Positions 1-64,000 of a stretch of DNA of 64,000 nt are shown piece by piece. Under the pieces are notes generated by a model, which had not been told where the DNA came from, did no database searches, and worked only from the letters and a program-made list of their open reading frames with translations. The stretch comes from Hygrocybe punicea (lineage: Eukaryota; Basidiomycota; Agaricomycetes; Agaricales; Hygrophoraceae): the NCBI GenBank assembly GCA_963556145.1, contig OY744466.1, positions 930,001-994,000 on the forward strand, read 5' to 3'. Position numbers and translations under genes: made by a program. Every line of letters starts with the position of its first letter. Position 1 is the stretch's first letter.

Positions 1-180
1 ATCAACGTGTATGATGTATCGGCGGTGATCGGATGATGAGGGTAATCATGGGGATTGGGATACTGTCGTTGGTTGTCTTCTACGATGTTCCGGACCCAGG
101 TTATGATATTGTCTTGTGACGTCGTGTCAGGGACGTCGGGGTCGGAAGCAGGGGTTAAATCGGGGTAAAACGTAACAGTG
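1..180 (-). pseudogene. coding-like remnant next to hAT MITE
   Basis: On the minus strand one frame is open from position 180 to the window edge, with a varied, non-repetitive composition (for example FYPDLTPASDPDVPD) unlike the low-complexity DNA beside it. Removing the hAT MITE at 181-1102 and one copy of its 8-bp target duplication lets the frame continue into 1111-1129, ending at CTGCAG (1124-1129), which could be an intron acceptor. I do not recognise the protein. It may be an exon of a gene running off the window, or chance. Confidence 0.3.
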
Positions 181-1102
181 CAGTTCGGTCTGCATCTGGA
201 CGTGGTTTGGACCGCGAACCGTCCTCCTCCACCTTCAAATTTCCTCGCAAGCCACAGCGCCACATCAATTGACATGGGCCTGGGGTTGCGAGGAGTTCGG
301 AGGGGTGGGGAGGAAGGGGGGACCTTCATTTTGCTGTGTCGCTGCTGTTGCTGTGTTGTGTTGGTGCTGCGTTGCTGCCGGCGCTGTTGTTGCTACTGCT
401 GCCATTGCCGCTGTCACTGCTGCTGCTGCTGCTGCCGTTGGTGCTGCCATTGTTGGTGCCACCATTTTTGTTGCAGCCATGGCTGCTGCCACTGCTGCTG
501 GGGTTGCCGTGGGGCTGCTGCCGTGTCCATGCTCGCAGGCATCATGGAGCTGTGGGGGGTAAGTATAGATAAACAATGAAATATAATAAAGACAATGTAC
601 CTTAGCAGTGGGGGTGGCCACACCACTCCCCGCTGCATCCTTTTGTTGCTACCATCCATGGTTCTTGTCGTGGGCATTGGCATGGTTTTGGAATGGGTGC
701 AGGCAGGCGTGGGCATGGGTGTGGGCCGTGGGGGGCTTCTTTGTGTAAGAAAATGTCAGTAAAGTAAGAAATAAACTAATTACTTACCTGTGTTGCTGTT
801 GTTGTTCGTTGCTGTTGTTGTTGAGTTGAATTCACGTGAATTGTAAGGTCACATGACCCAAGTTCATGTGGCTTCATACAAAAAATGAGTATCTAAATGA
901 GTATCTACGTAGGTATATAGACATTACAGTTCGCGGTTTGAACTGCGTTTGAATCCAGTTTGAAAGTCTGTGCCTTGCCGGAACTGCAAACTGAACCCGC
1001 GGTCCAGTTCAGCACTTGGCTGAACTTTAGACTGAACTTAGGGTTCAGTTTGGGGTTTGAACCGAGTTCAGATTGGTTCTGAACTGGACTACAGCAACAC
1101 TA
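181..1102 (-). mobile_element. hAT-type MITE, copy 1
   Basis: A 922-bp non-autonomous DNA element related, in opposite orientation, to the element at 48152-49498. Shared landmarks are a palindrome around CATCAATTGATG near one end, a CTG/CAG-rich core (about 335-500) and arrays of GGTTTGAAC/GTTCAAACC-like subterminal repeats (about 925-1080). The right end reads CAGCAACACTA and is followed by TTACAGTG (1103-1110). The left end is preceded by TAACAGTG (173-180), an 8-bp duplication with one mismatch. The first bases of the left inverted repeat (expected TAGTGTTGCC) are missing, so this copy is slightly truncated. The trinucleotide core gives long spurious reading frames on both strands. Confidence 0.7.
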
Positions 1103-1110
1103 TTACAGTG

Positions 1111-2650
1111 TTATGGATCACTTCTGCAGTGGGCTCTGGCAACAATCAACTTAACTGGGAAGCAGTTTCCAGAGGAGAGAACAGCAGTTTTCATTGTTGC
1201 TTATAACTAAGACAACACTGCTAAGAGGAGGGGGGTCAAGGTCTAATGTCATTGCGAGCCATGGGGGTTACCCAAGCCAAAGGGGTCTGCCCCAAGAACC
1301 AGACTAAATGTAAGGAAAAGACAGAAGAAAAAGTCTGAACCAACAACAAGAACAGTATATATAGTGACTGGTCTTGAGGGGAGGTAAATAGAAATGCAAC
1401 CATGAAGCTACAACATGTCCAACTATACCATGTGTTCACCATGAGACAGACATGTTCTCACGATCCAACTGGAGGCCCAGGTGTCATTGAGGATAGAAGA
1501 GGTCCGGATGACTCGGATGATTTGTCATCAGATCATGTGATGTGCAGAATTGCCTATTCGCGGTCTACACTTGCTGTATTGGGCAAGTGCGCAGTCTGGC
1601 AAGTGCAATGCACAGTCGGGTCGAAGAGGGGTATCGTCCAGTGTGGGATTGGTGAAGAGAGTGTCTTGAGGTAGTGTGGATATAGTGGCAAGGTTGGTAT
1701 GAAAGAAAACAAAGGAATGTATGGAGGAAAAACCAACTAAGACAGTCAGCTAGTTGAGGTCAGACATGTGAACAGCATAAGCTGTACCGGATGATGATGT
1801 CTGTGTCAATGACATATCAAGGGGCGATGTCTTGTCCTGTCTGTGGAACAATGTGGTCTACCTGATGTTGGTATTCATCCAAGAAAGGGTATTGTTGTAA
1901 ATGAGTGTGGGAGGTATCAAGGTTACAGATGGAAAGGGATAAATGAGTGTGGGTCCAGGTTTTGAGTCATGGCACGAGTGACAAGCTGTGGGAATAAGAC
2001 GTTGGGTGCTGCATTGAAGTGATGTCATATGAACAATACACAATAGGGGTCGGTTCACTGTATTGGGAAGTCGTATGGTCTGTGGTCGAAGTCCAAAAGA
2101 ATGTGCTTCGGTGATAATCAGATTGGAAGGACCAGTGAGATGTCTTGTGGTCAAGGATTGTTCAGGGCATGCGTGTAGGTGAGGAATGTCATCGGATTGT
2201 CAGGGAGGATAATGGTAGGCATGGAATACGAAAGTGGAAACCAAATATCCAGGTATGGCAATTGTCAATTACAGGGTGAGATATTGTTGAGGTGGAAGTC
2301 AGAATTATCAATGGCAGAAGGGTTTCGGTGCCGATGCCAAAGATAGATCATAACAAGGTAAAAACCAATAACGAAAGTGATGGCAATGCTGCCAATGATG
2401 ATTATGGTAATTAGCTGTGTTGGAAGTACAGCCATTGTGTATCGGTTTGTCATGGGATGAAGTAAACAATATGTCAGGGCAAGGGAAAAGACAATGGCGA
2501 TGATGTCCGTCAGCAAGGAGACTATTCGGGTACAGTGAGGTCACATGGGATATGTCCATGGTCGGTCTGGATTGTTCTAGAAGAAAGGATAAAAAGGAAA
2601 CAAGAACAAGCATAAACAATGATGTCCAAAAGAAGACAAAATGCAAAAGG
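1111..2650. other. no confident gene; possible two-TM reading frame
   Basis: This stretch follows the truncated end of the copia relic. The only reading frame with character is on the minus strand at 2265-2516 (83 residues). It has two hydrophobic stretches (about residues 4-20 and 35-58) followed by a basic YLWHRHRN segment, like a small membrane protein. Short frames at 1858-2154 and 1236-1442 (minus) could be neighbouring exons, but I see no convincing splice chain and recognise no domain. It may be a degraded host gene. Confidence 0.25.
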
Positions 2651-4071
2651 GAACAAAAAAGGAAGGTGTGGCAAAGCGGAATCATCATGGTGGGTACTGG
2701 AGTTGGAATCGGAGTTGTGGAGTTGAAAAAAGTAACATACAGTTGCATACATGATATCCAGTCTTGTTGCATGCGCAGCATACAAGAGCTCTCTGACTCA
2801 TGTCGCATACTCAATTGAGGTGCATTTCCACTCACTCTCGTCGGTTTTGGTTTCATTTATTCATAGGATCACATTCTGATTAGTTAATGGCACGGGTAAC
2901 CCGCGGGTACGCGTGGCTGTACCCGTACCCGCATTCAACAGATCCGTGGGTCAAAACCCGCCGGGTTTACCCGTCATTTTAAGCTCTGGATCATCCAAAA
3001 CGGTCAAGTATTGAGTGCGATATGATAAAAACAATCTATTTCAGTGTTTTGAGCATATCTCACTCAATACTTGACCGTTTTGGATGTTCAGTGGCTTAAA
3101 ATAAAGCTGGCGGGTACCACAATCCATACCCGTACCCTCAGCGTTTACCCGCACGGGTTGCAAAACTCGTGCAATACACTAATTCTGATCCATCGGGGTT
3201 GATACCAGTTTCGCATCCTTCATTCCAGCTTTCACAAGTATCTTCTGGATATAACGGCTTTGTGATAGGGTGACTTTCCATTGTTGGCAGTCTTGTTTTA
3301 TATGGATTCCAAGCAGTAATGTTGGCTTTCCAATGACTGTTACTGTGTACTTTTCTTCCAACTGGCTGATTATCTGCTGATTCATCGCTCAGCTGTTTGC
3401 ATAAGCTGTAAGGACGTTGACCCATACAAGTATGATGGAGAAGTTTTCTCCTTCCCGATAGTAGTACGTGCAGTAGTCGGTCTGTAATCTCGTATAACAA
3501 ATTTCTTTCATCGTGTTATCGAAATCCATGTTCCATACATTTCCGGCTTGTCTGAGACCATATATAGGGCATATGAGGCAGCAAACCTGTCCAGTTCCAT
3601 CCTCAAATTCCGCTGGCTGTTTCATGTACAGCTCCTCATTCACCCATCTGTTAAGGTATGTGCCTTTGATATCCATCTGCTGAATACCCCAATCCTTGAC
3701 TGCAGAACATGTGAGCAATGTCTGTAACATCTTGAACCGCATCACAGGAGCAAATGTTCTGGTTTCACTGAAATCCACTCCGGGCTTCTGTGAAAACCCC
3801 TGGGCTACTAATCAGGCCTTGTGCCTAGTGATTGCACCCATCTCGTCGCATGTCCGGTGGAAAACCCACTTGCTTCTGATGGCTTCCCATCCCTCCAGTA
3901 AGTCTATGAGTTTCCAAATGCCTATTTCTTGTAGCTGATCGAATTCTTCTTTCATCACTACCTTCCAGTTCTCCCAATCCATGGCTTCCCCTGGCTTCCT
4001 TCAAATCCCATGGGTCCTTGTCGGTGAGACTGCTATCCTGCTGCATTGCACTCAAGAACACATATGCTATG
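2650..4071 (-). pseudogene. Ty1/copia pol relic, reverse transcriptase part
   Basis: Minus-strand reading gives the copia reverse transcriptase core: FAPVMRFK, QQMDIKGTYLN, YMKQPAEFEDG, LICPIYGLRQAG, VSTPMDQN and, beyond the MITE at 2881-3181, LLYAAHATRLDIMYA. The YVDD active site is lost (VWVNVL in its place) and the frame is broken by shifts and TGA stops. The upstream half of the element lies at 13919-15846; Gypsy-1 (4072-13918) separates the halves. Joining them over one CTATG keeps the frame open (..ETTIAYVFLSAMQQ..). The downstream end fades near 2650 without a recognisable 3' LTR. It is a dead element. Confidence 0.85.
2881..3181. mobile_element. 301-bp hAT MITE nested in copia RT
   Basis: The left end begins TAGTTAATGGCACGGG; the right end, read in reverse complement, begins TAGTGTATTGCACG. 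Both continue into an AACCCG-rich repeat. ATTCTGAT is duplicated exactly on both sides (2873-2880 and 3182-3189), the 8-bp target duplication of hAT transposons. Inside, 2994-3017 and 3061-3084 form a 24-bp inverted repeat around a 43-nt loop. Removing the element and one duplication rejoins the copia frame at TPMDQN/VIL. It has no coding capacity. Confidence 0.85.
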
Positions 4072-6037
4072 TGTTAGAGGCATGCAACTCCGGAAGGATT
4101 GGAGTTCTTCGGAGGAGCGGAGACGTCAACTCTTGAAGTAGGTTCACTACTTCCTTAAGTCGTATTAAGAAGACGTGGACGGAGCGGAGTTAGTCCGGAG
4201 TTCCGGACTAAGTACTAAGATAACTAATGAGCTTAAGGGAAAGCCTTAAGTTTGAGAGTGGGTAAGAAATAAGGAACTCAAGTTGATTTTCTGAACGGAG
4301 TTACAGGACATTGTAGTTCTAGTTTATATACTTGGTAAACTAATTGTCATGTCCTTGGAGACGTGAAGACAATATGAACTCCGGAAAGAGGACTGGAGTT
4401 CAGAAGAAAATAAAAAGATTAAAGGGTGCTATGTACGGTGACAAGTAAACAAAGGGGAGGAAAAGAAAAGGAGGTCGGAGTAAACGGAGATGGGGAAGAA
4501 TAGTATTTAACAAGAGAAGAACAATAACGTACGCTGTTATGTGAATGTTTGTTTCACCAAGAATTACCGGAGTTGACTTTGTTCAGGTACCTTCTTGTTG
4601 TTCGTGGGTTTTTAATATCTAAATAACCTATCAGGAAGGGGTTTGTGGGTATATGTACTATATGAATCAATAGAATGTAATAGTGAGGTCTCTTCAATTA
4701 AGAATTGAGACTTTGAGTAGGTATGAATAGCAATTGGGTGTGTGATGTACTGAAAACAAGAATATTCACTACTGGAATATGAAAATATGAACTAATGAAT
4801 ACTGATAACAATATTCACCAGTTGAATATGGATGGTTTTGGCTACAGGGCCTATTCAATCAAGAGTATCTCTGGGTATTATAATATCTGACTTAAATCCG
4901 AAGCTTCAAACGCACATTGGCTACTAGTTCAGGGATATCTTTAATACCTTTTGAATACTCTGTTTTGTTTAGGATTGAAACCTTAACCTTAGAAGTGTAT
5001 CTATTTAGGATGAAACCTTAACCTTAAAAATGTATCTAGCTGACTAATGCTGACTAATGAATTGATTGAACTGAGTGAACTGGGTGAATTCTCCTTGATG
5101 ACAAGGGGAACTCAGAGAATGATAGAATAAGAGTGAACTAGACTGGATTGCAAGCACTAGCTACTACAATGAGTAACTACTAGCACTAAGAGAATGGGGG
5201 ATCACACTGTGTGAACCCAACTGAGAGTGACTACTGAGTGGTGAGGGGGGAAATCCTACTGACTACTGGAATTTGGGGGCCCTATTTATACTGTTGGAGA
5301 ACAATGGGGGACTGAGAACAATGGGAAAGTGAGAACAATAGGACTGAGTCATGAGAACAATGGATGGCATCAAAGAGGCTGTGAACAATGGGCTCTATCT
5401 CCATTTGGACTGTTTAGAACAATAGACTGCTCAGAACAATAGACCATTGTCTTTATGTAAGCAGAATATCACAATCACTCTCTGATGCATCCTATCTTAT
5501 CATTATCTTATCATCCTCTTGTTCACATCTTATCTAATCATTTCCCATTATCTAGCTGAGCCGCTTTTGATCAATACAAGTAAACAAGATTTGTAATCAA
5601 TCCATTACTGCTAATATAGGTAACAATGCTAGTTGGGCTTGTCTCCTTGCACGCGCAATACAGAGAAATATATAGTAAATACTAATGAGTGGGGGATGTG
5701 CCTCTGTGCACCATACATAAATGGCTAGGTCTGGGCATTACTAGTGAAGCCATAATAAATGATATAAAGGTAAGCATATATGCTATTTGTGTCTGTTCAC
5801 TAGCATGCGTAATGTGGAAAGGCATAGAATGGGTACTAATGAGTGTAGGTGTGCATCCATAGTGTTGCACTTAAATATCTAAGTCCGTGGTCCGATGGTA
5901 AACCCATGACATTACACCCAAAAACACTTGGGGTCATGACAACGCGAGAAGATAAGATAAGATAAGATAAGATAAGTCGGCGGAAAAGTCCGGAGCGGAG
6001 TTCGTCGGAATCCGGCGGAGCTGCATGGGATATGACA
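4072..6037 (-). repeat. Gypsy-1 3' LTR
   Basis: A 1966-bp direct repeat of 11953-13918, starting TGTTAGAGGC and ending ATATGACA as read on the plus strand. It holds a run of about five AGATA/GATAA pentanucleotides near its right end (about 5950-5976), close to where the element's sense strand enters the LTR. Short apparent reading frames inside are not genes. The adjoining flank at 4067-4071 is CTATG. Confidence 0.95.
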
Positions 6038-6038
6038 G

Positions 6039-6055
6039 TATCTCCCCCTTAGCGT
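6039..6055 (-). promoter_or_regulatory. 3' polypurine tract of Gypsy-1
   Basis: On the element's sense strand (minus) the sequence just upstream of the 3' LTR reads ACGCTAAGGGGGAGATA. This is the position and composition of the polypurine primer for plus-strand DNA synthesis. A copy with one extra A occurs inside pol at 8610-8627. Confidence 0.75.
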
Positions 6056-6159
6056 TGAACCCTTGAGACGCCTGTGGAACAAAGGGAGAACCGCAGCGGA
6101 GTTCGAAGCAGAGGGCCTACGGTATAAAACAAACTCCTGGCCAGGAGACAACCCAAAAG

Positions 6160-7004
6160 ATGTCGTCCTTGCAATTATCGTCCTCGCAAGAGATAGCTGC
6201 GCGCATCAAGGAGATGGAGCGCGAATTCGCCGAAATGAGGGCGAAAGAGGAGGCAGAAGAACGGAGAAAAGCGGAGGACAAGAGGAAGAAAGCGGAAGAG
6301 GAGAGGAGACAGAAGATCCAGGCGGAGGCGATGAAAAGGGTGGAGGAAGAAACAAAGAAGAAAACGGCGGCGGAGGAGGAGAAAAAGAAAGTGGAGGCGG
6401 CGGAGGAGGGGCCCTCAAGTGCGGAGAAGGGAGAGACGGGTAAGCAAAGGCACATAAATGAAAGACCGGAGTTGACTACAGAAGCAGGGCCGTACAATGC
6501 AAGGTGTGCGCGGAACGCCGGGAAAACTGCGTGTGGCCCGCGTCCGGAAAGGCGCGGAGTTGCGATGCATGCAAGAAGAGGAAAGCGCGATGCGAGGTAG
6601 ATGGTGAAGAGGGTGGAGTGAAGAAGAAAAAGAAAAAGGAGGAAAAGGAGGAATCCGGATCAGAGTACCGCGGAGTGGAGCCTGCGGTAAAGAAGCCGCT
6701 GACGAGGACGGAGCAGCTTCTTCACAAGCTGCTTCGGGCAACAGAAGAAAACACGGCGATGTTGGGACGGGTCGCGGAGGCATGCGAGGGGGTATGGGAC
6801 ACCGTGGAGGATCTCCGCGAACATGCGGCTCAATGGGCCGACCATCTGAGGAACTTAGAGTTCCTCAGAGATAATTCATACCAGCTCCGGAAGTACACTC
6901 CGGAGTCCGAGGACATCGCACCGGAGGAGACGGAAATGGAGTGGGAAGAGGGGGATTTTTTGGGGAAAGGAGGAAACCTTGAAAAGAGTCCGCGAAAATC
7001 GTAA
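6160..7004 (+). CDS. antisense passenger gene of Gypsy-1: coiled coil plus Zn2Cys6-like protein
   Basis: The gene lies between pol and the 3' LTR on the strand opposite gag-pol. Its stop is 10 nt from the pol stop (tail to tail) and its ATG is 122 nt from the LTR, so the LTR may serve as promoter. The first part (6160 to about 6439) encodes a Lys/Glu/Ala-rich coiled coil beginning MSSLQLSSSQE. The second part (about 6495-7004) is in another frame and has the six-cysteine pattern CX2CX6CX10CX2CX6C (CKVC, ENC, SCDAC, KARC), matching the fungal Zn2Cys6 DNA-binding cluster. A Lys-rich stretch, a helical segment and an acidic C-terminus (EETEMEWEEGD) follow. GTAAGC at 6440 and CAG at 6481 look like splice sites, but that pair is one nucleotide out of phase, so the junction or a small indel is unresolved. 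DNA binding is inference. Confidence 0.7.
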
Positions 7005-7014
7005 ATAGACAGAA

Positions 7015-10000
7015 TTAATAGGACGGGCCCGGTTTCGAAGGATAAGCAGAGTGAAAGTCCGAAACGAGCTCAGTAGCATGTCCAAGTTCGGAGGCCAAGA
7101 TCCAAGAAGTTTCTTCGTCAGTGCCTTTGTAGCCCTCCCAATGTACAAGGTACAGTAGCTTGCAAGCACGACGGCGGTTGTCGATCTTGGAATCGAGTAT
7201 TTCGGAGATCTCAAACTCCGGTTCTCCGTCGACAACGACCGGAGGAGGCAGAGGTTGGACACGGTTAGGAATGGTATTCGGAGTCGCCGGTTCGAGCTGA
7301 GAGACATGATAGACCGGGTGAACAGAGCGGAGAGCCTCCGGAAGACGGAGGGTATATGAGTGAGTACCAGCCTTAGCAATAACTTCAAAAGGCCCCAAGT
7401 TCTTCTCAGAAAGTTTCTTGGAGGGTCTAGTAGTCCGGAAATGCTCAGCTTTGACGTAGACGGAATCCGAAACCTTGAAGTCCGGAGGCGGAGCGCGCTT
7501 CAAGTCCGCGTAGTGTTGATAACGTTGTTGTGCCTCAGAGATGGTTTGTCGAAGTTGTTGATGTAACTCATCGAGGTCCACAGCGAATTTTCGTGCGTGG
7601 GCGGAGGAGAGGTCGCGCTCCGGGTGAACAGAAAGGTTAGGGTGGTAACCTTTATTGGCAAAGAAAGGAGAAACTCCGGTAGTGGCGTTTGGAGCGTCGT
7701 TGTAAGCAAATTCCGCAAGAGGAAGGAGGGACAACCAATTATCTTGCTGATAATTGCAATAAACACGGAGATATTGCTCAAGGGTTTGATTGACGCGTTC
7801 CGTTTGGCCATCGCCTTCAGGATGATAACCGGAGGTAAAGTGGAGTTTCATGTCGAGGGCCTTTCCGAGAGACCGGAAAAAATGGGAAACAAATTCCGTG
7901 CCTCTATCGGAGGTGACGTGACTAGGAACTCCGTGCTTAGAAAAAACGTGAATAAGGAAAAGATGTGCGAGTTGGGGGGAAGTAATCGTATCGTAAGTTG
8001 GAATAAAGATCCCTTGCTTGGAAAGACGGTCAACCACAACTAGGATGGCCGTAAATCCTTCGGAGTCCGGAAGTTGTTCGATGAAATCCATGGAAATTGA
8101 ATTCCATGGTTTCTCCGGAATAGGGAGCTGCTTAAGCAATCCGTAAGGACGATGCCGAGGGGTTTTGGATCTCGCGCAGGTTGTGCAAGACTTGCAGTAA
8201 TCACGGACAAAAGTCCGGAGTCCGGGCCAGGTGTATTCCCGCCGGATGATTTCGAGAGTCTTGTTTTGCCCGAAGTGTCCTGCAGTAGGATGATCATGTT
8301 TGGAATGCAAAATCCGGAGTCGTAGGTCATTGACATCGGGGACATAGATACGATTATCGAGGCGTAGAAAACCTAAATCGTCGATAGACCATCGAGGATC
8401 TGGGCCGGAGGTGGTACAGGAAACATGTCCGGAGGCAATAGGATCAACCTGTAGTCCGGAGATGATATTGGAGTGAAGGGAATCGACGTCTATGGTGAAT
8501 CCGGTGCCAAGGACTACATCTTCGAGGGAAATCGCTCGGAGGGATGAAGCCAATTGTTCCGGCCCAAAAACAGGGCGGAAATTGTGAGGATTGGCTTTGG
8601 CGTAGTCGCTATCTCCCCCTTTAGCGTAGACGTCCCAGCGTCGAGTAAGGGTATCGGGCTTAGTGCCAAGCTTGCCTGGGCAAAAGCGGATAACAAAGTT
8701 GAAGCGGGAAAGGAACTCCGACCAGCGGGCTTGACGGCGGGTAAGTAAGCGGACGGTGGAGAAGTACTCCAAATTCTTGTGGTTGGTGATAACGTCGACC
8801 GAAGTAGCAGTACCTTCCAAATAATGCCGCCAGGCAGTGAAAGCGTCGAAGATGGCAAGGAGTTCCTTGTCATGGGTATCGTAGTTCAACTCCGAGTCCG
8901 AAAGGGTATGAGACCAGAAAGCAACCGGATGAATTTCACCGTCAGGATGGTGTACGGAGAGAATGGAAGCAACGGCGTAATCGGAAGCATCAGTCTCCAC
9001 CAGAGTGTCAAACTCGGGTGACCAATGGGAAAGGATTGGAGTGGAAATGAAAGCGGACTTCAAGTCATTGAAGGCGGAACGACACTTACCATTGAAATTC
9101 CATTGTAACCCTTTACGAGTGAGCCGGGTAAGTGGAATAGTGATGGAGGAATAGTTCGGAATGAAACGCCGGTAAAAATTGGCGAATCCAAGGAAGGATT
9201 GAACATCTTTGATCTTCCGGGGTTCCGGCCAATCCTGGATAGTTTGGACCTTGGCAGGATCCATAGAAAGGCCTTGGGGGGAAAGAATGTAACCCAAGTA
9301 TTCCACCGTGTCAACGCCAAAAGAGCACTTCTCGGCGTTGGCATAGAGGCCGTGTTTCCGGAGTCGTCGGAGGACCTCGCGGACATGGTCTACATGATCA
9401 GCAGGGTCATCGGAATAGATAAGGATGTCGTCAAGGTAAACAATGACAGAGACGTCAAGGAGGTCGGAAAAAATATCGTTGACGAAGTGTTGGAAAGCCG
9501 CCGGGGCGTTAGTAAGACCTTCCGGAATTACCAACCATTCAAACGAGCCATAGCGAGTGCGGAAAGCTGTTTTCCACTCATCACCTTTGGCAATCCGGAC
9601 TAAATGGTAGGTGTGTTTAAGGTCGATTTTAGTGTAAATGCGCGCAGTCCGGGGAGCGTTGAGAAGGTCCGCCGTAAGAGGGATAGGATAGCGGTCCTTC
9701 TTCGTGATACGATTGAGTCCTCGGAAATCTATGCAAAGTCGAAGACTTCCATTTTTCTTCCGAGAGAAAAGAATGGGAGCTCCGCAGGGAGAACGGGAGG
9801 AGCGGACGAAACCCGCCCGGAGATTCTTGTCAAGGAATTCCTGAAGGGTCTCGAGCTCTAAGGGTGAAATAGAGTAAATCGGGCCAAAAGGAGGTTTTGC
9901 ACCATCCTCTAAATTAATTTTGAGGTCGTAAGGACGGTGTTCAGGGAGGTTCCAAGCCTTCGTCTTGCTAAAGACGTCAGCGAATTCGTGATACTCTTCA

Positions 10001-10738
10001 GGGATATTGTGAAGGTCCACGGAGGGTTCGGAGGACTCCGGAGGGCCGTAGCTTGCAAAGCGACCGGTGGCGTCAGGTAATCGGACTTCCATACGGAAGA
10101 CCTGAGTGCCGGGTACTTTGCAACCACGCAAAAAGGCTTGAGCGCTGACAAAGGAGATGTCAGGCTTCGAAGCGGATGGTGAAGGAGGTTCGGGCGGAAT
10201 AGACCGAGAGGACGGAGGGGACGGAGGTCGTACTGGAGGGTCTGGAAGTGGTGCCTCGCTAGGCACCGGAGTCGACAACGGAGGCGCGGAATCAGAAGAA
10301 CGGAATTTAACGCTATGCTCGATCCAGTCAATCAACGGATTGTATTTGGCGAGCCAGCTATATCCAAGAACTGCGGAAACAGACGGATCCAACGGAGTGA
10401 CCAAAAATTCTAAGATTAGAATTTCACCAGTAGTAAAACGGACAGAGATAGATACACATTTGTCGATGATTCCACCGGAGGAACCATCAAACAAGCGGAG
10501 GCGTTTCGGAGCAGTAGGAAAAATAGGAAGATTGTGAAGGGAACAAAATTCCGGGTCAATGAAACAATGCGTCGATCCACAATCCACAAGGGTAACGATA
10601 AGCGTGGAAGAATGATAAAGAGAAATCGTCAAGGAATCGTTAGAAAGAGCGGAAGCATTGAGTTTTACTTCCGGTAGCGCACAGTCAGGTTCAACGCAGC
10701 CTACATCCTGTGCCGGAGTATGCAGACTGCTCTCTATT
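7015..10738 (-). CDS. pol: Gypsy-1 pol polyprotein (PR-RT-RNaseH-INT-chromodomain)
   Basis: One uninterrupted frame of about 1240 codons. Counting from the non-AUG codon at 10632: aspartic protease with DCGSTH (near residue 18), reverse transcriptase with YLDD (near 400), RNase H with ETDASD (near 547), a HHCC zinc finger and the integrase triad in SMDFIE, TSDRGTEF and GQTERVNQ (near 849, 908 and 944), and a C-terminal chromodomain (LVHWEGYKGTDEETSW, near 1150), which places it among chromoviruses. The frame has no ATG start and overlaps the end of gag in the -1 register, so it is probably made by frameshifting. The third RNase H aspartate is Asn here (ITNHKNLEY, codon 8782-8784), a change explained by one CpG transition. 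Integrase and RT residues look intact. Confidence 0.95.
8610..8627 (-). promoter_or_regulatory. candidate central polypurine tract in Gypsy-1 pol
   Basis: The sense strand reads ACGCTAAAGGGGGAGATA, identical to the 3' polypurine tract at 6039-6055 except for one extra A. It lies between RNase H and integrase, encoding YAKGGD. Lentiviruses and yeast Ty1 carry central polypurine tracts that prime an extra plus strand. The role here is inferred from the match only. Confidence 0.45.
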
Positions 10739-10742
10739 TTTC
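10734..10742 (-). promoter_or_regulatory. gag-pol overlap with A-run, possible -1 frameshift site
   Basis: Gag ends GAA AAA TAG. Re-reading the last A gives AAA ATA GAG and enters the pol frame, which is open from here to 7015. The pol frame has no ATG near its start. The heptamer is not a canonical X XXY YYZ site, but slippage of a lysine tRNA on the A-run would join the proteins. No test of a downstream RNA structure was made. Confidence 0.4.
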
Positions 10743-11906
10743 CGGTTCCTCTAGAGAATCGGAACTAGAGACCGGAGGTGCGGAGGAAGTGGAGGCGGTG
10801 CGGGCGGCAACGCGAGTGGACGAATACTTGGCCTTGGTGCAATCCTTGGCCATGTGTCCGGCTCCCCCGCATATAATGCAGAGTTTATTGTCGATGCGGT
10901 GTTGACGTTCCGCGGGCTTGAGTTTACCATCCTTGCCTAGCTTATCGGCGTAGACAGGAGGGGTTTTCGGAGTGGTGGAGGAGGTACTACAGGAGTTGGT
11001 AGTTTTGGCAGGGGACTTCTTCTCAGAAGCTTTTTCAGTTGAAGACTTGGCCTCGGAAGTAGAGGCTTTAGCAGAAGAGGATCCCGAAGCACAGGAAATC
11101 TCCGATTTCCGTTCCCAATACCGGGCGTCAAGGAGTTGAGCCTTATCCTTCAGCTCGTAGAGGTTTTTTGGTTTCTCGGATTGGGCAAGTTGATCTTTGA
11201 GGCGATCCGGAAGTCCTCGGTAAAAAGAATGCCATAAGGCACCGATGTCCCAGCCAGTCTGCGTAGCGAGACGATTGAAGTTGACGATATACTTCGCAAT
11301 TCGTTGGTTATCCTTCATTACAAGGTTTTCCAACTCGCTCTCGGCGCTACCTTTAGGGTCCAGAGGTCCGAAATTATTCTGCAACTCCGTGCAGAAATCT
11401 CCGTAATCGGACATGAAGTCCGGCGGATAGGTATCGATATCCGGGTTCTCCAAAAGGTAAGGCTCGAACCACGCAAGTGCGATCCCTTTGAGGTAGGAGA
11501 GGGCGAAGTTGACTTTGGCGCCGTCCGTTTGGAAAGCGGTTGGTCAATCATTGAAATTCAGTTGACACTGAACCAGGAAAGGGCGGAGTTTTGTCGGATC
11601 GGAGGCGTCAAACGTGTCCGGTTCTCGGACTTTGGTGCGTTGCTTGTCGTCTCCTTTGTTTCGGAGAGTAGTGGCTAGAAGAGCGATGGCCTCAGCAAGG
11701 TTGGTGTCATCGCGATTAGGATTGCCCTGTCCGAGAGGATTGTTCTCTTCGAAGACTGGGCGCGGAAATGGTTCGTGTCTCGGAGTGTGAGTTTCTTCTA
11801 ACAGAGAGACCGGGGTTATCATTGGGCGTTGGGATGAGGAGTTTGCCGGTTGAGTAAGTCGATAACGTGTGGGGGTTCTTCGTTGGGAGAAGCCTTGGAA
11901 AGACAT
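10734..11906 (-). CDS. gag: Gypsy-1 gag with one in-frame TGA
   Basis: Reads from the ATG at 11904-11906 (MSFQGFSQRR) for about 390 codons. The first part ends at a TGA (11544-11546) in LNFND/PTAFQTD and the frame then continues without shift. Features are the capsid-like region (ALAWFEPYL, DYGDFCTELQNNFG, LATQTGWD, LKDQLAQSEKP), a Ser/Thr/Lys-rich linker and a CCHC zinc knuckle (CIICGGAGHMAKDC), as expected of a nucleocapsid. The TGA is best explained as CGA to TGA decay at an arginine; readthrough cannot be excluded. Gag would form the particle that packages the element RNA. Confidence 0.9.
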
Positions 11907-11939
11907 GATCAAATGTAAAGGGAATACGACTCAAGAGTT

Positions 11940-11950
11940 GTTCAGAAAAT
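11940..11950 (-). promoter_or_regulatory. self-priming type primer binding site of Gypsy-1
   Basis: The plus strand reads GTTCAGAAAAT, two bases from the 5' LTR. Its exact reverse complement ATTTTCTGAAC occurs once in each LTR (12167-12177 and 4286-4296). In RNA terms the LTR segment can pair with the primer site over exactly 11 nt. The yeast element Tf1 and related chromoviruses prime this way, using the first 11 nt of their own transcript. No tRNA-like TGG primer site is seen here. This predicts transcription starting at about 12177. Confidence 0.7.
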
Positions 11951-11952
11951 AC

Positions 11953-13918
11953 TGTTAGAGGCGTGCAACTCCGGAAGGATCGGAGTTCTTCGGAGGAGCG
12001 GAGACGTCAACTCTTGAAGTAGGTTCACTACTTCCTTAAGTCGTATTAAGAAGACGTGGACGGAGCGGAGTTAGTCCGGAGTTCCGGACTAAGTACTAAG
12101 ATAACTAATGAGCTTAAGGGAAAGCCTTAAGTTTGAGAGTGGGTAAGAAATAAGGAACTCAAGTTGATTTTCTGAACGGAGTTACAGGACATTGTAGTTC
12201 TAGTTTATATACTTGGTAAACTAATTGTCATGTCCTTGGAGACGTGAAGACAATATGAACTCCGGAAAGAGGACTGGAGTTCAGAAGAAAATAAAAAGAT
12301 TAAAGGGTGCTATGTACGGTGACAAGTAAACAAAGGGGAGGAAAAGAAAAGGAGGTCGGAGTAAACGGAGATGGGGAAGAATAGTATTTAACAAGAGAAG
12401 AACAATAACGTACGCTGTTATGTGAATGTTTGTTTCACCAAGAATTACCGGAGTTGACTTTGTTCAGGTACCTTCTTGTTGTTCGTGGGTTTTTAATATC
12501 TAAATAACCTATCAGGAAGGGGTTTGTGGGTATATGTACTATATGAATCAATAGAATGTAATAGTGAGGTCTCTTCAATTAAGAATTGAGACTTTGAGTA
12601 GGTATGAATAGCAATTGGGTGTGTGATGTACTGAAAACAAGAATATTCACTACTGGAATATGAAAATATGAACTAATGAATACTGATAACAATATTCACC
12701 AGTTGAATATGGATGGTTTTGGCTACAGGGCCTATTCAATCAAGAGTATCTCTGGGTATTATAATATCTGACTTAAATCCGAAGCTTCAAACGCACATTG
12801 GCTACTAGTTCAGGGATATCTTTAATACCTTTTGAATACTCTGTTTTGTTTAGGATTGAAACCTTAACCTTAGAAGTGTATCTATTTAGGATGAAACCTT
12901 AACCTTAAAAATGTATCTAGCTGACTAATGCTGACTAATGAATTGATTGAACTGAGTGAACTGGGTGAATTCTCCTTGATGACAAGGGGAACTCAGAGAA
13001 TGATAGAATAAGAGTGAACTAGACTGGATTGCAAGCACTAGCTACTACAATGAGTAACTACTAGTACTAAGAGAATGGGGGATCACACTGTGTGAACCCA
13101 ACTGAGAGTGACTACTGAGTGGTGAGGGGGGAAATCCTACTGACTACTGGAATTTGGGGGCCCTATTTATACTGTTGGAGAACAATGGGGGACTGAGAAC
13201 AATGGGAAAGTGAGAACAATAGGACTGAGTCATGAGAACAATGGATGGCATCAAAGAGGCTGTGAACAATGGGCTCTATCTCCATTTGGACTGTTTAGAA
13301 CAATAGACTGCTCAGAACAATAGACCATTGTCTTTATGTAAGCAGAATATCACAATCACTCTCTGATGCATCCTATCTTATCATTATCTTATCATCCTCT
13401 TGTTCACATCTTATCTAATCATTTCCCATTATCTAGCTGAGCCGCTTTTGATCAATACAAGTAAACAAGATTTGTAATCAATCCATTACTGCTAATATAG
13501 GTAACAATGCTAGTTGGGCTTGTCTCCTTGCACGCGCAATACAGAGAAATATATAGTAAATACTAATGAGTGGGGGATGTGCCTCTGTGCACCATACATA
13601 AACGGCTAGGTCTGGGCATTACTAGTGAAGCCATAATAAATGATATAAAGGTAAGCATATATGCTATTTGTGTCTGTTCACTAGCATGCGTAATGTGGAA
13701 AGGCATAGAATGGGTACTAATGAGTGTAGGTGTGCATCCATAGTGTTGCACTTAAATATCTAAGTCCGTGGTCCGATGGTAAACCCATGACATTACACCC
13801 AAAAACACTTGGGGTCATGACAACGCGAGAAGATAAGATAAGATAAGATAAGATAAGTCGGCGGAAAAGTCCGGAGCGGAGTTCGTCGGAATCCGGCGGA
13901 GCTGCATGGGATATGACA
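11953..13918 (-). repeat. Gypsy-1 5' LTR
   Basis: A 1966-bp partner of 4072-6037, with the same TG..CA ends and about four substitutions. The 11-nt sequence complementary to the primer site is at 12167-12177, so the R region would begin there and leave about 225 nt to the end of the LTR. The flank at 13919-13923 is CTATG, the second copy of the target duplication. Confidence 0.95.
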
Positions 13919-15315
13919 CTATGGTTGTTTCTGTGCTAACTTTTTCCTTTTGTTTTGCTGTGGATGATTCCGTTGGTCTTTGTACATCAAGCGGTTTGCG
14001 TATCTCGTGTTGTGTCGGTTGTGCACACAGGTTGTTTAACTGTCAGTAGTCACAGTTGACTCCTCGTGTTGCTCTTGGTGGGTATGTTATTTCGTTTTCT
14101 GGTCTGCAAATAGCCCTTTCCAGTGCCATTGTGGTGGGTTCCAGTGATTCCATTGTGAGTTCCTGTGGTTCCGGAGTTTGCAAGTCATTAGATTCACTCT
14201 GCTCCCCCTTGAATTGCAAACCCGGTAAGTCAGATACAATCCGGACTTCCTGCAATGCCCGACTCTCGTGAAATGCCACATTCTGTGATGTTTTAACAGT
14301 CCGCATTGCGGCATCCTAGTATCAGATAGCCTTCTGCGACTCCACAAATCCTACGAACTTCATCTTAGCTGATTGTGGTGCCAGCTTCGATCTCTTTCCG
14401 CCTTGATATAAGACCCAAACATCGCATCTGGGCTGCCGGAAATGCGATAAGTCTGGCTTCTTGCCAGTCCAGGCTTCATGCAGAGTCATTCTGTCTAGAG
14501 CCTTGGTGGGGGATCGGTTTCAAATGTATGCTGCATGTGCAACAGCTTCTGGCCAAAAAAATGTGGGCATGTTTTTAGCGATCAACATCATGTGGGCTAA
14601 CTCCAGTAACATGCGATTAAATCTTTCCGCCATTCCGTGTTGCGAGGGTGAGTAAGGGGCTGTTGTTTCAATTCCAATTCCCTTCTCCACTGCCCATCTC
14701 TTGACTTCCCTGTTGACAAGTTCCTTTCCATTATTGAACTGCAAATATTTAGGGTTTTGATCAAACTTCTTCTCAATCGTGTTAACATAAGCCTTGATGT
14801 GTTCCATCGCCTGGCTTTTCTGTTTCATGAATAAAGTGGTTATGGTGCATACCACATTGTCCATGAATGAGATATAGTATCTCGATCCTCCAATAGACTC
14901 TATGCGTGCTGGGCCCCAGACGTCGCTCAAAGTCCACTCTCCAGCAATTTTTGATCGTCCATCGGCCTCTTTCGGAAATGGCTGGACAGCTTGCTTCACC
15001 TGAATGCAAGCCTCATAGGTTCAGGAAGGGACACTCCCTTTGTCAATTTCTAGACCTGTGACTAACCCCTGTCTCTGCAGGGTCTTGAGTCCGCTCATTC
15101 TGATGTGTCCATATAGGTGGTGCCATTCGTCCCAAGACATTTTCTTTGGTGTGGCTACATTTGCCTTTTCCAGCATGTGGGATTGTGCTTGGGCATTCAG
15201 ATGGTATAGTCTTCCAACAAGTTTATTCTCCTTCGTATAGAGCCTGCATATTCCATTGTGGAAGTTAACCCATCCGCCGCTTTCATTGAATCGGCTCAGT
15301 GATAGTAGCGAGTTC
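13919..15315 (-). pseudogene. Ty1/copia pol relic, integrase part
   Basis: Minus-strand reading recovers the copia integrase in order: WHHLYGHI with a broken zinc-binding CXXC (YEAC), LSDVWGPARIES, GGSRYYISFMD, YLQFNNGKEL, TTAPYSPSQHGMAERFNRMLLELA and FFWPEAVAHAAYI, then the linker VWVLYQGGKRSKLAP. The second catalytic aspartate is Asn (FNNG for the usual DNG). Several stops and shifts interrupt it. It continues at 4071 leftwards after Gypsy-1 is removed. Confidence 0.9.
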
Positions 15316-15846
15316 CGTGACTCTGGTACATGTAGTACATCTCATAGCTGATGCTGTACATCCTTTCTGTCCACTGTGAAGTGTGAAACGATGGTTCCGC
15401 GACCAAGAGCTCAAGCAGCTACCTTTCCTAGTCCTTGAATGGTAGCTTTGTCCAGAGTTTTGTACATGATGAATTTGTTTCGGGAATTGCTGATGTGACT
15501 TGTCATTCTGGAATCCAGTAACCAATCATAGTTTGAATTGCTGTCTGTATTCACTGCATATACTACATCCTGTAACATGTTATTGACATTGTCTGCAGCT
15601 TGATTTGATCAGTTCCGGTGGTTTCCACCCTTTCCAGCGCCCTTTCCTTTCCCTTTTGGCCCTTGCCCTTCCTTTCCGCCACCTTTAGACCAGCAGTCCT
15701 TCACCATATGTCCCTTCTTGTGGCAGTTGAAGCATTCCATTTCAGAATTGGCCACCTTCTGCTTTCTGTTACCCTTTCCATCACACTTTCCAGTGAACCT
15801 CCCGTGCATAGCAATGTTGTTAGGATCTCTGCTGTGCTCATGGTGC
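15316..15846 (-). pseudogene. Ty1/copia relic, gag zinc knuckle and protease
   Basis: At 15609-15809 (minus) lies a zinc knuckle CFNCHKKGHMVKDC followed by a Gly/Lys-rich tail, the end of a copia Gag. At about 15480-15545 is WLLDSRMTSHI, the protease motif, normally DSGATSHI, with the glycine changed to arginine. VLHVPESRNSLLSLSRF follows. Most of the Gag body and the copia 5' LTR are missing: only about 40 nt of possible start region separate the knuckle from the Gypsy-2 LTR at 15847. Confidence 0.85.
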
Positions 15847-17516
15847 TGTAGTGGCGAGGTCAGGGTAGCTATAGAACAAAGATCCTAACCAAGGGGGTGT
15901 CAGCATAGAAGTGATGGTGGAATAGTCAGTATCTAGCTTCAGTAAGGTGTAGAAGGAAAAGAAGTGAAACCTGCTGGGCAACCACTACTGAGAATCTACT
16001 GAACTGACATAAGCCGACGATACCGATGGTGTCAGGTATGGCGGGTCAGGTGTTGTGTGACAAGCAGTGAAGATAGATAACTGTGGTACATGTAGAGAAG
16101 AAGTATAGGATACTGGAGAGTCATACAGTGACAAGACTTAGAGTATGAGATAGACTCTGAGTGGGAGGGAAATGGGGACTTGATTTGTTAATTTGACACG
16201 GTGTAGAGGGTCGATGTCCCTCTGAGTCCGTATCATCAATATATCACGAATCCGGACCAACCCGATGCCGCCATTCGACTTGCATTCGAACCCGACGTAA
16301 CCCGACGTGACGTGACGTGACGTGACCCGACGTGACCGATGTAACCCGACACATGCCGCTTTGTGACGGCCGCTTTTGGGCTAAATCCGGCAGCCTCAAA
16401 CGCCTCGGAGTTCCAATTCCAGGAGATGGATCTCTTTGGACTCAATCCCCGACTTCGGATTTACTTTATTTATGCATCCCCTCATCCTTTCGGAGATATG
16501 TAGGACTTTCTAGATCTTTTCCTTGCATATTCGTTTTCCCCTCCATTTCCTGTCTTCGTTGCTTTGCAACCCCCCTTTCCACATCCCCATTCCAACCTTT
16601 CTTTGTAGCTTACCATCGGCCAAAGTAGACATGTCCGAAAGTAGATTACTGTTTCCTGTACTATAAAAATGGTCCCCGACGACCGTACAAAAAAACATAC
16701 CCTTAGTCCCTGTTTCCCTTTAGTCAGAATCGCCTTTTAATCCCTTCAAATGCTCGTCCATGTAGACCCTTAGCTTTTTATAGTCCACTTCGTCGTCTTT
16801 ATCGTTGTTTCCGTATATTCATTCATTGTTTCCGACCCGACATCGTCGGCATCATCGGGTTCTTTATTATTTGTCCGTTTTTACTCCGTTCATCACCGGA
16901 TTCGTCATTATTAGTCCAGTTTTACGCAGCGGCTTTACTTTTACTAACATTCCCTTCCTTTTACTACTATTCCCGACACTGACTTATCCAGTCACTTCTA
17001 CGCTGACACCCTCTGGTTAGGATCATATTTCTTTATATAGTTCCGAAGCCACACAGAACCCGCATCTACAACGGCAGTTGGGCACCATTTTTATAGTACA
17101 AAATTCTTTATCTAATTTTGGACAAGAGTCCTTGGCCGACGAAGTGATACAAGAGGAAATGGGAATGGGAATGGGAATATGGGTAAGGGGTTGTGAGGAG
17201 ACAATGACATGATAAATGGAGGGTAAAATGAGACTCCACACAAAAAGATGTAAAATACTTCTGTAAGCCCATAAGGAAGGTGAATTGTGCAAAAGAAGTA
17301 AGTCTGATGTCAGGGATTGTGTCCGATGAGATCTGTTCCTAGTGTATGAGATTCTGTGGCTTTTAGGAGTCCAACAGGTTTGGTATGAGAATGGCCATGG
17401 TGGTCGGTGTATGTCGGGTTACATTGGTTTCAAGTCCAAGTTGCTAAAGATGTTGGGTTCGTTTGGATACATGATATATCGGTAATATGGACTCAGAGGG
17501 TTGAGAACCCTCTACG
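15847..17516 (-). mobile_element. Gypsy-2 family LTR, minus orientation, split by a solo LTR
   Basis: The segments 15847-16201 and 17075-17516 together match a Gypsy-2 LTR in reverse (about 795 bp against 782 bp at 20646-21427). On the minus strand it ends CGCCACTACA at 15847, and its first base is C instead of T. It is the 3' LTR of a truncated Gypsy-2 copy whose internal sequence continues to about 17945. The interruption at 16202-17070 is another LTR of the same family. Confidence 0.8.
16202..17070 (+). mobile_element. solo LTR of the Gypsy-2 family, nested
   Basis: An 869-bp segment starting TGTAGAGGGTC and ending CATCTACA, similar throughout to the Gypsy-2 LTR but diverged. It contains a (GTGAC)n-like stretch around 16295-16340. 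ACGG is repeated on both sides (16198-16201 and 17071-17074), giving a 4-bp target duplication. The host sequence reads as one continuous LTR when it is removed. No internal sequence is present, so it arose by LTR-LTR recombination. Confidence 0.8.
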
Positions 17517-17950
17517 TCTTCTAATAGAGACCATCTGTGGGCAACAATACGAGGACTTGGGAAATCGGGATGCGAATGTGAAAAAATCACGTGAGCAGCC
17601 AAACAACAGCAAAGTAAATAAAATAAAATAAAATGTCTTTGTTGATCCATCTTTTCTCCAACACCATCACATGCCCACCATGGCCAAAACCTACGATGCC
17701 TATCTCACATTCATCAAGAGCATTGAACCTGAGATCCAAGCAGAATACGAAGAGGCCATCAACACGGTTACTGGGTTTCATAATGATGACTTCGTGACAA
17801 TGATAGACGGCAATGAGGGGCTGGCTAGGCAATGGCTAAGTGGTCGTAAGAAGGCAATGGTGAGTACCCCAGCTGATGATGCATGTCCTAGGATAGCTAA
17901 TATTATCCCACTAGCATGCTTACCACGGGATTGTTGTGGAGCTCCACATT
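17517..17950 (+). pseudogene. 5' part of a second Gypsy-2 antisense gene
   Basis: Homologue of the antisense gene at 28042-32119. The ATG at 17680 (after CCCACC) opens MAKTYDAYLTFIKSIEPEIQ and exon 1 ends ..RKKAM at 17859. A 55-nt intron (17860-17914, GTGAGT..CACTAG) sits exactly where the Gypsy-2 copy has its 55-nt intron, and exon 2 resumes HAYHGIVVEL. Similarity ends near 17945, where the copy is truncated. The protein region has no domain I recognise; the Zn-cluster part is missing. The shared intron argues that this was a spliced gene. Confidence 0.75.
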
Positions 17951-18240
17951 TCTCATTGTTATTATGTTGCATATAGCAATATCTTCCCGCATTCTTTCTC
18001 GGAAGCCAGAGTTCCAATTGAGGGTAGCACTTTGTCTCACATCAGAGAGAAGAGGCGCACATTCAGGGAAAATCTAGCCTGGGCAAGTGGAACTGGTGAA
18101 CCCCTGACAGATTAGCCTTCCCCAACAATACGAGTAAACTGTTTCCAGATGTCACCCATATATTCCTGCCTGGTAATGATATCATTTGTCTCCATCCCAC
18201 CCACTGGATATCATAATTCCATCGTGGGTGTGAATTGCCA
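17951..18240 (+). other. coding-like fragment after the truncation point
   Basis: Downstream of the Gypsy-2 breakpoint the plus strand has a short open stretch (about 17990-18115) reading STLSHIREKRRTFRENLAWASGTGEPLTD and ending at TAG. It looks like a fragment of a real protein, but I cannot assign it. Nothing else is visible. Confidence 0.25.
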
Positions 18241-19057
18241 GTATGACTGCTGCATTGCCAGCAATATCATGATGCATCTAATGGAATGTCACCATTGAGA
18301 CAGACCTTCCTGGTATCATATTGTCAATCCTTGTCATTTGCTGATCTTGCAGTCAGTTCTGAAATTCTGATGAAGGTGTGGCTTTGGTGTCATGATGAGC
18401 ACACTGCTGTGCTAGTGCCAACGATTAAAATTATGACACATCTAATGAAAATTTTATCATTGAGATCATCCTGCCATCATCCTAATTGTTGCTAATTGTT
18501 GAGCCTGATCTCAAAATTGTGGTCAAGCTGCTGCTTTGATGTCATGATTGACAGAATGGGTGTTGTTGTAGCAGACATAGATTCATGGCTACTGCAGCAC
18601 CATCACTAACATAGTGATATGGTGGCAGCTTATACATCAAGATGATATAGTTGTGAAATTTCTAATACAAAGATAATCATTGTTGCTAATGTGTATTCCT
18701 GATATATCTGAGGCTATTGATCTCTGTCAATCATGAACTATCTTTAGTTGGAGCAAAGATAGTATTGTTTGGTATTAACTATCATCTTGCTTGCCATGAT
18801 GTGTTTTCACCTACATAACCATACATTATCTGGGTTGGCCTGACTGTTACCATGCTGATAGTGGATTGTAACCATGACATCAGATCAGAATTTATCATAT
18901 TGTGTTTGATAGATACTGTAGGTACTGTTTGTCACATTGACTGTCATCATGCTTGACATGATGTATTTTCACCTACACAACCATACAAGATCTGGATTGA
19001 CCTGACTGTTGTCATAATGATACTGGATGTTAACTATGACATGCCTGATCAGGTATT
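18225..19057. repeat. degenerate tandem array, period about 165 bp
   Basis: Related blocks recur roughly every 160-185 bp. The phrase ACACATCTAATG near 18436 has a counterpart near 18275. CATGATGTGTTTTCACCTACATAACC near 18800 recurs with changes near 18960. ATCATATTGTGTTTGAT occurs at 18896 and again just past the fold-back element at 19506. The copies are diverged, AT-rich and non-coding. The array continues to about 19530 around the insertion. Confidence 0.6.
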
Positions 19058-19067
19058 ACAAGGCATT

Positions 19068-19495
19068 AGGCAAATGCAAGGGTATATCCTTGGTGTAACA
19101 AGGGTTTTCAAGGATTTTGCTTTTACCATCTCAGATTTGAGATAATTGTGAATTTTTCTACATGACCAAGAAGATTATGTCTATCCCTTCCAGGATCCTT
19201 GATGCTTTGGGTTACATTAACATTCTAGATGCTTTAATTCTTCATATCAACTGCCAAGGATACGCTATATCCATAACTCCGAGTTTTTATGGATATAGCA
19301 TATCCTTGGCAGTTGATACGAAGAATTAAAGCATCTAGAATGTTAATGTAACCCAAAGCATCAAGGATCCTGGAAGGGATAGACATAATCTTCTTGGTCA
19401 TATAGAAAAATTCACAATTATCTCAAATCTGAGACGGTAAAAGCAAAATCCTTGAAAATCCTTGTTACACCAAGGATATACCCTTGCATTTGCCT
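19068..19495. mobile_element. Mutator-type fold-back MITE
   Basis: Two arms of about 207 bp (19068-19274 and about 19288-19495) are nearly perfect reverse complements with a loop of about 13 nt. The ends are AGGCAAATGC and GCATTTGCCT. ACAAGGCATT is duplicated exactly (19058-19067 and 19496-19505). A 9-11 bp duplication with long inverted repeats is typical of Mutator-like elements. It has no coding capacity. It lies in a tandem repeat unit whose sister unit lacks it. Confidence 0.85.
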
Positions 19496-19505
19496 ACAAG
19501 GCATT

Positions 19506-20246
19506 ATCATATTGTGTTTGATTTCCTGATGGACTAGTAACTAGTGTTCAGCATGGGTACAGATACTTGTGTGGGTTTTTGGTCCAGGTAAGTATCATAG
19601 GGTCTGGTCAGGGTCTGTCTGACCTTGGTATTGATTGATGTTCTGGCCTGGGTTCACCTGAGGGGGCTCTGGCCCAAAAAATGTTAGGCCAGGCCAAAAG
19701 CCGTGGCTTCAGCTTAGCCATGATGGGCCAGACTAAGCCACAGCTTTTGTACAAGTCATGGGGCCTATATGGAGGTGTCATCTCTGACCTGCATAATGAT
19801 GGGCAAAATTGAATTCTGGTATGCCATTATGCTCAATGTGGGCATATTTGTGATTGGGTATACTAGATGCCATAATTGCGTCAGAGATGGAAGAGGTTAA
19901 ATATTTAGAATATCAGAGGGCTGCATGAACAAGCAAGTGGTTAGATTGCGCTGAGTGTCTCCCCACACTCTACACAGCATTCATGAAACTGGACGATCTG
20001 GCAGCAAACCTTAAATTAGTAGACCATAAGACCCTCTACTTATAGGGAGCGGGAATTAACAAAAATGGTGCCCACCAAGGCGAAGTGAAGACCTGTTGAT
20101 GATGTTTGATTATCTAGTGGTGCAGGAAATAATACAATGATCGTAGGCCAGAGAAAGGTTTCGATAATTTGTCTATAGAATGATGCGAAGAATTCCCACT
20201 TGTGTGATCCGACACAATATCTGCATCCAGAGATGAATTTTCAAAG
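19506..20246. other. no gene seen; short inverted repeat
   Basis: The stretch begins with the tail of the tandem repeat. At about 19683-19750, CCAAAAGCCGTGGCTTCAGC and a diverged inverse (GACTAAGCCACAGCTTTTG) face each other, giving a small hairpin-forming repeat rich in GGCC. The remainder to the end of the host-type gene (20247) shows no reading frame or structure I can support. Confidence 0.4.
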
Positions 20247-20645
20247 TTAGACATCGCGGTTTGATTGATAACAGTTATTCACTATTAATGAAATAACAGA
20301 ATAAAACGCACTGTCAAATTGGATCTCCTGAAGGAACGCCGGATTATGGTCATTGTCTAAAAAAGAACCGACGTCGAAGGTTGGTGTACATGGTCCGCAA
20401 AGATGTATGAACTACATACCAGGTGCACTCGTCAACATCATCATGTAAGCTTTCCGCTGTTCCATGTCTGCATCTGCAAACCATTGATGAAGTTTTAAAA
20501 TAGTTGATGGGCCTGCTACATCCCCCATCTCGGTGTCTTCACTCGATGTCCCCTCCATTGTCTTTGCAGGGTCAGGCCACAAAGGCCTTGGTGCATTCCG
20601 TCGCGCGTTAGCTATTCTTTGATTGCGAACTTCTTGCCCTCGCGA
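20247..20645 (-). pseudogene. 3' part of a multi-exon gene split by Gypsy-2
   Basis: Continuation of the gene at 34776-36478. The exon runs from 20645 to 20420 (GQEVRNQRIANARRNAPRPLWPDPAKT..MEQRKAYMMMLTSAP) and ends at GTATGT. A 63-nt intron (20357-20419) leads to a last exon (20356-20247, NDHNPAFLQEIQFD..) ending in TAA. Joined to 34776 with one copy of the 4-bp target site, the exon becomes 840 nt and stays in frame. I do not recognise a domain. It reads like a protein of unknown function, with Gypsy-2 cutting its largest exon. Confidence 0.65.
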
Positions 20646-21427
20646 TGTAGAGGGTCCTCAACCCTCTGAGGCCGTAAACTCAATATCTCACAAATCCGCT
20701 CGAACCTGATGTCTCTAGCAATCCACACTCAAACCTGACGCAACCCGATGCATACCGACCAGCACGGCTGCTCACATACCTGGTCAGTCCACCTCCTTAA
20801 CTCACGGAATCCCAATTATCGCAGATGGATCTCATCGGACTCGATTCCCGACATCGGACTTGCCTTATATACGCGTCCCTTCATCCTTTCGGAGATAGGT
20901 ATGAATTTTTAGATTGTTTTCATGGATATTTACTTTCCCCTCCATTTTCCTGTCACCGTCGCATTGCAACCCTCTTCTCATTTCCCTATTTTTGTTTCTC
21001 TTTGTTCTCTCTCATTGGCCGAGGACTCTCATCCAAATCTAGATAGAGAATTTTGTAGTATAAAAACGGTGCCCAAGCGCCATCTCAAAATAAGAGATCA
21101 GTTCCCCCATTTCCTCTCTCTGAGAATCAGTCTCTCAGTAAAGTCCATCGCACACAGTACTCGTCAGTTTCCTCGACGCTCTCCCCGTCATTCTACCGTC
21201 TTTATTTCTACATTGCTCGTCACCTGACACCCGACCCGCCGTACCCGACATCGTCAGCTTCATCGGCTTAGACCGGTTTCGATAGTTTTAGTAGTTTTAC
21301 TCGGCGGCTCTCTACTCTTTCTTTCTTATTATCTCACTGAAGCTTGTTAGACTATTCCTAGTCACTTCTACGCTGACACCACAGGTTAGGATCTTCATTC
21401 CGCAGCCACCCCGACCTCGCCACTACA
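20646..21427 (+). repeat. Gypsy-2 5' LTR
   Basis: 782 bp, TGTAGAGGGTCC to CGCCACTACA. It contains TATAAAAACGGTGCCC near 21060 as a possible promoter box. It also retains the uninterrupted AGACCGGTTTCG site (about 21273) that element B has split in the 3' LTR, so it acts as the empty-site reference. Confidence 0.9.
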
Positions 21428-21445
21428 TCTGGAGCCCACCACGAG
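21428..21445 (+). promoter_or_regulatory. putative primer binding site of Gypsy-2
   Basis: Immediately after the 5' LTR the sequence is TCTGGAGCCCACCACGAG. The TGG-starting segment in the expected position suggests a tRNA 3'-end complement, but I cannot name the tRNA from the window. Confidence 0.45.
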
Positions 21446-21548
21446 GAATAGTCTAGCACCACCATAGCTTTCTCTTCCCGTATCCCTCCCTCTGATCGTC
21501 ATCTTTGAGATCTTCCTCAAAGAACTCTTCAACAAGAACTCTCTTTAG

Positions 21549-23575
21549 CCACCTTCAACCCGACAATCGACGACGACTTCTTCCAGCTAGTACCCGACCA
21601 CCTCACTCGACATAACAATCTCCTGCTTGTCTCAGGGTCAAACACCCCCTTATATCTTTCATCCGACAGTCTTGAATCGGTCGATATACCGATTATCACA
21701 ATAACACCCGACTCATCCGATCTCAGTTCGACACCCACATCACCTACATCCCTGACCTCAACTTCGTTAGAACCTCTGTCCACGTCTTCGCTCTCGATAT
21801 CGAAAACTTCGTCCTTGTCCTCGTCGCCATCCTCGTCTTCACCCACGCCATCATCGTCCACGTTACCCGACCCACCCATCGTACACCTGACAACCGTCCC
21901 GTCTCAGCCAAATCTTATTACAACAATGACTTCGACCTCTGGATCTTTGACCGGTCCCCACGTTACCGGTCCCCATGTCACCCCACGACAAATGCCTGCT
22001 CACGGTCATTCTACGGCCCCGACCTTCGTCGGGAACCTGCTCAACTTAAGCCACTTCTTCAAAGAAGTTGAGCTACTTGCTGCCAATGCCGGCCTCAATG
22101 ACGCAGGCCACATTAAGCATAGCCTGCGCTACGCGTCCCTTAGCGATTACGAGCTTTGGGCAAGTTTGCCTAGCGCGACCGGCACCAATTATGCGACTTT
22201 CAAAAGGAGCATTCTCGTGCTATACCTGGGCAGGGAGGATGATCATCGGTACACAATGGCGGATCTCGACCGTCTCACCCACACCCAAACCAGTTACGGC
22301 ATCCATACTCGTGCCGAACTTGGCGAATACTACCGCGAGTTCATCCGGATCTCAGGGTTCCTCTTAGAGAAGGGTTGAATCTCTCCTCGAGAACGCAACA
22401 TCACGTACGAGAACGGCTTCCATGCCAAGCTTAAAAAGGACATCAAAACTTGTCTGCAGTACCAGAAGCCGAACCATTTCCACAGCCACCCTTATGACTC
22501 CCAGGACTTCCACAACTGCACCCACTTCCTGCTGGCCGGAACCGTGGCCGAACCGTCCACTGTCCCTCGTCTATTGTCAACATCACCTGCCGCCATCCGG
22601 TACTCAACTCCAATAGAACCCGCCACCCGCTACCCGCCACCCACTTGCTATGACTCGGTCATTCCTAAAGTGGAACCGGTCGAACCCAACATATCCGACC
22701 TCTTTCATCTCATCTCACAGCAACTAGCGGTCCTCACACAAGCCCTCACCAAACGTAACAACCCTCCAAAGCCTTGTGCAAATAGGGCTGAGCCGACCAC
22801 CACGGGACAACAGGGGTTCACAAATTTTAATTGCCTCTTTTGCGATGACCCGTTCCATCATATACACGATTGTCCCATCTGTGAGCAGTACACTTGGGAT
22901 GGAATATGCCGCAAGAACGAGCATGGCCGCATCGTGTTGCCCAACGGAATGTATCTTCCAAAGGCTATCATCGGCAAAAATATGAAAGATCGCTTTGACG
23001 CATGGCACGCGCAGAACCCAGGCAACTGCGCTCCCCCTGCCCGTAACCCCACAGAACCGTTCCAACGCGACCTGCCTCCTCACGTCAAAACTAACTTCAT
23101 CTCCACCGTCGAAGTACCGACTTATGAACCTGAGGTCACCACCGAGTACGCCGACATCTTTCAGTCCACGACGTCCAACATCAACGACGACAACAAACAG
23201 ATCAAGGTTCTGGAAGCCGAAGTACAGCGGCTTCGTAAACGGGTTAGATTCGATGGTGTAGAAATCCCCTCAAAAGCGAAAGGCAAGTCTAGAGAGACGT
23301 ATCCCAGTCCACCCGCCGCTTCCACATCCATTCCCGCCATGAAACCCGCCGAGAAAACGGCCAGACCTATCAACGAGCAGCCGATCACCATAGTCCCCCC
23401 TTCAAATACGCGGCCGACCGAGCTGACTGCCTTCGTGCTGCGTACCCCCAGAACCTTCCCACATCGCACCCACAATACCACTACCAGGCCCCCATCGAAG
23501 ATCCCAGTATCGCCAAATCTGTCAATGACCGTGCGCTCGATTCTCAAGTCTGCATTTTGCAACGAGAACTCTTAG
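21549..23575 (+). pseudogene. Gypsy-2 gag relic
   Basis: An open frame from about 21549 starts with a Ser/Thr/Pro-rich segment. The first ATG in it is 21926 (MTSTSGSLTG). The capsid-like region follows (FVGNLLNLSHFFKEVE, SDYELWASLPSA, YTMADLDRLT). A TGA at 22376-22378 (EKG/ISPRERN) interrupts it. After 22379 the frame runs on to a CX2CX4HX4C knuckle (CLFCDDPFHHIHDC, near 22830-22872), a Pro-rich tail and a frameshift near 23460. No initiator upstream of 21926 is seen. It is a non-functional Gag. Confidence 0.8.
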
Positions 23576-24183
23576 CCATGTCATCTGATGCCCGCCATCA
23601 CATGAAGGACCTCACCACTTCGAAAAAGGTCACCGCTGAGAGTAACAACGTCGAGGTCTTCCACTTTCACACACCTGAAATCCCTACCCACGCCTGCCAA
23701 CATTGTCAGGAAAACATCCTGCTCGTCGTTGGCTGAGACTCAGTCCCTCTTCGTGCGGTCTACTTGCTCATCAACGGCAAGTTCATATTCGAGTGCGTCC
23801 TCAACAACGGCTTTATGATCATCGGCATGCGACATGATGTTTGGGAGAAACTCGGTTACGGCCTCCAAAATATGAAGATGCGGATGCAGTTGGCAAATAA
23901 AAGCGACAATGACACCCTCAGCTGGATCGCCAACCTCAAATTCACCTTTGGCGACGTCGCTCTATTCCTACAAGTCCAAGTCGTCAATGACGCCCCTTAT
24001 GAAATCCTCATCAGCCGCCCGTTCTTCACGCTTTCTGAGGCCCTCACAAAGGATTATAAAAACGGAGAAAAACAAGTCACGATCATGGATCCAAACACCG
24101 GCACCGTCATCACCTTGCCCACCATCGAGCACAACCAAAAGAACCAACGAGAATGGTCCGACACCGGAAAGCCGGATTTTTAG
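23576..24183 (+). pseudogene. Gypsy-2 protease relic
   Basis: After a frame change from gag, the reading LLAMSSDARHHMKDL.. continues to a TGA at 23734-23736 (VVG/DSVPLRAVYLLINGKF) and then to the retroviral-type protease fold: FECVLNNGFMIIGM, ANLKFTFGDVALFLQVQVV and ISRPFFTL. The active-site triplet is NNG rather than a D-containing motif, so the protease is inactive. Its end at 24183 overlaps the RT frame by one shift. Confidence 0.75.
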
Positions 24184-27100
24184 AAGTCGAGGACTCAGAG
24201 ATACCTCTTGGGAAAGACGCACCAGGAGACGAGAAGCTGCCACTCGAAAGCAACAACACCTATACCACAAACTATTCTTCCCTTTTGCCATTTCCCCTAG
24301 AAGAGGACTTATGTTTTTCCATCGATTTAGATTTCTCTTCGTCTCAGCCACAGACTGCCGCCCAGTACATTTCATTGTTGACTGATGTACAAAATCAGAT
24401 ACGTACTACCGATACCCTTCCTTCATCTTGTTCCATCTCCGCTCCCGCATCATCTATTTCTTCTTCAAATATTTGTAACAAAGCCCCTACTGAACACGCC
24501 ACTTATATCTCGTATACCACCCCCCCTACCAGGGACCTAAAAGGAGTCGTCACCAAGAAAAAGTATAAGAAGGTAGCAGATCATATCCACCCAATTTCTA
24601 CCACTCTCCCCGACGAATACCGAATCATATGCGAGATCACCGGCGACCCGCTAGCCGACTTACCCACGCTCCCGACTCACCCACCCGACTTTACACCTGG
24701 CACCTGCTATACCCAGGAACGACACGACGCGATGCCAATGAACCCAGATGGATTCCTTTGGCCTGAGGAAGAGAAACTCGGCCACCATATCATCAAAACG
24801 CAAGAAGCCGCTTTTGCCTGGAACGAATCCAAGAATGGGCAATTCAACACGGACTACTTCCCACCGATCCACATTCCCACCGTACCACATGACCTGTGGG
24901 TCCATCAAAATATCCCAATCCCACCTGGCATCCTTAACGAAGTCATCGGCATCATCAAAGACAAAATTAACACCGGTACCTATGAACCCTCAAATTTGTC
25001 ATACCGCTCCCGCTGGTTCTGCATTTTGAAAAAGGATGGGAAGTCCCTGCGAATCGTCCATGATCTACAGCTGCTTAATGCCATCACGATCTGTGATCCC
25101 ACCATACCGCCCATGACCGAGCACTTGGCTGAGGCCTTTGGTGGCCACTCTTGCTATGCTTCCTTTAACCTCTTCATCTCTTTTGACCAACGCCTCGTCC
25201 ACGCCTCGTCTCGGGACTATATGACGTTTCAGTCTCCACTCGGAACACTTCGACTTACGCAGATCGCTATGGGATACACAAATTCCCCGCAGATCTTACA
25301 CAGTGACTCCACGTACATCCTCCGTGACGAAATCCCACACCTTGCCATTCCATATATGGACGATATTCCCGTCAAAGGGCCTCCAACCCGCTACGAGCAA
25401 CCCAACGGTACCTATGAGACCATACCCGAGAAACCAGCAATCTGACGTTTCATTTGGGAGCACTTCCAAGGTGTCAACCGCGTCATCCAGCATTTCTGCT
25501 ATGTCAGCAGTACCTTTAATGGCAAGAAACTCAAGTTGTGTTGACCCTCAGTCATCGTTGTTGGCCACCGATGCACATACGAAGGACGAGTAGCCGACGA
25601 GTCCAAAGTGCAGAAGATTCACGATTGGCCTATACCGACCAACCTCACTGAAGTCTGTGCCTTCCTCAGTATCTGTGGCATCTTGCGTATTTTTATCAAA
25701 GACTTCTCACTCCACTCCCGACCCCTTGTCCGTCTTACCCGCAAAGGGACACCCTTCGAATTTGGCGAAGAAGAAGAGACCGCCATCAACTACCTCAAAA
25801 ACACCGTCATCACATCACCAGCGCTGTGTGCTATCAACTACACGCATGAATGGGAAGTGATTCTCGCCGTTGATTCCTCCGTCCTTGGAGTCGGCTTCAT
25901 TCTCATGCAAATCCACACTGACAGAAAATGTTATCCGAATCGCTTTGGTTCAATATCGTGGAATGAACGCGAAGCCCAATACTCCCAGTCCAAGCTCAAG
26001 CTCTATGGCCTCTTCAGGGCCCTCCACGCCTACCGGATCTTTATTGTCGGTGTCTGCAGTCTCACCGTTGAAGTCGACGCCAAATATATAAAAGGGATGC
26101 TCAACAACCCCGACATCCAACCCAATGCGACGATCAACTGATGGATAACCGGCGTCCTCTTGTTCAATTCCAGACTGGTTCATGTACCCACTTCTGCACA
26201 TGGTGCACCCAACAGACTCTCCAGACGCCCCTGCGCTGCAGAAGACCCCGAGGAGATTGACGACTCCGACAATTGGCTCGACCACTCCTATGGTTTCTTT
26301 ATGGAAGTCGTTAACTACCGACCTGTCCCCATGCCGTCTAAGCTGATTGCCATATGCGGCCGCTGCCATGCCACAGCCAACCGACTCCACAAGTTACCCG
26401 CCATCCTTGTCTACACAAATCAGGAAGCCGTTTCTGACATACTGCAATCTGATAAAGCCCGCGCAGCTGACGCTCGTCTTGCTCTTGTCGAGACCTGGTT
26501 ATGAGATCTAACCCGACCCACGAACCTCATGGATGACAAGTACCGTCTGTTCCTGAGATACTCCCTTGAGTTCTTCGTCACCAATAACAAGCTTTGGCGT
26601 AAAGACTGTCACGGAAAACACAAACTCGTCATACCGCCCAACCGTCGGCTTCAATTACTCAAAGATGCTCATGACTCTCTCGGCCATAAAGGCATATTTT
26701 CCGTCTGTGCCCAGCTACTCGACCGTTTCTGGTGGCCGCACCTTGACCACGACGTTAAGTGGTACGTCCAGTCTTGTCATCAGTGCCAAGTACGGCAAAT
26801 GCGTTATCACCACATTCCGCTGACCGTCGCTACACCGGCCTCACTTTTCCGCAAAGCATACGTCGACACGATGTTTATGTCACGATCCGGCGGCTATCGA
26901 TACATTGTCCAAGCCTGTTGCTCCCTGTCCGCTTATCCTGAGTTTCGAATGCTACGCCATGAGACCGGTTCAACCATCAGCACGTTCCTGTTCGAGGATA
27001 TCTTATGCCGTTGGGGTGCCCTTGAAGAAATTGTTACCGACAACGGCAAGCCCTTTGTGGAAGCTCTCGACTACCTCACATCCCACTATGGTATCCAGCA

Positions 27101-27833
27101 CATCCGCATTTTGCCGTATAACTCACAAGCAAACAGACCCGTCGAGCGCCATCACCTAGATGTCCAGGAGGCCATTATGAAAAGTTGTGACGGAGATGAA
27201 AAGAAATGGCATACTGTCACCCATTCCGTATTTTGGGCCAAATGGGTCACCACACACAAAAGCCTCGGGTACTCGTCCTATTACATCGCACACGGAGTTA
27301 AGCCGCTTTTTCCGTTTGACTTTGCCGAAGCTACATACATGGCGCCAACACAAGATGCAATGTCAACAACTGACCTCATAGTCATCCGCGCCCGCCAACT
27401 TCGTGAACGAGAAGCTGACCTCGATCGGGTCAAAGAAAAACTCACCAAGTCTCGACTCGCGTCCGCCCGACAATTTGAAGAGAAATACGCGAACACAATC
27501 AAAACCTTTGACTGTGAACCTGGCAACCTCGTCCTCGTCTGAAATTCTCGTATCAAAATGTCTCTCGATTGAAAGGCAAAGCCACGATACTTCGGGCCCA
27601 TGATCGTCGTCAGGAAAACTCATGGCGGCTCCTACATACTAGCCGAACTCGACGGTGCGGTTTCTAGATCCCAATTTGCCGCTTTCCGAGTTGTACCCTA
27701 CCACGCCCGCTCAAAAATATTGATACCGTTGGACGATTTCTTACAATATCCCGATGCCGACGATACCGATTCAAATGATCTTGATGATCCGACGTACCCA
27801 CCCTCCATAGACTCCTCACCCGACGACGATTAA
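24153..27833 (+). pseudogene. pol: Gypsy-2 RT-RNaseH-integrase relic
   Basis: Recognisable in order: an N-terminal extension (HPISTTLPDEYRI), RT (RSRWFCILKKDGKSLRIVHD, FQSPLGTLRLTQIAMGY, YMDDIPVKGP), RNase H (EVILAVDSSVLGVGFIL, LKLYGLFRALHAYR, TVEVDAKYIKGMLNN), the integrase zinc finger (HDSLGHKG..CHQCQ) and catalytic core (AYVDTMFM, IVTDNGKP, NRPVERHH), and an acidic tail to 27833. TGA stops sit at 25443, 25542, 26139, 26502, 27540 and 27570, all in one frame, mostly where the family has arginine. Several active-site residues remain, so decay is mainly through nonsense mutations. Confidence 0.9.
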
Positions 27834-28041
27834 TCATTTCCTTTATATTCTGTCCACATTATACCCCTATTTTATTTAGTTCCTCTTAGTTTTCTAACGA
27901 TACGACAAATGATGCGAATAGTCCCATGTCTTCGGGAGCCGTCGGCTTTCCTTAGCTGGGTGAACAAGCTGAAAATGTCTTTTTGATATATACAAGATAT
28001 ATTTCTATTTTATTTACATGGACCTATTTTTTTTTTGACAT
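27834..28041. other. spacer between convergent pol and antisense gene
   Basis: 208 bp, AT-rich and non-coding (contains AATATTGA and T-runs), separating the pol stop from the antisense gene stop. It would hold the 3' ends of both convergent transcripts. No terminator motif can be singled out. Confidence 0.4.
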
Positions 28042-29253
28042 TTAGAGGTGGCCGGTCTTGTAGTCGCATCTCATCGCCACCAACATCGCCGATGCCTGCT
28101 CATGGTTGACGCAAAGCCTGTTGAACCATTGACCGAACTGGATAAGGTGCCTGTTCACCTCAGCACCCAGGGACCCTAATTCATCCATCAGCAACGCGAG
28201 TTGCACGGAAACGCTCCCGAAGCTCTCTATCGCCCCATTGAACAGGTTGGCTCCGGAATCCGCCCTAGGCCTTTTCGTCGGCTGCTCCTCTTCCATCTCC
28301 TCCTCCTCTTCATCCGATTCCGACTCCACATCTTCGACGCGCCGTTTACTCGTTGATGCCCGAGCAGGCCTCATCCGGATCGGTTTAGTCGTAAAAGCAA
28401 GTGGTTTCCTCATGCCACCCGCCGCCTCTTTCCCCTTACCGGTGTCCATCTTATGTCATCCCCTGCCCATCCAATGCGTCGCGTTGGTGCATCTTTTCTT
28501 CAGCCTCCGGCATCGTTCGCACATGTAGCCCGTGATGCCTCGACATGCCTCTTGAGCCTTGACGCAGTTGGTGCAGGCTTGTATGGGAAACGGCCCGGTG
28601 AACTGTTACCAGGATCAGTGACTAAAGAACAAATGAACCGACATGGGAACTCACCGTCATACCAGCCAAATCTCCGATCTCTACTCCCAGCATATCTACG
28701 TCTTCTACATCGGCTGGTGTCTCTGGTGCTGGGTTGACGGGGCCTTCCTCTGGCTCAACTGCGACTTTGCCTTCCGGAATCGACCCAGTCCCTGGTTCAC
28801 CTGCGACCGATGCGTTTGCTTCAGCTCGCCATTCCTCGCTGAGCTGCCGCTGATGCGCGGCTCCATCCCTTTCAACCCGGTCTGCTTCTTGAGTCCAGTG
28901 CTGCCCATCCTGCTCTATTCTAAGCTGCTCCCGCCTTTCCTCTGCCGCCTTTTGCCTTTTCTCCGCCTCCGCCCATGCCTGTGCCTCTGCCAACCGTCTG
29001 GCCTCCTCTTCTCACACAGCCGCTTCCTCATCCACCCGCTGTCTAGCCTCTTCCGCCTCCTGCCTCTCTCGGTCTGCCACTTCTTTCAACCATTCCTTGA
29101 CATCGTTAGCATATGATTGGCGGTGGAGTGGTAGCGAGTGCCTAGTCACGTGACGAGGCTCCCACGGTTCGTTGTAGATAGATCCCTGTCAGTAGTCAGT
29201 CCCAATCAAGCCTTCCTCGCCAGCTCTCCAGCGAGACTCTCCAGCTAGCCCCC

Positions 29254-29277
29254 GGAGTGGTACCTCCGTACCACTCC
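29254..29277 (+). repeat. perfect hairpin at the 3' end of the element A LTR
   Basis: A 10-bp stem GGAGTGGTAC/GTACCACTCC with loop CTCC, directly before the primer site; repeated in the 3' LTR at about 31782-31805. Element B has the same structure with GGAGAGGTAC/GTACCTCTCC (32922-32945), a paired change that keeps the stem. Confidence 0.8.
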
Positions 29278-29279
29278 AA

Positions 29280-29305
29280 CGTGGTGATGAGAGCGGATTC
29301 GAACC
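29280..29305 (+). promoter_or_regulatory. tRNA-like primer binding site of element A
   Basis: From 29282 the sequence is TGGTGATGAGAGCGGATTCG continuing GAACC. Its reverse complement looks like a tRNA 3' end: CCA, an acceptor strand and a TTCGAAT T-loop. The spacing is one nucleotide shorter than in a standard tRNA. Element B keeps TGGTGATGAGAG at the same place in its own orientation (just left of 34483). Confidence 0.5.
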
Positions 29306-29500
29306 CAGCTTCTGTCTTGAGCGACTTTCAGCGACTTCCAGCGATTTCCAGTCATTTTTCAGCACCCCAGCGATTTTCCGAGTACAGAGCACAGAGCACA
29401 GAGCACCGCGCACCGAGCAGTTCCCCGAGCACCAAGTGATTTTCCAAGCACCAAACGATTTTCCGAGCATCAAACATTCTCATTTTCTCGACCTACACAA

Positions 29501-31528
29501 ATGACTACGAAAAAGAAGCAAAAAGAACGAGCGAAGAAGGAAAAAACGCGGCGGAAAACCAACACAAAAAGAGAACCAACAATCTCGCCACCAACGGCCC
29601 AGCCCACAGCGACGTGGACCCAAATGAACACAACGACGACGCTCACTGCCCCGGTGCCCGCCAACGCCATCCCAACACCACCCAGTGCCTCCGACCGTGA
29701 ACATTCAACAGCCTCGTCGACCCACCTTACCGCCAACTGTGGCCAGCCAAAAACGAGGCACGGACCCCAAGATTCAACCCTGCACACCACAGCACGCCCA
29801 CCTCCACCAAAAGCGTCGACGTTCGCGCCCGAGCACGCCACGTCGTTATTGCCCACCCAAATGGCCCCACCCTCGCTGCAAAACGCGTCAGAACGCGCCC
29901 CAAACCCAACCGCCACGTTCGCGTCCCCCACCCTCGCAACCACGCCCCAAGTCCCCACAACGTCAACGGCAACCCCGTCTACCGTCTCGCAGGCCCCAAC
30001 GCCGTCCGCTCGCGTGCCCATCACGCCCAACACGACTGCCATGTTACGGCTGCACCCAACGCTGCAGCCTTCGCCTTCAATACTCGGACCATGGCCCCAG
30101 CGTCCAACCACACCCACGTCGACCCAGGAACGGCCAACGCGAGCACCCGTGTGCCCAAACGAACCCCAGTCCAGCCCAGCTGCTGCCGCCACGTCACCAA
30201 CGAACGTGAAGCACCGCGAAGCACCACCAGCACCTCAGCCGCAACCCCAACGTACGGCCCCGCCCCCGTTGACCCGGAAACCACAGACGCCAATGCCGGT
30301 GTGCCAAGACGAGCCCCAGCCCACGTCAAACGCGTCCACCACGCCGTCCCACAATGCCAACCACCTCCAAACCGAGCACGGACGCGAATGCCCAGCGCCC
30401 GCGGCTCTCGCCACCCCCAACCCAAAGCACCCCGGAGCAGAGCGCAGCCGCGTGCTCCCTTCGAAATACCCCAACCCCAGCGCCAAAAGCGGCCGTGAGC
30501 GCGAACGCCCGGCGTGTAGACCTAACCCCAATGCAAAGCCAACCCCAGAGCCCTGTCCCGCGCCCGTTCCATCCCAGCCTGCAACCTTGTCCCACCCCGA
30601 CCCGAAAAGGTCGCACGAGCGCGAGTGTTCAACGCCCACTGGCATACTCACTTCCAGCACCGCGAAACCGGCCTCGAAACCCTTCCAACACGAACGTCTA
30701 ACGCCTACACCGTCTCGACCCACCATCCCCGTCTACCCTGACCCAAAACCAAACCACCAACGCGGGCGTCCCGCCCCCACACCATACCACGCTTCCGGCA
30801 ACCACCAGACACGCTACGACGGCCGAGCATGGCCTCTGCCATCCCAAATCGCGGAGATCCTCGCAGGAGAGAACCGAAACGAGAGGGATGGTGCTCCGAG
30901 GCGAAACATCAAAGGGCAAGATGAGAAAAAGCAACAACCCGCGAGCACGGAGGCACATACCGGACCTGCGACTGCACACGAGGCAGACCCACCTATGGCC
31001 ACAAAACAATATGCCGACGCGTCTACGCAAACGGAACCCGTGGAAACACCACCATCAGCATACCACGACAATATCCCTGCCCCGAAAACCCAAGCCGTCC
31101 TTGCATTCAACATTCCCTGTCAAAACCATACCTGGCGCGACACCCGCCCCACCCACGCCCCTATTTGGCGACCGAAGAGCATCCCTACCCTCACCTACCC
31201 CCGAGCGCAAAATCCATGGTCCACGCTTTGCTACCGTCACCGCCGTGTCCACCCTCAAAACCTTCCCCCGAGATACCCCGTACATAAAATCCCACCTCAT
31301 TGTCAACCATACCCAACACATTTCGACAACTCCCCATTCCGAGTACAACCCCGCCATCTTCCCACCATCTCTATGCGAAACTCATCAAAACTTCCAGCTT
31401 GTGTCCACGACGTTTCTCCTGCCTTTTCCCAACCCTCTGTTTCCTTTCCATCTTTTTCTGGACAAGTTCCCATTCCCTTTGATCCCAGTCTTGGACCTCC
31501 TTTGCTAGACCCCAGTGGAGTAGACTAG
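29501..31528 (+). CDS. Pro/Thr-rich 675-residue protein of element A
   Basis: A single open frame starting MTTKKKQKERAKKEKTRRK (very basic), then about 550 residues rich in Pro, Thr, Ala, Asn and Arg. Loose repeats of roughly 40-50 residues recur (GRECPAP.., RERERPA.., HERECSTP.., QHERLTPTP.., QRGRPAPTP..). No retroviral domain, zinc knuckle or membrane segment is visible. The GC- and C-rich strand bias could keep such a frame open by composition alone, so it may not be a real protein; an RNA-binding Gag-like role would be a guess. Confidence 0.35.
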   Translation: MTTKKKQKERAKKEKTRRKTNTKREPTISPPTAQPTATWTQMNTTTTLTAPVPANAIPTPPSASDREHSTASSTHLTANCGQPKTRHGPQDSTLHTTARPPPPKASTFAPEHATSLLPTQMAPPSLQNASERAPNPTATFASPTLATTPQVPTTSTATPSTVSQAPTPSARVPITPNTTAMLRLHPTLQPSPSILGPWPQRPTTPTSTQERPTRAPVCPNEPQSSPAAAATSPTNVKHREAPPAPQPQPQRTAPPPLTRKPQTPMPVCQDEPQPTSNASTTPSHNANHLQTEHGRECPAPAALATPNPKHPGAERSRVLPSKYPNPSAKSGRERERPACRPNPNAKPTPEPCPAPVPSQPATLSHPDPKRSHERECSTPTGILTSSTAKPASKPFQHERLTPTPSRPTIPVYPDPKPNHQRGRPAPTPYHASGNHQTRYDGRAWPLPSQIAEILAGENRNERDGAPRRNIKGQDEKKQQPASTEAHTGPATAHEADPPMATKQYADASTQTEPVETPPSAYHDNIPAPKTQAVLAFNIPCQNHTWRDTRPTHAPIWRPKSIPTLTYPRAQNPWSTLCYRHRRVHPQNLPPRYPVHKIPPHCQPYPTHFDNSPFRVQPRHLPTISMRNSSKLPACVHDVSPAFSQPSVSFPSFSGQVPIPFDPSLGPPLLDPSGVD

Positions 31529-32920
31529 TTTCTTTTTCAGTCTTTTTTCCTCTTTCTTTCCTCTTCCCTTTTTTTCTTTTTTTCTTTCTTTCTTTCTTTC
31601 TTTCAGGTCTTCGATAGCGACGAGGACGTCGCTATGAGGGAGGGGGGCAATTGGAGTGGTAGTGAGTGCCTAGTCACGTGACGAGGCTCCCACGGTTCGT
31701 TGTAGATAGATCCCTGTCAGTAGTCAGTCCCAATCAAGCCTTCCTCGCCAGCTCTCCAGCGAGACTCTCCAGCTAGCCCCCGGAGTGGTACCTCCGTACC
31801 ACTCCAGCGGTCGGCCCATAGTGGCGGCGTTACTGGCCTTATTCCACCAGCTTGGAGTTCCACGACGATTCCATGGTAAGCACGCTAGTGGGACGATGTG
31901 AGCTATCCTAGGACATGCATGATCAATTGGGAAACTCACCATCGCCTTCTTGCAGCCACTTATCCATTGCCTGGCCAACCCCTCGTTGCCGTCCACCATC
32001 ATAACAAAGTCATCGTTGTGAAACACGGTGACCGCATTGACAGCCTCTTCGTAGTCCGCCCGGACATTGGGTTCAATGCTTTCAATGAAGGCGAGGAAGT
32101 TGTCGTAGATTTGGGACATGGTGGGCGTGTGATGGTCTAGAGGAAAAGTCGGATCAACGAAGAGATTTTTTTTATTTTTTTTACTTTGCCATTGTTTGGC
32201 CGCTCACATGATTGGCCACACTCGCAACCCGCATTTGGAGACACCATATTCTTGACCACGGATGGTCTCTATTAGAAGACCCAAGGAGATGTAGAGGGTC
32301 CTCGACCCTCTGAGGCCGTAAACTCAATATCTCACGAATCCGCTCGAACCCGACATCTCTAGCAATCCACGCTCGAACCCGATGCAACCCGATGCATACT
32401 GACTAGCACGGCTGCTCACATACCTGGTCGGTCCACCTCCTTAACTCACGGAATCCCAATTATTGCAGATGGATCTCATCGGACTCGATTCCTGACATCG
32501 GACTTGCCTTATATATGCATCCCTTCATCCTTTCGGAGATAGGTATGAATTTTTAGATTGTTTTCATGGATATTTACTGTCCCCTCCATTTTCCTGTCAC
32601 CGTCGCGTTGCAACCCTCTTCTCATTTCCCTATTTTTGTTTCTCTTGGTTCTCTCTCATCGGCCGAGGACTCTCGTCCGAATCTAGATAGAGAATTTTGT
32701 AGTATAAAAACAGTGCCCAAGCGCCATCTCAAAATAAGAAATCAGTTCCCCCATTTCCTCTCTCTGAGAATCAGTCTCTCAGTAAAATCCATTGCACACA
32801 TTACTTGTCGGTTTCCTCAACGCTCTCCCCATCATTCTACCGTCTTTATTTCTACATCGCTCATCACCTGACACCCAACCCGCCGTACCCGACATTGTCA
32901 GCTTCATCGGCTTAGACCGG

Positions 32921-34620
32921 TGGAGAGGTACCGAGGTACCTCTCCGGGGGCTCACGCAGGACTCGAGGTGGAAGTCGACTGGATAGGAAGGATGAGACTG
33001 ACTACTACATCGGGAACTGCTACTGACTAAGGGACTGGTCACGTGATCTACCACTACAAGTGCCCCTCCTCCTCATGGCGATGCCCTCGTCACCAACAGC
33101 TACTGAGAGAAAACCAAAACCAAACAGGACTGACCAAAACAATCTCCAAATCACAACTCCCAGTCCCTCAGAATGCCCCAAGTCGCAGTCGAGGCCTTAT
33201 ATCGTGAAGCGGGACAATATTGTCCTCCGAAACCAATCGCGGTGCAGGGTGTGGGTTCTCATAGTCCATGAATAAGCTGGGTGGTTGCACATAGGTAATA
33301 GATACGGGATGATGTCGTGGGGCAGCATAGAGACAGCGTTCGTGTGGGGTGAAACAAAACCATGTCGAGGGAGAGCGATGAGAAGCCAAGACAACGGAGA
33401 CTGAGGTAACAAAAGAGAATATGTACTGGGCGCTGGAGCAGGCGCTGGCATCAAGAGATCTCTTCGCGTGAGCTCTGGGAAGCAGTTGCGAGGCCGCGGG
33501 GGGCCTCGCGAAGCTGCAAGGGCCGGGGGTGCAGAATGCGGGGGCCACGAAGTAGCGGTGCGGCAAAGGGCGGTGGGGCCTGGAAAGCAGTGGCCCGGGT
33601 GAGCTGGGTGCTCCGTTGCATCAGGCGCGGGTGCGGCGAGCTACACGAGCGGGTGCGTGGCCGTTTACGCTGGAAAGTGGGGCCGTTTATGCTGGGAAGC
33701 GGGTGCGTGTGGCAACGACGTGGTATGTAGCTGGGGAGCCTAAAAAACAGTGGTGGGGGCTCATTTGAGGTAACGAGAGGCGGCGTGGGGCTCTAGCACA
33801 TGGAGCAAGGCTGCGGGGGTCCGGTGTAGCTGTACGGTACCGGGGATAACGAGAATGCGGGGTCACAACGTGGTGACGTGGCGCAATGTGCTGGGACATC
33901 CAAACATGGCGGGGCGGCTTCGTTTGGGGTGACGAAGCGCGGTGGGGGGTTCCAGCAGGTGGAACACGGGCACGGGGGGTCGAATGAGTGTGGGTTTGGG
34001 CTGGGGTACACGAAAAAACAGGGGGTCTGACAGTGGTGACGTGGCAGATCCGTGGGGTAACCAAAAGGCCGGCGGCCGCAGATTTGGGGCGGCGTAGGCG
34101 AGTGCGGAGCTCTGGTACGTCGAATGGGGATCCATGAAGTTGGATGAGCCCGCCTGGGGCTGGGAATCATGAGATAAGACAAAAAAGAATGAAAAAAAAC
34201 GGGGGGTCGAAAGTGATGACGTGGCCTGCCGCTTGGGTGCTGAGAAGGGTCGCGGGCGTGTTTTTGGGTCAACAGGGAGCGACGTGGGGTCCTATTGGGC
34301 TGAACATGAGCGCCGTGGGGTAACTCGAGTGTTGTACGGCCGTGAGTGAAGGGAAAATGCGCGGTTGTGCAGCAGTGGGTGGTGAGGCCGAAATAAGTCG
34401 TCTCGCGAGAAAAAGTGGTAAAAAGGGTAGGGAACTGAAGAAAAAAGGGATCCGCAAGTCGATCGCACTCTCATCACCACGATGGAGAAGTACCGAGGTA
34501 CCTCTCCGGGGGCTCACGCAGGACTCGAGGTGGAAGTCGACTGGATAGGAAGGATGAGACTGACTACTACATCAGGAACTGCTACTGACTAAGGGACTGG
34601 TCACGTGATCTACCACTACA
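32921..34620 (-). mobile_element. short-LTR non-autonomous retroelement B
   Basis: Two 138-bp LTRs (32921-33058 and 34483-34620) related to those of element A but in reverse orientation. CCGG flanks both sides (32917-32920 and 34621-34624), and the intact site AGACCGGTTTCG is in the 5' LTR of Gypsy-2. The primer site (reverse of TGGTGATGAGAG) is just left of 34483 and the polypurine tract (GAGGAGGAGGGGCAC, minus strand) just right of 33058, so it is transcribed leftwards. The interior (1.4 kb) carries only broken Pro-rich frames and a tandem repeat. Confidence 0.85.
33710..34285. repeat. imperfect tandem repeats inside element B
   Basis: A block starting (T)GGTGACGTGGC recurs at about 33714, 33871, 34034 and 34214, i.e. 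every 158-180 bp, each followed by G-rich sequence and a GGGGTAACnnnA phrase. The copies are diverged. On the minus strand they read as Pro/His-rich protein repeats, but stops and shifts interrupt them. Confidence 0.55.
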
Positions 34621-34775
34621 CCGGTTTCAATAGTTTTAGTAGTTTTACTTGGCAGCTCTCTACTCTTTCCTTCTTATCATCTCACTGAAGCTTGTTAGAC
34701 TATTCCTAGTCACTTCTACGCTGACACCACAGGTTAGAATCTTTATTCCGCAGCCACCCCGACCTCACCACTACA

Positions 34776-36478
34776 GTGAGCCTTTGGTTGGTACAGGCTT
34801 CCAGTAGATGAGATTGGCTAGTTCTAGAGTTTTCTCCATGAGTCCGATGATGTCTTGTGGGAGGGTATCCGTGAAATTGTTCAGCCCTAACTCCTGGAAG
34901 TAACGCCGGAATTTTATCTTGGCATTTAAAATGACGAGAAAAATGTTTAGGCGATGATCATTGGCACGGCTCTGACGTTCATGGCAGAAGGCTGGCAAGC
35001 GGGGACTACTAGGTTTTGTCATCTGACGGAGGCATTGGTCACTTGATATCATATAGGTCGTATATGCACTGCTTTGGGGACCATAAATGGCGAGCTTAAT
35101 GCCATTGGGAAGGAAATTTTCAGGATAAAGTGCAACTAGCTTGTACTCGGGATTGACAAAGCCTGCGTTGGAGAACTATGTGATCGGCATCAACATCCCT
35201 ACTAAAGTGAAATCAAGGGAAAGGGTATTCACATCTAACCAACATCGCGCTATAGTACCATCATTATCTATGTGCGCTTGCCGGCGGTCATTATCGGATT
35301 TAACCATACAAATGAGATCGTTCAGAGTGGTGGCAGATGCTGTGAATGCGATAAAACCATAAACATTGAGGGATGAGTGGACAGATGGGTGGACTATTCA
35401 AAATCAGGCAGGCCATGTCAGGTGTAACTGGGAGACTTACGGTAAGCAAGGTTACATGGGTCATTAAGATTGAAGTGTTGGTAAGGAATGATATACAAAT
35501 TGTCAATGGCATCCTCCTATATGGATTCAGCAGATGCAGATATGTCCAAGCAAATTGTCTGCTTACAACTGGCCAGGGATCTGCTTTGCAAACAGCATTA
35601 ATAAAATGGGCAAGCTTGTGCGTGTACTTGATGGATTTTGTTAATATGCAGCCCTCTGTAAGATCTACGCCACCGCCAGGTCCTCGGTGGGTTGTGCGGG
35701 ATGATACATCCGAGACGGAGTGGGGTGTGCGTTTGATTTCAGGAAGGTCGAATACTGTTATGGGTCAGGAAGTGGGCCACCCTCACTAGTGGGCCATTCT
35801 GCAATTTTCTCTTGAACCAAGGCATTTGCAATGAGGATCCTATGTTCCAAGGATGTCTCTGTGGTAGGCAAATCCCTACTCAAAAGCTGGACCAGAAGCA
35901 TGTGACAGCCATTTCCAAAAATGTGCCCGAGCAACCAAATCTGCCTCAAAATGGTAATTTTCTTATTTAGCATACTGATTTCAAGGGTTGTTGGACATGA
36001 CAGGGCTACTGAAAAATCCTGAAAATATTTGTGAAACTTGACCATGTATGTCACAGTATATACTACCAAAACCATAGTGATTCTGTCAGTAATGGCCTGT
36101 AAAATTGCTCAGTGGCCCATTTCTGGGGTATTTGTACATTTGTGGCCCATGTGGGAAATCCACCAACTGGACCAAATCAAGTGGCATTTATAGCCTTTCC
36201 ACCATTCATACAGTGATTCGAGGTACTTGTCTGTGGTTTGACATATGCAAACAATCTGAATGGTCAATATATTCTCATCCAGAGCCCTTCTACACTTAGG
36301 TGGCCCACTTCCTGAACTCTGACAGTATAGCTGGAACGTAGGCGCATGTTTTGACTGGGATACGTCCTTCCTTCATCAGCTGTGACATTTAATTATTACC
36401 TTGCTTGCAAGGTTGCTGACCCCTGGAAAAGAAGCGCATCGGGATTGGATATCGTAAATAAACGTCAATAGTGGACAT
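34776..36478 (-). pseudogene. 5' part of a multi-exon gene split by Gypsy-2 and a MITE
   Basis: The ATG at 36476-36478 opens MSTIDVYLRYPIPMRFFSRG; the exon runs to about 36299 with a TAA after ..KQGNN. An inverted-repeat-bounded segment (35765-36315) interrupts the gene. Then come exons at about 35756-35577 (PEIKRTPHSVSDVSS..NAVCKADPWPV), 35516-35441 (EDAIDNLYIIPYQHFNLNDPC) and 35393-34776 (HPSVHSSLNVYGFIAFTASA..LYPENFLPNGIKLAIYGPQSS), with introns of 60 and 47 nt. A TAG at 35176-35178 interrupts the last. The reading continues at 20645. No catalytic domain is recognised. The open exons and clean splice sites argue for a once-functional gene. Confidence 0.65.
35765..36315. mobile_element. 551-bp inverted-repeat-bounded insertion (possible MITE)
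   Basis: Bounded by TCAGGAAGTGGGCCACC (35765-35781) and its exact reverse complement (36299-36315). GGGCCA/TGGCCC motifs also recur inside (near 35790 and 36112). No target duplication is clear. The right copy also reads as codons of the surrounding gene (EFRKWAT), so its boundary there may be coincidental. No coding capacity is evident. Confidence 0.5.
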
Positions 36479-37778
36479 TGTCCGATCATTCCGTATCACA
36501 CTAGCCGTACTTCAGTCGACCACAAGTACACACTGCTTCGTCTATCCAACCTCTTACAAATGGTGTACCTGGTCCACCTGAAGTCTACATGACACTGGAT
36601 GCAAGCCATAATATTTCTAATAAAAATATAATAAAATTGTTTTGAAATTAATCCATATTATTTTAACATGTCATTTGCAGAAAACTTTTAGATATATAGT
36701 GCATTTTTTTTGCATATTTTACAAAAAGGTATGATAAAGATATGATAAAAATTATAAGAAAAGAAAAGATGGTCAAAGACTGTGAAATTGTGTTTCTTTC
36801 AAGATAGCACTCAGGATATTTTTATGATAGCTTCCTGTCAAATGAACAGAAATTATTCAAAATGTTTTTAAACTTTTTCTTACAATGATGTGTTAAAGTA
36901 ACATGGATTAATTTCAAGATAACTTGAAGATATTTTGAGTAGAAATACTATGGCTTGCATCCAGTGTGACACCGTGCTGATCTCTCAATGTCAACACCTC
37001 CCACTCCAGACCAAAGTCTTCACCAAGGATGTCATTAGCAGTATTGCCATTTCTTCATGTATGAGCCACTCACTTGTGTCCTTATTCACACCAGACCAAA
37101 GTCTTTTGACAACATCGTCCATGACTGTCCACGCGAGATCGGCCTATCTCGAGACTCGAGATGGTCTGGATTGCTATGGTGCTGCTGCCCCTTCTCCTTG
37201 ACACATAAAGAGATGGCCTGTTTGCCACCCCTTACTGTCACACTCGGTCTCGTAAGCCTTCATATTTGCTCTATTTGTGGCTAATAATCTCCTCACATGC
37301 CAGTGTCCAGATGAACTCTTTTTTAAATTTCGGTTTGACATCATACATCGTTATTAAGGAAAATTTCACATCTCTTCAGCCCTCCAGTGTCTTCCCATAT
37401 TGCATCATCACATCTCCCTAATCGCTGAAGTCATTGACACCAAAACACAAAAACAAGGAACGAAATCTTTGAAGAAGAAAGAGAGAATTATGCATCCCTT
37501 TGCCTGTATTTTAAGTACTGCTTGCCTGTATTTTTAAGTACATGTCGCTCGTCCTTCAAGTCCAAATCCTATCAAACTCTAAGAAAGGAGCAAGGTTGCG
37601 CCACTGAAGGTGGCCCTTCCCTCTAGTTTGATAGGCGTACTCAAAATGATGAGTTCAAAACGACACGATGAGTTCTAGAGGTCACTAGGCACTCCTTACA
37701 TAAGCAAAAACACGTACCTGCTTCGGCTTTCCACACCACTAATAATCAGTACTTACTCACTAAGTCACTTGAAGCCTT
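36479..37778. other. intergenic; no gene seen
   Basis: An AT-rich block at 36600-36930 with A/T runs, then unremarkable sequence. The last 300 bp upstream of 37779 would contain the MCD4 promoter. I see no RNA gene, repeat or supported reading frame. Confidence 0.5.
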
Positions 37779-40700
37779 ATGGCGGATGACTCAAGATACA
37801 GCGTCGCGCGACTCTTGATCATCGGGCTTGTCTTTCACTGTATCTTTATTCTGGCAGTGTTCGACACTTACTTCACTAGTCCGGTCGTACATGGCATGGA
37901 AAGCTATAGTCTCGGAACTGCAGAGGCTAAGCGTCTGGTCCTCATTGTTGGTGCGCGTCTTTCTCCACTTTCAGCGCTCCCAATGACAATAATCCACAGG
38001 CGACGGATTGCGCGCCGACCTTCTTTTCTCCCTAAACGCCTTTCCATCGGTTCCTGATGCCCCAGAAGTCGTTGCCCCATACATGCGTTCAATTGCGGAA
38101 ACTAGAGGAGCTTTTGGTGTCTCTCACACGCGTGTGCCGACAGAGAGTCGGCCCGGACACGTAGCACTCATAGGTGCGGGTGCTTGGCTCAATACGTTTA
38201 TGTCACTGTATTCACCCGAATCGTCCACGAATATTTAGGGGGCATGTATGAAGATGTGTCCGCGGTGACCAAGGTAGGTCACATCATGTTATGCTTTGCA
38301 AGTGATGAAGTGAGATATTATCCAGGGCTGGAAAACCAATCCGGTGGCTACTTCTCTGACCATTTCCTCACCTTCTATTCAATGACTCCACACAAGGTTG
38401 ATTTCGATTCCATTTTTAATCAATCAAGCCACACATTCTCTTTCGGTTCACCTGATATTTTGCCAATGTTCGCCCGTGGAGCTACCCCGGGAAAAGTCAA
38501 GACCTGGACTTACAACGAGGATGAGGAAGACTTTACCAAGGGTAATGTAGCACGAAACAAGTATCTCTTTCATGGAGACTCTGACATCTCGAAAATGGCA
38601 GATGCAACTGCACTAGATGTCTGGGTGCTAGAGCAACTTGGTGTTCTATTACAAAATGCTACAATAGATGCGGCTTTAGATTCGCAATTACGAAGCGATA
38701 AAGTTGTTTTCTTTCTACATCTGCTTGGGCTTGACACAACTGGGCACTCCTATAGACCTCACTCAAAAGTGCATTTATTCGATGTCACCTCACTTCCATG
38801 CGTTGTCTCATCATATCAACCTTGCAGGAATATATGAATAATATCCGAGTTGTAGACAACATTGTGCGGCAAGCTGAATCCCTCCTCATGGATTTCTTTC
38901 AAGACGACGAAACCAGCTTTATTTTTACGGCGGACCATGGCATGTCTGACATCGGAAATCACGGTGACGGCAGTGCGTTTTACACTCCAATATCTACTCG
39001 TCAACTTGACACAGGTGCACAGATCCAGATAACACTCGCACACCTTTAATTGCATGGGGTCGCGGCATCCGAAGCCCTCTACCTGACTCTTCCCCGTCGT
39101 CGCATGATTCATACTCTGAGCCATGGCACCTCGGTAGCCTACTTCGGCTTGACGTGGAGCAGGCCGATATAGCATCCCTTATGGCAGCTCTCATTGGTAT
39201 AAACTGGCCTGTGAATTCGGTTGGTGTCTTGCCAGATGTGGATCCCGCTAGTCCGGGATATTTGCTTCCTCGTAACGGTGAGGAGGCTAGGGCGCATGCC
39301 GCATTTGTTAATGCTAAAGTAAGCCCCTTGATTCGCAAATCTCAACATCGATATATCGTTTGACGCTTTTCGAAAGGTAATCGTGGAACAGTATCGAGTA
39401 AAACATGGTTAGGTGATTGGGACGCATTCAAATCCGCTGCTTACTCTTTCACTTTAGAGCTGAAACAAGCCCACACCGTGTTCTACAGACCTTTCGCGGA
39501 TTTAGAACGAAGATCTAATCCCCCTAATACATCCACTCGACAAGCACAAATCGCTGAAATTGAGAAGTTAATAAACGACCAGGAATGGTACGGCGCACGT
39601 CAGAAGTCAGCAGCGCTCATTAACTTGGCCTTGGAAGGTCTTCGCTATCTCCAAACGTATGCTCTGACTAGCATCCGTCAAGTTAAAAGGCTAACAAGGC
39701 TCTCAGCTATGACTGTTTGTTGATTCGAACAATTGTTATTATTGCATACACCGGATGGGCTGCATATGCTTCACTCTTCATCTTTCGGCCTCACATTGGT
39801 TCGGGACAGTCACACAATTCCCATTTCATCAGTCTCGCTGCCATTTCAATTTTGTCAGCCTTTTGGATTCTTTTTGCAATTCAGAGATCTCCCTGGACAT
39901 ATTATCTTTATATTGCTTTTCCCATTTTTTTCTGGCAACAATTTCTCCTTTGTGTCCGGCATTCTCTACGGACTTGGCTTTTTTCGCAACATTCGGATCG
40001 ATCTTATTTAACTTTAGCTCTTCGTGCAGGTTTGGTCTTGGCCACGTTGCAATGTATGGTGGTATGTCCATGACCTTTCACTTACGATGCACGGCATCAT
40101 CCAACTGACTTCAACAGGCCGCATACACCCATCGGCCTATATGGAGCGTAGGGTTTGTGTTAATGGGTCTCGTTTGGCCGATCATTTCTTGGCCGAAAGC
40201 CATTCTTTATGAACGTTGCATGCTATACGTTGGCTGGGCGATTTCATGCCTTGTTACCGGCGTATTCCCACTCCTTAGTGTCGAGAAGAAGGAAAGCTTG
40301 CCCGCTATGTATGTGCGAGTCATTGCATCAACCATCCATCTCGGATTAACACGTCATCAGACTATTGGGTGGGGCCGGGGTGGTCGTGGCTGGGGCAACG
40401 TCTGCCGTTGCTATTCTGCAAACAATCAAGACTAGCAAGGACAAAACTGGGCGGTCTCTGTCAGCTTCGTTTGCAACCCAAGTACGCCTGATATTCTTAT
40501 TTGCATCATGATGATCCCAAGCTCAATCTTGTTTCGGCGCAAGTTGGTATTTATTCTGTTGGCCATGTTGATAACGAGTAGCTCGACATTAAAACTCCAA
40601 GCAAAGGACGGTTTGCCTCTGCTCAATCAGGTCTCAGGATGGATTGTTCTGAGTATGTTCTACTTTTGATCTCACCTTATCTGCGTTCGCATTGAGGCAC

Positions 40701-41683
40701 CTCTTCTAGTTGTTGCCTCCGTCTACCCGTTTGTCTCCCGCACAGCACACCCAAACGCCTTTTCCAAATTACTCATGTTCTTCCTGGGTTTCGGTCCCTG
40801 CTTTGTCGTCCTCTCTATTAGCGTTGAGGGTCTGTTCTACTTGGCCTACGCTGCAAATTTAGTTGTATGGATCGAGGTGGAGGCTGCGTTAAGATCTACT
40901 CAAACAGCCTGCCATAGAAATGATGTGTACTCTTTCCGCGGGGATGATACACGGATAGCATTGTATTTCTTGTTCTTTGTTCAAGTCGGGTTCTTCGGGA
41001 CTGGAAAGTGAGATCATTTCTGGTTCCGTCAATGGCAACGATAAAGCATACTGACCACTTGATCTAGTGTGGCGTCTATCTCGTCAGTGAAACATATTCC
41101 AAGATAATTATGGTACACAACCGTTAACAATTACTCTAGATCATTTTATTTGGAACCCGTCTATCGACTTGTGCCCATATTTAATCCATTCTTGATGGCA
41201 GCATTGCTGGTTTGTCTACAACTTGACATTTTTGTTTTGTTTTGCAAACCCTTCTTTTGTAGGTTTTCAAGATCATTGCTCCCTATGTGATATTGTCTGT
41301 CATATTTGCTACTTTGAACTTTCGGCTCCATCTACCGCCATTCTCCCTCTTCCTTGTTGCTCTTACACTCACTGATGGTAAGAAGCTTCTTCTATCTGCA
41401 TAATAAGTCTCATTGCTCATACATATCAACTCGAAAGGCATGACAGTATCATTTTTCTTCAATGTGCAGGACACAGGTAAGGAGAAATTGTAGTCTGGCA
41501 TTACTTCTCTCTCATGTATTGAAACCGTGATTAGGGTCCTGGTTGGAAATAGGACAATCCATCAGCTTCTTCTGCATCACTTCTCTGTTGCTTGTTTGGT
41601 CTGCTGGGATTTGTACTGCAGGAGAATTCTTGATGGCAGACATCCTTCATACAAAATCTTTGACCACTCTGAAGTCTGATTGA
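37779..41683 (+). CDS. mcd4: GPI ethanolamine phosphate transferase 1 (Mcd4/PIG-N)
   Basis: A multi-exon gene (about 18 exons, introns of about 45-65 nt) adding ethanolamine phosphate to the first mannose of GPI precursors in the ER membrane. It starts [21 protein letters not shown] with a signal anchor. The alkaline-phosphatase-fold lumenal domain follows: [28 protein letters not shown] (with the catalytic Thr), [32 protein letters not shown] and [16 protein letters not shown]. Then come [20 protein letters not shown] and the multi-pass C-terminus ending RDTGSWLEIG-like ([14 protein letters not shown]) and LTTLKSD. Exon joins such as [16 protein letters not shown] stay in frame. No internal stop was found once introns are removed. 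It is intact although transposons lie on both sides. Confidence 0.9.
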
Positions 41684-43288
41684 CTTCAGTGTACTATATA
41701 TATTTGCACATGGGTATGGGTCATCAGTTGGCAAAGTTGATTGCAAGGTGCATGACTCAGCAGCATGAGTAACCTGAAATTGTTCCAAACTTAGGAACTG
41801 TCACATTGACACATTGGCACCATCCATCTCAGATGCCTTAGCTTCCATTTCACCCAAGATGACCTTGTACTCTGCTTTAAATTTGTGAGCATTACCATAC
41901 CACTGTCACACTGGTTGGGGGAGGTTTCAACTGGAGTGGCATTTCCAGGGTGTCTAGGGTGTGTTGGCACATGCACATTGTGGGAGAGGGCCCACTGTTA
42001 GAGATGTTGTCTGAGACTGGAACTGTGGAAGCTGGAGTCAGAGGGCTATGTTACAATAGGAATTCAATGTTGATTTACTTGTTCCAGAAGGAGGTTAGTG
42101 AAAAGCACTATGAGAACAAAAAACCCACACAGAAAAGAAACAGAAAAGGAGGAGGGAGGATGCAAGGGATGATGCATTTGACTTGCTGAAGTTGGAAATT
42201 CAGAAGAGGAACACTTCAGTAGTGTCTAATAAAATGTCAACTTACACAGAAGTGGGGCGTCATTCATTGGGTGGCTTTGTCCAGGACAGCTTGGACATTC
42301 CTCATTGCCAAGTAGAGCAAGCATGACCTGTCATTGATTCTCATCAGTCTCCCAACTTTCTCTTGACCTGTGGTCACACCAACAAATGCACAGATCTGAA
42401 CTACTGCTCCAGACAACAGACAGTTTTGGCCTAACCCTAAGCCAAGGACTTCAGTGTCAAATGCAGAAATGATAATCCATACACCAGCTCACCCACATCC
42501 ACAGTTGTCACAACAAGATTTCCATGGTACACCACCCTCCAGCCGAGGTGAGTGACTTCACCCATGCTTACCTCCATCTCTGCTGATGATGACGTTGACA
42601 ACACTACCAGTGCTGTAGACAACTACAGCAACAGCAGACTCATTGTCCACAGGCCCAAAGATAGCAGAGTCATCTCCCGGGACCATGTGGACAAGTAGGC
42701 CAAATTTGATGCAGCAACAGAGCAGGGTGAGGATCTGAGGAGGAAAACACAGGAGATGCCTGGCCAACAGGCAAGCTATGGCCCATATGCCTCCATCTCA
42801 GTTGATGACAATGATGAGGACTGCATCAACAGCAGGCTTGTTGTCCACAGGCCCAAAGATAGCAGAGTTGCCTCCTGGGACTGCAAGGACAAGAAGTCTG
42901 AATCTGAGGCAGCAATGGAGCTGGGCAAGGATCTGAGGAGGAAAATGATGCCAGGGAGATGGTGATCCCACTCCCTGGCCAACAGGTGAGCTACTGTACA
43001 TACATGACAACAGCAACACCAATACTTCTGGGACTGTAGGGACAATGCCAATGACAGCAACAGCTTGTCCATGTGCCAAAAATGGCACAATTGCCTGAGA
43101 GGCACCACCAACAGGGGCATTTTCCCACAACAACAACAATAGCACAATCACCTAGAATGAGATGCCCATGGCCAAGGTGGAAATGGAGTGGATGTGAGGA
43201 AGTGAGAAACAGAACAAGCCAACAACACATTGGCAGCACTGGTACTGTTGCAAGACCAATAGCATCTAATATGAGACTTGTGCAACTC
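41684..43288. other. intergenic with a duplicated coding-like unit
   Basis: Mostly unremarkable. Two related units of about 205 bp lie head to tail at about 42571-42776 and 42789-42992. Both carry GTCCACAGGCCCAAAGATAG and GAGGATCTGAGGAGGAAAA-like phrases, and both read on the plus strand as (R)LIVHRPKDSRV..DLRRK, ending GQQASY in the first. This looks like a degraded duplicated exon of an unidentified gene. Confidence 0.4.
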
Positions 43289-43758
43289 TTGTGTCACAAT
43301 TGCAAGAAAATAGCAATAAATATTGTTCAACTGAAGTTTATTGCCGTTTTCAGAAAAGTTGGCATTGCGGTGCAGATTTCACCATTTTTGGAAAACCCCC
43401 CCCCCAAACTCATGCAAGCTCTAACATCCTCGATACTCCTCTTATCGACAAGATTAGTAGAGTGAAGTTCAAGTACAACACTGCGGCTAGGCAGCCCCTG
43501 CTTTACTTTTTTAGTTTGACCCATTTTTCATTCTGCGTGCCAGAGATACCTCAAATTCGTGCGCAACGAATAACAGCCTAAGTACTAAATGAAAATAAAA
43601 GTTTTTATACTAGAAACTGTTCATTTAGACCATGCCGAGGCAGCCCCACAAAATGATTTGGGGAAATTGTGCCCCATTGGAGTTGATGCGCGTTGATAGA
43701 CCACGGTTGGGTACAGCCACATCAACCTCCTTCGACCACTCTATTGTTGTACTATATC

Positions 43759-44947
43759 ATGCCATCTGGGCATGCTTTTTCTGATGATCTTCGTCTGGCC
43801 ATCATCAACATGGCCCGGATTCTTGATGTGTCCTCAATTGTCCGCCTCACTGGCTGCAATGAACGCTCTGTGCAGCGCATTCTCGCCCACTTCCGAACTA
43901 CACGATCCGCGTCTCGTCTTCAACTACACCGGGAATTGAGAGGGGCTAAGCGTAAATTGACCATGGTTCAGGCAAATGTAAGTACTATGGTTTGTAGCTC
44001 ATTGTGCACTAATTCAATCTTGCAGTTTATTTGAGGGATCGTAGAGCACCGCCCTGATATATATCTTGATGAGATCCAGCAACTGGTGGAGCAGCGGTGG
44101 GGCACTGAAGTTAGCGAGACATCCATCTGGCGGGTGTTGAGTAGGGCAGGCTTCACGATGAAGAAGGTGAGGGCAGCACACTAGTTATGCAGCATTACTC
44201 ACCTTCTCTAGCTGACCCGACAAGCACTTGAACGCAGCGCTGAGAAGCGCGCTGCCTTCCATTTCTCCTATGCAACCCAATACACTCCTGTGCAGACAGT
44301 TTTTGTTGATGAAAGTTCATTCGATTGCCGGACATCCGTTCGTGGATGTGCATGGGCAATATCTGGCAAGCGAGCGGTTCGTAAATGTTTCTTTGTCCGT
44401 GGAAGGCGGTATGCAATCCTCTTAGTGAGTTCTTAGCCTGAGATCTATGCTAACTCAACCACTCTAGGTATTCTCTGCTGCCTGCGTTGTCACTTGATGG
44501 CATCCTCCATGCCAAGATTGTCGAGGGTTCGTTTACTACCAGACTCTTCAAGGAGTTTCTCAAAGGTCTACTAGACCAGATGCAGCCTTTCCCGGCCCCC
44601 AATTCCATCATCGTTTTGGACAATGCGTGAATTCATAGGCACCCGGATATCAAGGAAATGATTGAGGCCCGGTATGTATCCTATTCAAACTATCATTGTA
44701 TTCTAATGTTACGCCAAGCAGGGGTATGCGCGTCCTTTTTCTGCCACCCTATTCCCCCGACTACAATCCTATTGAATTGGCTTTTTCATGCATCAAGGCC
44801 TTCGTACGTCGTGATGGGACTCTTGGTAGGACTGACTTGGATCAGGTTGAAGATGATACATATGTTTACCTCCATTTATACAATGCCGTGTATCAGATTA
44901 CACCTCAACATGCTCTATCTTACTTCCACCATTGCCGTTATGTGTAG
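43759..44947 (+). pseudogene. Tc1/mariner (DD34E) transposase
   Basis: Exon 1 from 43759 (MPSGHAFSDDLRLAIINMARIL) encodes a helix-turn-helix (IVRLTGCNERSVQRILAHF). Four short introns follow, e.g. GTAAGT at 43979 and GTGAGG at 44167. The catalytic core shows VFVDESSFD, SIIVLDNA and [15 protein letters not shown], with 34 residues between the second Asp and the Glu, typical of Tc1 enzymes. The stop is at 44945. In-frame TGA codons occur at about 44032 (FI/GIVEHRPDIY) and 44628 (LDNA/IHRHPD), the second at the usual arginine of DNARIH. The triad residues are present, so two nonsense changes are the visible defects. Confidence 0.85.
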
Positions 44948-45052
44948 TACTTTAAAATGATTGAGTCCGTTTTCTTCACAGTAACAAGAGAGCCGTCAAC
45001 ATTACTATATTACTAGCCAAAAAGATGAATTTATGAATGAATGAATCACTGA

Positions 45053-47466
45053 TTAGTATATACGAGGCCTCTTCCCACCTTGCAACCTCTCATAGTCCTC
45101 CTTCGCAAACCTCTTCAGCCGTTTGGCCATCCCAATGTTCATCCCAAATATCTGTGTGAGCGCCCCCTCCTCGAAGTCATGTAGATCACTCAGCTCTACT
45201 ACCCCCTTCTCCACAAAAATAGTTGTGAACTGCTTGTAGTCCAGTTGCTTGCACCCACAGATGGGATCAGAATCAAGGCCTGTGAGCCATACGCCAATGT
45301 CAGGGTCCTTGAGGGGAGCCGAAGAAATGGCAGGTCGTTTTTTATGAGGTGTTGAGGGAGAGCTTGAAACCTGGTGATCATACTCCCAATCCCCTTTTTT
45401 GGGAGGGCTGCGGCTATTTGCCATGCCAACAAGGGCCATCATGGGCAATGCCCACGGAGGGATTGTATCGGTGCCCGAGGTGTTTTGTGGGGTGAGTTTA
45501 GCAGTCTTATGATGGCGAGGGGCAGCATCAGTGAGTTTTAGTTCTTGAGGAGGTGTGTCAAGAGTGGCCTGGTGGCGAGCCTGGTTATTGAACCATCAGT
45601 GCATGAGATGTGCGATGAGATAAATGGCCTTACCAAGAGTAGCGACCAAGTGATAAGGTCGTGGTGTGTCAAGTGATAATGCTCGCCTCCAGACATCACA
45701 TAACAGGGCCGACTACACTTCTCGCAGTACCATTTATCCTCGAGCTTCTTCAGCAATTGGTGCTCTTGTTGTTCCATGCTGGTGAGTGGAAGTGCCGCCT
45801 CAGGCTCCCCCTTTTTACCCTAATTTGTCTTAGCAGTTACAGCTGTTTGCATAATTCTTGGCAGTAAGTGCACTTTTTTCAATCAATTAGGAAATATGGA
45901 CTTGGTGGAATTTCCAATGCTGAATCTTGTATCTCATGAAATACTGCATGGATTGAGATGGGTGTAGAGGGAAAGTTGTACTATTCTTGAAGGGCTATCT
46001 GCTCCTGTAATTATATTTGGACAATATTTAGTGGGTGGTGAGTTGTAGATGAAACAAGAGGTAAACCAGTACTTTTTAACACCCAAAATGATATTGTCAA
46101 ATTATGGCATCAAATGAGCTCCTATGAAGATTGTAGGGAGAAAATTGTCCATTTTGTCAAGGGCTAGAAGTACATATACCGTGTTTTTCTTTATTTTTGT
46201 TCTGTGAGTCCATATTGCATCTATATGATGTTTGTCTGCATGGGAGTGAAATACCACAATAATTATAAATATGGACTCACAGAACAAAAATAAAGAAAAA
46301 CACGGTATATGTACTTCTAGCCCTTGACAAAATGGACAATTTTCTCCCTACAATCTTCTTCATAGGAGCTCATTTGATGCCATAATTTGACAATATCATT
46401 TTGGGTGTTAAAAAGTACTGGTTTACCTCTTGTTTCATCTACAACTCACCACCCACTAAATATTGTCCAAATATAATTACAGGAGCAGATAGCCCTTCAA
46501 GAATAGTACAACTTTCCCTCTATACCCATCTCAATCCATGCAGTATTTCATGAGATACAAGATTCAGCATTGGAAATTCTACTAAGTCCATATTTCCTAA
46601 TTGATTGAAAAAAGTGCACTTACTGCCAAGAATTATGCAAACGGCTGTAAACCAACCAGATATCGCAAAAACTCACCTTCTTCGAGACAGTATCCTTAGT
46701 ATCCTCCGCAGATGTATCGATGATGGTGATGGAGAATGATTTGACGAGACTCAGACCTTTGTTCTTGGCCTTGCAGGTGTGAATGTAATCGCTGACATCG
46801 GCTACAAGCCTTGCCCAATCATCTTCATCCTCAAGCAGCTTTGGGACAGGTTTTGGATTCTTAGGGCGATATGAGGCGATGTAGGCAATCTTTGACATCA
46901 AAGTCACATGCATTGACATTTTGACAGCTGCCAACTCGAGGAATGAATCAAAAGACGTGTTTGACTGGATCCCAGAGAGGTCACGACTTGCAGATTTGTA
47001 GGGAACGGTGAAAGGTATGTCGAAAATCTCAGTATTTTGGGTGATAGTATCAGCAGCTAAGGAAACTACACATTGAGTTTCAGATAAGATATGTCTGAGA
47101 ACTGGATGAGCTTACCGTCAGTGAGCATTCCCTTGAACTGGGGGACTCATCAATCTCTGGCTGTCCCCCATCGCTGTCTTCATAGTCTAGGTCTTCTTCA
47201 TCTGACAGGCTCTGAAGGGTCACATTCTTACTTACCCCTCCATGGGAACGATTGGCCGAGGAGTTTCCTATCAGAATAAGAGCCTCAGCACCTGCCATAT
47301 CCTTGTCAGCCAGGGATTCGGCCTGCATAGCTTTTACATGAGGGTGTGGTTTGGGTTGGGGTTTAGGGACATTTGAGGGAGGGACATTCTCAGTGTTTTT
47401 CTTGGATTTCCTAGTGCCGGTGGTGCCAGACTTTTTGTGAGCTGAGGACCATTGCTTGTTGGCCAT
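45053..47466 (-). CDS. passenger gene of the Tc1/mariner element
   Basis: Starts at the ATG 47464-47466 (MANKQWSSAHKKSGTTG). Exon 1 is Lys/Pro-rich then acidic (LSDEEDLDYEDSDGG). After an intron from GTAAGC, exon 2 reads TADTITQNTEIFDIPFTVPYKSAS..LEDEDDWARLVADVSDYI..DTVSKK. The second intron, GTGAGT..ATTAG, holds an 808-bp fold-back MITE; without it the intron would be about 46 nt. Exon 3 continues in frame (GKKGEPEAALPLTSM) with a Cys-rich site CEKCSRPCYV..HYHLTHHD. The C-terminus (LDYKQFTTIFVEKGVVELSDL..GMNIGMAKRLKRFAKED) resembles a SAM-type helical domain. No in-frame stop is seen. The role in transposition is unknown; target binding or partner recruitment would be a guess. Confidence 0.65.
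45840..46647. mobile_element. 808-bp fold-back MITE, copy 1
   Basis: Arms of about 376 and 379 bp face each other around a loop of about 53 nt (46216-46268). The ends are CAGCTGTTTGC and GCAAACGGCTG, flanked by TA (45838-45839 and 46648-46649), as for Tc1/pogo-type transposition. A second 808-bp copy is at 61360-62167. It lies in an intron of the Tc1 passenger gene. Confidence 0.85.
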
Positions 47467-47957
47467 GTAAACCTTAGTCACGTTGTGGAGCTAGGAGATG
47501 GGGGTAGAAGAGGAGAAAAGTGGTACGTTGATCGCATAAATATGTCAACCAACTCCAACTGGGCATGATTTCTCCAGATTTTTCCCTGGGGCTGCCTCAG
47601 GACAGTCTAAATGAACAGTTTGTAGTCTAAGGATCTTTTTTTTGACGGTTAATTAGGATGTTATTCATCACACTCGATTTTTGGGTGTCTTCAGCAAGGA
47701 GGATCAAAAACATGGTAAAATCAAAAATATAAAGTGGGGGCTGCCTAGCCCTGGGTTTGTAGTTAAAGATCACCCTATAACATTTGTCGATCCAAGGAGA
47801 ATTGAGAGGGCTAGAGCTCATGTGGGTTTGGTGCAGATTTCCAAAAAACAAAATGAAGTCACACGCCCCGACAGCTTTTCTGAAAACGGCAATAAACAAA
47901 TCTGTACCTGGGAAATGTGCAGATGAGATTTTCCAACAGACCTGTCAACTTAGAATA

Positions 47958-48097
47958 CTTGATTTCAATGTGATGAAGGAGAAGAAAGATTTTTCATGAT
48001 GAAATTTAGCACCACATTCAAGCTGTGACACCCAAGTCACAATTGTCCACTATGTATTACTAAAAATCTTTCTCCTCCTTTATCACATTGAAATCAG
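47958..48097. mobile_element. 140-bp TA-flanked MITE in a transposon TIR
   Basis: Inverted ends CTTGATTTCAATGTGATGAA and TTATCACATTGAAATCAG, continuing as an imperfect repeat of about 37 bp. TA lies on both sides (47956-47957 and 48098-48099). The joined site CTTAGAA-TA-CTGTACC matches the reverse complement of the right TIR at 53385-53395. Confidence 0.8.
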
Positions 48098-48151
48098 TAC
48101 TGTACCAATCTGTTCAGTTCGCCAGTCATGTGTCACACGCAATGCGAAAAC

Positions 48152-49498
48152 TAGTGATGCCAAAGTTCGGTTCGGAACCGATCGGAACCTGGTTTGAACC
48201 ACAAACCGAACCGCTGGTTAGGTTTGCAGTTCTGGCACTGACATGCTGTTCAAACCGCGTTCAAACACGGTTCAAACCGCGAACCGTAATGTATAGTTAC
48301 CTATGTAGATACTCATTTAGATACTTAATTTTTCACATTTTTTCTACACAGTCGCGTGAACTTAGGTCATGTGACCTTAAATATACTCGCGCGCAACTTC
48401 AAGTTCGACTCAACACTAATGTTACTCAACAACCACAGTGAGTAATGACTTTATTTCATATTTTACTGACATTTTTTTACATAGAACAGCCCCACGGGGC
48501 CCACCTTGACCACATAAATAAGGCGCCCGCGGTCGACTTCACCCAACAACCTCCCTCGCGTTCCAACGCAAGTCAGAGTGAATTGATGGCAGCAGCGGCA
48601 GCAGCAGCAACGGCAGTGGCAACACCACCAATGCCACCACCCCGACGACAACGACAGCGACAACAACAACGATGGCCAAATGATCCCCAGCGACAGCAAC
48701 CGCAACAGCAGCAGCAGCAACCTGCCACCTCAAACACGGATGATTGCGACCACTGCCACCTACAACACCAACACCAACACGACGACAACGACAACGACAA
48801 CAACAGGGAAGTTGAAGGCTGGGAGGGTGGTGCGCCCACCTACCAGCCCAGGTACATACGCTAGCTTTAACCCGTCGACAACTTGCTAACCACACACCTC
48901 ACAAACCCGGGCTGACGTGTCAACAGACACGCAGACGTCGTTTGCGAGGAATTCAGCATGGCAATGATGAAGAAGGACGTGGAAAGGGCCAACAACGGCA
49001 ACAACCACGCACAACAAAAATGCGGAAAGCGAGAGAACTGGCCGCGGAAAGCAAGAGAACTGGCCGGGAGAGTGGTGCACCCACCCCTGGTCGCCAGGTA
49101 AGTCTTTTTTTGTTTGCTGTCGAATTTTCCCCACCACCGCAGACAGGCACGGTCCATGCCTTCGACCATCCTGCCTCCATTCGCCCGCCAAGCACCGTAC
49201 CGGGCCTGAAGATGCCCCAGCCTGAAGCTACAACCACCCCACCTCCCATCCCACCTCCTGCTTCTCTCGTGAAACCCAGCGCCACATCAATTGATGTGCG
49301 CCTGGTCTTCACGAGGAGATTTGGAGGTTGGTTCGCAGTTCGAACCACGTTCGAACACAGACCACACGCGTTGAAACCGTTTGACGTGGTTCCAGTTCCA
49401 GTTCAGCATTTGGCTGAACCGAACCAACAGTTTCGGTTCCGGTTCCGGTTTTCCAAAAAAGTTGAAAAACCGGACCGAACTGAACTTCGGCAACACTA
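48152..49498. mobile_element. 1347-bp hAT-type MITE, copy 2
   Basis: Ends TAGTGATGCC and GGCAACACTA, with inverted GAAGTTC/GTTCGG sequence behind them. GCGAAAAC is duplicated exactly (48144-48151 and 49499-49506), the 8-bp mark of hAT elements. Subterminal GTTCAAACC-like arrays and a CAG-rich core match copy 1 (181-1102). The core gives long Ala/Gln-rich frames on both strands that are composition artefacts. GTGAGT/CAG pairs near 48440 and 48930 hint that the core was captured from a gene. Confidence 0.85.
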
Positions 49499-49626
49499 GC
49501 GAAAACAGTGAAATGTCATGCCTGTCATGCATCACCAGTGAAAACGGCGAAATGACCAGAGCATTCCCTTTTATGAATGTATATACAAATTTGGCCATAA
49601 TCATATGAAAGAATGGTTCAGGTCCT

Positions 49627-52600
49627 TCACTCCTCGTCAGAAGCCTCGTTGTCCCAATGCCATGTGAAATCAGATAGGCAGTACAGCCTGTTGGCTGTCT
49701 TCTTGCACTTACCTCTTCCCTCTTCCACAGGCTTTGGCACCTCTGTCTTTGGCACCTCATCAACACTTTCTGCATCCACCACCATTGTCAAGCCACCGTT
49801 CTTGCGCAATGAGATGCCTTGATTGCATATAGGCTTTTGGTGAGTTGCTGCCATAACATCTTTGAGGCTGATATCACTGTCATCTAGTTCTTCGTCGCCT
49901 TCGGGGTCTACCAACATGTCCTCGGCAACCATAGTGCTTGTTGCTGGCCGGGTATGACGGCGATGTTCACCATTCAATTCAATCCAAAAAGGGTTGTTTT
50001 TGTTGCGTAAGTCCCTTAGTTTTTTTTTCATCTCGTGTGACCTTAATTTGCCATGCAACAGATTCCACTCCCTGACGACACATAGCTCGAATGCCTGTTT
50101 CATGTGTAAGTCAGTATTTCATGATCCCTGTGTAATCCCGTCACTAACCTTCTGCACAATCTCCTTGTTATTCAAGACTTCATATGCTTTCCACAACCAC
50201 CTAACACTTGCATTCCGGAGTGTTGGCAGACAATCATCCACCCTGATATCCTCAGCGTTATCAATCTGGGTAAGTGTTGTGTCCACGACGTCTTCTAGAT
50301 AGCATTGATTTGTGATATGTTTGAAGGGCCTCTGTATGCCAACATCGCAAGGCTGGCCCACACCAGTACAGCCACCGGGGACAAAGTCAATGAGGATCGT
50401 TGGATGCGTTGCATACATCCAGTCAAGGAATTCTTCAGATCGATGTACGGACCACACATCAATCACCCACAGTGATCGTTGATCAGATGGACAACATAAT
50501 TTGGCCTTGCTCTCCTCGAAGTAAGGTGCCAGAATGTAATTAACAAAGTTCTTCATGGTTTGCTGATTTGCCCAATAAGTCTTGGTGCCCGAAAATTCAA
50601 AGCGGAATCCGGCAGCAATTGCTGCATCGTAACCCGGTGACTTCTTATCTGGGCATGATCACTCAGTTTTCCCATGGTATATGGCCTGGAATGGAAGCAA
50701 GACGCCATTACTGGCTATTGTAACCATAACGGTGGATGCCCGTTTTTTGTCCCCTCCTATTACTGTGACTTGCTTGGAACCAGTCTCTGCATACATCAAC
50801 TTGTCGCCAGCCGCATACAGACATTGTGTCCGATCCGAATTAGTGTACAATTCAGCAGGGATGTCATATTCCTTCAACAGGTAGGCCCTCCTTATTGCGG
50901 CTGTCTCACACTGATCTTCCCAGTCAACTGGGAGTTTTTGGGCAGCTCGAGTACCCTTTTGACGACTCCAACCCATGGCGCTGTGAAGCCATCGCCTCAT
51001 TAACGTATCCGATGCATGGAAAGTTGATCCATCATTGAAGACTCATTCCATGATGGTGGGCTCCTCACGTATAATTGTGGCGACCATTACACCACGTGCT
51101 GTGATCACTGTCAAGGGGACATGTCCATTCCAGAGCGCCAAGAGCCGACTCTTGATTTTCTTGACAACTACGGGATACATGGCCTTGGGAAATGTTTAAT
51201 AAGTGCCTCTTTCCACAAGATGAACTTGAAACTGACCAATACCCCTCTTTTACCTCCATTTGGGTGTCCAGGTGCATTCCCAGCTGCGATCTGCTTCAAT
51301 GTTGAATCTGACCACCTGGGTTTGGGGCCAGTGCGATCAATCCAGTCTCGGACTTGGTGTGTTGGGCTTGACGTGGCTGTTTTTTGCGTTTTCTACCCTG
51401 CGGTTTTCTATGCTTCTCTTTGATCATTCTCATGAGCAGGCAGGCAGGGCGAGTTTCCTCTGCTAGAGTGACCCTTCGCTTCTTCAACAGTCCAGAATCC
51501 GTCAACTCGGCTGGAACAATCTTTCGTTTGGTACCCCTGGGGCTGCGGATGCCTTCAGCAACTTCCTTCTCCCGCTTATTCTGGCGATGTCTACGTTGGC
51601 GGAGCTTGGCCTTTTCCTTTTTTTCCAGAATCCTTCCTTGTTGAACTTCTTTTTCCATAATCTTCTTATCCTCCAGTTCATGCTGCATTATCTCTTCATC
51701 CCTTGCCAGATTCACAGAGTATTCTTCCTTTGAACACTTCTTGAAGTAGGCCAGCAGTGGCGCTTTTCCAGCTCCAAGTGCCACTCGCACAGATGATTCA
51801 ATGCTGATCTTGGTTGCTGGCGCCGACAAGCTAACCTCCTTTGATTCAGCAGGTACAAGCTCATCGGAGGTGTCTGACATGTTGTCATCATCGGATGTAC
51901 TCTCATCATCGGATGAGGTTTCGGACAATGATGACTTGGCGTGGTCCACGTCACCAAGATGTTCTGCATCGGATGAGGCATGGGCAGACCTCATCTCAAA
52001 GTCTGAGTCCTCAATCTCTTCATCCGAAGCTGAGGCAATCAAGACTGGCAGGTTTACCTCATACCGGAACGTGGTGTTCTTCTGATTGCTGCCCTGTGAT
52101 ACATAAGATCAGGGTTCTAAGCCTGCTTGAAGGTAACACACCTGATCTTGATACCTTTCACAGACACGTAGGAGTACCTGGAGCCTAGCTATGGCTACAT
52201 GGTCCCGATCAGTCAATGGGTACCATTGTGGTAGAAAATGGTGTGCAAGTGCATTTCTGGCAAGAAGACCACATGAAAATGTGTCATTTTGGTAGGTGAT
52301 TAACATCTTTTTGTATTTGAATGTCGCCGATGTGAAGATTTTGGTCCACCAGTCCAGAAGACCCTTCACCTCTGCTTCCATTTCCCAGGCCAGTGAATCC
52401 CCATGCCAAATCACTTGGTCAAGGAAGTCCACAATGAGGGCAACCCAGTGAGTGTCTTTGCAGTTATAGATTGTCCCCAACTGATTGTATTTTCCCGACA
52501 TTAGTGACTTCCCTATGATGTCCAAATGACGTGGTCGGGAACCTTCACGCCACTGGCAGTGGCGAGCAGAATGAGCATTGCAAAGACTGGAGATGAAGTG

Positions 52601-53230
52601 TGTGTCTTGTATTGCAACTTTTGTTGAATCATCATGGCAATTGTTAATCTTGTGCATGAGCAGGTCAAGCATTTGATTCTCGTGGGCTGTACCAAGCCAG
52701 CCTGACGTAGCGTATTTGTGTAAGTGGATAATGTTGCTTGTGTTGCTAAACCCTTCGACTGATCTGGACCATGGCAACTGGGACAGGGACATGTAGACCC
52801 TGTCCACCAGCTCCTGGACGACCATGGCTCCCTGTCCATGAAGACTTTTCAGGGTCTGATAGGATAGCATCCAGCTCTGCTGGTTGTCAAGAATGAGATG
52901 GACTTCATTCCAGTAGGTGATAACCCAAAGGGGGAAATTCGCCGCTGATCCATGTACTACAGATTTCGCAATCCATGGGGAGGATGATGTTACGCATTTG
53001 ATGAGGTCTTTGATGATAGATTGGGAGGGTACCGGAGCAGCAAGGAGTGTTGCAATGTCATCTGGAGAAGCATTGGGCTGCAGTCTAGACAAGGAAATGT
53101 TTTCGGCCTGAAGCTGAGGTGGTGCATTGGATTTTGGGGGAATTTTAAATGTAAGAAAATCTTGGACTGATAAAGATTGACTAGGGAGCCTGAGTTGGAG
53201 AATTTCAGGGGGAATCTTATGCTCGAGCAT
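49627..53230 (-). pseudogene. Ulp1-like protease fused to a pogo/DDE_1 transposase
   Basis: From the ATG at 53230 (MLEHKIPPEILQLRL) the first exon encodes a Ulp1/C48-type cysteine peptidase: TIYNCKDTHWVALIVDF (His), WHGDSLAW (Asp), YQNDTFSCGLLARNAL (Gln and Cys). A 48-nt intron (52094-52141) joins it in frame to GSNQKNTTFRYEVNL, an acidic segment (ASDEEIEDSDFE) and a basic coiled coil. A one-nucleotide shift in a run of six A (plus 51380-51385) precedes VRDWIDRTGPKPRWSD and the DDE_1 catalytic core with NSDRTQ, WVIDVWSVHR and QPCDVGIQRPFK (three Asp present). TGA occurs at 51043-51045 and 50659-50661. After a last intron (GTTAGT..AACAG) the tail ends NEASDEE. The copy is probably inactive. 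Confidence 0.8.
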
Positions 53231-53503
53231 TGGAGCTATGGTACTAAATTTTTCGTGGAAATATGTATATTAATGATGTGGCGAAATCTGCCACCTGTCA
53301 CATGTCATGGCCACTTCTGGCGGTTTGGTCATTTCGCCAGCAGTGTCACGTGTCACATGGCCCAGCGAACTGAACGGATTGGTACAGTATTCTAAGTTGA
53401 CAGGTCTGTTGGAACATCTCATCTGCACATTTCCTAGGTACAGATTTTTTTAAACTTCAGTTAAAAAAATATTTATTACTATTTTCTTGCAATTGTCACA
53501 CAA

Positions 53504-54335
53504 AGTCATGTGATATGGTGAGAGGCCCATCTTAGTCTAAATCAATCATCTAGATTACACTAATCAAGCACCTCTCAGTTTTTTGGTGAAAGAGATAACT
53601 GAATGCGGCCTTGCCCTGAAACAGCAGCAAGGCCCAGAATTTGATAAGGATGTAATACACGAGAAGAAATGGTGCAGTGCAATACAAAGAAGGGGGTGTA
53701 GTATAAAGGGTGGGTGCAAGAAACCAAAAAACTAAGGTCTACAAGGGATCAGAAGGAACAAGAAGAAAAATAGAGGAAGGACATACTCGGGAGGAGATGA
53801 AAGGGTTGGTAGCGGAAATGTCTCCTCTGGAGTAAATAGTAGTAAGGAAAATGGAGTGAGACTGCGACGTGGGAAAAGGGGTGGAAACCCTGGGGTGAAA
53901 CTCGAGGAAAGGAGAGGCACAAGGGCTCTCAATCGTGGGGGGGCAAGTGCAGTCCATATACGAGTCTTGAACCCATAACGTCGGGCATGATTAGACTACA
54001 ATAAAGTAAACTTTAAATTCAGATAATAATGAGACTTCATGATGAGATTCCAAACTAAGGCACTATTTGTGCCTGGCTCCTCTCTCCAAGTAAGGATAAT
54101 AGGGCCCGACTCAGCTAAATAGAATAATCCTTTCTACATTTGTAGAGCAAAGTAAGCCATGTCTTATTACAACTAAAATATGTCATGATGCCGGTCACAT
54201 ATCCGTACTAATATTCACCACGATGCCAGCGTTGCCATAGTGGAAATTCAAACATAACTAGCACTTGTTATAGCTACTAGGTACCATGGGATTGCGAGGG
54301 GTTTAGCTGGTACACACATACCAATCCTTGGCCAT
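53504..54335. other. intergenic; no gene seen
   Basis: Between the transposon end and the carrier gene. A purine-rich stretch (53690-53930) gives apparent Pro/Ser-rich frames on the minus strand that look compositional. A short tRNA-like phrase (GAGTCTTGAACCC near 53960) does not extend into a cloverleaf. Confidence 0.45.
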
Positions 54336-55990
54336 TTACAACCTTGGTGTTTGTACATCCTTCAAATATATGGAGGTCCAAGAGCTGATCATGCCAGCAT
54401 GAGTCAATGGAGAACTGAACTGAATATGTAACATACCTTGCCGGAACAAACCCAGGGTAAACTCTACAACAAGCAGTAGAACTCCCCCTCCAGGTGCAAG
54501 ACGAAGGACTTTGGGTATAAAGCCTTTGTACAGCGCCATAGCACCCTCTTCTCGGGCAATAATCAATAAACTGTCCATAGAATTAATGTTGTCCGAAACG
54601 AAAACAGAGAAAGAAAGGTACAGACGCAGGGTACGTCCAGTTATATTTCCGAATGACGCCAGGAACATTACCAGCACCTTGAATACGCGACTTAACAACC
54701 TGCGGCATAGTGTAGGATATCAGCTGCCTCGTTCGCATGCGAAAGGGTAACTCCTCACATCGAACCTAAACGAAAGACCAACGTCAGGAAATGGATATAA
54801 TTATCAACAACCAGCTTACGGAGTGTTTATTGCAGTGCCAACAAATCCCCCAACCGTTCCCGAAATGAAGTTGTTCATCAATTGTCGTTGGGGATTCTGT
54901 AGATCTTATTATTAACCATGACAAGTGGCCACACAATGTTTTACTTGCCTCGGCTTTAGGGAGCATGCTCCGAACTTGGTAGATTGAGCCGAAAAAACCA
55001 CCATTCCACCATAGATGTCTACAAAACCACCCGTCAGCCCTCCAAGATATCTGAGACGATATTATTTACCTCCAAAATGTGGATTCCATTCCAGCATACA
55101 GGCCCAGTAGACCCTCCTTCTTGAGGATTTGTTTGACCACATCCATTGGCCCGGAAAATGTACTGGTTTTGTCTTGAAGTCTAATGCTGGATCGTCTGAA
55201 CAATCGAGACAGACAAAGGACAGACAAACTTGATTTTAACAAGTTCAAAAGGCACGACGACGAATGATTCCGAGGCTCCCGCAGAACAACCAGTCAATAT
55301 TGACAGTTGTTGCGTCATCTTTGCTTCTCCGGTGATCTTCAAGAACGTTGTGCCCCAAAAATCATTCGCGGCACTGGACTCTCTCGCTTTTCAGGGCCTT
55401 TCATTGAAGAAGTGTTGCACATACAATTTAACTGCGCGCTTCGGTGCTTCCAAAAGTAAGGGCGGAACGAGACCTGCGGATCACCGAATAATTTAGCAAC
55501 ATGGAATATATGCAGAACATCTATTGCACATACCCCTATATAATCTCCCCAGACTGCTTGCCACAAGCGACTGTGATTACGTGCTCACGCGACCAGGATG
55601 ACAGACAGAATCGTACCCTTCTTCTCTAATGATGGATCTAAAGCTTCCAACCAGTCCGTGTCGTGACTTTCCGGTCTCAAGTTGCAGCCGCGTTTTCACC
55701 TGGACATTGATTGATTGAGTCAACCGTCGTGAACGTTTTGTAGCATGAGAAATTTTAAGACTCACGACATCTGCCGATGAATGAATTATTTAATCAGTGT
55801 TTCCCTACATTCATGCCAACGAAAGTAGTTACCAAGAGGATAAAAGGTAAGAATTTCGGAAACACCTGCAATGGCGCCCGCTACAAAACTTGCGATAAAT
55901 GGCAGGGCTACAATTGGGGGTCAGAAGACGGAGCAACCCGCAACGATCATAAAACACAAATATAGTACGTTTCTTTTGCTGATCTGCCAT
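54336..55990 (-). CDS. ODC: mitochondrial 2-oxodicarboxylate carrier
   Basis: A mitochondrial carrier (SLC25 family) exchanging 2-oxoadipate/2-oxoglutarate across the inner membrane. The ATG is 55988-55990 (MADQQKK). After an intron: PLPFIASFVAGAIAGVSEIL then TFYPL. The next exon gives VKTRLQLETGKSRHGLVGSF and REEG. The second repeat is ATESFVVVPFELVKIKLQDK..GLLGLYAGMESTFWR, WWNGGFFGSIYQVRSMLPKAE. The third is SGTVGGFVGTAINTPF, VVKSRIQGAG, YNWTYPAS, IAREEGAMALYKGFIPKVLRLAPGGGVLLLVVEFTLGLFRQ. Three PX(D/E)XX(K/R) repeats and the ODC-type signature are visible. Many short introns interrupt it; the exact last exon (near 54336-54440) is uncertain. The start is 100 bp from divergently transcribed SRP9. 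Confidence 0.85.
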
Positions 55991-56089
55991 TTGCCTTGAG
56001 ATTTGACAAGTTGGTTGTTGTCCCAAAGAGGCAAGGGTGCTCCAAGCCTGGTTTGCCCCAGAGTTGGCACTGAGTGCGAAAAGAGTGCG

Positions 56090-56586
56090 ATGGTCTACAT
56101 CACGTCTTGGCAAGACTATCAAGAAGCAGCAGAGGCGCTGTACGAAAAATCACCAAACGATGTGGGTGGATATTGAGATCTCCCTCCTCCAATATATGTT
56201 GACGTCGTCAACAACCTGGTACCATTTAGACACGTTATACTGTCAAATGGAAAGCCTGTTCCGCCAAGCTCGTCTTGAAGATCACTGATAACACAACAGT
56301 TCGTTCCTTTTCGACTCTTTCGCAATTTGTTTTACACTCGACCGAGCAGTGTCTCAAATTCAAAACAAATTCTTCCATATTCCTCAACCGATTCGAAGCT
56401 TTGAACCTCTCATTATTAGAAAAGATGCAGAACCGTCATCGAGAGCAGCTAATCGCTTCAGTCCCAGAACATCCAGTGGCGATCCAGGAGGATACGAAAG
56501 CCGTCGCGCCTTCTAGCACCGTACCCCTTGTGGCAGGACCCGCAGCAGGAGGAGTGAAAAAGAAGAAACCAAAGAAAAAGAAGTGA
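56090..56586 (+). CDS. SRP9: signal recognition particle subunit SRP9
   Basis: Small RNA-binding subunit of the SRP Alu domain (fungal SRP9/Srp21), acting in co-translational targeting. Exons: 56090 onwards MVYITSWQDYQEAAEALYEK, SPND; an intron GTGGGT..TTTAG; TRYTVKWKACSAKLVLKITD; an intron GTTCGT..GAGCAG; CLKFKTNSSIFLNRFEALNL..LLEKMQNRH. It then has a fungal Lys-rich C-terminus ending KKKKPKKKK. About 140 residues. Divergent from the carrier gene with a 99-bp intergenic region. Confidence 0.9.
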
Positions 56587-56715
56587 AAATGACGATGGCG
56601 ACGAGATGATTTGATTCAGTTGAGCGAGAATCGCGCTTTGTAAAATGCTTACTGTACGGTTGCAAGTAAACCTGTTACTTTGTCAAGCTGACTATGTTAC
56701 TGTACATGAGAACCG

Positions 56716-59700
56716 TTATTTCGAATGCCTAATATTGGGCTCTTTGTAAAACCTGAGATGAAGGGAGCTACAAACAACTGACACAGATCTGCAATGGAAC
56801 ATAAGATCAGGTCCTTGCACAAACGGAGCTGTTGGTACTTAAGCTTACGAGAGTGCCATCGCCAGCGACGCCCACACCGGATTGAGACGGGCGTGCCCAG
56901 CTGGATATACAACTCCTGCTGCTATCGGCAAGGCAATAAGGTTGTAGCACACTGCCCAAAGCTAACAAAGGAGGATCAGCTTCAGGTTATCTTTATGGAC
57001 GCTACCCATGAGGCGCACAAAATTGATTTTCACGCGATTGAATACTTTGCGCGATAGATGGCTGAGGGTAAGCAAACTACCCAAATGTGAGGATAGCAAA
57101 ATGAAGGATGCGCTCGAAATGGCAACATCGCCTGTGGTAACAGAGTCAGTCATTGAACACGAACAAGTTTGCAATTGGAAGTTTCCTCAACTGCCAGATC
57201 CGATCGCGATTCCAATATCAGCCGCAGTTAAAGCCTAAAGATCGTCGAGTTAAGTAGTACTGAGTAAACATTTTTTTCAGCTCGAGTAAGACACTAACCG
57301 GAGCATCGTTTATACCATCCCCCACCATTGCTACAATGCACCGGTTAATCAACCTCCGACTTCTTAAGGGGGATTGCCAATTGGATTCCCTTCTTTTTGT
57401 TCCGACTCGTTGCAGCCATTCGACCTTCTCGGCCTGCAAAATGGAAGTTCAATGCAATGGCGGTCAGTCACAGAAGCTTTGATCACCTTTTCGTGTGGAA
57501 GCACACCGGCGATAACATTCTTTATTGGGATCCCAACGGTGGTTGCGACAGCTTCTGCGGTTGCAACGTTATCGCCAGAAATCATCCATGTGGCTATGCC
57601 TAGATCCTGGAAGCAACGTACAACGTCCTTGGCCTCTGGCCTTAGACGATCTGTGACCGCGAAAATGGCGGCGATATGAAATGATTCTTGAGTGGACTCG
57701 TCCCCGTCCCGCAAAGCTAACAAAGCGAGAGTTTTTGCCTCAGACTTCCAAACGTCCATCTGGTGAGCAACGTCGCGGTTTATAGTTGCACCATGCTCTT
57801 CCATCCAAGCTTCATTCCCGATGATCGCCGTACAGTGCAACGACTCAAAATAGGCTTCTAACCCTCTCCCCGCAGTCTCTTCAAACGCAGAACCCGTTAA
57901 TGGCGTTCCTTTGCTTTCGCAAAATCGGCGAATTGCGGTGGCCAAAGGATGCGAACTAGCAGACTCAATCTCTGCGGCGATACCCAAAACTATCTCTCTC
58001 TTCCATTTGGTATTAGCTGGGAATTCGGTATCAGACACCGACGGCTCCACACCCTCCGTAAGGGTCCCAGTCTTGTCGAACACGATTAAATCAAGCTGTG
58101 CCATTTCCTGGAATGCTTCGCCGCCACCGCGGGCTAGAATACCAAACTTCGCAGCAAGGCCAGACCCAACGAGTAATGCGGTCGGCGCCGCCAGACCAAT
58201 TCCGCAGGGACAAGCAACCACAAAAACAGCTATTGCAAACTCGAGAGACCAGACCGCTACAAACCGTCAACGTGCTGTCCAGTAATCGAATGAAGCTCGT
58301 CCCCATATATTACTCACCCCAGCCACCAACTGGAATGTCGAGGTATTCATCAGGGAGTGACCCGCTAAGTCCCAGAGATAGCCATACGACCCAGGTGGAG
58401 ATTGCCAACAAGGTCACTACTGGGACGAAGTAACCTGTGATGAGATCGGCTATTCTTTCAATAGGAGCTCTCCGCGTCTGCCCCTCTCGGACAACCTGGA
58501 TAATATTGTCGAGCCTACGAACAAAACAAAAAAAGGAAATCAGGTATACGGTCAGCGGCCTAATTTTTTGAACCACTGACATCATCCCTCCACCTACAGC
58601 GTCAACTCGGACATCCACCATCTTCGATTTATTAATCGTTCCCATATAGACCTTGTCTCCAGTTCGCTTCTTGATGAGTCTTGATTCACCTGTTAACGAG
58701 CTCTCGTCGAAAGCACTGCCCTCCCCTGAGACTATGGTTCCATCACAGGGAGGTGTAGAGCCATTCTGGACACGAACAATGTCACCGAGTTCTAGAAGAC
58801 CGGCGTCTATTTTCTCGATAGTCGAATCCACTGGCAGTGAAAGGACACTATCTTCGAGATTCGGATCACCTTTCTCGATATCTCCATTCGGGAGGGCCCA
58901 AGACGGGTTGAGAGTTGATCTAGGCACGAGCAGAAGAGCCTCCGCCGGATGCAGCGAAGCGAGAGCCGTGATAGCATCGGCTGTTCGTTCTTTACTGTAC
59001 GCTTCTAAAAAACGACCTACACGGTGCCAAGCGGAAATTAAGGATTTGGTGATGGATAGCGGGGAACGAACACACCAGCAAGAATGAACATGGTAAGAAA
59101 TACGACCGAGTCAAAATATGTAGTATTGTCGCCGAACCCTGCAGGTGACGCTGGTTGAGAAGCCGCAAGAGCAAGTAGTGCGATAGAGGAAAAATATGCC
59201 ACAGAGACACCACTAGACACCTAGGTTATTGGATATCAATTTGGTTAACTTACAACTTCCCGTAATATACAACACACGCACCAAAAGGTTCATACTTCCA
59301 AAACGGGTAAACCTCCTTAAAATGGGTATTGGTCTTTCTCTCCTCCATAACGATCTGATTTCTTTGATGCTCCGCCTGTGGAAAATACCTGCGCTACAGA
59401 ACATGACAGGGGTTGCCAAAAACAACAAGGCCCAGTCCATCCGTGATACGTTCCCAGCCCACATTGGTTCCATCAAGAATATTTTTATCGGGTTGTCATG
59501 TTTTACTAAGGACGCAAAGACGACAGCAATAATGAATGTAAAAATAGCGACAATGACGGCGAAGATGAGACGGCGCAAAAGACCCCTGCGCTCGATGATT
59601 TGCTTGTTGCGAGCAATTTCTTCAAGCGACGTCGGTTGGTGCACGAAGACTTTGAAAGGAGGTGATCTTGAAGAAGCAATGGCGGATATAATGGAGCGGA

Positions 59701-60365
59701 TTGAAAGCGAAGGCAGAGTCGGCTGGTAGGCCAATTCCAATATGGGATCCGTGTAGGTGGTCAATGGTTTGATGATGGTCAGTTTCGACCCAAAGACGTC
59801 GAGGGCCGCCATGACCTTCTCCGCACATTGTCTGCATAAATGGATGAATAAGGTGCCACGCAACCAACAGATGTGAACCATACTGGCAAAACATCCCGTC
59901 GACGCGGAGTGAAATATTCCGACGGGTCTCAAGTTGGCCTCCATTTTTGGTGCCGAGAGACACCACGCTCAGGACTTGAGATTCATATCCACAATCCTCG
60001 ATGGTTTCAGCAATAGTATTCGCGAGCTCCTCGCGGTCAATGATGGCTGTAGCAGATTTCGCCAGGAGACTGACGACGAGATCTGACACCCCAGAAAGCT
60101 CTGATAACCCACGAGTAATGGCGGGAGGGCACGACGAACAAGTCATACCCCCGACAAAAATTTTTACACGATATGGGCCATGGTCGGACAAGATGTCCTC
60201 ATTCACCCCTGGATTCGGGAGTACGGTGAGAGGGTCTTTCTTCTCGCGTTCTTCTACTGAATTGGAAGAAGTTCCACTGGCAGTACTTTGTGCATCGCAA
60301 CTGGGAGACAGGGCCCGAGTTGTCCGTTGAGCAACTAAGTGCCGGAGGTACTGCTGTAACTTCAT
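56716..60365 (-). CDS. CCC2: P1B-type copper-transporting ATPase (Ccc2/ATP7-like)
   Basis: Pumps copper into the late Golgi for cuproenzymes. Its N-terminus has metal-binding domains: GGMTCSSCPPAITRGL and a second site whose MFCQQC is split by an intron (MFCQ/QCAEKV). Then come membrane segments, the TGES phosphatase loop (DESSLTGESRLI), CPCGIGLAAPT transport motif, DKTGTLT phosphorylation site, SHPLATAI (HP locus), MISGDN and VGDGINDAP. The last exons give DIGIAIGSG-like sequence, SDVAISSASFILL and FYKEPNIRHSK before the TAA at 56716-56718. I chose the start at 60363-60365 (MKLQQYLRHL); the frame is open further upstream, so the N-terminus is uncertain. No in-frame stop remains after splicing. 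Confidence 0.9.
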
Positions 60366-60710
60366 CAGGGAATCGAGGAGGGTCACATGGCCTGATATAT
60401 ATAAGTTGTATAATATATGTCCCCGGAGTCCGGTGGCCACCAGGTCACCCCTCGGTAGCTTTCCCACGCCTGCCAACTCAGACCCCATATACATTGGTCT
60501 GGTGACCCATGGTACCGGTGAATGTATAAGTAAAATAAGATAAGAAAACGGTTCTTGATCCTTCACCGCGTGGTACCCCTCTGGGACCCCGAAAAAAGGA
60601 ACTCATCTTAAGCAGCTATAGGCCCTCCAATATTCCTGGTTCACTCACAGATTCATTCCAACACGATTCCCAGACTCACCAGAGCAAATAAGTTAAGCAG
60701 TCAGCCAGAA
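60366..60710. other. spacer between CCC2 and the LINE
   Basis: GGCCACCAGGTCACC (about 60437) and TCTGGTGACCCATGG (about 60499) form an imperfect inverted repeat. A TAAAATAAGATAAGA tract follows. The LINE 5' end lies somewhere between about 60600 and 60710; its exact start and target duplication are not visible. Confidence 0.4.
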
Positions 60711-63299
60711 ATGCGCCAGTTGATGTTCACGAGTGGCAAGAGTGGCTCCAAATCGACCAACCAAGACCCCGCCAACCCCAAATCAACCTCCACCTCAGGA
60801 ACCCGAAAAAAGAAAGACGCCAATCAAGATACAGACAAGGAAGACATCGAAACCCTGGAGGAAGCTAGGGAACACCTATCCGTTAAATTCTCCTTCTTGA
60901 ATTACAAGGATTACGATGTTACCATCTTGGCCAGAATGCTTTTCCATATGGCCGCTTCAGGTTCCACATCCACTTCCAATGATAGTGACACCCCCAATAT
61001 GCTAAGATTGATAGCTCTACTATTGCTAGATACTGACCTCGAGCTCAAAGCTAGCTCATTCTCCGAATTACTAGCCAACTGACTGAACCCCAATTACTCC
61101 AACCTCGCCATCCCTAATCTGGTTCCCATAATTGACGTCATCGTCGATAAGGTAACCGACAAAATTGAAGCTAACCTGGATAATACTAGGTCCCAACTTC
61201 AACAGATCGCAAACGACATTCAAAAGTCATCAAATACACTAGAAACTACCACCAGTACCTACAAAGACGCACTAGTCAATCAGCCCAGGCAACACTCCAA
61301 CAACCCCCAAATCAGTTCGAAGGAAGCACTACAAGCTCGACAAATCCTTATCGATATTACAGCCGTTTGCATAATTCTTGGCAGTAAGTGCACTTTTTTC
61401 AATCAATTAGGAAATATGGACTTAGTAGAATTTCCAATGCTGAATCTTGTATCTCATGAAATACTGCATGGATTGAGATGGGTGTAGAGGGAAAGTTGTA
61501 CTATTCTTGAAGGGCTATCTGCTCCTGTAATTATATTTGGACAATATTTAGTGGGTGGTGAGTTGTAGATGAAACAAGAGGTAAACCAGTACTTTTTAAC
61601 ACCCAAAATGATATTGTCAAATTATGGCATCAAATGAGCTCCTATGAAGATTGTAGGGAGAAAATTGTCCATTTTGTCAAGGGCTAGAAGTACATATACC
61701 GTGTTTTTCTTTATTTTTGTTCTGTGAGTCCATATTTATAATTATTGTGGTATTTCACTCCCATGCAGACAAACATCATATAGATGCAATATGGACTCAC
61801 AGAACAAAAATAAAGAAAAACACGGTATATGTACTTCTAGCCCTTGACAAAATGGACAATTTTCTCCCTACAATCTTCTTCATAGGAGCTCATTTGATGC
61901 CATAATTTGACAATATCATTTTGGGTGTTAAAAAGTACTGGTTTACCTCTTGTTTCATCTACAACTCACCACCCACTAAATATTGTCCAAATATAATTAC
62001 AGGAGCAGATAGCCCTTCAAGAATAGTACAACTTTCCCTCTACACCCATCTCAATCCATGCAGTATTTCATGAGATACAAGATTCAGCATTGGAAATTCT
62101 ACTAAGTCCATATTTCCTAATTGATTGAAAAAAGTGCACTTACTGCCAAGAATTATGCAAACAGCTGTAAACCTCCCCATCACGAAGATATCGCTAAATT
62201 AAGTCACGCATCTATCATAGAAAAAGCTAACCAAATCATAAGCGACTTAGGAGCTCCAGACGGTCAAAAGTTTCGGGGCGTAACCAAACTTCGTAACGGA
62301 GGGATACTACTCGAATCCAACATGGGACTACTTACTAAATGGTTACTAGAGGGTAACCGGTGCACCACCTTCGCATCCTGCTTCGGCCTCAGAGTGGGAA
62401 TTAAGTCACAAACATATAACATCATAGCCTACTTTGTCCCACTAACATTCGACCCTTTTAACACAGAAAACCTAAGGGAAATAGAGGAAACTAATGATCT
62501 ACCACCTGGCTCTATCATCAAATCAAACTGGATCACACCCAAAGAAAAATGGGCAACTAACCAAACTTGCGGCCACGCTACCTTCGCTCTCTCCTCTCCT
62601 GATACTGCTAACACCATTATATCCAAAGGTTTCTATGTCTGCCACAAACGCATCAGAGCCAACAAAACCAAAAGGGAGCCACTCCGATGCCTACGCTGTC
62701 AGATGTGGAACCATATCGCACCATCATGCCCGGCCCCTAAGGACGTTTGCGGAACATGCGGCAACAGCCATCGCACCGTGGACTGCACTATTACTGACAG
62801 ACGAAGGTGCACACCTTGCGGAAAGGATGGACACGCCAGCTGGGATCGTACTTGCCCCACATTTATCAAGAAATGCAAAGACCTGGACGCGAATAATATA
62901 GAAAATCGCATGCCCTACTTTCCTATGAGTGATCCCTGGACTCAAGCCCTCACACCTCCAGAAAACCCACTCCCTATTATGATCCCTGACTCTTCCATCC
63001 ATCGGCCGATGCTCAGACCTGAAGATAGACATTACATCCCCAACCCAAGTGCTCAATACCCCTCATCAAACAACCACGCCCATTCTAGGGTATCTCAGAA
63101 TCGCTCCAGACCCACACAAGATGCCCCCTCCCACCTCACTCAATCCACACTCCCCTTCTCTGCTATTACCAACCCGTTACCCACCGACGCCACCCAACAC
63201 GTCCGTACCCTGGAAGGATGGGGGGATCGTCCCCCCTCACCTCTTTCAACCTTCATTAGTGGACCATCCAACCACCCCGATGCCTTGCCCCTTGTCTAA
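60711..63299 (+). pseudogene. LINE ORF1 with three zinc knuckles
   Basis: The ATG at 60711 (MRQLMFTSGKSGSK), a Lys/Thr-rich N-terminus, then a TGA at 61081-61083 (LLAN/LNPNYSN). The frame is split by the MITE at 61360-62167; removing it with one TA gives QILIDIKPPHHEDIAKL in frame. C-terminal half: GVTKLRNGGILLESN, then CLRCQMWNHIAPSC, CGTCGNSHRTVDC and CTPCGKDGHASWDRTC, followed by a Pro-rich tail. LINE ORF1 proteins of this type coat the element RNA. Confidence 0.85.
61360..62167. mobile_element. 808-bp fold-back MITE, copy 2
   Basis: Same length and arms as 45840-46647, but the central loop is the reverse complement, so the two copies are inserted in opposite orientations. TA flanks it (61358-61359 and 62168-62169). 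It interrupts LINE ORF1. Few differences from copy 1 are seen, so the family was recently active. Confidence 0.85.
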
Positions 63300-64000
63300 T
63301 ATTCTGAACAACCAACCTAGTCACTTGAGCATCTGTCAGATCAATCTGAACAAATTGGCCAAGGCCCAATGGGACCTAAATTTGAACAAATTCAGCAAAT
63401 ACAACATTATCCTAATACAAGAACCTTACTTCGACAAATACAACAATACAAAAGCTACTCACGACTGGCGAGTCATCTACCCCACATCCCGCTATGACAT
63501 CGATGCGACAGTACGCTCAGTCATTTTTGTAAATACAAGGCTTGACACAACTACGTGGGAGCAAATCAAATTCCCGGATACCAACGACATCACCGCCATT
63601 CGCGTTTGAAGCCCCCACAGCAATATATCCCTCTTCAACATCTATAACGACTGTCTTCATTCCGACAACATCATGAAACTGTCCACTTACACCAAAGACA
63701 ATGCACATACCTTATATCGAGACAACCTGGACCACATGTTCTGGTGTGGGGACTTCAATCGACACCACCCCCTCTGGGATGAAGAAAGAAACCATCATCT
63801 ATTTACCACCGATGCACTAGACCAAGCATGACTCCTTATAGAAGCCACGACCGATCATAACATGACCATGGCCCTACCCAAAGACATTCCCACCCTAGAA
63901 TTGATGGTCACCAAAAACTGGACATGAACTGACAACGTCTTCTGTACGGTCAAAACATTAGATACAATAATCCTCTGTGACACAAGCCCCAATGAACGCC
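63290..64000 (+). pseudogene. LINE ORF2, endonuclease domain (incomplete)
   Basis: The frame (about 63290-63609) opens around LSNILNNQPSHLSICQINLNKLAKAQ, continues with IILIQEPYF and IYPTSRYDIDA, and stops at TGA 63607-63609. The following frame shows ISLFNIYNDCLHSDNIM and FWCGDFNRHHPLWDEE, the metal-binding motif of AP-endonuclease-like LINE nucleases that nick the target. Further TGA codons at about 63829 and 63925. The reverse transcriptase lies beyond the window. Confidence 0.8.

Follow-up and report, generated by a model that had tools for sequence, protein, structure and literature searches.

Two Gypsy retrotransposons of Hygrocybe punicea carry, between the end of pol and the 3' LTR and on the strand opposite to gag-pol, a gene whose product combines a coiled coil with a cluster of six cysteines, as the original prediction had proposed. 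The elements, Gypsy-1 and Gypsy-2, lie in a window of 64,000 nucleotides (contig OY744466.1, positions 930,001 to 994,000), to which all coordinates refer. By analogy with the VANC proteins of plant transposons, we propose as the most likely reading that this accessory gene encodes, in both elements, a DNA-binding self-regulator which recognises its own element, a proposal whose chances we put at slightly below even.

Structure of the two Gypsy elements

Gypsy-1 lies on the minus strand. Its 3' LTR (4072-6037) and 5' LTR (11953-13918) share 99.75% identity (BLAST pair 4072-6041/11953-13922). The pol gene (7015-10632, minus) comprises protease, RT, RNaseH, integrase, and a chromodomain-like C-terminus, the last matched with 24.7 bits, slightly below the Pfam cut-off of 25.1; a CCHC knuckle is present in Gag. 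A solo-LTR-like insert of 1407 bp (TG...CA, 4535-5941) sits within the 3' LTR and is present in the other LTR as well, but it is absent from the sister LTR in L072.

Gypsy-2 encodes gag-pol on the plus strand, between a 5' LTR at 20646-21427 and a 3' LTR at 32288-34775 (both plus), the latter split by an insertion at about 32921-34617. RNaseH and integrase pieces of pol were located at 25608-27542 (plus), and no chromodomain was matched in the scanned pol pieces, which stop at or before the integrase C-terminus. The target duplications had been described as 5 and 4 bp long. That of Gypsy-1 is exact (CTATG at 4067-4071 and 13919-13923), but that of Gypsy-2 is only a possible 4-bp duplication (GCGA/GTGA) with one mismatch.

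The antisense genes

The Gypsy-1 antisense gene (6160-7004, plus) consists of two exons, separated by a 42-nt intron (6440-6481) that is supported by conservation of its splice sites. Exon 1 (6160-6439) encodes the coiled coil and, in open copies, a basic KRKR-type stretch. Exon 2 (6482-7004) encodes the cluster CX2CX6CX10CX2CX6C (6498-6593), a Lys/Glu linker, and a helical C-terminal part. With the intron removed, the predicted product measures 263-280 aa in 24 of 30 Gypsy-1-type loci. The frame of exon 1 is broken in the window copy, which has a short deletion found in none of 13 sister copies of like orientation.

The Gypsy-2 antisense gene, on the minus strand, has three exons. Exon 1 (31940-32119) encodes an N-terminal domain that is conserved but matches nothing in Pfam, and is followed by intron 1, of about 55 nt (31885-31939). 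Exon 2, which encodes the coiled coil in its 3' piece, is interrupted in the window by a 2.7-kb insertion (about 29124-31809) flanked by 158-bp direct repeats; the borders of its 5' piece (31810-31884, by comparison with open copies) and its 3' piece (28655-29123) are approximate. After intron 2, of about 52 nt (28603-28654), exon 3 (28042-28602) encodes the cluster CX2CX6CX7CX2CX6C (28489-28575) and the C-terminal part. The window copy contains two in-frame stops, one in the 3' piece of exon 2 and the other after the cluster. Both genes are thus present as predicted, but the window copies are broken, and the earlier description lacked the introns, one in Gypsy-1 and two in Gypsy-2. The antisense orientation allows such introns to persist, since reverse transcription uses genomic RNA of the other strand, which is unspliced at these sites.

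A relic of a third antisense gene was also observed, in the form of an exon 1 at 17680-17859 (plus; tblastn, 70% to Gypsy-2 exon 1), which adjoins another Gypsy-2-type LTR fragment (17078-17946).

Copies, position, and selection across the genome

Open copies of both genes are plentiful elsewhere in the same 92-Mb genome. Gypsy-1 exon 2 had 93 matches there, and the Gypsy-2 cluster had at least 150. The antisense gene lay beside pol in 30 of 30 Gypsy-1-type and 25 of 30 Gypsy-2-type loci examined, so that its position at the 3' end of pol was fixed in 55 of 60 overall. The gene also occupies this slot in a subfamily of Gypsy-1 with about 66% identity.

The omega values of the antisense gene were 0.29 for Gypsy-1 and 0.47 for Gypsy-2, indicating purifying selection; those of pol/integrase were 0.35 and 0.32, respectively. 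The splice sites are conserved, and exon lengths differ by multiples of three. Furthermore, the six cluster cysteines were kept in 14 of 15 Gypsy-1 sequences and in all 30 Gypsy-2 loci, the latter having been picked by this same motif. The suggestion of a retained function is therefore upheld by selection similar in degree to that on pol, by the conserved splice sites, and by the fixed position; neither of the contrary outcomes named beforehand, a lack of purifying selection or matches dispersed outside the 3' regions of Gypsy elements, was seen in this genome. Common descent of the accessory gene in the two families was not supported: a profile-profile comparison detected no homology between the two proteins beyond the cysteines.

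Relation of the cluster to fungal Zn2Cys6 domains

Fungal Zn2Cys6 clusters follow the spacing CX2CX6CX5-12CX2CX6-8C, in which the basic half, a CX2CX6C with Arg/Lys, comes first. The spacing of both antisense clusters is compatible with this family (PF00172); when all six frames of the 64 kb were scanned for CX2CX6CX5-16CX2CX6C, the two clusters and a low-complexity cysteine run at 343-453 were returned. Pieces of the genes scored 12.1 and 18.3 bits against Pfam Zn_clus, below the gathering cut-off of 21, and a Pfam search of both full antisense proteins matched no family at E<=0.1. In each cluster it was the second half that matched best, at profile positions 1-15 and 3-14. From the sequence, the two halves look swapped, with the basic half second rather than first. 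When the predicted structure of the Gypsy-1 domain was searched with Foldseek, all 21 PDB matches were Zn2Cys6 DNA-binding domains, none of them at E<=0.001. The proposed Zn2Cys6 identity thus agrees with the spacing and with the predicted Gypsy-1 fold, but it is weakened by the sub-threshold profile scores and the position of the basic half.

Family-specific CGG motifs

CGGAG(TT), or CTCCG on the other strand, is enriched across much of Gypsy-1, including its coding sequence. GTCGGGT (ACCCGAC) is enriched in and near the Gypsy-2 LTR and was seen in the L069-L071 LTRs; the enrichment is weak in the left Gypsy-2 LTR of the window, which contains two copies. Both motifs are concentrated in the elements compared with the rest of the window. 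The strand ratio of the Gypsy-1 motif was 68:19, summed over four segments, and shuffled sequences gave 2.0-5.8 to 1 per segment; this bias is largely compositional. ACCCGAC was found in one orientation in three LTRs (15:0) and on the sense strand in the window element (11:0). The suggested binding of the protein to its own LTR thus gains circumstantial support from family-specific, LTR-enriched CGG motifs, which may be its sites.

Proposed function and alternatives

In the proposed mechanism, the antisense gene would be transcribed from just inside the 3' LTR, against gag-pol, to yield a protein in which a coiled coil is combined with a binuclear cluster of Zn2Cys6-like type, which presumably binds zinc. 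The protein would most likely dimerise, enter the nucleus, and bind the CGG triplets in the LTR motifs of its own family (CGGAGTT in Gypsy-1, GTCGGGT in Gypsy-2). Once bound, it would regulate, and most likely promote, transcription of the element, either by transactivation or by counteracting silencing in a sequence-specific manner similar to that of plant VANC.

HTLV HBZ dampens sense transcription, and Ty1 limits its own copy number. A DNA-binding protein with sites in its own LTR suits repression as well as activation, and the antisense gene is oriented towards pol, which would set its transcript against that of the sense strand. A negative or copy-number regulator, whether protein or antisense RNA, is nonetheless unlikely in our estimate, and a role of the RNA alone is made unlikely by the selection acting on the protein. 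The predicted DNA-binding fold is compatible with a factor whose cluster and coiled coil tether the element to host chromatin for integration, as chromodomains do. The lack of a chromodomain match in the scanned Gypsy-2 pol pieces, which stop at or before the integrase C-terminus, would fit this reading. Gypsy-1, however, possesses the antisense gene together with an integrase end that resembles a chromodomain, and the motifs are denser in the elements than in the remaining window; we consider such tethering quite improbable.

The mostly one-stranded motifs would suit an RNA-binding or packaging protein recognising elements of the genomic RNA. However, Gypsy-1 Gag already has a CCHC knuckle, the predicted domain resembles DNA-binding folds, composition accounts for much of the bias in Gypsy-1, and the DNA motifs of VANC21 likewise form same-oriented arrays (PMC5735166); this role seems very unlikely. 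LTR elements can also pick up host genes, and both window copies are broken, which would fit a functionless captured fragment of a host transcription factor. This reading is largely refuted by omega values well below 1 in both families; selection comparable to that on pol, the conserved splice sites with exon lengths differing by multiples of three, and the occurrence of the gene in one and the same slot of both families and of the Gypsy-1 subfamily leave it highly improbable.

If the self-regulator proposal is true, fungal LTR retrotransposons encode their own DNA-binding regulator in the slot of plant antisense ORFs, and each family has a protein-motif code that can be tested. The protein-motif pairs would then make it possible to study in fungi how retrotransposons evade or modulate silencing by their host. 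Automatic annotation may mistake such antisense genes for host genes.

Comparison with known systems

The compatible six-cysteine spacing and the coiled coil, a possible dimeriser, liken the Gypsy proteins to fungal GAL4-type Zn2Cys6 factors. They differ in being element-borne, in scoring below the Pfam cut-off, in having the basic CX2CX6C half second, and in carrying the coiled-coil-type region upstream of the cluster. Plant Retand elements (TRP28) and HTLV (HBZ) already provide examples of antisense accessory genes in this position; none of the fungal zinc-cluster type was found in the literature searched. Retand TRP28 occupies the same slot between pol and the 3' LTR, is antisense and conserved across families, and is a predicted DNA-binding protein. 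However, its hosts are flowering plants, its domain (PF04195) was unmatched in both Gypsy proteins at E<=0.1, and neither "zinc" nor "intron" occurs in the text of the paper on these antisense genes. HTLV-1 HBZ is a nuclear coiled-coil-type regulator of the bZIP class, encoded antisense near the 3' LTR. The Gypsy genes resemble it in location and coiled-coil-type product, but bZIP was likewise unmatched in both proteins. HTLV antisense genes are mentioned in PMC11963269.

Anti-silencing proteins of the VANC type, from the VANDAL transposons of Arabidopsis, bind DNA, as has been proven, and reduce DNA methylation. They offer a parallel to the proposed mechanism, as an element-encoded protein is paired with a family-specific short motif dense in its own element (PMC5735166). 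In contrast, binding by the Gypsy proteins is putative, and their elements are LTR retrotransposons. Moreover, the motifs of VANC21 share one orientation and lie mainly outside coding sequence (PMC5735166), whereas the Gypsy-1 motif fills coding sequence too and owes most of its strand bias to composition. It is conceivable, though rather doubtful, that fungal Gypsy elements independently evolved a VANC-like self-recognition, in which a swapped-half Zn2Cys6-type protein would read a family-specific CGG "barcode" over the element or its LTRs and keep the family active against host silencing, each family having its own protein-motif pair in the same slot.

Antisense genes in Gypsy-1 and Gypsy-2

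The original prediction placed a gene for a coiled coil and a six-cysteine cluster opposite gag-pol in two gypsy retrotransposons of the window, which belongs to a 92.2-Mb genome. Gypsy-1 (4072-13918) was found to be a complete minus-strand insertion, with 99.75% identical LTRs and the target duplication CTATG on both sides. Gypsy-2 (20646-34775) was an older plus-strand insertion, with an LTR identity of 94% and a right LTR interrupted by another insertion. The antisense genes of Gypsy-1 (6160-7004, plus) and Gypsy-2 (28042-32119, minus) both lay on the opposite strand in the interval between pol and the 3' LTR. Their presence and slot were confirmed, but both window copies were broken: exon 1 of the Gypsy-1 gene had a short frame-breaking deletion, absent from 13 sister copies in like orientation, and the Gypsy-2 gene was disrupted by two stops as well as an insertion of 2.7 kb. 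When all six frames of the 64-kb window were scanned for the six-cysteine pattern, these two clusters and a low-complexity cysteine run (343-453) were the sole matches.

Other repeats were also observed. Inside the Gypsy-1 LTR, at 4535-5941 and in the matching part of 11953-13918, hence in both LTRs, lay a 1407-bp segment (TGTTA...TGACA) that is bordered by ACGC on each side and contains AGAACAAT repeats; it looks like another element's solo LTR, later copied together with Gypsy-1. Gypsy-2-type elements had recurrent 1.7-2.7-kb insertions flanked by 141-165-bp direct repeats, like small LTR elements, at 29124-31809 (with a 675-aa Pro/Thr-rich ORF at 29501-31528, plus), at 32918-34620, and at 3374-5539 of L069, a Gypsy-2 copy elsewhere in the genome. 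Near-identical 814-bp palindromic repeats with nested inverted arms were located 15.5 kb apart (45837-46650 and 61357-62170).

Genomic copies and gene structure

When the whole genome was searched with Gypsy-1 exon 2, 93 matches were obtained, 47 of them with full or nearly full coverage at 92% identity or more; the others were fragments or more diverged, mostly 43-73% identical. The Gypsy-2 cluster gave at least 150 scored matches (432 candidates). The 30 best-scoring loci per family, window copies included, were taken as a non-random sample. The antisense position at the gypsy 3' region held within this genome: the opposite-strand pol 3' end kept a constant distance from the gene in 30/30 Gypsy-1 loci, and in 25/30 Gypsy-2 loci this distance varied by no more than 32 bp; at the other five Gypsy-2 loci the fetched flank contained no recognised integrase. 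Gene order was identical in all six 8.5-10-kb loci. Moreover, antisense pol pieces adjoined the gene in eight of nine diverged Gypsy-1 relatives (L073-L081), none being found beside it at L079.

Intact-frame copies of both genes exist elsewhere in the genome. Removal of one 42-nt intron from the Gypsy-1 gene yielded a 263-280 aa protein in 24/30 loci and failed in three, window copy included; the count leaves out three loci whose acceptor site was not located by the script. The Gypsy-2 gene was open from its ATG across three exons in 13/30 loci. Its two introns, both bounded by GT...AG, measured about 55 and 52 nt, exon lengths varied by multiples of three, and the stop codon was in place in 12 of the 13. 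Intron retention is consistent with the antisense location, because sense-strand introns would vanish via the spliced genomic RNA. One locus, L059 (G000:C39:5378388-5381525), carried a mosaic gene, in which a diverged N-terminal half (exon 1 about 57% identical to the window's) was joined to the common zinc-cluster half, suggesting recombination between lineages.

Selection on the antisense genes

Omega was estimated with the codon model GY+F3X4 in IQ-TREE, stop codons in some copies being masked. For 19 of 30 copies of the Gypsy-2 antisense gene the estimate was 0.466, with a 2dlnL of 104.9 relative to omega 1; the Gypsy-2 integrase gave 0.322 (16 fragments). Wrong-frame controls, which cover the Gypsy-2 gene alignment only, gave 1.24-1.83 in both other forward frames and two of three reverse frames, and 0.549 in the third reverse frame. 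For Gypsy-1, exon 2 gave 0.285 (eight close and seven diverged copies; 2dlnL 113.8) and the pol end 0.345 (12 sequences). The constraint on the antisense gene is therefore comparable in degree with that on the element's enzymes.

Family-specific motifs

Both family motifs were found by searching the sequence. CTCCG/CGGAG was the most over-represented 5-mer of Gypsy-1 (z 14.6), with 14 occurrences against 1.3 in dinucleotide shuffles in the LTR, 17 against 3.9 in the antisense gene, 45 against 10.9 in pol and 11 against 4.0 in gag. The 45 in pol exceeded all 200 synonymous-codon shuffles (mean 20.6, maximum 31), and coding-strand sites showed little phase preference (10, 11, 13). Furthermore, the LTR without insert of the sister Gypsy-1 L072 carried 13 sense-strand CTCCG over 560 bp, where 1.25 were expected and none of 500 shuffles gave more than 6. 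The longer AACTCCG occurred 30 times in the window (expected 6.2), 25 of them within Gypsy-1 with LTR pairs counted twice. Sense-to-antisense ratios of CTCCG in the four Gypsy-1 segments (LTR, antisense gene, pol, gag) were 12:2, 14:3, 34:11 and 8:3; since shuffles of these segments already yielded 2.0, 5.8, 2.6 and 2.0 to 1, the bias is mostly compositional, and no one-way orientation is claimed for Gypsy-1. Among diverged Gypsy-1 relatives, the LTR motif numbered only 2 against 0.3 in each L074 LTR and 1 against 0.1 in part of L073's, and element-wide enrichment was moderate (z 6.2 and 3.9). CTCCA was enriched alongside CTCCG in both, as expected if the motif CpG had decayed to CpA.

In the LTRs of the Gypsy-2 copies L069-L071, no CTCCG was found and ACCCGAC occurred 5, 4 and 6 times against about 0.1 expected, partly at 9-10-bp steps and oriented 15:0, against a shuffle ratio of roughly 3-5 to 1. 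The window Gypsy-2 had 11, all on the sense strand: each LTR contained two, another four followed directly after the 5' LTR, and the remaining three lay deeper in the element. No 5- or 6-mer of its left LTR exceeded the shuffle maximum. Beyond the LTR region, enrichment was at most weak. Of four control stretches taken from the window, two likewise contained a 6-mer over the shuffle maximum (z 7.6, 9.5), so the test is somewhat flattering; the LTR 7-mers reached higher values (15.6 in Gypsy-1; 15.6 and 18.8 for two of the Gypsy-2 copies). Read on the antisense strand, the motifs are CGGAGTT and GTCGGGT, both including the CGG triplet favoured by Zn2Cys6 proteins. These family-specific CGG-containing motifs are a new observation.

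Opposite-orientation fragments resembling Gypsy-2-type LTRs were also seen at 16202-17946: 17078-17946 contained what remains of a third antisense gene, its exon 1 (17680-17859), and 16202-16850 held five ACCCGAC in a single orientation.

Discussion

The original interpretation was upheld in part, namely as to a retained function, by purifying selection and the fixed slot beside pol. A literature search, mostly at title and abstract level, found no earlier report of such fungal genes. The antisense slot, the motif pattern and the zinc cluster together favour an element-encoded, putative DNA-binding self-regulator, which might act in activation, protection from silencing or repression; we give this reading slightly less than an even chance. 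The bolder reading, a self-recognition system of putative protein-motif pairs, appears rather unlikely.

Plant VANC proteins, the anti-silencing proteins of Arabidopsis VANDAL transposons, recognise family-specific motifs arrayed densely in their own element (PMC5735166). The dense family-specific motif pattern resembles the VANC system, and the slot between pol and the 3' LTR resembles that of the antisense TRP28 genes of plant Retand elements. The present genes join a Retand-like slot to a VANC-like motif pattern, with a zinc cluster of fungal type.
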